64,000 bases of DNA from Rhododendron vialii (Eukaryota > Streptophyta > Magnoliopsida > Ericales > Ericaceae). How positions within the stretch are numbered: position 1 is the first letter of the stretch; each line of letters begins with the position of its first letter. The DNA is taken from contig NC_080557.1 of NCBI RefSeq assembly GCF_030253575.1, forward strand, positions 6,009,001-6,073,000, written 5' to 3'. The translations under genes and the position numbers were made by a program. Positions 1-64,000 of the stretch are shown here, piece by piece. The notes below the pieces were generated by a model. That model made no database searches and was not told the origin of the DNA. It was given only the letters and a program-made list of their open reading frames with translations.

Positions 1-189
1 GAATTAACAATGCCAGTGATAACTCTCATTTAACATACACGCTTGCCCACTCATTTTGTGAATTTTTGGGTACCAATTGCTACCTCACTCAGACACAAAT
101 CATCAATATAATACATACACAAGCACCTACACTAACACAAGAGGCGGGCCCACATGCCCCACACACTTATACAAACACTTAGACGCAGT

Positions 190-640
190 CACATGATGAG
201 CAAACAAACAAGGATACCTGCAGAACTAATGAGCAAAGATAGCATTGCAGTCATAGTTGCTTCCAAATGAGGAGATGGAGCCAAAAACAAGAGCAGCACA
301 TGTTGATTTTGAGTGAGGACCGAATAGTTCATATCGCATACCACTATACCGGCAATATCACCATCATTTTCAGTTATCACCTGGAAGAAAAGAAACAAAC
401 AAATTGAGAAAGCATCAACATCAGCAGCTTGTAAAGGAACATTTGATTAGGAAGAAAAATATAACGGAGAGTGAAAAATGGGAGAACTCGACCTTGTCTA
501 TAATATTGGCACCAACATCAGCAGCTTTTGCATGAATACCTCCACTTCCTCTGCCAAAAACAGGACCATAGAAAACCCATCAAGGCCGAAACCAGTTACA
601 GATTCAAAGAGGCCTTCCTTTCGAAAGCGAGATCACCGCC
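190..640 (-). pseudogene. Vacuolar H+-pyrophosphatase (type I) fragment, decayed
   Basis: On the minus strand two exon-like pieces resemble neighbouring parts of the plant tonoplast H+-translocating pyrophosphatase. The upstream piece (about 490-630) reads like the family stretch LFEAITGYGLGGSSMALF, then after a frameshift GGIHAKAADVGANIIDKVE, matching the family GGIYTKAADVGADLVGKVE. The downstream piece (about 190-381) starts after a good acceptor (cttccag) and reads GDIAGIVVCDMNYS, ending LLISSAGILVCLL, like the family GDIAGMGSDLFGS and LLISSMGILVCL. Acidic pyrophosphate-binding residues are lost or changed (ADLVGK to ANIIDK; SDLFGS replaced), and there is at least one frameshift, so it cannot encode a working pump. 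More 3' exons may lie left of the window. The family call rests on remembered motifs; the match is strong in order and spacing. Confidence 0.72.
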
Positions 641-1806
641 GGGCTTAAAGAAGAGGGAAACACCTCCTAAGTGCAGCCATAATCTTATACACAATAACAC
701 CACATGTGCTCTTGCCTTGTTCGGAGTGAAAACTCTTCTCTCCAATGGAAATTCACCCACTCTTTTCAAATCTCAGGATAAAGGGCATGTCTTGCATCGC
801 AAGATAAAGGACATGAACACGGAGGAATCTCCACTGACAAGTTAGAAGATACTCCTACATTTGGGCAGAAACAAAATGAAAACATTTTAGTTTGGAAGCA
901 TTGAATCCCATCTCTCTTCCTCTTGTTGCAAAGTATTACTCAAGAAAATCATCTTACAAAGAAGCATAACTCCGCTTCTCACAAGTGCAGCAGTGCAAAT
1001 ACAAAACAAAATCTGGTAATGAAATACCAAAAAGAAACAATTAACTGTAACAACTTGATCAGTCATAAGACTCATAACAGCTTAATCACACCCACTACAT
1101 GTTTAGTCTAGATCAACGACGGCACCAGAAATTTTTCTCGCACACACATTAAAAAGCTTCAAATGTTTCAACATCCGTATTAAATCTTGATTATCAATAT
1201 TATGTAAACTTGTGATTCAAGAATGGTTATGGGAGAAGTTAGGTTTATTGTTGGTATATCTATCAGGAATACATGCACTTCTAGAACTAATTTTTCCCTA
1301 TACATAAGTTCAAACACACACTTCTCGATTTTCTCTTGACAAGTTTTCATTTTTCAAAATCCTTGCATAACAGCTTGATTATAATATGTCGAAGCAAGAT
1401 TTATGTGCTAGTAATTTGTAATTCCAAGTGACTGGCCAAATACAATATTGGCCTAAAGTAGATACAGTACCAATGAAGACTTCTTCAACGTTCTTGGCGA
1501 GGTGACTAGAATTAATGTTTCACTTTTTCTCAGTAAACCAATAAGCTCAATTTGGTGTTCATTGCACCACCAAATATGTAATTCCGTTGCAGAAAAAAAC
1601 AGAAGTAGAATCATGAACAGTGTTTGCATCATTTTAATTTTTACAATCTCCGTTCGTACATATATGCCCATTTCCTATCCTCGGAACGTCAAATTGTCAA
1701 ACTGGGTGTGAAACATGAAGATATCATGTGGTACATGTGAAGTGGGTCAGTGATGTAGCGAAATCAGTTGAACTAACATGCCAAAGGGGATGTTAACACA
1801 CCTGGG
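641..1806. other. No recognisable feature
   Basis: AT-rich sequence between the pyrophosphatase relic and the 3' end of the CNL gene. It may hold the 3' UTR and terminator of the minus-strand CNL gene, but I see no clear polyadenylation signal cluster, exon or repeat. Confidence 0.5.
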
Positions 1807-4800
1807 TCAATCGATTGTTGGGTCAAAGACGGATTTCCAGTCAATCATGACTTCAGGAATGTGTGCAATGAAGCGCCAATATTGGCCTTTCCTCTTTTCA
1901 CATTGTCGTTTCAGTATCGGACATCCTTCGATCCACAAATACAAAAGCGAGGGAGTCAGCCCTTGCTCCGGAAACGATGCGAGGTTGGGGCAGCGAGAGA
2001 TAAACAAATCCGAAAGCGAGGGAGGCAGCCCTTGCTTTGGAAACGATGCAAGCTCGGGGCAGCCAGTGATATACAATTCCGAAAGCGAGGGAGGCAGTCT
2101 TAGCTCTGAAATGGACGTGAGCTTGTGGCAATTTCCGATTTCAAGTACTTCAAGAGAGACGAGGTTTTCAAAGTCCTTGAAAGATAGCTTCTCCAGATTT
2201 GGGAAGTTCATGTACAGAACGACCAGAGAGGAGGGAAACGACAATGTCCCATCTTCTGGAAAGGACACCCCATCACAACGTCGAAGGGAGAGTTTTCTGA
2301 GAGAGTACAATCGGTGCAAACCACCCAGCTTACCGATGTCGACATTCTCGATGGAAAGTGAAGTGAGGTTGGTGAAGTAGGAGGAACTTCCTTCATCAAG
2401 AATGTGGGAGAGGAGTCCTGTAACCGCAGGATAACCGCATAGCTTCAGCTCTTCAACAGAAGTGAGGTTTTTGTACGCGCGGTTTAGAAGGGGCTCGAGT
2501 TTCTCGCAGGTAGAGATATTAAATTCCCTAAAATTGGTTGTGGGAAACCATCCTTCCGGAAGGGACTCCAGATTATGACACCGATTTATCTTCAGTCGAC
2601 TGAGATTCTTGAGACCATTATTATTTTGCATGACATCTGGTAGGGTTTTGAGGCGCCCACACTCTAAGATCTTAATAGATTCAAGAGATGGACAATTGAT
2701 CTTAATCCCCTCCTCTGCTATTAGCAACTTTAGCTCTGCACAATAACTAACCGTCAGTTCTTTGAGAGCGGGTGGGAGCCCACTTCCGGAACTTAAGTAC
2801 ACGAGTGATGGACAGGAATCAATATACAGCTTCTCAAGATTATTCAGCAACGTCAAATCAGGTAGGGACACCAGCGCATCACAGTCCCAAATCTGCAGCT
2901 CTTTCATCGTAGACGGCAACACAGGGAAAGAGATGAGGCGTGGACACTGGGAGATGGAAAGCTCTTGAAGAGATTTGAGGTCATCTCCTTCTTCTCCTTC
3001 TGCAAACAAGGAAATAAGTTGGGGGCAACCTTCAATAGTGAGACGTCGGAGGGCAGGGAGACGGTATTGTAGTCTCCCTTCATCCTCCCACAATGTTGTG
3101 AGTTCTTCGAAACCGCGGAGAGATAATTCTTGGATTCCTGTCAGCTCTTCAAAAATCCAACTGGGTAGGCATATGTGACCCCGAATATTTTCCATTTCAA
3201 GGGAAGTCAGCGAGCTCAAGAGGCTATGGCTTGAGTTTTTGAGCACTACTTGATCTCCAACTTCTAAACTAACCAAGGAGTCGGCAATAGAAACATCTTT
3301 TAGATGCAACGACACGAGTGAATCAAAGTGAAGCATATTTTTCACTTCATTCAGCTCCGTAGGGCTTGGGATCCACGCTACCACCAACACCGGGCACTCC
3401 TCAATATCCAAATTTCTTAAACGAGGAAGATTTCTTGGCAACTCATGCGAAAGCTTTGGACATCTTTTAATGGAGAGCTTTGATAAGCGAGCAAATGCTT
3501 GAGCTCCCTCCTCGACTCCAAAAGGAGTCCAGTCTTTCCATTCGGGCATGTCGTCGAAGGTTAAAATCTTTAGAGCTGAAAAAGGATTTGGGCAACCCAT
3601 CCCATAGAACTCAAGTCCAACATTACGTACTGTCTTCATACCTTGAATGTAGAGTTTTGCAAGCGATGGTAACTGCCCCAGAGGTGGCAAGGAAGTGCAT
3701 TTTTCACAATTTTGGAACTTCAAGTAGACCATGTTGGAGAACAAAGAATTCCCAACCCAATTTGGGAATGTGAAGCCACCGTAACCATTAATGGAAAGCT
3801 TTTTTAACTTCTTGTGAGGTTCTAGCATATCAATCACTTTTGATTCAACACTTTCGTTGCGAGAATTATCCGAGATGTTACTCCATTCCATTGATAGCAC
3901 ATCTAAGCCTTGTTTATCCTTCAAGTTTGCCTTCCTCGCATCAACCACATTCTCCAAGCGTGATATGCTAAGTGTCCCTCGAAGATGAATCAAGTTGCCC
4001 AGCTCAGTTATCGTAGACACGTTGCCATTACCAACAATAAAGTTTGATAAAGTTTGGAGACTAGTCAATTTTCCTATATTTGGAGGCATTTCTCGTAAGG
4101 AATTTGCACCAGTAACATCGAGATGACGCAAACTAATCAAGTCACTAGTGTTTGCAGGCAACATCTTGAGATTTTTACAATCCCTCAAAATTAGCGTTTG
4201 TAGATTGTAGAGGGTGCATATTGATCCCGGCAAAATTAAAATCAAGGCACATGAAAGGTCAAGGTACCTTACATGCTTCAAATCCCCAATCGAACTCGAA
4301 AGTTCACCAATATTATACATTTGCAAACTAAGCACACGTAAACGTCTAAGACTCGGCAACAGACGGAGGGGAACGTCGCTTGTCAAGTAGGACGCATCTT
4401 GATACCTAGACCCACATGGTAAAAAAGTCCGCAAATTTTTGGCTTTCGTAAAGGCCTCAAACTTCTTTATGCCATCACGATCCCTGCGTGTGTAGGATGA
4501 ATGTCGAGCCTTACTGATACTTTCATCTCCTTCACTCTCTTTCAACTTATCCTCCAGCCTAAAACAAGTTTTTCTTGCAAGAAACTGAGCCAAATCATTG
4601 ATGAGATCATGCATAACAAATAGTTCACCACTACTTGATGGTTGAAAAAATGACCTCGATAACAATTCATGGAAGTACTCACAACCAAGATCTTCCATTT
4701 GCCTTTCCCCTATTTGCTTCGGAATTAAGCCTTCTGCCATCCACAAGAAAACTAGTTCCTCCTCCTCAAATTCGTAATCCTTGGGCAAAATGGAACAGTA

Positions 4801-6111
4801 TGCAAAACACTTCTTCAAATGCGAAGGGAGGTGATAGTAACTTAATTTCAAAGCTGGAAGAATGTGACTTTCCTCTTCTGATAACTCCCATATTTTACTG
4901 TTTAATACTCCTTTCCATTCATCCTCGGTCAACTTGCACTGTAGAAGGCCACCAAGTGTCCTAGCTGCCAAAGGCAAACCTTTACATTTTTTCATAATTT
5001 CCTTACCAATTGAAACCAAATTTTGATTTGCATCCATACTTCTACCTTGAAATGCATGTTGTGCAAACACTGACCAACACTCATCCTCGGATAGTTCCTT
5101 TAGGAAGTGATATTTATTGGGTCCCGCCATTGTAAATGCAACATCACTGTTGCGTGTTGTTACAATGACTTTACTTCCCGGGGCCCCATCATTGAAAGGA
5201 CTCTTTAAACTGCTCCAGTCGGCATGATTTTTGTTCCACACATCATCAAGAACAATCAAGAACTTTTTACCAGCCAATTCCTTTTTTAGCACAACTTGAA
5301 CTTGAGCCAAGGTTTTAAACTCGCACGGCCTTTTAGTGACAAACTCAAGAATAGCTTTTGTCACTCCTACAATGTCGAACACTTCTGATACACAGACCCA
5401 TGCTTTCATCTCAAAATATTCATCCACCATCTCGTCATTGTAGACCATCTGAGCAAGGGTGGTCTTGCCGACCCCACCCATACCCACAATCGGGACTACA
5501 CCAACCTTGTTACTACCAGATTGATCACTTAGGAGCAACTCTAGTATCGCCTTTTTATCGTTATCCCTACCATACAAACAAGGTTCAATTATCAAAGCCG
5601 AAGTTGGTCGTCTTTGAGGAGCTTTACCAGACCCCGTTGCATTAATGTTTTCCAAGCCAAACCCCTTCCTTCGATCAAAAAGGTCTTGCAACCTTTTAGT
5701 GATCTCATCCATCTTGGTCCTCTTGGACCTCATTCTAAAATCAGACACTAGAGTGCTTGAATTGAAACTTGTGCACCAATTAGGTAAGAGCGCACGTACC
5801 TTGCTGGTGCTAGCTCGAGGCTCTTTCATCACTTTTCGTCGCAAAGCTTCAGTTGCAAACTCGTCCAGTATGTCATCCAAATCATAAGTCAACTCCTCAA
5901 GATCCTCTAGCCACAATTTGATTCCCCGATCACGATCAGTGATTTGTTTCTCCTCAGCATCTGCAACCACCGCCTCAACTTGTTCCAACATCCTCTTCCA
6001 TTTCGTCAACAGGGTATCAATCCGCTCCTTACGTGCAAAGTTCCATAGATCGCCGGATGCTAACTTCTCGAATAGCACCTTAATGAGTGGACCAAGAAAT
6101 ATTTCAGCCAT
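1807..6111 (-). CDS. CC-NB-LRR disease resistance protein, R13L1-like
   Basis: Intracellular immune receptor of the non-TIR NLR class, which senses pathogen effectors and triggers defence. A single uninterrupted exon of 1,434 codons is predicted from the start at 6111, where the protein begins MAEIFLGPL, the usual R13L1-type N-terminus; an in-frame ATG 45 bases upstream is less likely. Order: Rx-type coiled coil (about 1-160, with DLDDILDEF as the EDVID-like motif); NB-ARC with P-loop GMGGVGKTT near 213, kinase-2 KKFLIVLDDVW, RNBS-B GSKVIVTTR, GLPLA motif CKGLPLAARTLGG; MHD motif VMHDLINDLAQ near 499; then a long LRR region (about 545-1410) of roughly 23-residue repeats with the LPxSL..L.I..CP pattern. 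All nucleotide-binding motifs are intact and the length is within the family range, so it is probably functional. The effector recognised cannot be inferred. Confidence 0.93.
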   Translation of the reverse strand: MAEIFLGPLIKVLFEKLASGDLWNFARKERIDTLLTKWKRMLEQVEAVVADAEEKQITDRDRGIKLWLEDLEELTYDLDDILDEFATEALRRKVMKEPRASTSKVRALLPNWCTSFNSSTLVSDFRMRSKRTKMDEITKRLQDLFDRRKGFGLENINATGSGKAPQRRPTSALIIEPCLYGRDNDKKAILELLLSDQSGSNKVGVVPIVGMGGVGKTTLAQMVYNDEMVDEYFEMKAWVCVSEVFDIVGVTKAILEFVTKRPCEFKTLAQVQVVLKKELAGKKFLIVLDDVWNKNHADWSSLKSPFNDGAPGSKVIVTTRNSDVAFTMAGPNKYHFLKELSEDECWSVFAQHAFQGRSMDANQNLVSIGKEIMKKCKGLPLAARTLGGLLQCKLTEDEWKGVLNSKIWELSEEESHILPALKLSYYHLPSHLKKCFAYCSILPKDYEFEEEELVFLWMAEGLIPKQIGERQMEDLGCEYFHELLSRSFFQPSSSGELFVMHDLINDLAQFLARKTCFRLEDKLKESEGDESISKARHSSYTRRDRDGIKKFEAFTKAKNLRTFLPCGSRYQDASYLTSDVPLRLLPSLRRLRVLSLQMYNIGELSSSIGDLKHVRYLDLSCALILILPGSICTLYNLQTLILRDCKNLKMLPANTSDLISLRHLDVTGANSLREMPPNIGKLTSLQTLSNFIVGNGNVSTITELGNLIHLRGTLSISRLENVVDARKANLKDKQGLDVLSMEWSNISDNSRNESVESKVIDMLEPHKKLKKLSINGYGGFTFPNWVGNSLFSNMVYLKFQNCEKCTSLPPLGQLPSLAKLYIQGMKTVRNVGLEFYGMGCPNPFSALKILTFDDMPEWKDWTPFGVEEGAQAFARLSKLSIKRCPKLSHELPRNLPRLRNLDIEECPVLVVAWIPSPTELNEVKNMLHFDSLVSLHLKDVSIADSLVSLEVGDQVVLKNSSHSLLSSLTSLEMENIRGHICLPSWIFEELTGIQELSLRGFEELTTLWEDEGRLQYRLPALRRLTIEGCPQLISLFAEGEEGDDLKSLQELSISQCPRLISFPVLPSTMKELQIWDCDALVSLPDLTLLNNLEKLYIDSCPSLVYLSSGSGLPPALKELTVSYCAELKLLIAEEGIKINCPSLESIKILECGRLKTLPDVMQNNNGLKNLSRLKINRCHNLESLPEGWFPTTNFREFNISTCEKLEPLLNRAYKNLTSVEELKLCGYPAVTGLLSHILDEGSSSYFTNLTSLSIENVDIGKLGGLHRLYSLRKLSLRRCDGVSFPEDGTLSFPSSLVVLYMNFPNLEKLSFKDFENLVSLEVLEIGNCHKLTSISELRLPPSLSELYITGCPELASFPKQGLPPSLSDLFISRCPNLASFPEQGLTPSLLYLWIEGCPILKRQCEKRKGQYWRFIAHIPEVMIDWKSVFDPTID
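1944..2150 (-). repeat. Three tandem 69-bp LRR-coding units in the CNL gene
   Basis: The motif aaagcgaggga recurs at 1944, 2013 and 2082, exactly 69 bp apart, each unit coding one 23-residue LRR. The first two units are the most similar and the third is more diverged. This is recent, frame-preserving expansion of the C-terminal LRR, the usual way NLR recognition surfaces change. Confidence 0.85.
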
Positions 6112-6156
6112 TTTTTGTTCAGTGGAGAAGGAAGTTGTGTTGTATAGCGAAACCAA

Positions 6157-6669
6157 TGGCTACTATGCCTGAGTGCTGATAGGTACTCACCAAATAGAGT
6201 TATGCTAAGGAATCTGCTTTTCTTTGTCCTGACTCTAGCTACTTGATCATTGTTTATTTACTGTGCTTGCATTTTGTATAAAAATGTCAACTATACGTCA
6301 TAAAAACCAACTAATTTAAAATAGGATAGAGAAGTGAAAACATAACTATGTCAGTTTTTAGGCAACCCAGATTGGCAAAAACAATAAACTGGGGGGGTTT
6401 GGTAGTTCAAAAAAAAATTATAACCAATTCGAGGGTTGTTAGGAAAATCCAGTAAACTCGAGTTTGGTAAAAGAGTTTGAGCAAATTCTGACCATTAATT
6501 ATAACAATGGACGGCTAGAAATTGATTGTGTATGCGTAGCATTACAGTGGAAGAGGTGAGAAAGTTGACTTTGAGAATGATGGTGCTTGTTGGGACAGCG
6601 TATGTTAAAGATACTTGGGTTTCCCTATTGAGAGAAACTTATTTATGGAGGTTAATCTCGTATGTCCTA
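6157..6669. other. CNL upstream region; holds a dispersed repeat scrap
   Basis: This contains the promoter side of the minus-strand CNL gene. Positions about 6455-6540 (gagtttgag, caaattctg, tgattgtgt) resemble 62387-62450, next to the 367-bp tandem array, so a dispersed repeat family is represented at both ends of the window. No TATA box could be assigned with confidence. Confidence 0.4.
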
Positions 6670-6751
6670 AAGTGTATTCAAACAATCTGGATTTTCAAAG
6701 AACTCTTTCCTAGAAGAGTTCTTTGAAAATCTTGATTGTTTCAATACTCTT
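6670..6751. repeat. Near-perfect 38-bp inverted repeat (hairpin)
   Basis: Left arm 6670-6707 and right arm 6714-6751 pair with about four mismatches around a 6-base loop (tcctag). The inner 21 bp of each arm is perfectly complementary. It could be a tiny MITE relic or a small-RNA precursor; no flanking TSD is obvious. Confidence 0.7.
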
Positions 6752-7024
6752 TTGAACGCGCGAAATTGGGCGATGCTGTAAACAACTTATATATTCGCAG
6801 AGAAGCCGTGAATAAGTATATCTCTTTCCTATTTTCCTCTTGGGATTCTTCATGTCACATCTCCATTAAAATAATTCTTCAAACCTAGAGCCAAATGCAA
6901 ATCTAAGCACCCTAGCCAAACGCGTCATTTGACCCATTAATTCAAAGCATCATCATATGGAGGAACCTTGGTAAGCTAGAGAAGAGAATCCACTGCCTGG
7001 AAAATCCGAAATGCTAGTAAAAAT

Positions 7025-7051
7025 AGAGAGAGAGAGAGAGAGAGAGAGAGA
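7025..7051. repeat. (AG)n microsatellite
   Basis: About 13 uninterrupted AG dinucleotides, about 95 bp left of the TRIM element. Confidence 0.95.
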
Positions 7052-8413
7052 ACAGCAGTCAGCAAGAGATAAGAAACACAAGCTCTGCATGAAATAAGTT
7101 ACATGAAAGTGTCTAGGACCGTCTATTCTCTTTCGTGAGTACTTACTGTTAGGATCGTGAGGAACACTACACACACAAACACACGCAGTGATTTCAGAGA
7201 AAAACTCCATTTGATTATATATTCACACAATATACAATAAAGATGAAAAAATTATCCGGGAACCACACGCCAGTTCCTCTCCGGGAGGCCACAACCTGGC
7301 CCGCCACGCTCGCCTCACCCTCTTCCTCACATTATGTCACACATAAATCTCAAATACGCCTCGGTATTTATAGAGTATCAAGCCTTGACCTCCAAGGCTT
7401 CCTACTGCCTTATAATTCCTTTTCCTACTCGGATTAGGAAATACACCAAGAAGGAAACTCTTCCATAGTAATACCGCCAAGTATGGAACTCCTCCAACTT
7501 GCCATAGGATTTGATTCTCTAACCAAAACCAAATATAATATAACTACACACGAATAATTACCAAGCACCCCCTCGATAAATTATCACACGTGGGTGAAAC
7601 CCAACAATCACCCCCTCGCCCATGTGGGATGATTTTGCACCTCCTCACCTAGGTGCACCGGAGTGCTCGCATCCTTACCAGGATGCAATCCGTGACTTCA
7701 TCTCTCCTTCTCATGCGGCCGCATACCATGGAGAGAATCCAATCACAAAATCCACAAAGGAAGAGATCCCAGCGATGCATTATCTGGTCTCCATCTCAAT
7801 CCCTCTGTCCGGAGCTTCCGTGAACATCTCTCAACAACCAGTTGCCCGCTGTCTGCAGACTATTCCATACACAATTTGATTCGGTAACCGACACTCCTGT
7901 ACATCTCAGGTCATGACTCCTCGTACTCCAGTGCCCTTCATGTGTGTCTCCGCAATTGTTGCTTCATCTGTTCACTGTCACAAAAAATTCATACTGTTTG
8001 TTTAGTACCAAACATCAGCTCTATCTGTCTGTACTCTCCACAAGCATGTATCGGTTGCCCATTATCATCCTCATGCAGCCCAAATCACAACTGCAACTCC
8101 TGATGATAGGTCTTCAAACCCGATTGAACCAGACTGCCTCTAATCGCTGTTAATCATCTCCGCAAACCTTCGCTCTAGTAAGTGCCTGTGTCACTACCAA
8201 CCCGAGTGTATCCTTGCTCACTAGTTTCGCGCATGTTTGCACTGATCAACCTCCGATCCCTGCAAGTCTGCTCCGTCAATCGTCCTTTCCGTCACTTCCA
8301 ATCGCCTGTGCAACCTCCTCGGGTGACAAAAAACGAGGTTCGTGAGCACCTTTTTTTTATTTTTTTCAGAAATCGAACCCGTGGTTTTTCTGGTGACTCT
8401 CTTCTTCAACCCC

Positions 8414-8425
8414 GCTCTGATACCA
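8414..8425 (-). other. Primer-binding site (initiator tRNA-Met), TRIM
   Basis: TGGTATCAGAGC on the minus strand, two bases inside the 5' LTR. It matches the 3' end of plant initiator tRNA-Met and is used to prime minus-strand cDNA. Confidence 0.9.
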
Positions 8426-8646
8426 ATTGTTAGGATCGTGAGGAACGCCACACACACAAACACACGCAGTGATTTCAGAGAAAAACTCTCTTTGATTATA
8501 TATTCACACAATATACAATAAAGATGAAAAAACTCTCCGAAAACTACACGCCGGTTCCTCTCCAGGAGGCCACAGACCGGCCCCCCCACACTCGCCTCAC
8601 CCTCTCCCTCACATTATGTCACACATAAATCTCAAATACGCCTCGG

Positions 8647-8654
8647 TATTTATA
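8647..8654 (-). promoter_or_regulatory. TATA box of the TRIM 5' LTR
   Basis: TATAAATA on the minus strand in the right-hand (5') LTR, with the matching copy at 7365-7372 in the 3' LTR. It is the only canonical TATA in the LTR. Confidence 0.6.
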
Positions 8655-8897
8655 GAGTATCAAGCCTTGACCTCCAAGGCTTCCTACTACGTACCTTATA
8701 ATTTCTTTTCCTACTCGGATTAGTAAATACACCAAAAAGGAAACTCTTCCATAGTAATACCGCCAAGTATTGAACTCCTCCAACTTGCCACAAGATTTGA
8801 TTCTCTAGCCAAAACCAAATATAATATAACTACACGCAAATAATTACCAAGCACCCCCTCGATAAATTGTCACACGTGGATGAAATCCAACACTTAC

Positions 8898-9308
8898 ATG
8901 TTTTTTTTTTTCATGTATCATAACATTTTCGTATGAATTATGTCTACTAAATAGGGAGTTGGATCCAGTCAAACGGCAGGGAATGTTACCAAAACGGCAG
9001 CATTGTACGAAGTATTTACAATTTGTTGAAATGCTGAAGGAATCACACTGCAGATTAATAAAGGAGTGTCATTTTCATTTTTCGCCCTTCAGGGAAAAGA
9101 AAAAAAAAGGGAAGACTTCTTTGGACGGCAAAACTTCTTTGGAGCATCTTTATCAGGGAAGACAAAATTTGATTTAAATTAATCTCCAAAACCCATTTTT
9201 TTAGTTTAGTTAGTAAATTTATTGACACCCCTTATATCAGACTCGCTGTACAAATTATATTCTTATTAAAATATTATTTTTTTACTCTTCTTTTTTTTGG
9301 TTTGAATA
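8898..9308. other. No recognisable feature
   Basis: AT-rich spacer with A/T homopolymers between the TRIM and the 165-bp tandem repeat. No exon or element was seen. Confidence 0.5.
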
Positions 9309-9490
9309 GTCAGTCTCCCAAATTCAATACAAAAGCAGAGCATCTGGCACTTGGGATGCGCAAGAGACAACCTGGATTTGCGAAACGTAGTAAAGTATTT
9401 AGTAGCAGGCGAACAGTATCTCGTATTCTCATTAAAATATCATTTTTTACTCTTTCTCTTTTTGGTTTGAAAAGTCAGTCACCCCAATGC

Positions 9491-10385
9491 GAGAAATTAT
9501 TCGATGCCCCAAGAGCAATGACAGGTGTTGCCTTCCACCTTTGTTTTTTTTTATCTGCAGGTGCCTCCCACTTAAATATCTACTGACACGCGTTTTCTTC
9601 TCTCCTGTCCCATTGGACACAGCCTTTTCTCTAAAATTAAGTATTTCAAATTTCAATCCGTTTAAATGGGTGAGAAGATTTTATTTTTTTATCATTTAAT
9701 TCTAAAGGGTCATAGTTAAATTTTGACTATAGGGCTCTCGTTGATTAACCCTAAGAAAGTCGTAGAATCAAATATCTCTTAGGACTAACCAACGAGAGCC
9801 CTAGAGTCAAAATTTAATTATGACCCTTTAGAATTAAATGATCAGATAAATAAAATCTTCTCACCCATTCAAACAGATTGAAATTTGGAACACTTAATTT
9901 TTCAACCTTCAGTTTATATATTTAAAAATATGGTTAAAAAATTAAGTGCTTCAAATTTCAATCTGTTTGAATGAGTGAGAAGAATTTATTTATCTGATCA
10001 TTTAATTATAAAGGGTCATAGCTGAGCAAAAAAAAAAAAAATTATAAAGGGTCATAATTAAATTTTGACTATATGGCTCTCGTTGGTTAGTCCTAAGAGA
10101 TATTTGATTCTACGACTTTCTTAGGGTTAATCAACGAGAGCCCTATAGTCAAAATTTAATTATGACCATTTAGAATTAAATGATAAAAAAATAAAATCTT
10201 CTCACCCATTTAAACAGATTGAAATTTGAAATACTTAATTTTAAAGAAAAGGCTGTGTCTAATGGGACAGGGGAAAAGAAAACGCGTGTCAGTAGATATT
10301 TAAGTGGGAGACACCTGCGTATAAAAAAAAAACAAAGGTGGGAGGCAACACCTGTCATTGCCCTTGGGGCATCGAATAATTTCTC
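9491..10385. mobile_element. Foldback Mutator-like (TIR-MULE) element
   Basis: An 895-bp element whose ends are long inverted repeats starting GAGAAATTATTCGATGCCCC. It is flanked by the exact 9-bp duplication CCCCAATGC (9482-9490 and 10386-10394), the hallmark length for Mutator-like elements. Almost the whole element is palindromic, and each half holds a smaller inverted repeat (around ctaaagggtcata and ctctcgttg), giving four alternating copies of one module. It has no transposase frame, so it is non-autonomous. Confidence 0.88.
10021..10040 (+). mobile_element. Extremely 5'-truncated LINE insertion (7 bp plus poly-A)
   Basis: The 20 bp gctgagc + A13 sit between two copies of the 16-bp direct repeat attataaagggtcata (10005-10020 and 10041-10056). 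The other modules of the surrounding MULE show the same site empty (aagggtcatagttaaattttg near 9710). The 3' end matches that of the two larger LINEs here, which end gccgagc + poly-A. Confidence 0.8.
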
Positions 10386-10466
10386 CCCCAATGCAATGCA
10401 AAAGCAGAGCATTTGGCACTTGGGATGCGCGAGAGACAACCTAGCTTTTCGAAACGTAGTAAAATA

Positions 10467-10681
10467 CTTCTTCCGTCCTATAATATTTATCCGGTCTGCA
10501 AAACGAAGACGTAAAAATAATACAATTTTTGTAAAAAAAGTTAGAAAAAAATTCAACAATTTACTAGATCTTGACGAGTTCTTTTAACTTTAGAAAAAAA
10601 TTTAAATTTTTTTTTGAAAAAAATATATTATTTTATAGTCCTCGTTTTACGGATCGAACAAATATTATGAGACGGAGGGAG
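10467..10681. mobile_element. Stowaway MITE copy 1
   Basis: A 215-bp element with Stowaway-type ends (right end reads gacggagggag, the complement of CTCCCTCCGTC), flanked by TA. The empty site survives in the first tandem copy near 9393 (gtaaagtatttagtagc). Confidence 0.88.
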
Positions 10682-10840
10682 TATTTAGTAGCGGGCGAAC
10701 GGTGTCTCCTGTACTCATTAACATATCATTTTTTGCTCTTCTTCTTTTTGGCTTGAATAGTCAGCCTCCCCAATTCAATGCAAAAGCAGAGCATCTGGCG
10801 CTTGGAATGCGTGAGAGACAACCGGACTTTGTGAAACATA

Positions 10841-11055
10841 CTCCCTCAGTCGCATAATGTTTATCCGATCCGCAAAACAAGAACGTAAAAATAATACAAT
10901 TTTTGTAAGAAAAATTAGAAGTTTTTTTAACAATTTACTAGATATCGATAAGTTCTTTTAATTTATGAAAAAAATTTAAATTTTTTCTTGAGAGAAATGT
11001 ATTATTTTTTAGTTCCCGTTTTACAGACCGGACAAATAATTTGGGACAGAAGAAG
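10841..11055. mobile_element. Stowaway MITE copy 2
   Basis: Also 215 bp, begins ctccctcagtcgcataatg and ends gggacagaagaag, flanked by TA. It sits a few bases from the position used by copy 1 in the neighbouring tandem unit. The filled/empty comparison is with 11450-11470 (gaaacatagtaaaatattt). Confidence 0.88.
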
Positions 11056-11140
11056 TAGTAAAATATTTAGTAGCGGGCAAACAATATCTCGTGTTCTCAT
11101 TAAAATATCAGTTTTTACTCTCTTTTTTTTGGTTTGAATA

Positions 11141-11370
11141 CTCGGGGCTCATTCGGCTAAATAAGCCATTCGGCTTATTTTTTGTCCTTATTCAAATTTA
11201 TTTCATATTTGTTAGTTTTTTTTCGATTTTTTTAGGATTATTGCTTTGTCATGACGAGAGAAATCTAAAAAGTAAAAAATTACGATCAAAATCTAAATTT
11301 CTTTGAATAAAAACGAAAATAAGTCAATAAGCTATTTTTTCCTTCTTTATTTAGCCGAATATACGAGGAC
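11141..11370. mobile_element. Unclassified MITE in the fourth tandem copy
   Basis: About 230 bp interrupt the 165-bp unit right after tttgaata. The ends are inverted repeats around attcggctaaataa / ttatttagccgaat. The target duplication is not clear, so the superfamily (hAT or PIF/Harbinger) is open. Confidence 0.6.
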
Positions 11371-11490
11371 TTAGTGTCCCCAATTCAATGTAAAAGCAGA
11401 GCATCTGGCACTTGGGATGCACGAGAGACAACCTGGCTTTGCATTCGTGAAACATAGTAAAATATTTAGCAGCGGGCGAACAGTGTCTCG

Positions 11491-12581
11491 TCAACCTTGA
11501 CGAGGAACTGTAGCAATTGTAAAATTTTCCAGACAATCGAGTAAGAGTATTGAGGCTGATTTTGAGGCCATTTTGTGTCTTTGACTCTCTGAATTAGCCT
11601 AAAAGACATTTTGCCTTGCCTGATAAAGATGCTCTTATAGTGGTTATTTTAAAAATATCAAAAAAACGAATTTAAGTTTGTATAAGTTTGTCCGTCTGCA
11701 TTTCTTGTAATTCTAACACTTGTTCATCTAATTTGTGTTCGAAAAATTTAATTATTGTCCTCCTATGATTGAATGCATCAAAAAAAATTGAACACTAAAC
11801 ATAGAGCCCGTTTGTCATCTCTTATCTTTGGGGATCAAATAAGAAGAGCGAATAAGAGGAGGATATGATAGAATGAGAGATTAATCAAAGAGCGCTGACT
11901 ATTATATATTTGGTTTGGTTGGTAGTTTGCATGGCTAGATGAATTGGGAGGATGGTAATATAAAGGTAAGAACTAACTTGTTTGCTCTTCAAAATTCATT
12001 TCAAAGCACAAGTTTGAAGGTGGGGAGGGATAAATGGATAATGGGCGAACGGAACTAACTTATGCAGAATAATTGTTTGCTGGACAAGGTTGGAGTGGCC
12101 ATAAATAGTCCCTTTACCATTAATATTAGTCCCGCTCCAAAGGGACTAATTTAATCTCCGGATCAAACAATATATATATCCAGATGTGTGTTGGAGAAAA
12201 AAACTGAAAGAAAATCAAAGTTGCAATTATGTGTCCGGCCTTGCAGCTACAAGGTACTATACCCAACCCTCTTTCAAAATTTACGGCACAAAAAGATGCT
12301 TCGCCAATATTTTGAAGAACATCGATAAAATGACACTTGAATATCAGCCAACCAGTTTTATCAAATAATTTATTTCTCAGTCAATTTACACCATTAACCC
12401 TCTCTGTTTCTCATTGTCTTTTTCAACTTTTGATTATAGTATCTTCCTATTGTTTAAATGATGTATCCACATAGGAGGGCAGACTAAGGATCACTTTGTT
12501 GATAAATACTTTATTGCGCAATATCAGAGAGGAGAGTATGAAGTCCTCTCTTTGTAGGATCTCAAAGGTTCAGTGCAAGAA
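11491..12581. other. No gene seen
   Basis: AT-rich intergenic sequence. The stretch near 11806-12175 has weak MITE-like ends (gagcccgtttg, gatcaaacaa) but no convincing TSD. Confidence 0.4.
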
Positions 12582-15500
12582 TGTTCATTGATCGTGTCGT
12601 TTCCGTATAAAAATAATTAATAAAACAGAATAATTACTACTATCTAAAAGATAGCGGTAAGTACTCCGAGTATCGTCCTCAGGGATTACGAAGGCTAAAT
12701 TGCAATTATTTCAATTAATCTTAATCCGAGCAAAAAAGATTGATTGACTGTTGGTTTCTTAAAACTATTGAACTAAAATTAAAGACGATAGAAAAGCAGG
12801 AGAAGAATTGATGGGAAAAAGTTCTAGGGTTTCGAATCCACTCTTCCCCTTCGTAACCTAAATATGTTTCGATTGTAGGTCATATATTCGAATCAATCCG
12901 GATATCGTAGGATTGCAAGCCCTAGCGATATCTCCTAAAAATAATTTATGAATCACCAATCGGCATGGACTATCTCCGCCTAGCACGAATCGTCTTATCA
13001 GCACGAACCATCTCTAATCAAGCACAGATCGTTTTACCAGCACGACTCGTCTTACGTAGTATAATCCATCTAACCAGTTATCATAAAACAATTAAAACCG
13101 TTGTATGAACGTGCATAAAACCTAGAAATTCATGCACACGATTTCGTGGAAAGAATAATGGTAATAAATTCTGAATAATCATACAACCGCGATTCGAATA
13201 ATAAAACCCAAATCAAAACATAGATAGTATTACTCAGAAAGCGGTTTAGCCGCTCATAGGAAAGAGATAACTTAATCTTGATTTAGCCTCCATGACAACA
13301 AGAACTTTGCTTGTTCACTGTTGGCTTTCGTACGTCTGTCGCTCCACGGCAATCCACGCCTACAAGCTGCTGACGCCAAGTCAGTAGGTTTCCATTGCTT
13401 ATACACTACTACAAAAATAGATAAAGACCTCGGTCAATTTGTGTGATCTTTCACTTTTAATCTCGCATTTAAAATCGTGGTCTATCAAGGTGTAACTAAA
13501 AGTTTCTATCTTTTAACTACAAGATAAAAACCGTGATTAAAACTCATTAAAATCGTGACTAAAAACATAAAAACTATGATTAAAAATGACAAAAACGTGA
13601 CCTTTAATAGCTTAACATTTCAGTTTTATTATAAAACCATGGTTGTTTAGAAAGAAATAATCTCAATTTTTGAAAAAACCGAGATTAAAAGTGGCGTTTT
13701 CCTAAGGGAAAAAGTCCCACATTATTTCTCCTGTTGGGTTTTGAACCCAAGTCTCTTGAATTTTACATACAAGTTTCAACCAACTGCACCACACACACTT
13801 TTCAATATATAATTGAAATATTTAATATATATAACATATGCGTTTAACATTAAAATATATTTCGAACATCATTTTGAACCTTTAAATATTAAAATTAGCA
13901 ATTTTGATAAACATGAAAGTTGTAGCCCTTTGTGTTATTGTTCAAACTCAATTTGAATTATCTCAATTAATGGAGTTCTGAGTATAGAGTTATACTCGAA
14001 ATACATTTGGTGATGAAACGCAACCTTCATAAATTTTGTCAGCAAAGGTACCCATTTGGCAGCAAAATATATTTTCATCGCCAAAAGTGCCCCATTTTGT
14101 GATGAAATATTTTTTGTAGAATGGTTGAGAGTGACATTTATTTAGGGGTATTGCGCGAGGAGTCGATTAAGGGGTAAGCAACTTTCAACTTTTCCTATAT
14201 AAGAGCTTTCATCTCAAGTCTAAAAAAAAATGTTCTCTAACTTACGACCTCAGTTTCTAGATGACAGAGATTAAAGATTCTTTTTATCTCAGTTTTTCCA
14301 AAATGAGATATATTCTTTCATATATAATCTCAATTTTTGAAAAACGAGATCTATTTTTAAAGTTACAATCTCACTTTTAGATTACTGAGATTAAGAAATC
14401 TTTTCATCTCAGTTTTTTTCGAAACGAGATATATATTCTTTCATATATAATCTCAGTTTTTGAGAATGAGATCTATTCTTCAAGTTACAATCTCAATTTA
14501 TAGATTACTGAGATTAAAAAATCTTTTCATCTCAGTTTTTTCATATAATTGAGATTAAAACTATAATCCATAACATTTTATTACGTTTTTATAAAAAGTG
14601 AGATCTTTTTAGTTTTTGGGCCGTGATCTTTATACCATTTTGTAGTAGTGATATAGGATTTCAAGCATTAATTACATTCAGCCCCTTGAACTTCATGCTT
14701 TAATAAATTAACCATCCAACTTTGAAGCATTCTGCGCTTTAACCCCAAACTTCATTAAACCCTTTTTTTTATCCAATATTTTGGGCAATGAACTCGATCA
14801 ACCTATAAATAAAACAAAAGCAAAAAAAATATCAGATAACAAATATAAATAACTAACAAGTGTAATTTGGAGAGCCAAAATATCAATATTTCGTCACTTA
14901 TCACGCCCCCCAACTTACACTTTGCTAGTCCCTAGCAAAGAAAAGAATAGAAAAACTAATGAAGACAAATTAAAATAGATAGTTCTTTTAAACCCCGGGG
15001 CAGCCCCGGTAGGACGAGTGAAGTCTCGTGAGGGTTTTCAGTAGTGATCACCCACAAAACACCGTGAATCCTCTTACACGGAACCCACAACGTGCAAGTA
15101 ACTCATCAATCTCTCAAGCCAAGGCACAAAGTCATTGCACAAGTATATTAGGCAACATCAGTTCAAAATGCTATGAAGACATGCATATAAACCATGGCAC
15201 CTAATTTATCGTGTGTGAACAGTTGGACTTAGTCACCAATGACATGCCACTCAAAGTTCTCTTCGGACCGAGCTTCGACTTCAATTCTCACAGTGTCATG
15301 CACTCACAAATAAAATCACTCGAAATAAGATGCATTATGAACTCTCAAGTGTGCGGTTTGGAAGTTATGTAATTGAAAGCAAAACACTTCGCACACTATG
15401 ACACGAAAAGAACGTTTAATATGGTGGACACACGGTCTCATGGACAGAACACTAAGCATTGGAACTCACTCTCACATCCATCAATCCACTTCCCATCACC

Positions 15501-16877
15501 CCAAGGATCAAATAGGACTTTAATTTCGGTAGTAATGTTAGGTAAGAAAAAAAAATTATTTCAAGGTTAGGGTAAAATATCAAGTGTCCGAGAATAGGCA
15601 AACAACTTGAGGCTAATTTAATAATGTGCGCCTATTTTCTTCTCTCTTTTCAACTCCACCTTATCTCTCCTTCTAACCTTTCAACATTCTTCAACCATAA
15701 AGCACAATTCCTCCTTTTCAAATATATTGGTGCCCCTTTCTGCTTCTTCTTCTTCTTTTTTCTTTTGTAGTATTTCTTTTTTTTTAAGGGACACCACCAA
15801 TTCAGGCACAAAAATTCACAAACTACCAAAAAAATTTACCGTTACATTCTTGCCTTTCTCCAAATACAATATGGATGGTGGAGCTAATCAAGAAAAGGCT
15901 AAGTATGGAAGGCTCAAAGTGGCTTGCAATGGATAAATGTGAAAATAAAGGAACGAACCGGCCCAAATATCAAGAAAATGCCTATAATCCTCTCACAGGG
16001 GTGTAACACCCATATGGCAAACCAAAACCCAAGAGATTTTTTCAATAAATTCCAATGCTTAGCAATCAAGAATAATGAGACCTTTAACAAGTATATTCTT
16101 TCTGTTGACATACTAAGAAGTTACGTGACACCACTCCAATAAAAGATAAGGCTCGAAAGCTCACTAGGGCATAAGTCTCAACTAATCTAGCCATTGAGAA
16201 CGTTCAAACGACACTCACAAGCAAACTAAGCCCAAATAGACGTGAATTGCAGAGGTGCAAGTGCCATAGTTACATGCATTAACAAAATAGCATAAAGAAC
16301 TAACAATCCACAAAATACCCAAACAATGCCAACATGCCTCAATTCAAGCAACTAATAAATACCTCGCAAATTCCAAGTCCCATGCAAGAAAGAACTCACT
16401 ATATTTTTTACTTTTCAATTTTTTTTTAAGCTCTAACTATGCAAAAAGAACAAAGTGATCCCTCCCCCCAACTTAAACTATTCAATGTCCGCATTGAATA
16501 CATTCGGAAATCTACTCATTCGGACATATCAACCACTTTCAGACTTGAAGAATGGCAAGCTCTTTCCATCCAATTCCACCATTCGGTGAGGCATTCACTC
16601 CCGACGGCGGACTCTTCCACCGAGCATTGGGGCTCACTCCTAGTTTCACATCCAAATGGTCCCACTTTCCGCCACCTACTCATCCAGTCCGAAGAAGGGG
16701 CTCACAAGTTGAAGATGGCCCAAATCCGCTGAGCAAATGAAGATTCAGCGCTCCAACCTTAGCTCGTCCCTCCCGAAGAGTCATGCAGCCACGCCAAGGT
16801 CTACGAAGAATCCATACGTTCAGGCTAAGCCCTCCCTCTAGGTCACTAGTCTCCTACGTTCGTTTGAGCCTTCCTTG
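12582..16877 (-). mobile_element. Degraded Athila-type retrotransposon: 3' LTR and adjacent interior
   Basis: A TG...CA LTR is read from 12582 to 14903 (about 1.07 kb without the CACTA insert). It is followed by the purine-tract complement cgccccccaactt and, exactly 18 bp after the LTR end, tttgctagtccctagc, the same arrangement as in the intact Athila at 40333-40366. A second ctccccccaacttaaa block at about 16460 matches one at 43650 of the intact element. No gag, pol or env-like frame survives between, and the right part ends without a primer-binding site, so this is a truncated relic. Confidence 0.68.
13404..14650. mobile_element. Non-autonomous CACTA (En/Spm) element
   Basis: A 1,247-bp element with ends CACTACTACAAAAA and TTTTGTAGTAGTG, flanked by the 3-bp duplication ATA (13401-13403 and 14651-14653). 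The right part holds tandem sub-terminal units of about 120-130 bp built from variants of aatctcagtttttgaaaa...gagat, a typical transposase-binding arrangement. No transposase frame was seen. It lies inside the Athila-type LTR. Confidence 0.9.
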
Positions 16878-17875
16878 TTGATCGCACCCATTCGGTAGTC
16901 GTTGAAGTTTACCAAACGACCGACAAATTCAAATATTTATAAACCGGACTATGACTAAAGATTTGCATAGTATAGCGAGAAAGTCCGAGTCGAACCACAG
17001 GGGGCTCGAATATAGCTTGTTCGGATTGGAGGTGTAAGGGTTTTCGGCGTTTAGACGGCCAACTTTTGATTTTGCTTTGAAAGGTGGAAGAACACTCTTA
17101 AGAAGAGACTAAGTTTTGAGTTTTTGCTAAGAATTAAAAGCTGCAAGTCCTATAAGTTCTTAACACCAGAAACTTAAGCCAATTAACTTTTTCCAATGAA
17201 AACTCAGTTGAATCACATGACATAGGTTATCAACTGGAAGATTTAGCGGTGAAAATGGTTAGATTTGACATAGAGTTTGAATAACAAGCTAAATACAAGG
17301 CATGACATCGCTCCCGGAACCATGTGTGCAGGCACATGATCACCGGAGATTAATATTGACAAGCTTTGTTACATAAAAGGGCGAACTACTCACATTTACA
17401 AACCAAACCTCAAGTCTTAAGTTGAGAAGAGCACAATTAACCTAAATCACAAGGTATCAATCACCCCATGGCCGAGCCTAAACGACTACTCATACATAAT
17501 GAAAAGACTAGAAAGAATGGTAAATATTGAAAACATGATTAACCGATAGAACCGGAAATAAACTTGATATTATAAGGATCAAGTCCGTAGCTACAACATT
17601 AATAAACGACTAATACTTACTTGAGTTCTTGAAGTAAATTACTAGGAAAGCTTGAAAACATTAATGAAGTCTTCAAAACTTAAAGTGTAAAAATGAGCTA
17701 GCTCTACTAAGGGGGAGAGAGAGGGGTATTTATACAACTCAGCATTTTCTCTCCACAAAATATCATTGAACTTGCCAAAAGTGGCAAGTATTCCATAAAT
17801 GGAAAGTCCAAAAAATAGTAAAAATATCTGCAGGAGACCAATGTTATCGATACCTATCAATAAAGGTATCGATAA

Positions 17876-19465
17876 TGATGCAGGCCAATATTTTGATTAT
17901 TCTAGAAATATAGAAATCTTAATTTATTATTTTGAGTTTAGCATTTACGTAGGAATATTTTATTTTAGTCAAGATAATTTGTAAGTATTCAGTTTTCCTA
18001 GTTTGATTTGATCTAGTATTCCTATTTTGAATAGGTTTCTTGGTCAAGAAAAATTAGGATTGATTTTATTTCCTTATGTTTATTTTCCTTTTTAGATTTT
18101 AATTAAGAAAGTTAGGTTTAGGAATTCTGTTAGTATAAATAAGGTTGTAAGCCTTAGGGCTAAAGAGTGGTTTTATGAATTATTAATGAAAATTTGAGAA
18201 GTTTTCTCAATAATGTTTGTTCGTAGAGACAGTATCTCTAGTTCAAATTTATTCATGATTGTCCTTGTTGTGCGTTCTTCTTTTTCAACACGCCTCCCTG
18301 CATCAGTTGGTATCAGAGTCTGCGCTCGATTCCGGATCATGGAGCGACAAGGAGTTCGTTATGGTCGTTATGCTGCTGCTGAAGATATGTATGAACAAAG
18401 TAAAGCTGCACTAGAAGCACGAATGGAGGCGCGGTTCCAACAACTTGAGCAGCGTGTGATAGATGCGATTGGCATCCTAACCAATCAGGTGGTTGCATGG
18501 CTGTTGGGGGGAACCCACCTCGCCGTCGTCCAGTTCAACCACAGTTTCCAAAAGAGGAGGAGATGTCGGATGATATTTCTATCACCAAACCTTTGGCTAG
18601 TAACCATCAGTCGAGGGGGAGGACAAAAGTGGATGAAACTACCATCGAGTGGCCATTCACTTCAAATATTATTCCAGATCCAATAGTGAATTGGAATAAG
18701 CCACCAGTTTTTGACGAAAAACCAGTGGAAAAAATTCCAAAAAAAGAAAATCTGAAAATATTGCAAAAAGAAGAAGTTACAAAGTTGGCGTTGTTGGAAA
18801 CTGAATTTATAGATCCGTTTTGGGAGTTTATTGAATATACTATATGCAAGCGTCCTTGGGTTTCGATCCGGGAGGAAGGTACATTTGTTTTATTGATGGA
18901 AATTATTTTCTCACAATTTTCAGATTGTTGTTTACAGTTTGGGTTAAAAAAATAAATTTGAAGTATAAGATTGACGCAGACAAGTTTAGGCGAATTCAAC
19001 TCTATAAACTCGAGAACGAGTTTTTTCAACGGGGTAGGATGATGCAGGCCGATATTTTGATTATTCTAGAAATATAGGAATCTTAATTTATTATTTTGAG
19101 TTTAGCATTTTAGTAGGAATATTTTATTTTAGTCAAGATAATTTATAAGTATTCAGTTTTCCTAGTTTGATTTGATCTAGTATTCCTATTTTGAATAGGT
19201 TTCTCGGTCAAGAAAAATTAGAATTGATTTTATTTCCTTATGTTTATTTTCCTTTTTAGATTTTAAGAAAGTTAGGTTTAGAAATTCTATTAGTATAAAT
19301 AAGGTTGTAAGCCTTAGGGCTAAAGAGTGGTTTTATGAATTATTAATGAAAATTTTAAAAGTTTTCTCAATAACGTTTGTTCGTAGAGAGAGTATCTCTA
19401 GTTCAAATTTATTCGTGATTGTCCTTGTTACGCGTTCTTCTTTTTCAACACGCCTCCCTGCATCA
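17876..19465 (+). mobile_element. Deletion-derived LTR retrotransposon with gag remnant
   Basis: LTRs 17876-18305 (430 bp) and 19040-19465 (426 bp) begin TGATGCAGG and end CTGCATCA; the flanking duplication is GATAA (17871-17875 and 19466-19470). The initiator tRNA-Met primer-binding site TGGTATCAGAGT is at 18308-18319, and a purine tract ggggtagga precedes the right LTR. The 734-bp interior starts like Ty3/gypsy gag (ATG at 18339; EARMEARFQQLEQRV), shifts frame near 18,500 to GGNPPRRRPVQPQF, and stops by about 18955. No pol is present. The LTRs differ by about 4%. TATAAATA lies at 18134-18141 and 19294-19301. Confidence 0.92.
18339..18955 (+). pseudogene. Ty3/gypsy gag N-terminal remnant
   Basis: The first frame from 18339 encodes a short coiled-coil-like start (AALEARMEARFQQLEQRV). 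The continuation lies in another frame from about 18497 (MAVGGNPPRRRPVQ), so a frameshift separates them. The usual gag core and zinc knuckle are absent. It is typical of internal deletion derivatives that move in trans. Confidence 0.65.
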
Positions 19466-19679
19466 GATAACATCCTTCAAATATTCCCCCGGAGAAGCAA
19501 GTTATCGATAACTCCAACCAAATGTTATCGATACCCTTAGGTCTGGACAACTTCTGGACTAAAAAGGGACAAATGGTATCAATACCATTGAGAATGTTAT
19601 CGATAACATTCTTCAAAACTGCAGATTTCAGGTTGGCTTCAGCTTCAGCAAACAGCTCCCAGCAACTTCACAGCTCATC

Positions 19680-20008
19680 AGCAACTTCAAAGATTTCTAA
19701 GAAACAGCTGCACCACCAAGTATAAAGACATACCCATAAGTGGATTTCGAGTCCTTCATATCTGATATTCAGTTCGCATCACAATACCCTTCTAATACTG
19801 CTGGATATCTAGTGTAGTGCAGCCCCAACTCATAAGTATATCTTAAATAATGCAGAACCCTAACTATTGCCTTCCAGTGATCATGTCCTGGATTACTTGT
19901 GTATCTACTCAATCTGCTAACTGAGTAAGTTATATCGGGCCTTGTACCACTCATCAAGTACATCATACTCTCAATTATTCGAGAATACTCTAATTGAGAT
20001 ACATCTCC

Positions 20009-20042
<34 letters not shown>

Positions 20043-20599
20043 TCTTGGATAACTAGAGATTTAAATCCACCGGGGTTATTGCGACACTTGAATCAAACGG
20101 GTTGAACTTCTCAAGAATCTTCTCAACATAGTGAGTCTAAGACAGCGCAAGTGCGACAGATGTTCTTGTGATCTTGACAACCAAAATCACATCTGCAAAG
20201 CCCATATCCTTCATGTCAAACTTCGAGTTTAACATATCCTTGGTAGACTGAAAGACCCCTTCATTGCTACCAACAATGAGCATGTCATCAACGTAGAGAC
20301 ACAAGATGATGCATTCTTCGTCTGTGTTTTTGACATAAAAACACTTGTCACATTCGTTGATATTGAAACCACTCGACAACATAGCATTGTCAAATTTCTC
20401 ATGCCATTATTTCGGTGCTTACTTTAGACCGTACAATGATCTAACAAGCCTACATACTTTCCCTTCTTGGCCTGGCACGGAAAAATCCTGGGGTTGTTCC
20501 ATATAGATCTCGTCATTTAAATCCCCGTTCAGGAAAGTTGTTTTTACATCCATATGACTCATATGTAGCTCATTAGCTTTCTGTAGAATAGAGTCAATT

Positions 20600-20636
<37 letters not shown>

Positions 20637-21379
20637 AAGAGCTCGCTGCTTTCTTGAATATCCGAGGCTCACTTTCTAACATAAATGTTAGAAAGTCTGG
20701 ACCAAAGGATGTTGATGTTCTAGCTAGCCTGCCAAACCTAGGCTCAACATCAACTTCTTCCTCTTGGTATTGACTACTCTCACCTGCAGTCTTCAAAGTT
20801 TGCTTAATCGAACTCGACTCCTCTATGGATCTATGTGAAAATATGTGTTCAAAAACCAACACATTCCTAGATTCCATGTGCTTATTCTTGTGAATATCTG
20901 ATATCTCACATTCATGCACAAGACATAACACAAGTTGTTATAGTGTGCACACAATCAACAATCGTTAGGCCTATTCTCACCTTCTTTGGTGTAGGTACAA
21001 CCACTTTTGCAAGACACCCTCACATTAGTAAGATTTATAGGAAGGCATTGGCCCCCACAGCTTTAGGATTTTATCAACTTTCTTGCATGGTACCTCGTTA
21101 AGGCCATCATATGTTGAGAAAAATGCTTCACTCCATAAATTCTGTGGAAAACAGAATTAATCAACCTAGCATCAGTCATAGCCTCTTAGGCATGATATAG
21201 CTTTTAACAACTCCATATTGTCGTAGTGAATAAGGTATAATGGTTTGGTGAACTAGCTAGACACAAGTTTCACCAATGGTAATTCAAATTTACCACCTTG
21301 GTCACTATCCACCACCTTATTCTTAGCTAAGTTGATGTCCAACTTCATTCTTAACAAAAACAGCCCATCTTGGTAGAGT
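19680..21379 (-). pseudogene. Ty1/copia pol fragment (integrase end, RT, RNase H), broken
   Basis: The minus strand carries the 3' half of copia pol. The integrase end lies near 20,940-21,379 (GCLAKVVVPTPKKV), then reverse transcriptase pieces with MDVKTTFLNGDL, VRSLYGLK and the catalytic box LYVDDMLI (about 20,310), then the RT/RNase H link [17 protein letters not shown] and GYCDAN near 19,770, fading out near 19,680. Several frameshifts and stops and a run of 30 C make it non-coding. The upstream part of the same gene continues at 32913-33130, beyond a LINE that split the integrase domain. Confidence 0.88.
20010..20039. repeat. 30-base C homopolymer
   Basis: An uninterrupted run of 30 C inside the copia remnant, between the codons for the RT and RNase H segments. 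It could be real slippage expansion or an assembly artefact. Confidence 0.9.
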
Positions 21380-21441
21380 TTTTGAAGAGAGGGAGATTCT
21401 AGCTGCTCAACAGGAGTGTAGCAACCTTAAAGCTCCGGGGC

Positions 21442-22594
21442 CCGGACGGCTTTAATTTCTCCTTTGTGAAGCATGGCTGGGGGTTTATGAAGGGTTTGGT
21501 CATGCAATTCTTCTCTGAATTTCACTCTATCGGTAAACTTACAAAAGGTATCAACTCGACTTTCGTTGCTTTGATTCCTAAGGTAGACTGTCCTGTGTCG
21601 TTCAAAGAATTTAGGCCCATCAGCATGGTTGGTTGGGTGTATAAGGTGCTCTCCAAAGTGCTTGCCAATAGAATTAAAGCTCTCCTGCCATCGGTTATTG
21701 GCGAATCTCAAGCTGCATTTATCGGGGGAAAACAAATTTTGGATGGTGTTCTCATTGCAAATGAGGTTATACACAGCTGGAAAAATAGTTCTCATGGGGG
21801 GTTACTTCTCAAAATTGATTTCGAAAGGGCTTATGACTGTGTCAATTGGGGTTTTTTACTGGACCTTCTTGCAAAAATGGGCTTCGGAGCAAAATGGTGT
21901 GCCTGGATAAAGGAGTGCATATCCTCAGTTTCTATGTCAGTACTAATTAATGGATCAGCATCCAAGGAATTTCAGCTCCAGAGAGGTATTAGACAAGGCG
22001 ACCCGTTATCCCCATTTCTGTTTAATATTGTGGTTGAGGGTCTTAACATTCTATTGGAGAGAGCTAGGGATCGGAACATCATTTCAGGAGCAAGAATAGG
22101 GGTCAATGGGGTTGTGGTGTCCCACCTTCAGTTTGCGGATGATACGATTCTTTTCTGTAACAATAATCTGGAGGAGCTGAGTAACATCAAAAGAATCCTT
22201 AGATGCTTTCAGCTTATGTCAGGACTGAAAATTAATTATTCCAAAAGCTCTTTATGTGGTGTTAAAGTTCCCCATCAGGATGTGCTATTCTTGGCGCAGG
22301 TTATGGGGTGTAAAGTGGAAAGGTTGCCGATCAAGTATTTGGGTTTGCCGTTGGGTGCTAACCCCAATAGGATTAAAACTTGGGATCCCGTAGTGGAGAA
22401 GATGGAAGAGAGATTAAGTGTGTGGCGTGGTAGATACAACTCTTCTGGGGGTAAACTTACCTTGATCAATTCTTCTCTTGCCAACCAACCCATTTATTTT
22501 ATGTCCATTTTCAAACTGCCGGTGACTGTAGCAAAAGTAATAGAGAAAATTCAACGGAAATTTTTTTGGGGTGACACAATTGATAAGAGAAAAC
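21442..22594 (+). pseudogene. LINE ORF2, reverse transcriptase part
   Basis: Non-LTR reverse transcriptase: STFVALIPKV, FRPISMVGWVYKVLSKVLA, GGLLLKIDFERAYDCVNW, QRGIRQGDPLSPFLFNIV, the active site HLQFADDTILFC, and KYLGLPLGAN. A single extra G at about 21441, in the codons for the conserved KAPGPDG, shifts the frame, so the region upstream (EILAAQQECSN) is out of frame. The endonuclease domain is missing. The frame is cut at 22594 by the LTR insertion. Confidence 0.85.
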
Positions 22595-24454
22595 TGTCAC
22601 GTCCTCGATTTTAAACATAATTATAAATGATTTACATAATAAAAATACTCACAAATATCCGTACGGTACCCAAAAGATCACTGTGTTCTCATTTCCTTAG
22701 TTAAGCTTCCAAATTCACAAAGTTTCCAAAATATTACAATATAGGCTCAACGGCCCCAAATCAACATAAGTATCAAATGTCGAAAGAGGATTAAGGGTTA
22801 CAATATTCCAAATCAAAAGAATTACAATTTAAGTTACGAATACATCTTTCAAAATAAATTTACAACGATGAATAAGTAACTCCTTCGGTTAGCTTTCAAA
22901 AATAATGACCACACTCCAAGCACGCCAAGCAATGCAAGCTAGGGTTCCGGGTTAGCACCTGAAAATAATATAAGGCTTGAGCTACACTAGCCCAGTAGAA
23001 AAGTCTACGCAAACTCTATATGCAAATGAGCGAGACGAATGAACAAATGATAAAAGATCACAAGACAACGGAGGAAGCACAACTTTCATGAACAAGTGTC
23101 CCAAAATCTCCAAATTTTCTTTTATTCAACCCATAAATCATATCCGTTCAAATCGTGTCTCAACATGTCGTGTCATTTATGTGTCTGAGCCGAAGCTCCT
23201 GCCGGGCTAATTTTGGGACCCCGATATCCCCTGCCAAGCACCCACCTTGAAGGTTAGGCCTTGAAAAATTATTATGAGCATAAGCTCCTGCCAGGCTAAT
23301 TATGGGACCCTGAAATCCCCTGCCAGGCACCCACCCGTCGATGGGCCCTGAATGTTCGCGCGTCGTTCACAAGTTCAAGTGTATCGTTCGTACAAATATT
23401 GTGCAAGAGGCCCATATTTACCATTTCAAGAATTTCACAAATACGGACATATCCAAGTTGGATAACTCAATGATCCTGACATCATGCATTTACCCAAGCC
23501 ATCATCATATATAATAAACAAATCATTGTAGCCCCTGGAAAGGCATTTAGGCTTGGAAAAGAAAAGTGGAACGGTACAGGAGAAGTTTTGCTTTTCACTG
23601 GTGGTCTACCGGTAGGGAACATGGAGCTACCGGTAGGAATTGTAAACAGTGGGTGCAAGTTTCAGCTGGTAAGAGTTCTACCGGTAGAGATAAAAATACT
23701 ACCGGTAGGTGGGAAAAAAATTAACAATCCTACCGGTAGGGAATAAGTCCTACCGGTACAAATGCAAAACAGAAAGGCCACCATTTTTGCACGAGGAAAA
23801 ATCTGAGACAGGCTACCGGTAGGAGAAAAGTTCTACCGGTAGGAAGCTAATTTTTCTAGCAACACAACAGCGTTCTACCGGTATAACGGACGGGCCTACC
23901 GGTAGGAATCCAGAATTTGACGATTTTTCATCAGATAACAGATTTTGATCCAGACCAAACAACAATCAATATCAGCTCAAACAAAGCATGGAAATACTCA
24001 AACAAGACATAAGAGAACCCAAATAACATATAAAGAGAGGTAGAATTTCCTACCTCGAGTATCCAAACCGAAATCAAGGAGATTGTGCAAACCCTAGCTT
24101 CCGGAGTCCAAATCAAGCAACAATACACCGAACCAAGCTTTGTCCAACGCGATACAAGCTCGAATATACTAGTAGACGATGGAGTTAAGCTTGATTGTTG
24201 TGAGTTTTGAGTGATTGGGTGAGAGAGTGAGAGACTTAGAGGAGAAATGGAGAGAGAGCTGAGAAGAAGAAAATGGGAAAAAAAGAAAAAGTTCTCCTGG
24301 TATACACGGCACACACACACATGCACAAATCACACAAACACCCATGGCTTTCAAGTTCTCACACTTTGACCCCCAACTCTAATATTTTCATTAATCCATC
24401 ACTTTTCCATTTATAAAACAATAAAATTATAAAATGAATTTACGGGTCTCTACA
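22595..24454 (-). repeat. 3' LTR of the Tekay-type element
   Basis: This LTR holds a cluster of CTACCGGTAG palindromes (23606-23905), a duplicated ~90-bp segment (agctcctgcc...cacccacc at about 23194-23259 and 23286-23340) and a CT-rich tract on the minus strand near 24200-24290. Short minus-strand frames inside it (for example 23931-24326) are low-complexity and repeated in the other LTR, so they are not treated as genes. Confidence 0.95.
23606..23905. promoter_or_regulatory. Cluster of ten helically phased CTACCGGTAG palindromes
   Basis: Ten copies (eight exact, two with one altered end base) start at 23606, 23627, 23678, 23699, 23730, 23750, 23813, 23833, 23875 and 23896. The steps are 21, 51, 21, 31, 20, 63, 20, 42 and 21 bp: five pairs about 20-21 bp apart, with every step close to a whole number of 10.4-bp helical turns. 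The 5' LTR has the same cluster at 30709-31008. Confidence 0.9.
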
Positions 24455-24470
24455 TCCTACCCTCCTTAAA
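24455..24470 (-). other. Polypurine tract of the Tekay-type element
   Basis: Minus strand AAGGAGGGTAGGA directly upstream of the 3' LTR. It primes plus-strand DNA synthesis. Confidence 0.85.
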
Positions 24471-24605
24471 GAAATTTCGTCCTCGAAATTTTTCATGCCA
24501 AAACTAGTTAACACATATATCACCTATGCATGCAAAACCTCAATCACCAATATTATGCAACATGTTAAACATTAAAATACTTCAATCTCGGATACTCACG
24601 TTGGG

Positions 24606-27600
24606 TTACTCTGGGAATAAATGTGGATACTTCTCTCTAACCTCATCTTCTCGTTCCCAAGTTTGATCCTCGCTATCCTGACTTCTCCATAAGACTCGTA
24701 CTAACGGTATCGTCTTACCCCTCAACACTTGATCGCGCGAATCTAGGATACGGACCGGTTCTTCCCCATAAGACGCATCGGCCTCTAACTCGAGTTCGGA
24801 CCATTCCAACACATGCGACGGATCAGGTTCGTACTTTCTCAACATAGACACGTGAAACACATCATGAACACCCGATAGCCTCGGTGGTAAAGCCAAACGA
24901 TACGCAACCTCCCCAATCTTTTCAATAATGTCGAACGGCCCGATGTAACGCGGCGATAGCTTTCCCTTTTTCCCAAAACGAGACAAACCTCTACGTGGCG
25001 ATACTTTGAGGAATACATGATCCCCTTCTTCAAATGACAACGGGCGACGACGACGATCGGCATAATTCTTTTGTCGGCTTTGCGCGGTTAACAATCTTTG
25101 GCGAATCACCTTCACTTGTTCAGTCGTTCTCTCTTGAGCTTCTTTAAGGCGTTGACGAATTACTTTCAAGCTCTCGGAGGTCTCCTTAATCATGTCCGGT
25201 CCTACAAGCGTAGCCTCTCCCAATTCGGTCCAACACACAGGCGATCGACACGGTCTTCCATACAAAGCCTCATACGGTGCCATTTCGATACTAGATTGAT
25301 AGCTATTGTTGTACGCGAACTCAACTAATGGCAAGTGGTCCTCCCAACTACCCCGGAAATCCATCACACAAGCCCGAAGCATGTCTTCCAAAATATGAAT
25401 CGTTCTCTCGGATTGCCCATCGGTTTGAGGATGATACGCGGTACTAAATAGAAGATTAGTGCCCAAAGCAGCTTGTAAACTCTGCCAAAAACGTGCGGTA
25501 AATCTCGGATCTCGATCGGACACGATGGACACGGGAATCCCATGAAGTCGAATGATCTCTCGAATATACAAACGGCTAAGCGCATCAACGGAATCGGTGA
25601 CCTGAATGGGTAGGAAATGAGCGGTTTTAGTCAAACGGTCCACAACTACCCAAATAGCATCATGCCCCCTTGGCGATCTCGGTAAACCTGTAACGAAATC
25701 CATGGTCACATGCTCCCACTTCCACTCGGCCACTGGTAATGGTTGCAATTCCCCCGCGGGTCGTTGATGTTCGGCTTTCACTTGTTGGCACGTGAGACAC
25801 TTGGACACGAAAATCACAACGTCCCTCTTCATTCCGGACCACCAAAATTGTCTACGCAAATCATGATACATTTTCGTTCCTCCCGGGTGAACGGCTAACG
25901 GAGAATGATGAAACTCTCGTAAGATTTCTTCCCGACACGAAATGGGTACGAACAACTTTCCTTGATAGCGCAAGCTTCGGTCGGCGTGAATCATCCACCC
26001 TTCTTGAGCGTTTCCACTAAGGAATCTAGTACGGAGTTCCTCTGCTTCCTCATCATGTTGCTGGGCCTCAATCACTCTCGTCGATAAAGTCGATTGTACC
26101 GTCAAGTTGCATAACGTGACCCCTTCCCGAACTCCCTCAAAGTGCATGGCGTAGGAGCCCAAGTCGTTCATTGCTTTCCACTCATGAATCGCTAGGCTCG
26201 CTAGATGTGTCGGTTTTCTACTCAATGCGTCAGCCACAACGTTCGCTTTCCCCGGGTGGTATTGTAATTCAAAGTCATAATCCTCCAAATGCTCCATCCA
26301 ACGGCGTTGACGAAGGTTAAGTTCCTTTTGAGAGAATAAATATTTCAAACTTTTATGATCGGAAAAGACTTCAAACTTCTCACCATACAAGTAATGACGC
26401 CAACTTTTCAAAGCAAATACGACGGCTGCAAGTTCTAGATCGTGTGTCGGGTAATTCCGCTCATGTGTTTTCAACTGTCGTGACCCATACGCTACCACTC
26501 GTCCCGCCTGCATCAACACGCATCCCAACCCTTCCTTAGACGCGTCACAATACACAGAGTAGCCAACTCCACGGTCGGGCACAATCAAAACCGGCGCGGT
26601 AGTCAATCGCTTCTTTAACTCCTCAAAGGCTGTCTCACACGAGTCACTCCAAACGAATCGGGTCCCCTTACGTGTCAATCTAGTCAGTGGTGCCGCTAAA
26701 CGAGAGAAGTCTAAAACGAAACGGCGGTAGTACCCAGCCAAACCCAAGAAGCTTCGAATCTCGAATACGTTCTTTGGTCGCTGCCAATTCATAATCGACT
26801 CTATCTTTCCGGGATCAACAGACACTCCACCCTTCGAAACCACGTGGCCTAAGAATTTAACTTCGGATAACCAAAACTCACACTTACTAAGTTTAGCGTA
26901 TAGCTGGTGCTCTCTCAAGAGTTCAAGAACAATGGTGAGATGGGCTTGGTGTTCCTCCTCCGTAGGCGAATAGATCAAAATATCATCCACAAAGACGACG
27001 ACGAAGCGATCAAGATAAGCACGAAAAATACGATTCATCAAGTCCATGAATGTAGCTGGAGCGTTCGTCAGTCCGAAAGGCATAACAACGAACTCATAGT
27101 GGCCATAACGAGTGCGGAAAGCGGTTTTAGGGATGTCCTCTCTACGAACCCTCAATTGGTGATAACCGGACCTCAAGTCGATTTTAGAAAAACAAGTGGC
27201 ACCCCGAAGTTGGTCGAACAAATCATCGATTCTAGGCATGGGATACTTGTTCTTAATGGTGACTCGGTTTAGCTTACGGTAGTCAATACACAAACGGAGT
27301 GAACCATCCTTCTTTTGCGCAAAAAGAGCCGGTGCTCCCCACGGAGACGTACTTGGACGAATGAATCCTAGGTTCTCCAGTTCTTGTAACTGAGTCTTTA
27401 GCTCTCTCAATTCGGCGGGTGCGAAACGATATGGAGGTACGGAGATAGGAGCGGTACCGGGAAGTAGATCAATGGTGAACTCAATCTCTCGCTCGGGAGG
27501 TAAACCAGGTAACTCTTCCGGGAATACATCCGGAAAGTCGCAAACCACTAAGGGTAACTCCCCACGCATGAAGGCATCCTCATCTAACGTCAAACTCGCC

Positions 27601-29441
27601 AACAATGAATAAACCGACCCTAGCTCACGAGGCCCACATAAATAAGGTTCCAATGGTTCTCGACGCTCCCCAAAGAATTCGAAGCAAGGACCTTCGGGTG
27701 GACAAATACGAACTCGACGCTTAAAACAATCGATGGTAGCATGAAATTTGGATAGCCAATCCATTCCCAAGATAAGATCAAACCCCGACATTCCTAAAAC
27801 GATGAAGTCGAACATGAAACGACAATCACGGATAACCAACTCACATTCTCGACAAATACGGTCAAGAGGTGTTCTACCCCCTAGAGGTGTTTCGACAAAC
27901 AAAGGAGGACTAATAGTTTCCGATTCCAATTCCAAAGTACACACAAATGATGCAGCAATGAAAGAATGCGATGCTCCAGAATCAAAGAGTACTTTAGCAA
28001 ATGAGTTGAACAAAAGAAAAGTACCCCTCACAACAGAAGTTTCCGGAACCTGAGAAGTGGTAGGTGGGATAGCAGAAGTGATGTTGAAAACTCGCCCCTG
28101 GGTACCCTGACCCTGCACAAAACCCCCTCTCTGACCAGAACCCTGAGCAGGCGCGGAAGAACTCGCTCCCTTGTCAACCCCGGAACTCTGAGCTGACGTA
28201 GTCTGACGAAAGTAAGGCTGCTGCTGCCTCTGAGTACCCCTAAACGGCTGGCCCACATTACGCCCCGTTCCCGGCTGCTGCACAGAACCTGACTCACTGC
28301 GCGCTCCCGACCCTTGAGGACAACTCCTTGCGAAATGATCCGTTTTACCACAAATATAACAAGTTTCCCCGAGGCGTGGACACTGAGCACGAACGTGTCC
28401 AGGTTGATTACACTTAAAACACACAGGCAAAGGCTTAGACAGAACACCCCGAGCCCCCAAAGAAGAAGGCGGCCTAAAGTTCGACGAACTACCCTGCGGT
28501 GTCTGAGATGGTTCCCTTGCCCTTTTCCTCCCTTGGCTTCCAAAGCTCCCCGATGAAGAACTCGTGTTCACGGTTGGTTGTCGTGGTTCCCAAACCCCTC
28601 TATTACGTTGCGCCTCTTTCGGTATCTCAATGCTCCTCGCACACTCAACTACCTCGGCGTATTTTGTCTTGCGTTGTACCATTACCATCCTCCTTACGGT
28701 GTTGTGCAGTCCTTTCTCAAAGCGTCTACATTTCCTCTCTTCCGTCGCCACCAACTCTGGCGCAAAGCGAGATAAAGATTGGAATTTTTGTGCGTACTCC
28801 GACACGGTCATGCTTCCTTGCTCTAACTTTTCGAATTGGTCCCTCAATTGGTCACGGCTAGTTTCTGGAAAATACTGCTCCTCAAATAACGCCTCAAATT
28901 CAGCCCATGTCAAATTCTCAACATCTGGCTCATCTATTTGAGCTGCGGTCCTTGCCGCTCTCCTTGCATCTTTCCTACTTTCAAGAACGGATTCCCACCA
29001 TTCACCGGCCTCCCCAACTAGTTGCACCGCCACGATACCTACCCTGATGTTATCTTCTGTGATATTGAGAGCTCTAAAAAGCTTACGAATCTGAGCTAGC
29101 CAATGGTCCGCCACCAAAGGGTCGCTACTAGTCCCATCGAACACTGGAGGGTTTCTACGGCTAAACTCTCGCATCGCCACGATAGCTCGATCCTCAACAT
29201 TCTCCCTAGGTGCTTGGTTTAGAAGATTTGCAGCTGTAAGTGCTGCGACGAGATCCCTAGCAAACTGATTTTGAGCTTGAGGTACTCCTGCACCTCGACC
29301 GATCCCAGCCCCCAAATTCCCACCTGGGTTCTCCCCATGCTGACTAACCTCGTCCTCAAGAGGTACCCCACGGCCACGACCACGGCCTCGACCACCCCGG
29401 GTCCCAGCCCCAACTCGTCTGACACGGGTCTTCGGAGGCAT
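24606..29441 (-). CDS. Gag-pol polyprotein, Tekay-type chromovirus
   Basis: An uninterrupted frame of 1,611 codons from the ATG at 29441 ([11 protein letters not shown]); an ATG 36 bases upstream is also in frame. Using numbering from the upstream ATG: gag core about 100-300; two CCHC zinc knuckles near 355-395 ([28 protein letters not shown]); aspartic protease with DSGASHSF near 497; reverse transcriptase with FVDDILIYS near 830; RNase H with YCDASKEG near 977; integrase with [16 protein letters not shown] and SDRDPRF near 1190-1330; C-terminal chromodomain-like [19 protein letters not shown] near 1597. All catalytic motifs are intact. The product forms virus-like particles, copies the RNA and inserts the cDNA; the chromodomain probably directs integration to particular chromatin. 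Confidence 0.95.
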
Positions 29442-29682
29442 CTTACTACATGATATACAAAAGAAACTATTAACCACAACATTAAAACTACGGGGTTGAA
29501 GCCCTCAACTTCGCAACACGGGTTAATAGCTCTACACCACTCTACGATAATGAAAAATGCAATGCCACGTAATCACATGAATGTTAGTCACACAAGCATG
29601 CACAAGTTATGTTAGAAGGCGCGACATTTTGAACCCATGAGACAAAACGTCTCCCCACGGTCTCTAGGTGTTCTAAACCTAT

Positions 29683-29694
29683 GCTCTGATACCA
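29683..29694 (-). other. Primer-binding site (initiator tRNA-Met), Tekay-type
   Basis: TGGTATCAGAGC on the minus strand, three bases inside the 5' LTR. Confidence 0.92.
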
Positions 29695-29697
29695 AGT

Positions 29698-31557
29698 TGT
29701 CACGTCCTCGATTTTAAACATAATTATAAATGATTTACATAATAAAAATACTCACAAATATCCGTACGGTACCCAAAAGATCACTGTGTTCTCATTTCCT
29801 TAGTTAAGCTTCCAAATTCACAAAGTTTCCAAAATATTACAATATAGGCTCAACGGCCCCAAATCAACATAAGTATCAAATGTCGAAAGAGGATTAAGGG
29901 TTACAATATTCCAAATCAAAAGAATTACAATTTAAGTTACGAATACATCTTTCAAAATAAATTTACAACGATGAATAAGTAACTCCTTCGGTTAGCTTTC
30001 AAAAATAATGACCACACTCCAAGCACGCCAAGCAATGCAAGCTAGGGTTCCGGGTTAGCACCTGAAAATAATATAAGGCTTGAGCTACACTAGCCCAGTA
30101 GAAAAGTCTACGCAAACTCTATATGCAAATGAGCGAGACGAATGAACAAATGATAAAAGATCACAAGACAACGGAGGAAGCACAACTTTCATGAACAAGT
30201 GTCCCAAAATCTCCAAATTTTCTTTTATTCAACCCATAAATCATATCCGTTCAAATCGTGTCTCAACATGTCGTGTCATTTATGTGTCTGAGCCGAAGCT
30301 CCTGCCGGGCTAATTTTGGGACCCCGATATCCCCTGCCAAGCACCCACCTTGAAGGTTAGGCCTTGAAAAATTATTATGAGCATAAGCTCCTGCCAGGCT
30401 AATTATGGGACCCTGAAATCCCCTGCCAGGCACCCACCCGTCGATGGGCCCTGAATGTTCGCGCGTCGTTCACAAGTTCAAGTGTATCGTTCGTACAAAT
30501 ATTGTGCAAGAGGCCCATATTTACCATTTCAAGAATTTCACAAATACGGACATATCCAAGTTGGATAACTCAATGATCCTGACATCATGCATTTACCCAA
30601 GCCATCATCATATATAATAAACAAATCATTGTAGCCCCTGGAAAGGCATTTAGGCTTGGAAAAGAAAAGTGGAACGGTACAGGAGAAGTTTTGCTTTTCA
30701 CTGGTGGTCTACCGGTAGGGAACATGGAGCTACCGGTAGGAATTGTAAACAGTGGGTGCAAGTTTCAGCTGGTAAGAGTTCTACCGGTAGAGATAAAAAT
30801 ACTACCGGTAGGTGGGAAAAAAATTAACAATCCTACCGGTAGGGAATAAGTCCTACCGGTACAAATGCAAAACAGAAAGGCCACCATTTTTGCACGAGGA
30901 AAAATCTGAGACAGGCTACCGGTAGGAGAAAAGTTCTACCGGTAGGAAGCTAATTTTTCTAGCAACACAACAGCGTTCTACCGGTATAACGGACGGGCCT
31001 ACCGGTAGGAATCCAGAATTTGACGATTTTTCATCAGATAACAGATTTTGATCCAGACCAAACAACAATCAATATCAGCTCAAACAAAGCATGGAAATAC
31101 TCAAACAAGACATAAGAGAACCCAAATAACATATAAAGAGAGGTAGAATTTCCTACCTCGAGTATCCAAACCGAAATCAAGGAGATTGTGCAAACCCTAG
31201 CTTCCGGAGTCCAAATCAAGCAACAATACACCGAACCAAGCTTTGTCCAACGCGATACAAGCTCGAATATACTAGTAGACGATGGAGTTAAGCTTGATTG
31301 TTGTGAGTTTTGAGTGATTGGGTGAGAGAGTGAGAGACTTAGAGGAGAAATGGAGAGAGAGCTGAGAAGAAGAAAATGGGAAAAAAAGAAAAAGTTCTCC
31401 TGGTATACACGGCACACACACACATGCACAAATCACACAAACACCCATGGCTTTCAAGTTCTCACACTTTGACCCCCAACTCTAATATTTTCATTAATCC
31501 ATCACTTTTCCATTTATAAAACAATAAAATTATAAAATGAATTTACGGGTCTCTACA
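29698..31557 (-). repeat. 5' LTR of the Tekay-type element
   Basis: Same length and content as the left LTR. On the element's strand the palindrome cluster (31008 down to 30709) precedes a possible TATA-like stretch (ttattatatatga near 30605-30620); the true start site is uncertain because another A/T-rich stretch lies near the LTR start. Confidence 0.95.
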
Positions 31558-31562
31558 AAAAC

Positions 31563-32728
31563 TCCACCTAGTCAAATGGGAGGTGATTTGCAAGAAGAAG
31601 GAGTTTGGTGGTTTAGGCGTGAAGAATTTAATGGTCCAAAATGTGGCCCTCCTGGCCAAGTGGTGGTGGCGATTTCATAAGGACAGGGATTCTTTATGGG
31701 TGCGGGTTGTTAGGGAAAAATATAATTTGGAGCGTGGCTGTTGGTTTCCTCGTATGCCGGCATCGGGAAGGGCTACTCAAATATGGAAAGATATTTGCAC
31801 AATTGGGGATGTGTCTTCATGTATCGGCACTATAATTCAAGAGGGATTTAGATTACAGATCAACTCAGGTTTGGGGATTTCATTTTGGAATCATGTATGG
31901 CTAGGGGATACAACTCTTAAAGAAGATTACCCTCGGCTGTACTTAATTTCTTCTCAAAAAGAAGCGGTGGTCAGTGCGGTGAGGGACGGATCTGATGAGG
32001 GCAATTGGAATCTGACATTTTGTAGGGCCTTACGTGATTGGGAAAACCTTCAAGTGGAGGAATTAAAGCAGAGGTTGCTACTTGTTAATCTTGATTCAGC
32101 CAGGCCAGATTCTGTTCTTTGGCAATGGTCCTCTGACAAGCATTTCTCGGTAAGATCAGTATATTACCAGTGGGAGAATGGAGGTTTCTCAAGAAATTTG
32201 GTGATGGAAGCTCTTTGGAAGAATCTCTGTCCCCCAAAGGTGGAAATATTCGCTTGGTTGGCTATTCAATCCAAGGTGGCTACGAGATCCGTGCTTTTGG
32301 AAAGAAATCTGATCCCCGAAGGTCAATCTGTCCTTTGTCCATTTTGCGTGCTGCACTTGGAAACTCCTCATCACTTATTCATGCATTGCCAATTTTCTTG
32401 GGATGTTTGGTCGCGGATTCTGGATTGGTGGCATGTAAGTTGGGTGTGCCCTGCATCTTTGGAAGACCAGTTCATTTGGTGGGGTGGCAGTAGATTCAGA
32501 AAGTGGGAGAAACACCTATGGGAAATTACTTTCCTCGCAACAGTGTGGTCCTTGTGGCTGGTAAGAAATGCTTATGTGTTTAACAATGCTTCAACAAGTA
32601 CTGGGGAAGTGGGCGAATTGATTAAAACTAGAGTTGCAATGTGGGCAAAGGCAAAGTTCGACATAAAAGTGTATTCAGTGGAGGACTTCAGGATTTTTTT
32701 GGATGGAGTTCGTCTATTGAAACTGTAA
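31563..32728 (+). pseudogene. LINE ORF2, C-terminal part with zf-RVT domain
   Basis: This is the continuation of the LINE frame after the LTR element: KKEFGGLGVKNLMVQN, then the zinc-binding reverse-transcriptase tail (CPPKVEIFAWLAIQSKV; CPFCVLHLETPHHLFMHC). It ends at 32728, followed by about 165 bp of 3' UTR and the poly-A. The frame is open throughout, so the break at 22594 is due only to the insertion. Confidence 0.85.
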
Positions 32729-32912
32729 ATTGGTTGGGTGGTGAGGTGTTAGCCATCCAACTGTTTGTTGGAGGGTTTCATTTTGTTGTTCCTTTTCTTT
32801 TCCTACGTTTTGCTCAAGTAAGTGTGTATTCTTACTGTGCTTGAGCCTCCTCGATGTATCCTTTCGAGATGATATAAACGGTTCGTCTTTGCCGAGCAAA
32901 AAAAAAAAAAAA

Positions 32913-33130
32913 GTACACGTAGCAATATTTCATGCTAATATCAACAAAAAGTAACAAAATACTTATTGCCACATCGTATTTGGACATAACTTTGAAATCC
33001 CACACCTCAGTGTAAATTAAGTTGAATGGTTTAGTGCTTCTTTCAACTAATTGAAAAGAAGTGTTTATCACTTAAACCTTTACAACGGCAACCACTCGCC
33101 CATCCTACTCATTTCTTAAACTAGAGGAAC
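32913..33130 (-). pseudogene. Ty1/copia integrase N-terminal fragment
   Basis: On the minus strand, codons for SRMG, then FQLVERSTKPFNLIYTEVWDF and KYCYVY match the copia integrase start and directly precede the part at 21379. There is one stop between the zinc-binding region and the core. It marks the right flank of the LINE insertion. Confidence 0.8.
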
Positions 33131-34545
33131 ATGTTCCCATGGGAACCACCACTGGCGCACTAGACAGTTGTGTATAAGCCATTTGGGACAACACCATCAC
33201 AAGTATTCCCACCATTTTCGATTTCCAAATTTTCCATTAAAACCAAATGCCCAAATAAATCCAGTGAAAAATAACTCCAATGCATGAAAAAACAGTTGAG
33301 CCCCATCCACAAAAGTCAAAAAATTGCTAATATTGATCCTTTCAAGATAGCAATCACTTTGTACTGATAAAGCTTTTTATGACATTTGTTTGTTTCTAAA
33401 ACTTTTTGATCTCTTTATAAAACAGTAAACTGATCAAAAGCCAAGAAGTCAAAAAGAAGTAATCAAAGACATCCATTGCCTTTGAACGTAGTCAACGCAA
33501 CAACTTCAATTTTTCCTTTGTTTTTAATAAAGAACGGGGTTCTGACCCAAAGTTGGAAAAACGAACGTTTTGTTTTCCTTCTTTTTTTTGGGGATCAACA
33601 CGGATCATATCCAATATGATCTTAAAAATTCACTAAACGAAACCGTTCCTATCTGCCCCATCTGCTCATGTACCTTGTTCCCAAAACAATGCCGAAATGA
33701 CTGCGCATGGTCCAAGCCGAGCAGATCATACACAGGACCGAGGTTGAGTACACCACTTCAAAAGCCGCATAAACAATTGATCCAAGGCCAAGTCGCGCAC
33801 GACTGACCGAGGCCGTAGCTTATCAGTTACTGTTTACCAATTTTTCCCTCAATCGAAATCGACAGAAATTTCGGGAAACAATGCCAACAACAAAAATAAG
33901 GGCGAATGCGGCTATGTCTCCACAAGACGGATCTATAGTTCCACGCCGTATTTCAGGATTTCACCGGAAGAGAAATGGCAGTCGAGTCAAATGTGAGATT
34001 AAGAATGAAATTGAAGACAAATGGAAGAGACTTCCATTAATCTTCAACAATTGATCCATCGCCGTGAGCGACACATTGAAGATCCTAAGTTAAGCTTAGA
34101 ATATGAAATTCTACTCCTACTCCTAACTATAACCCGAATGGGTTAGTAGTGCCAAAAATTAAGACAAATAAAGATAGACTTTGATTTTTTGGAGAGGGAT
34201 TACAATGAAGTCTTAAAAGACTATTTATAGAAAACAATAAACGTAGGAAATAACTTCCTAACTTCTCCACTAGTTTTCATTCAATCCTTTGCTTCCACTT
34301 GTCAAAATAACTTCTCACTTCCCTTCAAATGTGTAGGAGCATGACAAGTGTCCTTTTAACTTCCAAATGTGTAGGAGCAAGCCAAGTGTCCTGCATGCAA
34401 ATAACAATAATAAAAGAAATAATATACTAGTTCTAAGATTAATACGAATACTTAATAATAAAATAGGTTGCATTCCCATAATCACCTCCTTTCGGTCGAT
34501 CATCGACAGGCGGTGAAATATGGTATAAACAGTTACCAACATCTA
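33131..34545. other. No recognisable gene
   Basis: The left part may be further decayed copia sequence. At 33791 a single gtcgcgcacgactg module matches the tandem repeat at 34550, so about 700 bp (roughly 33,820-34,530) separate two parts of one repeat; its edges show a weak inverted match (gttactgtttacca / tggtataaacagttac). Near 34,325-34,390 a ~50-bp segment (aaatgtgtaggagca...aagtgtcc) is duplicated. Confidence 0.4.
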
Positions 34546-34549
34546 TGAT

Positions 34550-34720
34550 CGAGTCGCGCACGACTGATCGAGGCCAAAGCCAAATAGTTTTACCACAAAA
34601 CTGATCCGAGGTCAAGTCGCACACAACTGACCAAGGCCATAGCCCAACAGCTATCTCAAAACCCATACGAGGCCCACTCGCGCACGACTGTCCACGGCAC
34701 TGTCCACGGCCGAAGCCCAG
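34550..34720. repeat. ~62-bp tandem repeat with gtcgcgcacgactg core
   Basis: Cores start at about 34552, 34616 and 34677, each followed by a version of gaccgaggcc...agcc. It is degenerate, and one more copy is at 33791. Confidence 0.7.
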
Positions 34721-34801
34721 CAGGTTTTTTTTTCCGCAAACCTTAGACTGGTTCATCCTCCAAAGCCGACACGGAAATGGGTTTTCCCATACCGAACACT
34801 C

Positions 34802-34919
34802 TCAACGAGAAAACTCGTTAGCCCGAATATTCATCACGCTTCCGGTGATATCAAACTGTAATTCCACGTACGGTCCCAACTTGTGAAACCAATCACCAAA
34901 CACTTCCATTGCATCTCTC
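34802..34919 (-). other. Possible terminal exon, unidentified
   Basis: After an acceptor-like tttcag, the minus strand encodes 38 residues including MEVFGDWFHKLGPYVELQFD and a stop at 34802-34804. The composition is protein-like, but I do not recognise the family and see no partner exon. Confidence 0.25.
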
Positions 34920-34939
34920 TGAAATGACAAATCAGCAAA

Positions 34940-36240
34940 TATTAGCAATATCTACTGCAACGAGCAAAAGAGCCAAAACGTTTTCTCATAGGTACTAATA
35001 ATGACAAATCCTTAATTAGCCACATGTCCTTCGCAACTGAACAATTCCACGCGGGGATATTTTGTGCCTTATCAGAAACGTTCAGTGGAAAGTCCAAGAG
35101 TTTAATATCAAAACCCAACTAGCAAAATGAATATGCTATTGATTATCGACATGCATCACCTTCAACACGGGATCAAGAAATGTCACAGCTTCTGAAACGG
35201 AAACGTTGGGACGACTCTATTTTTTTTTTTTTTTTCCCCTTTCCCACTTAGCACACACTTTCCGTTTTGAAGGGATAATCAAAACTAATTAATTAGCATT
35301 TATAAGCATACGGCATTCAACTAGCATATGAAACATGGAGTATGCACAATACTAGCAGCAGAAATTTAAACGGAAAACTTTCTTTACACCCATGAGCCGC
35401 AAAAATAACCACCCTTCGGACCACCGTGTCCCGTCATTTTGCGTGACAGTTTCGAACACCATCCTGCAGCAAATATTAGAGAAACTTCCACCAACAAAAT
35501 TGGTCCGAATCAGAGTTTGTCTTTTTCCGAAAATTCAGTTTGTATCTCAGATTGATCAACAACCAATCTGCCGAGCAGATTGATAATACGCCATACACCA
35601 GTGGTACTCCACGTATCTAATCTGTCATGAATCTGTTCTAGCAACTCAAAAGTTAGTCCAAAACAGAAACTATTTTCTGGAATCCGTTTGCCAATCGGTG
35701 ATTAAAAATCTTTCTTAAGCTTTTTGGGAAAAAATCGGCATAAACATAAAATTCCAGAGAACAATTCCATTGATAATTTTGAAATTACAGAATACATAAT
35801 AATAGACAGATTGTAAAGAACGAGATACAAACATTATTTTTTGAATCACAAGCCGAGTCCTGTGTGATACCACAGTCACCTTAAGAAAGATTCACCGCCT
35901 ACCGTGGGTGTTGTAGGTTGCGTTGGCGACTTCCTCCCAGGGTTGGCTCGGCTAAACCGCAAGCCGTCAGAACACCATCGTTGACTGCCTTGGCTAACTG
36001 AACCACCGTCTGTCTCTCTCTCTCTCTCACAAGAACAATATTCAGAGTATATGGAGCAATGCGAAACTCTCGTGTCTCTACCAAAACGTGATACACCAAT
36101 ATAAAGGAAGAAAACCTCCTATAATGAATTAGGGAATTGAATTCCATGTAACTCCCACAATGAATTTGAGAATTCAAATATGCCATTAACCTCATAATGG
36201 GGAGGAGTAAACCAGGTTGTAACTCCTGATCATTAGTACA
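34940..36240. other. No clear gene
   Basis: A short plus-strand stretch near 35464-35530 (ILQQILEKLPPTKLVRIRV) is faintly F-box-like, but nothing around it supports a gene. A (TC)n tract lies at about 36013-36027. Confidence 0.35.
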
Positions 36241-36367
36241 CGTCCAGATTCGTTGAACCAAATAGAGGTCTATCGGTTGCCTCGAGAGACCCTCCGTATG
36301 CCTCGATTTTATTCATCCGATTTTCGTGGAAAATTTCCAACACTATGTGAGTGCCAAAATGTACCGG

Positions 36368-36731
36368 AAGGAATCCAAACACTTACCGTTTGTAAAGTGG
36401 AATGGTTCCCTTTATCAATTGCACTGTGTGATAGGAATTGATTCGTAGACTGGACTAAATGCAATTATATGCAGAGGAATTGGAGGGTTTATGTTACATT
36501 AAACTGAAGTTTTTAAGGGCTTTATTAACCTTCCAGCTATTGTGCTATCTGAGTTTTGTTAATACTGGTGTTGTATGACACATGCAGATAATGTGTAATG
36601 GAATTTTCACGAGTCCAGCGCACAGAGCAGTGACAAACTCGGGAAAGGAGAGGACCACTCTGGCTGTGTATTGTAGTCCACAAGCAGAAATTAGAAATTT
36701 TTCGGTGCTGGGTATATCCCACGTGGTACCC
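36368..36731 (+). pseudogene. 2OG-Fe(II) oxygenase relic, last exons (SRG1-like)
   Basis: After an acceptor (cacatgcag) at 36587, the frame reads IMCNGIFTSPAHRAVTNSGK then ERTTLAVYCSP, the last-exon signature of plant SRG1-like dioxygenases (distal iron-binding His and the Arg that holds 2-oxoglutarate lie in this part of the family). Upstream, about 36368-36441, EGIQTL...EWFPLSIALCD looks like a decayed penultimate exon (family EGLQ.L...W..VPI..AL). No first exons lie nearby. It is on the same strand as the intact relative at 62.5 kb and is likely a duplicated, truncated copy. Confidence 0.7.
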
Positions 36732-38856
36732 TTCTCAGTACATCCGGACTGTTCAATACACTTTTCGACGGCTTGGATTGAAACCCTCTATCATCTGACC
36801 CCAACACTTTCTCTTTCCTTTTTCTCTCTCAAAATTCGAGCCGTCCAAAAACGCAATGGACGGCTCAGACATGTTGAGCGGGCAATACATGGTACTACCC
36901 ACCCGGCACAGAAAATTTTTCCAGCATGAATTGAGATTCGCCGATAGAGGAGCTCATCTAGACTACTTCTTTTAAATGTACGAAGGTGTTTCCTACTTTT
37001 TATTTTCCACAAATGCCCTTGACCCCACCCCATCTTATGCCTCTTCCCAACGGATGCAATACAAAAATACGTTTCAAGCTGAAATACAAGGGAACCCGCG
37101 AAACAGAAGTTACGAAATGTCTCAAAGGAATGCCAACCGGGAACAAACCAAACAAAACCATTCATTGTTTTTTTGGGTAAGTAACCATTCATTACTCTCT
37201 CTCTCTCTCTCTTCGATATCAGAATTGGTTGCATTCGAGCGCGATTTTTGTGCAGTTCAATGGCCTTTGATAATTTGAAGTCAAGCCCTCGTAATTGAGG
37301 TACTTCCGTTTTAATCAGCCAATTGTGGGTTTAGAACCCTGATTTATTTCGCTTCCTGGTTATTAATGTTTTTGTTGATTCTTTTTGTGAGTTTTTTCCT
37401 GGGTTCCCTGCTTCAATTTCGACAGAATCGGTTCTCTAATTCTTGGGTTTTGATGCATTTTCTTTTTACTTTCCGAGTTTTAATTTTCCGTTGGGGTTTC
37501 GTTGATGCAGGAATTGGGTACTGCTACTCATGGTTACTTCAGTGGAATATGTGTTCTCTCCCATTCTAGATTATGAGCGTTGGTATTTCAGAGAAATTTG
37601 AGAAGAGAAATTGGGTATCTGGGATCCTTTGCGGTGAAAATGGAATGAAGAAAAGCATTTTGTAACGAAATTTCCTGTAGGAAATATCGGTTTCCCGAAG
37701 AGCCCGGAGAACGCACCGAGTTACCGAACCCACACCAGTTTTCCAAAAGAAGCATCGGGTTTCTTTGCAAAGTTTGGTATCTATATTACCTTGTCAAACC
37801 TTCCATCATTTTCTTGATTGAAACACTTGTTGAGATGAGATAACTTACTTCCCTGATATCACAAAAATCCGTGTGCCTTTGTGAACACCCAAAATCCCCC
37901 ATTTTTACTTGCATTTCACGAGTTCAATGAGATGTGCAAGAGATGTGTATGGATAGCCCGTCTTGCAACTTTCGGAATGATTAATTGATTTCATTAGTGG
38001 ATCAATCGTTGGTTAATATCTCATCAACATCAGCATAGTGTATCATTTTGGTGTAGCAGACAACACTTGGTAAATGTTTGATAAACTTTTTACATTACAT
38101 AGTGACACTAAGTAAGTCCCCATACGCACCCTAAACACATTCTATTGTATTTAACTGGAGAAGTCATTTGTCCTGTCCTATACATGTTCACATGTACAAA
38201 AACGAGCATAAATGCCATAATCTAATGTTGAAAAAGCCCGGCAGGTGAGAAGTTCTTAATTTGATTGGATACATAGTGGAATGCGCTGGCATTCTGACAA
38301 TTTTCCCCATTACAGTTCAAGCAAGAACCCATGTATTAGGACTTAGAATTTCTCCAAGAATGGTGTATGCAATAGGTGTCTTTCTAAGACTCCATTTTCC
38401 CTACTTTCTATTTATACTTTTTCATGCCTTTTTCTGATTTTATGGTTGTTTCTAGACTTTTTTTCCCCTGATCGGTTATCATCACAATGAGTTAATTTAC
38501 TACTTGAGATATCAATATGGTTGCATCTGCATGTGATTAGTCATCGTATTATTTTGAGATGGATCTATACTAGAAATGGGAAAAAGGCATGAGAATAAAC
38601 GAGAAGTTGAAAGAGAGAGGAAGAAAGGAGATGCATGATTGGAGATATTTGTGTAATGAGATTGTTAGAGATAGAAAGTTGTAGGCAAAGACAAATTAAC
38701 GACGAGGAAAAAAAGAGTAATGATTTGGCTCAATTTTCAGTTCCAATATTGGAATTGAAAAGAGAGATGAAGAAGTGTGAAGAATGATTGGCACTGATAG
38801 ATTATGGGGTTTGATTGTAAGATCTTGTTACCTGCACCATGTGTTCGTTAATGTAT
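36732..38856. other. Intergenic; possible 5' region of an unrecognised gene
   Basis: A (CT)n tract at about 37191-37212 precedes ATGGCCTTTGATAATTTG at 37260 and a donor-like gtaatt, which is the layout of a plant 5' leader and first exon, but no later exon can be joined with confidence. The rest, to the Athila insertion, is AT-rich without features. Confidence 0.3.
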
Positions 38857-39742
38857 TGCTTCTGTTCGCTCCGATGTAATGGAATAACACCCCAAGCGTA
38901 GGGCCTAAAACGTTTGTTGAAGCATAATAAACCGGAAATCCGGGATCGTACCCAAGGGAATAATTATATGGCTTGCTCGGATTTGTAGATGGAAGTACGG
39001 GCTTTCGGCTTTAAGACAGCCAACTTTGTTTTACTTTAACGGTGGTAATAAAAGGGCTAAATTAAAAGGAAATTAACTAGAGAAAAGATAGGTTAGGTCT
39101 AAGAATTATTAACACCCAAGACCCGAGCTAAATCACACTCGTCACCAAATTATACAATTCAAGATACTCGGTTAAAGTTCTCAAATCGGAAAATAAAATA
39201 ATTTGAGAATCAAGCTAGCTCTAGAATTCATTTGGCAAATACCTCGTGCGAAAGAGCTCTAAGCATCATGTGTGGTGGGTAGGCGAAGCTCCCACCTACA
39301 CATGATCAAAGAGGTTAACACCTCGGTGATTTGACAAACAAATCCGAACCCCACATCAATTTTCAAATCAAAGTTTAAAGCTTTATTGGGTGCAAAATGC
39401 AATTTTCGCCCGAGCCATGAGATGCTAATCATCCCATGACCTAACCCTTGAAACTACTCACTCATATCTAGAGAGATAAAAGCAAGTGAAAAACTACTTG
39501 ACATAATTGAAATAACAAGACTAGAAGAAAATTAGAGATTAAGATAGATCGGGAGAAGATAAACAACTTTAATAAAGGAGACAATAACAAAAAGTAACAA
39601 CTAAGGGCAGAAAATTAAAAGTTAAGAGCTGGAAAAATGAAGAACAACAAGAACACTCAAGAACAATTTGAATCTAGATCTAGATCTAAAAATTAGGTAA
39701 GCAAATCTAAGTCTACCCACTTTTTTAAAACAATGAAATAAG

Positions 39743-39750
39743 CTTTTATA
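39743..39750 (-). promoter_or_regulatory. TATA box in the Athila LTR
   Basis: TATAAAAG on the minus strand; the active copy would be at 51935-51942 in the 5' LTR. Transcription probably starts about 30 bp downstream, that is at lower coordinates. Confidence 0.65.
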
Positions 39751-39809
39751 CTTCTAAGCTCCGCGCCTGGAATATTCCCTAGATGCTCCGAAAATCCCAT
39801 GCAAAGCCC

Positions 39810-40032
39810 CTCGGCATCGATGGCAACGGCCTTAGCATGCCCTGCTATGGGGCTCGGCATTGATGTAAATAATTGGAGTCCATCGATGCCGAGGTCGTTA
39901 ACGGCCTAAACAATTAAGCTGCTCGGCAGCGATGTAACATGGATCTCTCCATCGATGCCGAGGGGGATAAGAGTCTTGATCACTAAGGGGCTCGGCATCG
40001 ATGGGACTTATCGCTTGACATCGATGCCGAGG
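39810..40032. promoter_or_regulatory. Paired ATCGAT-core palindrome array, period 69 bp
   Basis: Cores are centred at 39818.5, 39861.5, 39884.5, 39930.5, 39953.5, 39999.5 and 40022.5. Each of the last three pairs is ctcggca(t/g)(c/t)gatg facing catcgatgccgag, 23 bp apart, and pairs repeat every 69 bp. The copy in the 5' LTR is at 52002-52224. The cluster lies upstream of the TATA box on the element's strand. Confidence 0.85.
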
Positions 40033-40333
40033 TCGTTAACTCGTCGCTTGGCTGCCTCTCTCTGCCTCTTGCTCGGGCAAGTCTTGTTTTGCTCGGGCGA
40101 AACTTCTTCTGCCTTGGCCATTTCTGGTTCTGCTCGGGCGAAACAACTTCTGCTCGGGCTGTTTCCACCTTGACATGCCTTAGGCCTCAAAGACTCCTTT
40201 ATTTGGCGATTTATCTACAAAACATAACCAAAGCACTATACGAGCAAACACGTTAATAATAACTAATAAGTAATTAAATTAGACTAAAACTAGTTACTAG
40301 CGCACCCTTTATTACATTCTCGGGTGCTTATCA

Positions 40334-40350
40334 CACCCCCCAACTTAAGG
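40334..40350 (-). other. Polypurine tract of Athila
   Basis: Minus strand TTAAGTTGGGGGGTG directly upstream of the 3' LTR. Confidence 0.85.
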
Positions 40351-41151
40351 TTTGCTAGTCCCTAGCGAACGAAATGCAGAAAATCAAAACATAAGCAACT
40401 ATGCAATCCTTCCGAATTTACAACTTAGAACATGCTCAATTCTGTAACCTAGCAAGAGTTCAACAATCCAGCTTTTTATTTCATTTCTACAACTCACATT
40501 TTCAGCATTCAATTAAACAGGCTAAGTATCAAGCAAGTCTAAGAGCAAGCTAAAAATGGTCTGTGTCCTCGAACAATGGGAGGATACGGGACACAGAACC
40601 TGCGAGTTCAAACTAAACCATATCCACCGGAAACGTGCTCAACAACAGGCATGAGCGAACAAGAAATACTATGCCTCAAACAACTAAAGCACTTTATTCA
40701 ACTGAATTGAAAACTAGTAGACGAATTTTGGACAACGAAAGGAAAGCATGCCATTAACTAGTTATGCAACTATCAGACAGTCAATCAAAATGGAATTCAG
40801 GCGCACGAAAGATCAACTAAGGTCTTTTAAGCTTCTAATGACCTTGGTTACAAAGATCAGGTTAGCAAAAATGGGCGACGGTCTATTTCTAGCTTGGTTA
40901 ACTACCCGAGTGACCGCCGCCAACATAAGAAATAAACCAAGTCAAAGCCAAACCGGCCAAACCAATAAACCAACTACTAACTAACAATGTGCAAAGCTAT
41001 ACTACGAAATGAAAATGCAACAAAACAAAATAAAAAGATAGGATAGTTGGCATGTCAACCAACCAAGACCCCGACCAAGTAAAGGGAATTTCTAGAGCCA
41101 CCGACTCTCTATCAAAACATCACCATGACACCACCTCAACTAGTCATCCTC

Positions 41152-42372
41152 TCAATCTCCCAACTCCTCACTCTCATACCCAGCAAAGTCATCACTCACT
41201 TCTCCCTCCTCAACCGGCTCGGGGACATACTTTACCCCATGTTGCTGCTCCAGAATAGATGTCTGCCAGGCTATCTCTCTCCTTTGTGCTTCCTGTTCCC
41301 TCATCATCTTTCTTCTTTTAACCTTCTCCTTTCTTTGCGAGTTGATAATTGAAACCCCTTGACAAAATAGCTTCTTGAGCCAAGACCCTTGTTTCTCCTT
41401 TCTTGAGGGCATTGTGGTCAAATAATCCCCCTTTCTCGCTTGCTTACCCTTTGCAGTGTGAATCTGGGATGAGCTTTTCACCTCAAATGTGTCATCTATA
41501 GGCCCCGGAGAAAGTTCTTCCAATTGCTCATAGGCTGCCCCCCTAACTCCTTTGCTCTTGCACAAGCTAGTAATCATACATGGAAATGGCATATTGGCAG
41601 TAATCAAAGTATTGGCTCTAAAATCACGCAGCTGAGTAAATATGAACATGGCCCAGTCAACTATCAAATCATTAGCTGTAAAAGCAAACAAAATTTCTCC
41701 ACTTTTCCTGGTTGGCCTACTCTCTGAACCTCGGGGATAAAGATTGTAATGTATCACTTTGTTCAGGAATCTAGAGCTGCCTTTGAAATTTCCGGGCACA
41801 TGGGGCAATGAAGCCAAAGCGGGATCATAATACAACGTCTCATTTACTACTTGCAGATCAATCAATTCATCCTTTCTAGGGTAATTCACAGATTCAGGAG
41901 GAGGCCTTTGAATTTTCAAATATGCAGCAATATCATCAGGAGTAATCACAATATCTATTCCCCCTACTTTCGAAAAAATTATAACAGCCGGGTCACTTTC
42001 CCAATCACCTTCTGGAATAATCATAAACTTGTAAAATTCAATAACGGCATTCTTATTATAACCCAATAACGGCTCAGTCCAGAAATTCAAACCTTTCCTC
42101 ATGACGTACCGAAGCCCCGTGTGATCATCAGACAATGCCGTAGCATCCACTTGCCTCTCATTTTTGAACTTTCTGCCCGCAAAACTATCCTCCCACACTC
42201 TCCTCTTATCCGCTGCAACTTGGCCCGGAGTCCGTCTCCTCCGCTTACTCCTTGATCCCGAAGCCTCCGCGGGCTGAATTTCTTCCTCACTCTCAGCCAT
42301 GAAATCATCTTCCTCTTCAATTTCTGCTTGCGAAGGCGGAGCACGGTGCGCGGTCTGTTTTATTCTCGGCAT
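41152..42372 (-). CDS. Athila 3' ORF (env-position protein)
   Basis: An intact 406-codon frame between pol and the 3' LTR, the place where Athila elements carry their so-called env-like ORF. It starts MPRIKQTAHRAPPSQ, has an acidic stretch (EIEEEDDFMAESEEE) and a basic cluster SKRRRR near residue 43 that could be a nuclear localisation signal, and then a globular region like the putative plant transposon domain found in related elements (FWTEPLLGYNKNAVIEFYKF; VPGNFKGSSRFLNKVIHYNL). I see no signal peptide, no membrane anchor and no furin-like site, so the sequence does not support an envelope function. It has stayed open although pol is broken. Function unknown. Confidence 0.75.
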   Translation of the reverse strand: MPRIKQTAHRAPPSQAEIEEEDDFMAESEEEIQPAEASGSRSKRRRRTPGQVAADKRRVWEDSFAGRKFKNERQVDATALSDDHTGLRYVMRKGLNFWTEPLLGYNKNAVIEFYKFMIIPEGDWESDPAVIIFSKVGGIDIVITPDDIAAYLKIQRPPPESVNYPRKDELIDLQVVNETLYYDPALASLPHVPGNFKGSSRFLNKVIHYNLYPRGSESRPTRKSGEILFAFTANDLIVDWAMFIFTQLRDFRANTLITANMPFPCMITSLCKSKGVRGAAYEQLEELSPGPIDDTFEVKSSSQIHTAKGKQARKGDYLTTMPSRKEKQGSWLKKLFCQGVSIINSQRKEKVKRRKMMREQEAQRREIAWQTSILEQQHGVKYVPEPVEEGEVSDDFAGYESEELGD

Positions 42373-42825
42373 TGAAAACTAAAAGGGATTTTTTTGGTTT
42401 TTATTTTGTAATTTTCGGATTTTTGAGGGATTTTCTACGGTTTTTGATTTTTTTGGTGGAAATGGGTGAATGTAGGGTCAAAATATAGTGGGGGGTGGAT
42501 ATGTAAGTGAAAGATAGGAAAAAGTTAGGGATTTATGTGGAAAAAGAAGAAAATTTTCGGATTTGAAAAGGGGAAATTGGGTTTACCTTATTTTCGGCTT
42601 AAAACTTGAAATTGATGGAGAAAAGCTTGAGTGTTCTTGAGGGAGATGGAGGATTTGGGAGTTTTCTGTGGAAATATGGGGGATTTGGTGGTGGATTGGA
42701 AGTTTAGGTCTAGGGTTTAAGTGGTTTAATGGAGAGAAGAAGAGGGAAAATCGGGTTCAGAAGATTGAGAGTGGTTTTCCTTTGGTTTCTGACGTGATCA
42801 GCACTGATCTGCCGCTGATATTGAG
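42373..42825 (-). promoter_or_regulatory. Possible leader and promoter region of the Athila 3' ORF
   Basis: Read on the minus strand, the ~450 bp before the ATG are pyrimidine-rich and contain aaaccctag, a motif common in plant 5' leaders, and a donor-like aaggtaaac. Upstream of it lies the palindrome array at 42828-43005. An internal promoter is an inference; no canonical TATA was found. Confidence 0.35.
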
Positions 42826-42827
42826 CT

Positions 42828-43005
42828 CGGCAGCGATGTAATATTTGAGCTTCCATCGATGCCGAAGCTGATAACTGTTTAGGGAGATAAGCTGCTCGGC
42901 AGCGATGTAATTTCTAAGCTTCCATCGATGCCGAAGCTAAAAACGACCCCCCCTGTGGAACCTCCTTGACATCGATAGAACTTTCTGAATCCCATCGATG
43001 CCGAA
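42828..43005. promoter_or_regulatory. Internal copy of the paired palindrome array
   Basis: AGCGAT/ATCGAT cores are centred at 42834.5, 42857.5, 42903.5, 42926.5, 42973.5 and 42996.5: steps of 23, 46, 23, 47 and 23 bp, the same architecture as in the LTR. The flanks (gctcggcagcgatg, catcgatgccgaag) also match the LTR motifs. Confidence 0.85.
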
Positions 43006-45072
43006 TCAAATAACTCAGCGATTTTGCCATTCCTTCAATTTGGTCCAGAACTTCAACAATTGATTCAACAACCCCAAAAAGACCTTAGCATATTGGAAAC
43101 CACACCACAATCCCTCCAAACAACCGGTCGCCTAGGCTAAGCAAAAATTGGGAGAAAAACAGGATGTAATATAGGACAAGGTGACTCATATGTGGTATAA
43201 TCATGCAAACAATGCCTTGTATCCTTTCCTAAGTGCGCTTTGGATTCCAAAATGATTGAAAATCGACATTTAAACACAACTAGGCATGGACATGCGATTA
43301 TTCACCTAACTACAAGCATTTTTATTGAAAGATGGGGATATGGGCCAAAACTTGCTCAAAAATTTGCTCAACACTTAAACCATTCAATTTTCAACTAAGC
43401 ATGCAAATTAAGAAACACAAAATTCTTAGGATTGCTACGAATTCTTGCTAACCAACAACGATTGAGCATGCAATAAGTCACGAACAAAACTAAAAACTCT
43501 GACAAAAGGAAGAAATTGCAAGTAAAAACCTTTATTTATTTTTGAAATTTTCAATTTTCTCATGTTTTTGGTTTTTTTAATTTCTATTGTTTTTGAATTT
43601 TAAAAATTTTCACAAGATGCAAACAAAAATGCAAATAGCACATAAGCTAACCCCTCCCCCAACTTAAAGCGATGCTATGCCCTCATAGCATTAAGAACAA
43701 GATGAAGAGAGAAAGAGTGCGCGAATGTACCGTCCAAGGGGAATGTCAACCCCTAAATACCTCGACCAAGTTGGAGGATTTTATGTCATTGTCTTGCTCC
43801 AGCCAGATTAGATGCTTCCAGGGTTCACTCCTTCGGTTCTACCAACTCGGAACCATAGCTAGTCACACTGGGCCATATCCAAAGCTTTATCGGACTAACA
43901 ACCGCGGCTCGTAGCCACACCCATGCTTAGGGCTCCTGAACGCCTCACTCACTCCGGCTTTAGGTCCAAACCACCAAGGCTGGTGTGGTAGCAAATAAAC
44001 CCTGCAGAAGACTTAAGAGAACGACCTTCCACAAAACAAATGACATTAGAACCACCGGCCCGTGTTATCCGGCTTCCAAACAAACAAAAACTAAAAGACA
44101 AAACGTAAAGACAATGCAAAGAACAAATGAAAACATGCAACATATAATGAAATGCACCACCCGATCATCACGCGATCACACGAGTCATACTTTTCTTCCC
44201 ATTCCCTACCGGTGGGGTAAGAAGTGGGTGGCTATACTAGACCGTTGAACATGTGTTATGCTAGCGCCCGTAATAAAATCTATCGCTTGACCTCGCCAAA
44301 CAATGAAGTCCAGCGTCCCCTAAGATCAAAACAAAGCAAGATGCAATATAACCTAGCGTGCACTCCAGGCAATATCAAACCTCACTCACAGACCTAAGTT
44401 GCCTCCGATTAGGGGCAATCGCGGAGAGCATGGATCATTAACGATAAACTATTACCAAGAAGAACTAATGAAAGCCCTTTTTACACTAACACATTGATGA
44501 AATCTTTTGCATGTGAGGTATCTCCAAGATTTTATTGGATGCAAACACAGAACAAAAACAATCAAAACATAACAGACAAAGCATGCATACTAAACTAAAA
44601 GAGAAATAAAGCAAGAAAGAAAGAAAGAAAGAAATATGCACAGTATATACAAATTTAATATCAGAACTCGGAGCGTCAAAGTCACAGCTAGACTCCGCCA
44701 AACAATGAAGTCCAGCGTCCCCTAAGATCGTAACCAGGCAAGCAAACGAGATAAAGCCAAGTGCGCAAGCACAGGAGTATCAAGGCCAAACCTAAGGATC
44801 TATACCGCCCCCATTAGGGCTAATCTGGGAAACGTGAGTGGTTTACTGTGAATTACTCCTATCAGAAAAGCTAATTAAAGCCCTATGTCACTGATATTAA
44901 ATGATTTGCCCTTCGAACCGGAGCTGGGCACACGATCCTTCTTTTAGTAGCGGCGTGCGAAGCTACATATACCCAAGTCAATGGAGGGTACCCCCTACCC
45001 GGGGGCCGGGTCCGACAAACAGTTAAGTTCAGCAGTTACGCTTTCGCTCCCCGTGCAATTTTAAGAAACAAA
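43006..45072 (-). other. Athila non-coding interior with a second purine block and a 402-bp duplication
   Basis: This is the region between pol and the 3' ORF. It has a cccctcccccaacttaaa block at about 43650, resembling the PPT and also present in the Athila relic at 16460. A module starting ccaaacaatgaagtccagcg occurs at 44296 and 44698, 402 bp apart, with further similarity downstream (cccctaagatc, gattaggggcaatc / cattagggctaatc). No frame of note. Confidence 0.7.
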
Positions 45073-47154
45073 CTAATCAACCATGTAAACTGGATCGATT
45101 AACTCCTCATCCGGCTCTCCAACCTCTAAAGTACCAAGAAACGGTTTAAGCTTTTGGCCATTAACTTTGAAAGATTTACCATTTAACGGATTCATAACAT
45201 CAACAGCACCATGAGGATAAACATGCTCAATAACATAAGGGCCAGCCCAACGAGAACGTAATTTACCGGGAAACAAATGAAGCTTAGAGTTGTATAGGAG
45301 TACCCTTTGTCCAACCTCAAACTTTTTCCGGTGAATTCGCTTGTCGTGGAAATCCTTGACTTTGGCTTTGTAAATGGCGGTGTTGTCATAAGCATCTCTC
45401 CGAATTTCTTCAAGCTCATTGAGTTGGAGCTTTCTGTGCGCTCCGGCGGCTGGTAAATGATAATTAAGTGTCTTGATTGCCCAATATGCTTTGTGCTCGA
45501 GCTCTACTAGAAGATGGCATGCTTTTCCAAAAACCAAACGATACGGCGAAGCTCCCAAAACAGTCTTGTATGCTGTGCGATAAGCCCAAAGTGCATCGGT
45601 CAAACGAAGACTCCAATCTTTCCGGTTCGGATTCACCGTCTTCTCCAAAATGTGTTTGATTTCCCTATTTGCCAACTCAGCTTGTCCATTCGTCTGAGGA
45701 TGATAAGCAGTGGAGACCTTGTGATTGATTCCATACTTCTTCATTAATGCCCCAAAAGCCCGATTGCAAAAATGAGTTCCTTGATCGCTTATGATTGCTC
45801 TCGGCATCCCAAAACGTGAAAGAATGTTGTCCTTGAGGAACTCCACCACTACCTTGGCATCATTGGTCCGTGTCGCAATGGCTTCTACCCATTTGGAAAC
45901 ATAATCAACCGCCAATAAGATGTACAAATTTCCGAAAGAAACGGGGAAAGGTCCCATGAAGTCTATGCCCCAGCAGTCAAAGATCTCAACCACCATAATG
46001 TTAGTCAATGGCATTTCGTCCCTCCGAGACACGCTTCCAAGCTTCTGACAACGTTCACAAGCTACACAGAAGTGATGAGCATCCCTATGCAGGGTTGGCC
46101 AATAAAATCCACATTGCAGCACTTTGGCAGAAGTTTTCTTAGAAGAGAAATGGCCCCCATAAGCTTCGGAATGACAAAACTCAAGAATTCTTCGTTGATC
46201 TGAATCTGGGACACAACGGCGCACTATTTGATCTTGGCAATACTTGAAAAGATAAGGGTCATCATAAGAGAACATTCGTACTTCATGAAGGAACCGACGA
46301 CGTTCTTGAGGAGACCAATGTGGCGGTAAGAGTCCCGTAGCCAAATAATTCACTATATCCGCAAACCATGGGGCACTCGAAACAGCAAACAATTGTTCAT
46401 CCGGAAATGTGTCCACGATAGGTAAGCTTGGAGTAGGGTCCTCAAACTGTAACCTTGATAAATGATCGGCTACCACATTCTCGACACCCTTTTTGTCCTT
46501 GATAGTCAAATTGAACTCTTGGAGAAGCAGGATCCATCTTATCAAACGAACTTTGGCATCTTGCTTGGTAAGTAGGTACTTGAGAGCTGAGTGGTCCGTA
46601 TACACAACAATAGGGGTGCCCCCAATAAGATAAGACCGGAATTTATCAAGAGCAAACACTACCGCAAGTAACTCTTTCTCCGTGGTAGTGTAATTCACTT
46701 GAGCATCATTCAAGGTCTTGCTTGCATAATGGATAACATACGGATGCTTGTCCTTCCTTTGCCCCAAAACAGCGCCTACAACATAGTCACTTGCATCACA
46801 CATAAGCTCAAACGGGAGGCTCCAATCCGGTGGTTGCACAATAGGCGGGGTGGTAAGACTAGCCTTCAACTTAACAAAAGCTTGCTCACACGCGGCGGTC
46901 CATTCAAACGGAACGTCTTTGACAAGAAGGTGGCACAAAGGTCGAGAGATAGCACTAAAGTCTTTGATGAACCGACGATAGAATCTAGCATGCCCGAGAA
47001 ATGAACGGATATCCTTCACGCATTTTGGAGTCGAGAGATTGGAAATAAGATCGATCTTTGCCTTATCTACCGCGATGCCATCCAACGATATAATATGCCC
47101 CAAGACAATCCCTTGAGTGACCATGAAGTGACACTTTTCCCAATTCAGAACCAA
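45073..47154 (-). pseudogene. Athila pol: RT end, RNase H, integrase
   Basis: A 693-codon open stretch separated from the upstream RT frame by one in-frame TAG at about 47161. RNase H shows [15 protein letters not shown] and [12 protein letters not shown]; the integrase zinc-binding part [11 protein letters not shown]; the catalytic core [16 protein letters not shown] and [10 protein letters not shown]. The domain itself looks whole, but it cannot be translated in frame with the active-site half of RT without readthrough. Confidence 0.9.
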
Positions 47155-47160
47155 ATTCTT

Positions 47161-48276
47161 CTATTCACATCTTGTTAGAACTTTCTCTAAATTAGCCAAG
47201 CATGAATCAAATGAATCGCCAAAAACAGAGAAATCATCCATAAAAACCTCTACTATCTTCTCAACCATATCACTAAAAATCCCCATCATGCATCGTGAAA
47301 AAGTCCCCGGAGCATTGCACAAACCGAAAGGCATACGACGATAAGCGAACGTTTCGAAGGGGCAAGTGAATGTCGTTTTCTCTTGATCCTCTAAAGCAAC
47401 TTCAATTTGATTGTAACCGGAATAACCATCTAAGAAACAATAGAATGCATGACCGGCTATCCTTTCCAAGATCTGATCAATGAATGGTAAGGGAAAGTGA
47501 TCCTTTCTGGTACTTGCGTTGAGCTTGCGATAATCGATACAAACTCTCCATCCAGTCTGAACTCGAGTAGGTACGAGCTCATTCTCCTCATTTCGCACAA
47601 CTGTAACTCCGGATTTCTTTGGTACAACTTGAATTGGGCTCACCCATTTACTATCAGCGATAGGATAAATGATTCCAACATCCAAGAGCTTTAAAACTTC
47701 AGCACGAACTACATCCTTCATGATCGGGTTCAAACGCCGTTGAGGTTGACGAGACAGCTGGACATTATCCTCCAAAGCAATATGATGCGAGCAAAGAGTA
47801 GCATCAATCCCTTTGATATCAGCAATTGTCCATCCTATAGCCTTCATGTGCCGCCTTAGAGAATTGATCAACTTCATCTCTTGGAGATTCCCAAGAGAGG
47901 AGGAAATAACCACAGGATAAGTCTCGTTATCTCCAAGAAAAACGTACTTCAAAGTATCAAGAAGGGGCTTCAACTCCAATTTTGGTGGCTCAACACTAGA
48001 TGGGAGAACCTTCTTCTCAATTGGTGGAAGCTCCTCAAACACTTCAAACTTTGGAGTCCAAGAATTTATAGCGCAAGCTTCATCTTCCTCTCCAAGCAAT
48101 GAGCTCAAATAACTCACTTCAGAAGACTCAAGAAATTCATCCTTTTCAGTCGTAAGAGCAACTTCCAAAGGATCACTGAAAAGCAATTCATCCACGTGTT
48201 CTTCTACAAGAGTATCGATAAGGCTCACTTCATTCACGTACTTCATCTCCCATTTGGCTACCCACATTAAAAACAT
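47161..48276 (-). pseudogene. Athila pol: reverse transcriptase N-terminal half
   Basis: This open stretch contains [34 protein letters not shown] and the active site VFMDDFSVFG. It ends at a TAG just after LANLEKVLTRCE. At its 5' edge it overlaps the protease frame in another reading frame, so a small insertion or deletion near 48,235-48,245 caused a frameshift. Confidence 0.88.
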
Positions 48277-49213
48277 TGACCTCCATCTTCATGTTACCGA
48301 AGGTCATATTGAGGAGTCCATTTCGACAATTAATAACTGCATCCGCCGTGGCTAAGAAGGGTCTTCCAAGAATCACCGGAGTAGAAGCAGCAGAAGAGTC
48401 GATCGGATTGGTATCGAGAATCACAAAATCCACCGGATAAACGAATTGGCCAACTTGCACTAAAACATCTTCTACTACTCCCCTCGGTGTACGAACGCTT
48501 CGATCGGCTAATTGGAGAGTGACACGGGTAGGCTTCATCTCCCCCAACCCAAGTTCTTGATAAACAGAAAACGGAAGCAGGTTAACACTTGCACCAAGAT
48601 CAAGTAAAGCTTGTTCGATACGCTTCTCTCCAATGGTTACAGCGATAGTAGGGCTCCCCGGATCCTTGTACTTTGGCGCGATATTCGTTTGGATGATAGA
48701 ACTCACTTGCTCAGTAAGGAATATCTTCTTTTGAACATTAAGCTTGCGCTTCCGGGTACACAAATCTTTAAGAAACTTGGCATATGACGGAATCTGCTTA
48801 ATTGCATCCATAAGAGGAATGTTAATCTTCACTTGATTGAACAACTCATGCAACTCCTCATTCAAATTTGGTTTCGCCAAAGCCCTTAAACGACTAGGAA
48901 ACGGTGCCGGTGTTGGAATAACTCGAGGATCCGGTACACTTTGTTCCTTCGCTTTGCCTTTATCCTTTCCTTCTTCTTCAACAAGAGTCTCCTTACTTGC
49001 TTCCTTGGGAGATTCCCCAAAGATTGGAATTGAACGTTCGTTAGGAGGAGGCAAGTAAGATGGTTCCGGAGGCATCACCACTTGGTTATCAACTATCTTC
49101 CCACTCCGAAGAGAAATAATAGCCTTTGCTTGCTCGGGGAAAGTCACCGAAGAGCTAGCAAAGTGAAGACCTTGAGAAGTAGGATTGGAATTCGGTTGCG
49201 GATTAGGTTGAGG
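48230..49213 (-). pseudogene. Athila protease region
   Basis: This follows gag in the same frame after one TAA. It contains the aspartic protease motif LLDLGASVNLLP and VILGRPFLATADAVINC. The frame closes at 48230 shortly after VNVFNVGSQMGDE because of the frameshift described for the RT part. Confidence 0.85.
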
Positions 49214-50557
49214 TTAAGTAGGAAACTTCCCTTTCTCCTGTTGTAACAAACCCACCGTAGTTGTCAACTTGCCCAACTGGTTTCTGATGTCATTCATCAT
49301 TTGAGTTTGTTGCTCATTGATAGCTGTTTGGCCTTGCAAGAGAGCACTAAATTGATCTTCCCAAGAACGCTTTGGTGGTTGTTGGTGGAACTGAGCAGGT
49401 TGTTGTTGAAATTGGTTCGCATGTGGGAACGAAGCAGAAGGAGCAAAACCAGGCGGACCTTGAGCTTGAGGGAAATGGAAAGCATTCTGAGGTTGCTTCC
49501 AAGGCAATTGAGGAGCGGGCGGTGGAGCTTGAGAAGAACCCCCCTCATTAGATTGATTCCAACGGAAAGCTGGATGTTGTCTTGTCCCCGAATTATAAGA
49601 TTGAGAATAAGGGTCAAAGCGTTGGACAGCTTGTACTTCTTTTGGAGCAATCCCATTAATCACATTTTTCAAAGCAGGAACATTGGGGCACGCTTCTGTA
49701 GAATGGCCCACAATCTCACAAATAACACACACTTCTTCCACTTGGCGCACTACTTTCACTTCTTGAGATTGAGCACTCTTAAGCTCCAATTTGTCAAGTT
49801 TCCGAGCAATCTCCTCCAAACGAGTTTCAAAAGCTGTATGCTCTGCAATAGAGAACTTACCTGAACCTGTAGGACCTTGATTGAACATTGCTCTATCTCC
49901 CGGATCTGCAAACTGCCAAGACTGAGTCTTCTCAGCTAGTGACTCATAGTAATCCCATGCATCCTCCGGTGTCTTCCCCATAAAATCACCGCCACCCATA
50001 GTATCCAGAAGCTGTTTACTCTCTTGAGAACACCCTGTGTAGAAATAGTTGACTCTGAGATACAACGGAAGGTTGTGATGAGGAACCGACATAAGCAAGT
50101 CCTTGTAACGCTCCCAATACTTGTGGTAAGTCTCTCCATCCCTTTGCTTGAAACATTGAATCTGATCGATAAGTAATTTTGTCCTGCTGGCCGGAAAGAA
50201 CTTAGTAGTGAAAGCATCCTGAACTTCTCCCCAGTTGCGCAAAGATTGTGCCTTCAAAGAATTGAACCATTGTTTTGCTTTGTCTTTGAGAGTGAATGGG
50301 AACAACTTCAGACGAGCTTGATCAAGTTGCCCCGGAACTGTAACAAACGAGTGCAGAATATTCTCGAACTCCCGGATATGCAAATACGGATCCTCCAATT
50401 CTCTCCCCCGAAACTCTGGAATAATACGAAGATACTCAGCCTTGAATTCAAATGTATTCCCAGCGGTTGGAATCGGAATAACGATAGGAGATACTTGAGG
50501 AGCCCGTTCTGGATTCAGATAATCGCGCAAAGTACGAACTGGAACTTCTTCGGCCAT
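49214..50557 (-). CDS. Athila gag
   Basis: Capsid protein of 447 codons from the likely start at 50557 (MAEEVPVRTLRDYLN); the frame is open for 46 more codons upstream. The capsid core includes FPFTLKDKAKQWFNSL and FFPASRTKLLIDQI; a single CCHC zinc knuckle CVICEIVGHSTEAC follows, then a Q/P-rich tail. It ends in TAA, after which the same frame continues directly into protease. This may be a loss-of-function C-to-T change or a natural gag-pol boundary needing readthrough; the sequence cannot decide. Confidence 0.88.
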   Translation of the reverse strand: MAEEVPVRTLRDYLNPERAPQVSPIVIPIPTAGNTFEFKAEYLRIIPEFRGRELEDPYLHIREFENILHSFVTVPGQLDQARLKLFPFTLKDKAKQWFNSLKAQSLRNWGEVQDAFTTKFFPASRTKLLIDQIQCFKQRDGETYHKYWERYKDLLMSVPHHNLPLYLRVNYFYTGCSQESKQLLDTMGGGDFMGKTPEDAWDYYESLAEKTQSWQFADPGDRAMFNQGPTGSGKFSIAEHTAFETRLEEIARKLDKLELKSAQSQEVKVVRQVEEVCVICEIVGHSTEACPNVPALKNVINGIAPKEVQAVQRFDPYSQSYNSGTRQHPAFRWNQSNEGGSSQAPPPAPQLPWKQPQNAFHFPQAQGPPGFAPSASFPHANQFQQQPAQFHQQPPKRSWEDQFSALLQGQTAINEQQTQMMNDIRNQLGKLTTTVGLLQQEKGKFPT

Positions 50558-51026
50558 TGGGCCTTTGCAATTGCGATTTAATTTGCGAGGCGGAGAGTGG
50601 GCAGGATACGCCCTGGCAATGCTACGGATTCTTCGCGGTGAAGAAGAACGATGAAGCCGATTTGAAATTGGGCTCCGGTAAACACGCATACACAAGCAAA
50701 TATACTAACTAACTACCAACAAAAGGGGCCATCCCGCCACCTCAACTCAACAAACAGAATATGCGAGGGGTTATGCCACCACCTCGGCTAAGCGATGCAA
50801 TCAAATTTAAGCTAACTAACTAAATTAATTATGCTAAACTAACTAAGAAACAAATTCAATATTTAGCCTGGCTTCGTTACACCTCAAGTTTAGATGAACT
50901 AGGTTAGAGGTATCCACCAAACTAAATACGAACTACTAACACATAAACTATTAAACTACTACTACTAGACGAAAGCGGGATACTTACAGTGGTTTGTCGA
51001 ACCTCCAAGAAAGCCATAATAAGAAA

Positions 51027-51044
51027 TCCCCGGCAACGGCGCCA
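51027..51044 (-). other. Primer-binding site (tRNA-Asp), Athila
   Basis: TGGCGCCGTTGCCGGGGA on the minus strand, four bases inside the 5' LTR. It matches the tRNA-Asp primer usual in Athila/Tat elements. Confidence 0.9.
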
Positions 51045-51048
51045 AAAA

Positions 51049-52525
51049 TGCTTCTGTTCGCTCCGATGTAATGGAATAACGCCCCAAGCGTAGGGCCTAA
51101 AACGTCTGTTGAAGCATAATAAACCGGAAATCCGGGATCGTACCCAAGGGAATAATTATATGGCTTGCTCGGATTTGTAGATGGAAGTACGGGCTTTCGG
51201 CTTTAAGACAGCCAACTTTGTTTTACTTTAACGGTGGTAATAAAAGGGCTAAATTAAAAGGAAATTAACTAGAGAAAAGATAGGTTAGGTCTAGGAATTA
51301 TTAACACCCAAGACCCGAGCTAAATCACACTCGTCACCCAATTACACAATTCAAGATACTCGGTTAAAGTTCTCAAATCGGAAAATAAAATAATTTGAGA
51401 ATCAAGCTAGCTCTAGAATTCATTTGGCAAATACCTCGTGCGAAAGAGCTCTAAGCATCATGTGTGGTGGGTAGGCGAAGCTCCCACCTACACATGATCA
51501 AAGAGGTTAACACCTCGGTGATTTGACAAACAAATCCGAACCCCACATCAATTTTCAAATCAAAGTTTAAAGCTTTATTGGGTGCAAAATGCAATTTTCG
51601 CCCGAGCCATGAGATGCTAATCATCCCATGACCTAACCCTTGAAACTACTCACTCATATCTAGAGAGATAAAAGCAAGTGAAAAACTACTTGACATAATT
51701 GAAATAACAAGACTAGAAGAAAATTAGAGATTAAGATAGATCGGGAGAAGATAAACAACTTTAATAAAGGAGACAATAACAAAAAGTAACAACTAAGGGC
51801 AGAAAATTAAAAGTTAAGAGCTGGAAAAATGAAGAACAACAAGAACACTCAAGAACAATTTGAATCTAGATCTAGATCTAAAAATTAGGTAAGCAAATCT
51901 AAGTCTACCCACTTTTTTAAAACAATGAAATAAGCTTTTATACTTCTAAGCTCCGCGCCTGGAATATTCCCTAGATGCTCCGAAAATCCCATGCTAAGCC
52001 CCTCGGCATCGATGGCAACGGCCTTAGCATGCCCTGCTATGGGGCTCGGCATTGATGTAAATAATTGGAGTCCATCGATGCCGAGGTCGTTAACGGCCTA
52101 AACAATTAAGCTGCTCGGCAGCGATGTAACATGGATCTCTCCATCGATGCCGAGGGGGATAAGAGTCTTGATCACTAAGCGGCTCGGCATTGATGGGACT
52201 TATCGCTTGACATCGATGCCGAGGTCGTTAACTCGTCGCTTGGCTGCCTCTCTCTGCCTCTTGCTCGGGCAAGTCTTGTTTTGCTCGGGCGAAACTTCTT
52301 CTGCCTTGGCCATTTCTGGTTCTGCTCGGGCGAAACAACTTCTGCTCGGGCTGTTTCCACCTTGACATGCCTTAGGCCTCAAAGACTCCTTTATTTGGCG
52401 ATTTATCTACAAAACATAACCAAAGCACTATACGAGCAAACACGTTAATAATAACTAATAAGTAATTAAATTAGACTAAAACTAGATACTAGCGCACCCT
52501 TTATTACATTCTCGGGTGCTTATCA
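51049..52525 (-). repeat. 5' LTR of Athila
   Basis: Same length as the 3' LTR, about nine substitutions. Palindrome array at 52002-52224 and TATA at 51935-51942 (minus strand). Confidence 0.95.
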
Positions 52526-52673
52526 TGTATAGAGTACTCTCTTTGTATAAAACACAAAATGAACAATTCAAAATTTATGTCTACGATTTAGAAGTTTTTT
52601 CCATTTGTTGGGAAATATAAATATGGCTGAGCATTATGGTCATCATTGTGGCACTTTTGGAACAGAAGAAATC

Positions 52674-53064
52674 CTAGCCGTACCGACCAATTTCAAACCG
52701 AAACCGTACCGACGGCCGCTCCGGGCTGTCTCCGGCCACCGGACGGCCGATCCGAGCCGTTCAAAAATTCTAAAAAAAAAAAACCGAGTGGCCCTACGCG
52801 GGAATAAACGGCATCCGATGTGTGTAGGGTGGTTAGATCGAGTACCCTATTTTTCGTGTATACTCGTGTATATATGTATACGCGAAAAATAGGGTACTCG
52901 ATCTAACCACCCTACACACATCGGATGCCGTTTATTCTCGCGTAGGGCCACTCGGTTTTTTTTTTTAGAATTTTTGAACGGCTTGGATCGGCCGTCCGGT
53001 GGCCGGAGACAGCCCGGAGCGGCCGTCGGTACGGTTTCGGTTTGAAATTGGTCGGTACGGCTAG
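52674..53064. mobile_element. 391-bp near-perfect palindrome (foldback element)
   Basis: Arms of about 190 bp, more than 97% complementary by eye (about four differences), start ctagccgtaccgacc and meet in a short A/T loop near 52868. The arms are GC-rich, unlike the surroundings. The possible target duplication is TA or CTAG, which cannot be told apart because CTAG is itself palindromic. No transposase; reading frames here are symmetrical artefacts. Confidence 0.85.
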
Positions 53065-54406
53065 CACTTCTCCTTTTGGAAACATACAACTATCAAAGTG
53101 CCAAAGTTTTATTTTTGAAATGTTGAAGTTTGCATTTATATCTAACATAAGACCTTTGTGAAGTGCATAAGTACTACAAATTTCATGAGAAAGAAAACTC
53201 CTTTTGACAAACTCCAAGGGTTCAAGTTTTGGTGTATGTTTCATAGCCTTTTTAAGCTTCGTATACAATTTTGCCACTTTTTAGTTTTTGGATTGAGGTT
53301 TGCGCAAAGAAACCTGACGATGAATCATAAATTGGAAAGTTGGGATTCATTGAACTATTGGGTGTTTTTTTTATTTCAGTTGGTGTTAATTTATTTTTCC
53401 CTCCCTTGAACAATAATGAATTTTTGTTTACTGAATTGCATTTTGCATTTATTCTATGGAACTGTTAAATGCATTTATGCTTTTGAACTGTTGTAGCATC
53501 ATTTTCATTTATGTTAATGATGTGGTATATAATTTTGGGCTATGAAACTGTTGTAGGTTTTTGCTCCTTCCTTTTGGACCTCATTGTCCATTCACATGTG
53601 CTGACACGTTTTTATCATTTATTGCAGCTTGTGTTAGCTTTTTTCTTGTGACTTGTGTCCATATGAAAGAAAGATCTAGAGCAATCTCTTATATGATTTT
53701 GCTGATTTTAGGCACCTTTCTAATTTGCAGTTTATCATCTATATAGATCCTTTCATGAGATGAAGTGCAAACAATAAAAGGAAAAAAAGTGCGTGGATTT
53801 GAAGAGTGCATATAATCTCTGACTTGACTTATCGGATAGTGGTCTCTCCATTCCGTAAAAATCATATCATGGTTATCTCCATTCCGTAAACCATTATGGT
53901 CAGTAGAGTCTATGCGAAATTACAGTGTATTAAGGTGCAATTAAATTATTTGAATGTTTTGTTTGTTGGTGAAGACATGTTCTGTTTGTCGACTTTTTGT
54001 TTCCTGCTATTTTCCCTATTATCGTAATCATTTAGTATGTTTACAATTGTCACTATGCAAGGAGAACACTGGTTCAGTAACCATGAGACATGCTAGCTTT
54101 TAGGGGTCAAATGCGATGATAGCCACTTTGTGCTTTATTTTTTTTTCTTTCTCTTGAAAGATCTCGCAAAAGGTTATTATGGCTTTTTTAAGCTTTAGAT
54201 TCAATGTGACTACAAATTAGAAATTCACTGATTATACATATTTTTCTTGTCGTCTGTTTTTTTGACTCAGAAGAAGGATACAACAGAAACCAAGTCTCTT
54301 CGCCTCAGTAATTCTACATGTAATTGGGGGTACGGTTGATTGTTATGATGGACATAGTGGTTCAACCCAATAGAATTATTCTGGTATGTGGAGAAATTGC
54401 AAATTG
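53065..54406. other. AT-rich sequence, perhaps decayed gene introns
   Basis: This lies between the foldback element and LINE 2. The last ~100 bp before the LINE (around HR/NRIILVC near 54,360) may be more of the cytochrome b561 relic, but this is weak. Otherwise nothing recognisable. Confidence 0.35.
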
Positions 54407-54420
54407 AACACTGGTTCATT

Positions 54421-56246
54421 TGCTGATGATCGTTAGAGCAAGAATTGGGTTGAATGGGGCCAACCGGATTGCTGTTTCTCACCTTCAATTTGATGATGAT
54501 ACGATTATTTTTTGCATGAATGATAGGGAGGAGTTGGCAAACATCAAAAGAATTCTCCGCTGCTTCCAACTCATGTCGGGTCTAAAGATAAACTTTTCCA
54601 AAAGTTCTTTGTGTGGTATTAAGGTGAACCATCAGATTGTAACATCCCTGAGCAGGATTATGGGATGCAAAGTTGACCACTTGCCAATCAAATACTTAGG
54701 CCTACCGTTGGGTGCTAATCCGAACAGAATCAAAACGTGGGATCCAGTGGTGGAAAGAACGGAGAAAAGGCTTAGTGCCTGGCGTAGGAGATTCAACACT
54801 ACAGGGGGTAGACTCACTCTCATGAATTCTTCTCTTAGCAGCCTGCCTATTTACTTCTTGTCCATATTCAAAATGCCGGTATCAGTTGTAAAGGTGATAG
54901 AAAAGATCCAGCGACAAATTTGCTGGGGTGATTCGGTGGAAAAGAGAAAGATCCACTTGGTGAAATGGGATATGATCACCAAAAAGAAAAGAGTTTGGAG
55001 GGCTAGGGGTAAAGAATTTGATGATCCAAAACCTTGCTCTTCTGGCCAAGTGGTGGTCGCGTTTTAGCAAGGATCGAGATTCATTGTGGGTGAGGGTAAT
55101 CAAAAGCAAGTACAATTTGGAGCAACGATCCTGGTTACCTTCCTTGCCATTTTCTGGTAAGGTCTCAAACTTGTGGAGAGATATTTGTTCGGTAGGGGAT
55201 ACCTCCTTAGGCATCGGTTCCATTATTCAAGAGGTGTTTAGGTTGGTGGTTCAATACGGCCAAGAGATATCCTTCTGGAATCAAGTTTGGCTAGGGGACT
55301 CAACTCTTAAGGAGGAGTTTCCTCACCTTTACCTAATCTCTACTAAAAAAGAAATGCTGATCAGTGAATTAAAAGATGCAAGTGGTGCTGGAAGGTGGAA
55401 TATTCTTTTCAAGAGAAGGCTACGGGTATGGGAAGATCACCAATATGAAGACTTGCTTCTGAAATTACAGGGTAGTTGGATCAATCAAAACGGGATGAGT
55501 TAAGTAGGAAATGGGCTTCTGACAATTGTTTTTCAGGGAAATTAGTCTATCATAAATGGGAGCAATTGGGCTTCGCTAGCAACTGGGTTTTGGGATCGAT
55601 TTGGAAGACTTTTTTTCGTGGTTGGATCTTCAGGATAGAGTGCATGGCTTCAAGAATGGTACTTCTCTATATAAACTTGATTACTGAGGGACAATCGGCT
55701 CTGTGCCCTCGCTGCTCATTACACTTGGAATTGCCTGAGCACCTATTCTTACATTGCCAATTTTTTTGGGACGTTTGGTCTTTGATATTGGATTGGTGGC
55801 ATGTCCAGTGGGTGTGCCCTGCCTCCCTATTAGATTTGTTTACTTGGTGGCTCAGTATGGGTTTTAAAAATCTGGAGAAGTTTTTATGGGAAACAACCTT
55901 CCATGCCACGACTTGGTTGTTATGGTTGGTAAGGAATGATATTGTATTCAACAATGCATCATGGCGGGTGGAGGATCTTGGGGAGTTAATTAAAATCAGG
56001 GTAGCAATGTGGGTTAAGGTGACGTTTGATATTAAGGTACACTCGGTGGAGGATTTTAAGGGTTATCTTGATAGCATGAGGAAGGTCAAAGTGTAATTGT
56101 TTTTATGTGGTTTTTGCGGTTCAACTTTTGGTTGGACGGTTTCTTTGTTTTTCTCTTTGTTCTAAGCTTGTGTGCTTAGTGAGTTTTCCACTCAATGTAC
56201 CCCTTTCGAGTTAATAAAATCTTCTTTTGCCGAGCAAAAAAAAAAA
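54421..56246 (+). mobile_element. L1-type LINE copy 2, 5'-truncated, mutated
   Basis: A 1.83-kb insertion ending gccgagc + poly-A, flanked by the 14-bp duplication aacactggttcatt (54407-54420 and 56247-56260). Coding similarity to the LINE at 21.4-32.9 kb is clear (RIKTWDPVVE, KYLGLPLGANPN, FHATTWLLWLVRND). The truncation starts just before the RT active site, which reads FDDD instead of FADD. At least two frameshifts (about 55,020-55,070 and 55,480-55,500) break the frame. It is dead on arrival and unable to move. Confidence 0.93.
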
Positions 56247-56263
56247 AACACTGGTTCATTCAT

Positions 56264-56529
56264 GCCTTTTTGAGGCCAGTCAAAGACCACAAGTATATAT
56301 TAATATCTTTGGAATTGGTTTCAACTTTCAACATCTTACAAGATACACAGTTTTCCTCTTGAGCTTCACCAACATATGGGGAGGCTTCAACATTCTAAAG
56401 CCTACAAATGCTTGGATTATTGTGTATGGTGTTGTTCCTATCTCCGGGGCAATGATCGATATTGTCTACAACCATATTAAAACTTTGGAACAAATTCACA
56501 TGACATGGAAATATGAATGGAGCAAATGA
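56264..56529 (+). pseudogene. Cytochrome b561 domain fragment
   Basis: Directly after the LINE the plus strand encodes AFLRPVKDHKY in one frame, then, shifted by one base, FNFQHLTRYTVFLLSFTNIW and GGFNILKP...W..VYGVVPISGAM. This follows the plant cytochrome b561 order (FLRP.KDHKYR.YWN.YHH..GY....LSI.NIF.GF.IL.P...W...Y). A haem-ligand-type His survives (QHLTRY), but the frameshift and the LINE upstream make it a pseudogene piece. Parents could be DOMON-b561 or ferrireductase-like proteins. Confidence 0.6.
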
Positions 56530-56927
56530 AGAGTAGATCATTCAACTTTCCTATAGGTTTTTTCTTTTTCCCTCGGGACTTTCCTATAGGGTGTTTGGCA
56601 ATGTTTATGCGTAAATAAGTATACGTAATTTAAAATTAGTTCTTCTAAGGTGAATTTCTACTGTTTGGTTTGGAAGACAGGGTCTTGTGTAGGTTTATGT
56701 GATAGGTGTTTTATCGTCTATATTATTTGAGAATGGAAGATCTGATACACAAGTATTGATTAAGCAAGGGAATAAAGAATGATTGGTGGACGGGGCAAAG
56801 AAGACCATGGCGGCCAACATAGATACCCACACTGTAGTATGGTCAGGGAAAATCAAGTAGAAACGCTTTGCATACTGTTGAATGTAAGTCCAACGTGAGT
56901 TAATAAGCTTCACTCACAAATTGATTG

Positions 56928-56963
<36 letters not shown>

Positions 56964-58100
56964 ATTTATTTGTGTTTCATATGCTACAGAAATGCGTCAA
57001 CGTGCTAGGGGAAATAGTGGAAGAGGAGATAGTGGATACACCTCTCATACCAAGATTATTTAACTGGGAAAGACCCATTCTTGTTATCCTATCTCGTTTA
57101 TTTGCTTCATTTCCATTCAAAGATGCAAGAAAATGGACATAATGGCAATGTAAAACAACGACAAAATACCACGTGCAACGCACGTGTACTACCACTAGTC
57201 AATTAAAAAAGGTCAAGGATGTACAAGAAAGAAGAATTATGCCGATTCCTACTTGCAGCACTACCAGCAATGGAAGCGACCAATCGATGAGGTGAAAATA
57301 TAATGTCCAAAATCGTCATCTTGAGAGGATGTGTTTGCAGTATTTGAAAGCTGTAAGCTATGTATATTTGGTTGTACGTACATTGTGTGGATTTTCCAGG
57401 TTTCTGAATCAAATTTGCAAGTGAAAGATGGCTACGCCCAAGCCATTTCAAAATTGGTGTACTCGTGTAGATATCGGCTTTCTTAGTACAATATGTCAAT
57501 GTATGCCTTTTTCGAATCGAACACCTGCTATTCCTACCATAGGTGATAGCATTCGCTAGCCAATCTAGGACTTTGAAAAACTTTTCAAGTTGCTCCCCGG
57601 ATAAGAGGAAGGAGAATTAGGATGACGAACGCACATAACATGAAGCACATAAGGGCCAACGATAGGGTTTTCAAAACGTTATGGGGAGGGCCGGGGTTGC
57701 TTCTGAGAACATCCAGGCACAAACCAACTACAAGTTTGGTCACTATAGCATCAATATTAATTCTTTTGTCACCATTTCGCCCTAATTTCTTGAAAAATAC
57801 CTACACTCACCGTGTACTACAATATAACCCATACTCAAATTCCAAAATACAAATTGCAGCCTCTTTTGACTTTTGAAAATGCATCTCTCAGTTTCCCCAG
57901 AAGCACCCATCGGTATCATGTGCCTATAGCCTTGGTCCAGGCCAAACCATACAAAAATAGAAAATAAAGAAATCACTCTTACTATCTTATAGGACAACAA
58001 AAGATAGGTCTAAGTAGTAAGGTACTTTCTTTTTTTCCCCTTATTAGTGGTCAAGTACATAAGTTAGGAGGTAATTCACACGAGAGATATACTTATTCAC
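56530..58100. other. No gene seen; (GA)n at 56931-56961
   Basis: AT-rich sequence with one GA microsatellite of about 15 units. The remaining short frames have no protein-like composition. Confidence 0.45.
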
Positions 58101-58280
58101 GGAGGTGCTGTAAAGCGGCTCTTTACGAAGCTAAACGATCTCAGTTGTCCGTTTCGGCATTGGACGGCACAGATTAAAAATAATCTGTTCGCGCGAATAA
58201 ATTGTTTTTAATCTGGATCGTCTAAAACACTTTTGGATGGCCGAGATTGAGCTCCGTAAACTTTTATTTACGAAGCCTCC
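58101..58280. mobile_element. 180-bp MITE-like inverted repeat
   Basis: Starts ggaggtgctgtaaag and ends cttttatttacgaagcctcc, with internal complementary blocks (attaaaaataatct / ttttaatctgg; gttgtccgtt / atggccgag). No clear TSD, family unknown. Confidence 0.5.
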
Positions 58281-59062
58281 ATAATAAAGATTTTTTCTTC
58301 ACATAAACCCTAAATCTCAAGGGGTTAAAATGAACTAACAAAACTAGACTGTAACACAATCTTTACCTGTCAGACTATGGAAACATTTGTAAGTGTCCAA
58401 CAATTGGTGTGCTTGGGGCACCATGTTATATGCATCTTTAAGATGAATATCATGATATGATATATCCTAAAGTGAGATGTTTTAAAAATATTATGTCATT
58501 TTGAAAATGCTATGCATCTTATGTGTCATATTTTTTTTTTTTTGACAAATGTTACTTTCATTTGTGGTTTTTTATTAGGATGTGGCTTCTTAGCAATTGG
58601 ATCGCAGAAAAGCCTATGCAATTAAATCTTGGCAGTCCATCTCGATAGTCAAGGTCCAAAGTTTACAAAGATTCTTTCCAGAAAGAATTATTCTTTTCGG
58701 GAAGATTCTTTCACGAATCTGAACCATTAAAAATATTTTTGAACGGATGAAATAACATAGATTGCTAGAGACTTGGACCGCAGAAAAGCCTAAATTCTTT
58801 TACTATTACATACATGATTGATTAATGTTAGGGCTAAAAATGAATTAAACAGCTCGCGAACAACTCATGGCATGGCTCGGCTCAGCTCGAGCTCAAAGTA
58901 TTAGGCTTGTAAAATAGATAAACTGAGTTTACCATTTTAAAGCTCAGCTAGATTCGAAAAAACTCAACTCATTTGTATAAGTTCGGCTCGTCAATAAAGA
59001 CTCAACTGGTAAATGAATCATACTTTTCGAGCTCAATTTTTAGACACATTTAATAAAGGAAA
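58281..59062. other. No gene; dispersed gctcgagctc-type repeat
   Basis: Around 58,850-59,040 the sequence is built from ggctcggctcagctcgagctc motifs, a widespread plant repeat type. A related piece lies in intron 1 of the 2OG oxygenase gene (62,900-63,080). Confidence 0.45.
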
Positions 59063-62000
59063 ATGATTTTGTCACTTCCTTTTTTGTTAACGTCACTCCC
59101 TTGCAAGTACATTTTTGCATCAAAAACACATTTGCAGAAGAGTGTCGTTAACCAAAAAAAAAAAGAAAAGAGTGACAAATCAGCAGCCTTAATAAATGAG
59201 CTCAACTTAAATAGTACAAAACTTGGCTCGTCTCAACCCGTTTTGTTTGCACAATTTCAAGTTTTAACGTGGATAAAGTGGGTCAACTATATTGTGCTTC
59301 AATATTTGACCCCAAACTAACTTTAGCTCAAACAAAAATGCTACTTGCACAACTGTTGTATTGGTTGTGCAAGTAATTCTGACCGTCCAGATATATTTGA
59401 ATGGTCAAGATTTTAAAAAAACTCTTCCAAAGAAAAGTTTAACTTTTCCAATAAATAGTTTAACGCCACACACCTGCAAGTGTATTTTTGCATCAAAAAT
59501 ACATTTGCAGAGGAGTGCCGTTAACCCAAAAAAAAAAGTGACAAATCAGCAGCCTTAATAAATGAGCTCAACTTAAATAGTACAAAACTTGGCTCGTCTC
59601 AACCCGTTTTTTTTTTAACAATTTAAAGTTTTAACGTGGATAAAGTGGATCAACTATATTGTGTTTGATTGTTTGTCCCCAAGCTAACTTTAGCTCAAAC
59701 AAAAGTACTACTTGCACAACCGTTGTGTTGGTTGTGTAAGTAATTCTGACCGTCTAGATGTATTTGAACGGTCTAGATTTTAAAAAAACTCTTCCAAACA
59801 AAAGTTCAACTTTTCCAATTAAGAGTTTAACGCCACTCCCCTGCAAGTGTATTTTTACATCAAAAATACATTTGCAGAGGAGTGTCGTTAACCAGGAAAA
59901 AAAAAAGAGTGACAAATCAACAGCCTTAATAAATGAGCTCAACTTAAATTGTACAAAACTTGGCTGGTCTCAACCCGCTTTGTTTGCACAATTTCAAGTT
60001 TTAACGTAGATAAAGTGGGTCAACTACATTGGGCTTGACTGTTTGTCCCCAAGCTAACTTTGTCTGACAAAAATGCAACTTGCACAACCGTTGTGTTGGT
60101 TGTGCAAGTAATTCTGACTGTCCAAACGTATTTGAATGGTCTAGATTTTAAAAATACTCTTCCAAACAAAAGTTTAACTTTTCCAATAAATAGTTTAACA
60201 CCACAACCCTGCAAGTGTATTTTTGCATCAAAAATACATTTGCAGAATAGTGTCGTTAACCAAACAAAAAAAAAAGAGTGACAAATCAGCAGCCTTAACA
60301 AATGAGCTCAACTTAAATAGAACAAAACTTGGCTCGTCTCAACCCGTTTTGTTTGCACAATTTCAAGTTTGAACGTGGATAAAGTGGGTCAACTTTATTG
60401 TGCTTGACTGTTTGTCCCCAAGCTAACTTTCTTTGACAAAAATACTACTTGCATAACCGTTGTGTTGGTTGTGCAAGTAATTCTTATCGTCCAGATGTTC
60501 TTGAACGGTTTAGATTTTAAAAAAACTCTTCCAAAGAAATGATTAACTTTTTCAATGAATAGTTTAACGCCACTATTCTGCAAGTATATTTTACATCAAA
60601 AATACATTTGCAGAGGAGTGTCGTTAACCAAAAAAAAAAGTGACAAATCAGCAGCCTTAATAAATGAGCTCAACTTAAATAGTACAAAACTTGGCACGTC
60701 TCAACCCGTTTTGTTTGCACAATTTCAAGTTTTAACGTGGATAAAGTGGGTCAACTATATTGTGCTTGACTGTTTGTCCCAAAGCAAACTTTAGCTCAAA
60801 CAAAAATGCTACTTGCTAAACCGTTGTATTGGTAGTGCAAGTAATTCTGGCCGTCCAAATGTATTTGAACGGTCTAGATTTTAAAAAACCTCTTCCAAAG
60901 AAGTTTAACTTTTTCAATGATTAGTTTAACGTCACTCCCCTATAAGTGTATTTTTGCATCAAAAATACATTTGCAGAGGAGTATTGTTACCAAAAAAAAA
61001 AATTGACAAATCAGCAGCCTTAATAAATGAGCTCAACTTAAATAGTATAAAACTTGGCTCGTCTCAACCCGATTTGTTTGCACAATTTCAAGTTTAAACG
61101 TGGATAAAGTGGGTCAACTATATTGTGCTTGATTGTTTGTCCCCAAGCTAACTTTAGCTGAAACAAAAATGCTACTTGCACAACCGTTGTGTTGGTTGTG
61201 CAAGAAATTCTGACCGTCCAGATGTATTTGAAAGGTTTAGATTTTAGAAAAACTCTTCTTAAAAAAAGTGTACCTTTTCCAATTAAGAGTTTAACGCCAC
61301 TCCACTGTAAATGTATTTTTGCATCAAAAATACATTTGCAGAGGAGTGTCATTAACCAAAAAAAAAAAGAGTGACAAATCAGCAGCCTCAATAAATGAGC
61401 TCAACTTACATAGTACAAAACTTGGCTCGTCTCAACCCATTTTGTTTGCACAATGTCAAATTTTAACGTCGATAAAGTGGGTCAACTATATTGTGCTTGA
61501 CTGTTTGTCCCCACGCTAACTTTAGCTCAAACAAAAATGCTACTTGCACAATCGTTGTGTTGGTTGTGCAAGTAATTCTGACTGTCCAGATGTACTTGAA
61601 CGGTCTAGATTTTAAAAAAATTATTCCAATGAAAAGTTTAACTTTTCCAATGAAGAGTTTAACGCCGCTCCCTTGTAAGTGTATTTTTGCATCAAAAATA
61701 CATTTGTAGAGAAGTGTCGTTAACCAAAAAAAAAAATAGTGACAAATCAGCGGCCTTAATAAATGAGCTCAACTTAAATAGTACAAAACTTGGCTCATCT
61801 CAACCCGCTATGTTTGCACAATTTAAAGTTTTAACGTGGATAAAGTGGGTCAACTATATTGTGGTTGACTGTTTGTCCCCAAGCTAACTTTAGCTCAAAC
61901 AAAAATGCTACTTGCATAACCTTTGTGTTGGTTGTGCAAGTAATTCTGACTGTCCAGATGCATTTGAACGGTCTGAATTTTAAAAAAAAATTTCCAAAGT

Positions 62001-62400
62001 AAAGTTTAACTTTTCCAATTAAGAGTTTAATGCCACTCCCTACAAGTTTATTTTTGCATCAAAAATACATTTGCAAAGACTTGTCGTTAACCAAAAAAAA
62101 AAAGAGTGACAAATCAGCAGTCTTAATAAATGAGCTCAACTTAAATTGTACAAAACTTAGCTCGTCTCAACTCATTTTGTTTGCACAATTTCAAGTTTTA
62201 ACGTGGATAAAGTGGGTCAACTCTATTGTGCTTGACTGTTTGTCCCCAAGCTAACTTTAGCTCAAACGAAAATGCTACTCGCACAACTGTTGTGTTGATT
62301 GTGCAGGTAATTCTTACCGTCTAGATGTATTTGAACAGTTTAGATTTTAAAAAAATTGTTCCAAAGAAAAGTTTGGCTTTTCTAATGAAGAGTTTGAGTG
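59063..62400. repeat. Tandem array, nine copies of a ~367-bp unit
   Basis: The marker ctcaacttaa occurs at 59201, 59567, 59938, 60307, 60669, 61032, 61400, 61768 and 62135, steps of 362-371 bp. Each unit has two hairpin-forming blocks: gcaagtgtatttttgc...aaaatacatttgc, and gcacaaccgttgtgttggttgtgc. Copies are close to each other but not identical. Short frames are repeated with the unit and are not genes. The array ends about 150 bp before the 2OG oxygenase start codon. Confidence 0.92.
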
Positions 62401-62548
62401 AATTCTGGCTATTTATTACAGCAATGAACTGCTAGAGATTGATTGTGTGTTGTGTTTTACACAACCGTTGTGTGTGTAGCACTTTTGTCAAAATTTTTAA
62501 ACGGCTGCCTTGTGCATACCCATTTCCCAAGATTTTCTCACCTTAGCC

Positions 62549-63239
62549 ATGGCGGAATCACTGTCAAAGCCAGTCCAAGAACTGATCATCAACGGGGGTG
62601 AACTGCCGGAAAAATACATATACAAGAAGGGTGAAAATGCAGCCACTGATATCTCTTATCCACCGATTGAGGTCCCAGTAATTGATCTGAGTCTCCTCGC
62701 ATCTCAATCCGCTGCCGGAGAAGAAGAGCTTGGAAAACTCCGATCTGCTCTTGGCTCCTGTGGTTGCTTTCAGGTTTCACTACTTGTCTAAAAACCCAAT
62801 TTGTTTTTTCCCAGTTGGGTTTTTTGGTAAGTGGGTTTTGTGTCTCGTTGACTGAATGGTGTGATTTGTTGGTTATGCACTTATGCTATTCTGTGATTAG
62901 TGGGTTTGGCTGATAAACGAGGCGAACGAGCTGATTAGTTTGATTGTCCAAGTTTGGTTTGAAACTTGAATGGTTTATCTTGTTTTTACAAACGAGCCGA
63001 TCTCGAGCGAGCTTTAATCGAGCGGATCTCGACTAACTTGAATTTTAAATATCATAAGCCGAACGAGTCGAGTAGAATTAGCAACATGTTCAGACTTCAT
63101 TTGGAAGCTTAATGAGCTTCAATAGATGTTCTCATGTTCATGCTTAGTTTGTCTATGTGGAGCAATCTATGGAAAAGATTTGAATATATTATTCAGTAAA
63201 ATAATTCAGTCTTTTTAGGTGGGTCATGAGATAACAGAT

Positions 63240-63317
<78 letters not shown>

Positions 63318-63692
63318 GTAAAATATCTCCATTTGGTTTGGTCTTTTATAAAAAAGAAAATGAGTCACAATTTTGCTGGCCTTCCAAGCACAGCCTTACG
63401 TATTTCAGTTTTCGATTTTTTGAATGCTGGTTTCGGAATTTCAGGCTATAAATCATGGAATGACAGCCTCTTTCCTAGACCAAGTGCATGAAATTGGCAA
63501 ACAATTCTTTGCACTTCCCATTGATGAGAAACAGAAATACTCAAGGACAGTTGGTGACATTGAAGGGTACGTGACTGATTCAGTGGTTTCGGAGCATCAA
63601 ACTCTTGATTGGGCCAATCGGTTGTTTATTACAATATACCCAGAAGACAAGATAAATCTCAGATTTTGGCCTGAAAATCCTGAGAATTTTAG
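62549..63692 (+). CDS. 2-oxoglutarate/Fe(II) oxygenase, SRG1-like, 5' part
   Basis: Soluble oxygenase that would couple 2-oxoglutarate decarboxylation to oxidation of a specialised metabolite or hormone; the substrate cannot be told. Exon 1 is 62549-62773 (start MAESLSKPVQELI in an ATGG context; PPIEVPVIDLSLL begins the N-terminal dioxygenase domain; ends CGCFQ before gtttca). Exon 2 is 63445-63692 (after ttcag; AINHGMTASFLDQV, QFFALPIDEKQKYS, GYVTDSVVSEHQTLDW, ends before gtatgt). Phases agree (0, then 2). The iron-binding HxD...H triad lies in exons beyond the window end. The exon positions match the usual SRG1-type gene. An upstream in-frame ATG at 62510 is less likely. Confidence 0.9.
62774..63444 (+). 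other. Intron 1 of the 2OG oxygenase gene
   Basis: A 671-bp intron, gt...ag. It holds a gctcgagc-type dispersed repeat piece (about 62,900-63,080) and a long (TA)n tract. Confidence 0.85.
63245..63315. repeat. (TA)n microsatellite, about 35 units
   Basis: Uninterrupted TA repeat in intron 1, about 130 bp before exon 2. Likely length-polymorphic. Confidence 0.95.
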
Positions 63693-64000
63693 GTATGTCA
63701 ACCATCATGCTACTGAAATCTTGTAAGAAAGATACATATATGTTCTTATAGAAAATGATGCATATTTTAGGGTCATTGTTCCCTTGTTTGCCAAACGAGA
63801 AAGCAGACGATGATTTTGAAATTTAAGGAAGAATTCGGTTTCCTTTATTTCCTCTTTTAGTGTCATTGATTGGAAGGGCATGGGGAGACCCTCCAAACCT
63901 CAAGTAGTTACAGCTGGCCAGACCAAGGTCTGTACAAGCAATGCCTCAAAAATCCCCATTAGTTCTTGGTTATAACAACCGGCGAACTATAGATAGAAAG
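63693..64000 (+). other. Start of intron 2, gene continues past the window
   Basis: No exon 3 signature is seen before 64000. Confidence 0.7.

What the first reader, a model, noticed from the sequence alone, without database searches (positions are those of the whole stretch)
17845..52224. The same paired-palindrome architecture recurs in three LTR families with different motifs
The Tekay-type LTR (CTACCGGTAG, pairs 20-21 bp), the intact Athila LTR (ctcggcatcgatg facing catcgatgccgag, pairs 23 bp, period 69) and the Athila relic (TATCGATA-like, pairs 21-23 bp, pair steps about 63 and 74) each hold 3-5 palindrome pairs. In the two Athila types the cluster lies just upstream of a TATA box. Tekay and Athila are distinct Ty3/gypsy lineages, so either convergence on one regulatory design or exchange of LTR modules is implied. 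I know of no described system with this layout.
Basis: partly seen in the sequence, partly recalled or inferred. Interest (0 to 1): 0.85.

Follow-up and report, generated by a model that had tools for sequence, protein, structure and literature searches.

The report
Helically phased palindrome arrays in retrotransposons
Two distantly related groups of plant jumping genes carry arrays of short mirror-image DNA sites set mostly at whole turns of the double helix, and one such array appears to have passed between the groups.

Summary
In the window, apart from an (AT)n run, exact same-palindrome (8-bp) pairs at 20-23 bp occur only in the three LTR types. Genome-wide, pairs with a 5-20 bp gap number 2610, 3161 and 684, against 0, 13 and 4 for the reversed motifs, themselves palindromes. 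Between Tekay copies palindromes are 97% identical, spacers 76%. CTACCGGTAG and TATCGATA steps cluster near multiples of 10.4 bp: 21, 31, 41, 52, 62; the intact Athila (23/46/69) does not fit. "Three motifs" are two cores, ATCGAT and ACCGGT. TATCGATA arrays also occur in Tekay LTRs, and spacers in two Tekay loci match Athila spacers but are 10 bp shorter. So array exchange, not only convergence, is supported. Most likely these are cis-regulatory DNA sites for dimeric host factors (inferred). A close precedent exists: Sirevirus palindromic repeats upstream of the TATA box and before ENV (PMC2829016). A new variant of a known kind; the factor is unknown.

The parts
22595..24454 (-). Tekay-type 3' LTR (1860 bp)
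   Evidence: 100% identical to 29698-31557; TSD AAAAC on both sides
29698..31557 (-). Tekay-type 5' LTR, starts TGTAGAGACCCG
   Evidence: PBS TGGTATCAGAGC adjacent at 29683-29694
24606..29504 (-). Tekay gag-pol open frame: gag, protease, RVT, RNaseH, integrase zinc-binding domain; integrase core and Chromo matches below their cut-offs
23606..23905 (.). Tekay palindrome array, 10 sites CTACCGGTAG in five pairs (steps in + direction 21,51,21,31,20,63,20,42,21)
30709..31008 (.). same array in the Tekay 5' LTR (LTR positions 550-849)
30610..30617 (-). TATA-like stretch downstream of the Tekay array (candidate only)
   Evidence: A/T-rich near the same alignment columns in L001 and L031 but not conserved
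31298..31393 (-). CT-rich leader-like tract upstream of the Tekay array (LTR positions 165-260); a rival place for the transcription start
   Evidence: read by eye
38857..40333 (-). intact Athila 3' LTR
   Evidence: 99.4% identical to 51049-52525; PPT GTTGGGGGGTG adjacent, TSD TGTAT
51049..52525 (-). intact Athila 5' LTR
   Evidence: PBS TTGGCGCCGTTGCCGGGGA adjacent
39810..40031 (.). Athila LTR array, CATCGATG-type sites with outer CTCGG/CCGAG arms, steps 43,23,46,23,46,23
52002..52223 (.). same array in the Athila 5' LTR; one site (52188) differs from the 3' LTR by C/T at the central CpG
51937..51942 (-). TATAAA box downstream of the Athila 5' LTR array
42826..43005 (.). second, internal Athila array: CATCGATG-type pairs 23 bp apart, period 69-70, between pol and the third ORF
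42373..42825 (-). CT-rich leader with splice-donor-like AATAAG|GTAAAC between internal array and third ORF
   Evidence: read by eye; same arrangement in L042
41152..42378 (-). Athila third ORF, PF20167 (putative plant transposon protein)
   Evidence: E 4.1e-15
17845..17874 (.). relic Athila array, left part (TATCGATA pair, 22 bp)
19503..19605 (.). relic Athila array, right part (steps 23, 51, 21)
17876..19465 (+). small LTR element nested inside the relic array, TSD GATAA
17728..17734 (-). TATAAAT box downstream of the relic array, followed by a CT-rich tract

Best explanation
The arrays are cis-regulatory DNA modules. Each palindrome is a binding site for a symmetric (dimeric) protein, most likely a host transcription or chromatin factor. 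Two sites about two helical turns apart bind a pair of dimers side by side, and further pairs follow mostly at whole turns, so that bound dimers share one face of the helix. Athila elements use the array twice: upstream of the LTR TATA box and before the third ORF, probably as an internal promoter. The motif can change (ACCGGT core or ATCGAT core) while the layout stays, and arrays have passed between Tekay and Athila LTRs. Shown by computation: sites, spacing, conservation, second array, cross-lineage spacer similarity. Inferred: protein binding, promoter function, the direction and mechanism of exchange.
For: Genome counts 2610/3161/684 against 0/13/4 for the reversed palindromes; wider gaps 2145 against 35 (TATCGATA) and 1904 against 0 (CTACCGGTAG). 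First-listed places, all on contig 1: CTACCGGTAG 61 of 65 at 20-21 bp; TATCGATA 49 of 50 at 20-23; CATCGATG 49 of 50 at exactly 23, with varied spacers. TATCGATA in the range 29-58 bp: 50 of 50 at 40-43 or 51-54; 46 of 50 lie within 1.5 bp of n x 10.4, as 9 of the 30 possible distances do; CTACCGGTAG 40 of 58. Periodicity of 43 steps over 25 bp, identical step patterns merged: best R 0.806 at 10.55 (0.795 at 10.4), reached by 0 of 5000 random sets; 19 distinct values alone peak at 10.40. Palindromes identical at 486 of 500 compared positions, no gaps, spacers at 749 of 989 with 25 gapped, over five pairwise comparisons of four copies. TATA motif 63-148 bp downstream in 6 of 10 TATCGATA loci, and in intact Athila and relic. 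Internal arrays before a third ORF in two Athila-type loci. Tekay locus L048, joined to Tekay internal sequence (1000 columns, 77.6%), and L049 carry TATCGATA arrays that match Athila arrays with palindromes masked: scores 38-49 against shuffle maxima 23-29.
Against: Intact Athila-type spacing (23, and 66-69 between pairs) is out of phase with 10.4 bp. 18 of 58 CTACCGGTAG distances are out of phase, and steps of 16 and 18 bp in L030, also out of phase, fell outside the test on steps over 25 bp. Copies are related by descent, so the statistics overstate independence. In Tekay the array may lie downstream of the transcription start. 41 of 45 Tekay-Athila comparisons score 27 or less, near their shuffle maxima. 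For Athila a spliced transcript has been proposed to express the ORF after pol (cited in PMC2829016), an alternative to an internal promoter. No binding, transcription or methylation data; no factor identified.
Confidence: 0.72

Rival explanations
1. The palindromes act as RNA: hairpins in the element transcript that serve packaging or dimerisation, or are diced to small RNAs by the host.
For: The three array segments tested fold better than each of their 200 shuffles (z -3.6, -5.6, -4.1). Work on maize Sireviruses reports excess small RNAs over palindrome clusters (Bousios 2016, as described in PMC10760457, passages seen).
Against: Steps between pairs fall near multiples of 10.4 bp in two of the three motifs, which a hairpin does not need; nor does it need exactly 23 bp with varied loops. 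Folding is a by-product of any palindrome.
Confidence: 0.12
2. The arrays are neutral products of tandem duplication with no function.
For: Regular 69-bp period in Athila; VANDAL motifs are known to spread by tandem duplication (PMC5735166, passages seen). In 200 kb of sampled genome palindromes are not over-represented among locally repeated 8-mers (1 of 504).
Against: Palindromes 97.2% against spacers 75.7% identical between Tekay copies, despite a central CpG; spacers within an array are mostly unlike each other while spacing holds; the motif differs in the same slot of homologous LTRs.
Confidence: 0.05
3. An element-encoded protein (such as the Athila third-ORF product) binds its own array and counters silencing, as VANC proteins do in VANDAL elements.
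For: The third ORF lies behind a matching array; motifs differ between families, as with VANC targets.
Against: The window's Tekay shows no frame of 100 aa or more between pol and the 3' LTR, yet it has the layout; the third-ORF model (mean pLDDT 70.1) has no PDB match with E at or below 0.001, best 1.0; one motif serves two lineages, which points to a host factor.
Confidence: 0.08

Closest known systems
Sirevirus repeated motifs (RM boxes; Bousios et al. 2010, PMC2829016)
   Same: Many copies of a family-specific palindrome in the upper LTR, a short way upstream of a TATA box, and in ENV-bearing elements a second cluster in front of the ORF after pol. Tnd-1's ACAATCGATTGT shares the ATCGAT core; Inga's AGCGGTASTACCGCT resembles the Tekay motif.
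   Different: Sireviruses are Ty1/copia; here the hosts are Ty3/gypsy Tekay and Athila. In the parts I read, and in a term search of the text (helical, spacing, spaced, distance between), pairing, helical spacing of the boxes and exchange between lineages do not appear.
VANDAL/VANC target motifs (Hosaka et al. 2017, PMC5735166)
   Same: Short motifs accumulate in arrays in noncoding parts of a mobile element and differ between related elements.
   Different: VANC21 motifs lie in the same orientation, in VANDAL transposons; 'palindrom' does not occur in the text; recognised by an element-encoded protein.
Repressor operator pairs about two turns apart (recalled; lambda-type)
   Same: Palindromic dimer sites spaced for side-by-side contact.
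   Different: Bacterial and phage regulation; analogy only, no call.

Membership tests
Sirevirus RM boxes | Lies in a Ty1/copia Sirevirus | tested here: not met
   Order and kind of domains, PBS and PPT are those of Ty3/gypsy elements (that they mark Ty3/gypsy is recalled)
Sirevirus RM boxes | Many palindromic copies in the upper half of the LTR | tested here: met
   10 sites at 550-849 of 1860 (Tekay); 7 sites at 303-524 of 1477 (Athila), some degenerate. The paper gives at least eight copies per element
Sirevirus RM boxes | TATA box shortly downstream | tested here: inconclusive
   Met for intact Athila and relic; unclear for Tekay
Sirevirus RM boxes | Extra copies before the ORF that follows pol | tested here: met
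   42826-43005 and L042
Sirevirus RM boxes | CGG-CCG core | tested here: not met
   ATCGAT has none; ACCGGT has only an overlapping CCGG. Tnd-1 is also an exception in the paper
Sirevirus RM boxes | Cluster forms a CpG island | not tested
   no CpG-island prediction was run
Tekay lineage | tRNA-Met-type PBS, single gag-pol ORF, chromodomain | tested here: inconclusive
   PBS and single ORF met; Chromo 22.4 bits, below cut-off 25.1. The lineage name rests on recall, no reference tree
Athila lineage | PBS TGGCGCC type, PPT GGGGGG type, extra ORF after pol | tested here: met
   that these mark Athila is recalled
VANC target arrays | Bound by an element-encoded anti-silencing protein | not testable with these tools
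   needs binding and methylation data

The most novel reading that the evidence does not exclude
One helically phased regulatory cassette circulates among unrelated retrotransposon lineages of a genome: arrays recombine between elements, the palindrome is swapped to switch to another host dimeric factor or to escape a silencing protein, and indels are accepted mostly as whole helical turns. Plant LTRs of both superfamilies would then share a common modular enhancer grammar.
Probability: 0.3. Interest if true: 0.82.

Novelty: new variant of a known kind. Interest (0 to 1): 0.62.

Why it matters
Thousands of copies that keep site and spacing while spacers drift are a natural mutagenesis experiment. 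They give a spacing rule that can be tested directly, a way to fish out the host factor that activates or recognises these elements, and a case of regulatory DNA apparently moving between distant retrotransposon lineages.

Tried and rejected
Search for other motifs: in 20 stretches at round coordinates (200 kb, one of them half N) only TACCGGTA, among palindromes, recurs at least three times in 600 bp; it is 1 of 504 repeated 8-mers, where about 2 would be expected by the share of palindromes, so the sample shows no general excess and is too small to find further families. Searches for AATCGATT and GGTCGACC pairs did not complete. A first test of Tekay-Athila spacer similarity (54 comparisons) gave weak results and I leaned to convergence; L047-L049, picked because their spacers caught the eye (so not a random sample), changed that. 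The third-ORF protein as binder: no useful PDB match. IMG/VR: 11 contigs hold a CTACCGGTAG pair; the stretches held show no match to three Tekay protein pieces, an Athila RNaseH-integrase piece or the Tekay LTR. Literature: eight searches listed no paper that I recognised as describing palindrome arrays of this layout in Ty3/gypsy LTRs; I saw only the listed titles and abstract starts, plus passages of four papers, and most subscription journals are not held. Bousios 2016 is not held.
Full report
What is there. The window lies on contig 1 of a 532.6-Mb genome in 13 contigs. Of 18 protein relatives of the Athila third ORF, the 15 with names are from Rhododendron or Vaccinium, the best named one R. 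molle at 70%, so the host is probably an Ericaceae plant (inference). The Tekay-type element (22595-31557, minus strand) has two identical LTRs of 1860 bp, TSD AAAAC and a tRNA-Met-type PBS. The Athila-type element (38857-52525, minus strand) has LTRs of 1477 bp with 9 differences, TSD TGTAT, PBS and PPT in place. The relic array (17845-19605) is split by a 1590-bp LTR element with TSD GATAA; without the insert and one TSD copy the step is 41 bp. Lineage names follow features that I recall as typical; no reference tree was run.

Is it more than chance? Against 1000 shuffles per segment, identical 8-bp palindromes within 320 bp number 10 in the Tekay LTR (shuffle maximum 3), 5 in the relic flanks (3), 5 and 4 in the Athila 3' and 5' LTRs (2 and 3), and 3 in the Athila internal region, which shuffles also reach (3). 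Exact pairs at 20-23 bp number 5, 2, 1, 0 and 0 in the same order, so the intact Athila stands out through its degenerate sites and period, not through exact pairs. In the whole window, outside an (AT)n run, exact pairs at 20-23 bp occur only in these three LTR types. Genome-wide, pairs with a gap of 5-20 bp number 2610 for CTACCGGTAG (reversed control 0), 3161 for TATCGATA (13) and 684 for CATCGATG (4). The reversed motifs are palindromes of the same composition, so this is not an effect of palindromy as such.

Spacing. Among first-listed places, all on contig 1, CTACCGGTAG pairs are 21 bp apart in 55 of 65 cases and 20 in 6; TATCGATA 20-23 in 49 of 50; CATCGATG 23 in 49 of 50. In the range 29-58 bp, TATCGATA gives 37 of 50 at 40-43 and 13 of 50 at 51-54; CTACCGGTAG gives 40 of 58 within 1.5 bp of a multiple of 10.4, the other 18 at 29, 33, 37, 39, 50, 54 and 55, some of them sums of two shorter steps. 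In 24 stretches (L001, L025-L044 and three window pieces), with identical step patterns merged, the 43 steps over 25 bp have their best R, 0.806, at 10.55 bp and 0.795 at 10.4; 0 of 5000 random sets reach the former. The 19 distinct values peak at 10.40 (R 0.649). Steps of 25 bp or less, among them 16 and 18 bp, were left out of that test; all 104 steps give R 0.838 at 10.40. Family members share steps by descent, so the numbers overstate independence, and the CATCGATG arrays were not in that test. Those keep 23 bp within pairs and 66-69 between pairs, which does not fit 10.4. This is the main result against a universal same-face rule.

Selection. In four Tekay copies (window, L026, L031, L001), summed over five pairwise comparisons, palindromes are identical at 486 of 500 compared positions with no gaps; spacers at 749 of 989 with 25 gapped; the 250 columns downstream at 663 of 1140 with 83 gapped; the 250 upstream at 1170 of 1250. 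The sites were defined on the window copy only. The high upstream conservation shows that something else there is also constrained.

Second array and promoter context. CATCGATG-type sites recur inside the Athila at 42826-43005 with the same 23-bp pairs and 69-70-bp period. They stand before the third ORF (PF20167), followed by a CT-rich leader and a splice-donor-like AATAAG|GTAAAC (by eye). Locus L042 shows the same with TATCGATA: array, CT-rich leader, ATCAAG|GTAAAC, then the start of a third-ORF homologue (67 columns at 72% to P0014, a PF20167 protein; the window's own third ORF did not reach E 1e-3 there). The array of the intact Athila LTR stands about 65 bp before a TATA box, the relic array about 111 bp. 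Among the ten TATCGATA loci, six (L035, L037, L038, L039, L043, L044) have a TATA motif 63-148 bp downstream with a leader-like tract (by eye); TATA words also occur on the other side in some loci, and four (L036, L040, L041, L042) show no clear case. In Tekay a CT-rich leader-like tract lies upstream of the array and an A/T-rich TATA-like stretch downstream, so the start is undecided. PMC2829016 cites predicted splice acceptors for the ENV-like ORF of Athila, so expression of the third ORF by splicing is a standing alternative to an internal promoter.

Motif change and exchange. L040 is a Tekay LTR (549 columns at 78% to the window LTR, plus 81 columns at 75% on the other side) that carries TATCGATA sites at 21-41-21 between these anchors, where the window's Tekay has CTACCGGTAG. 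L047 (787 columns at 70%, to the LTR end), L048 (joined to Tekay internal sequence, 1000 columns at 77.6%), L049 and, more weakly, L036 are Tekay-type too; L047-L049 were picked for their spacers. L035, L037, L038 and L043 are Athila-type: they match the relic, and L037 runs into sequence like the end of the window Athila's internal part (136 columns, 73%). With palindromes masked, L048 and L049 match L035 and the right part of the relic with scores of 38-49 against shuffle maxima of 23-29 (300 shuffles each); 2 more of the 45 comparisons barely exceed their maxima (27 against 26, 25 against 24) and the other 39 score no higher than 25. For L048 against the relic the alignment holds one 10-bp gap; the Tekay spacer is 33 nt where the two Athila spacers are 43. 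In one search (E at or below 1e-8) the only matches of L048 to the relic, and of L048 and L049 to L035, cover the array. This favours transfer of the array between lineages. A shared extra binding site in the spacer could mimic it in part. The direction is not known.

Mechanism. Symmetric sites, conserved sites with freer spacers, fixed pair distance, helical steps and placement before TATA boxes or leaders together point to DNA binding by dimeric proteins that contact each other. RNA hairpins form well (z -3.6 to -5.6) but do not explain whole-turn steps. An element-encoded binder is less likely because the window's Tekay has no third ORF of 100 aa or more and because the third-ORF model matched nothing useful. 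The same motif in two lineages suggests a host factor. Which one is unknown; DREF of Drosophila binds TATCGATA (recalled), a lead only.

Known or new. In 2010 palindromic repeated motifs were described in the LTRs of 13 Sirevirus elements, upstream of the TATA box, and in the nine with ENV also near ENV, mostly upstream of it (PMC2829016: abstract, passages and section 9 seen; Tnd-1, one of the 13, has no such TATA box there). That is the same kind of thing in the other superfamily; the paper says the classic Ty1/copia elements it compared lack it. Not found in what I read there: pairing, helical spacing, Ty3/gypsy hosts of such boxes, and exchange. My eight searches listed no other such report that I recognised.

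Noticed in passing
21403-22614 and 31541-32728 (+): The Tekay element sits between two open frames that read like the halves of a LINE reverse-transcriptase gene. Domains not tested.
   Followed up: no
17876-19465: A small LTR element (LTRs about 430 bp, tRNA-Met-type PBS) inserted right beside a TATCGATA palindrome, its TSD GATAA overlapping the site; compare the title of PMC6911290 (listing only) that LTR elements often target palindromes.
   Followed up: partly
59087-62395: Tandem array of nine copies of a roughly 367-bp satellite.
   Followed up: no
52661-53077 and 9491-10385: Inverted repeats with about 95% matching arms, one next to the Athila 5' LTR; fold-back or MITE-like.
   Followed up: no
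20010-20039: A run of 30 C; possible assembly artefact. Surroundings not tested.
   Followed up: no
L040 and L035 array edges; 19619-19630: TGAAATCTGCA(G) stands at the array edge in a Tekay LTR (L040), an Athila-type LTR (L035) and the relic; possibly another shared site.
   Followed up: partly
L048, L049, L035, 19534-19577: The 41- and 51-bp steps share TCCAGA/TCTGGA words, a possible extra factor site.
   Followed up: no
L050-L060: 11 IMG/VR contigs carry CTACCGGTAG pairs 21-24 bp apart (7 at 21; four of those also share a 3005-bp step and are probably related); no match to the Tekay or Athila pieces searched; perhaps operator-like.
   Followed up: partly
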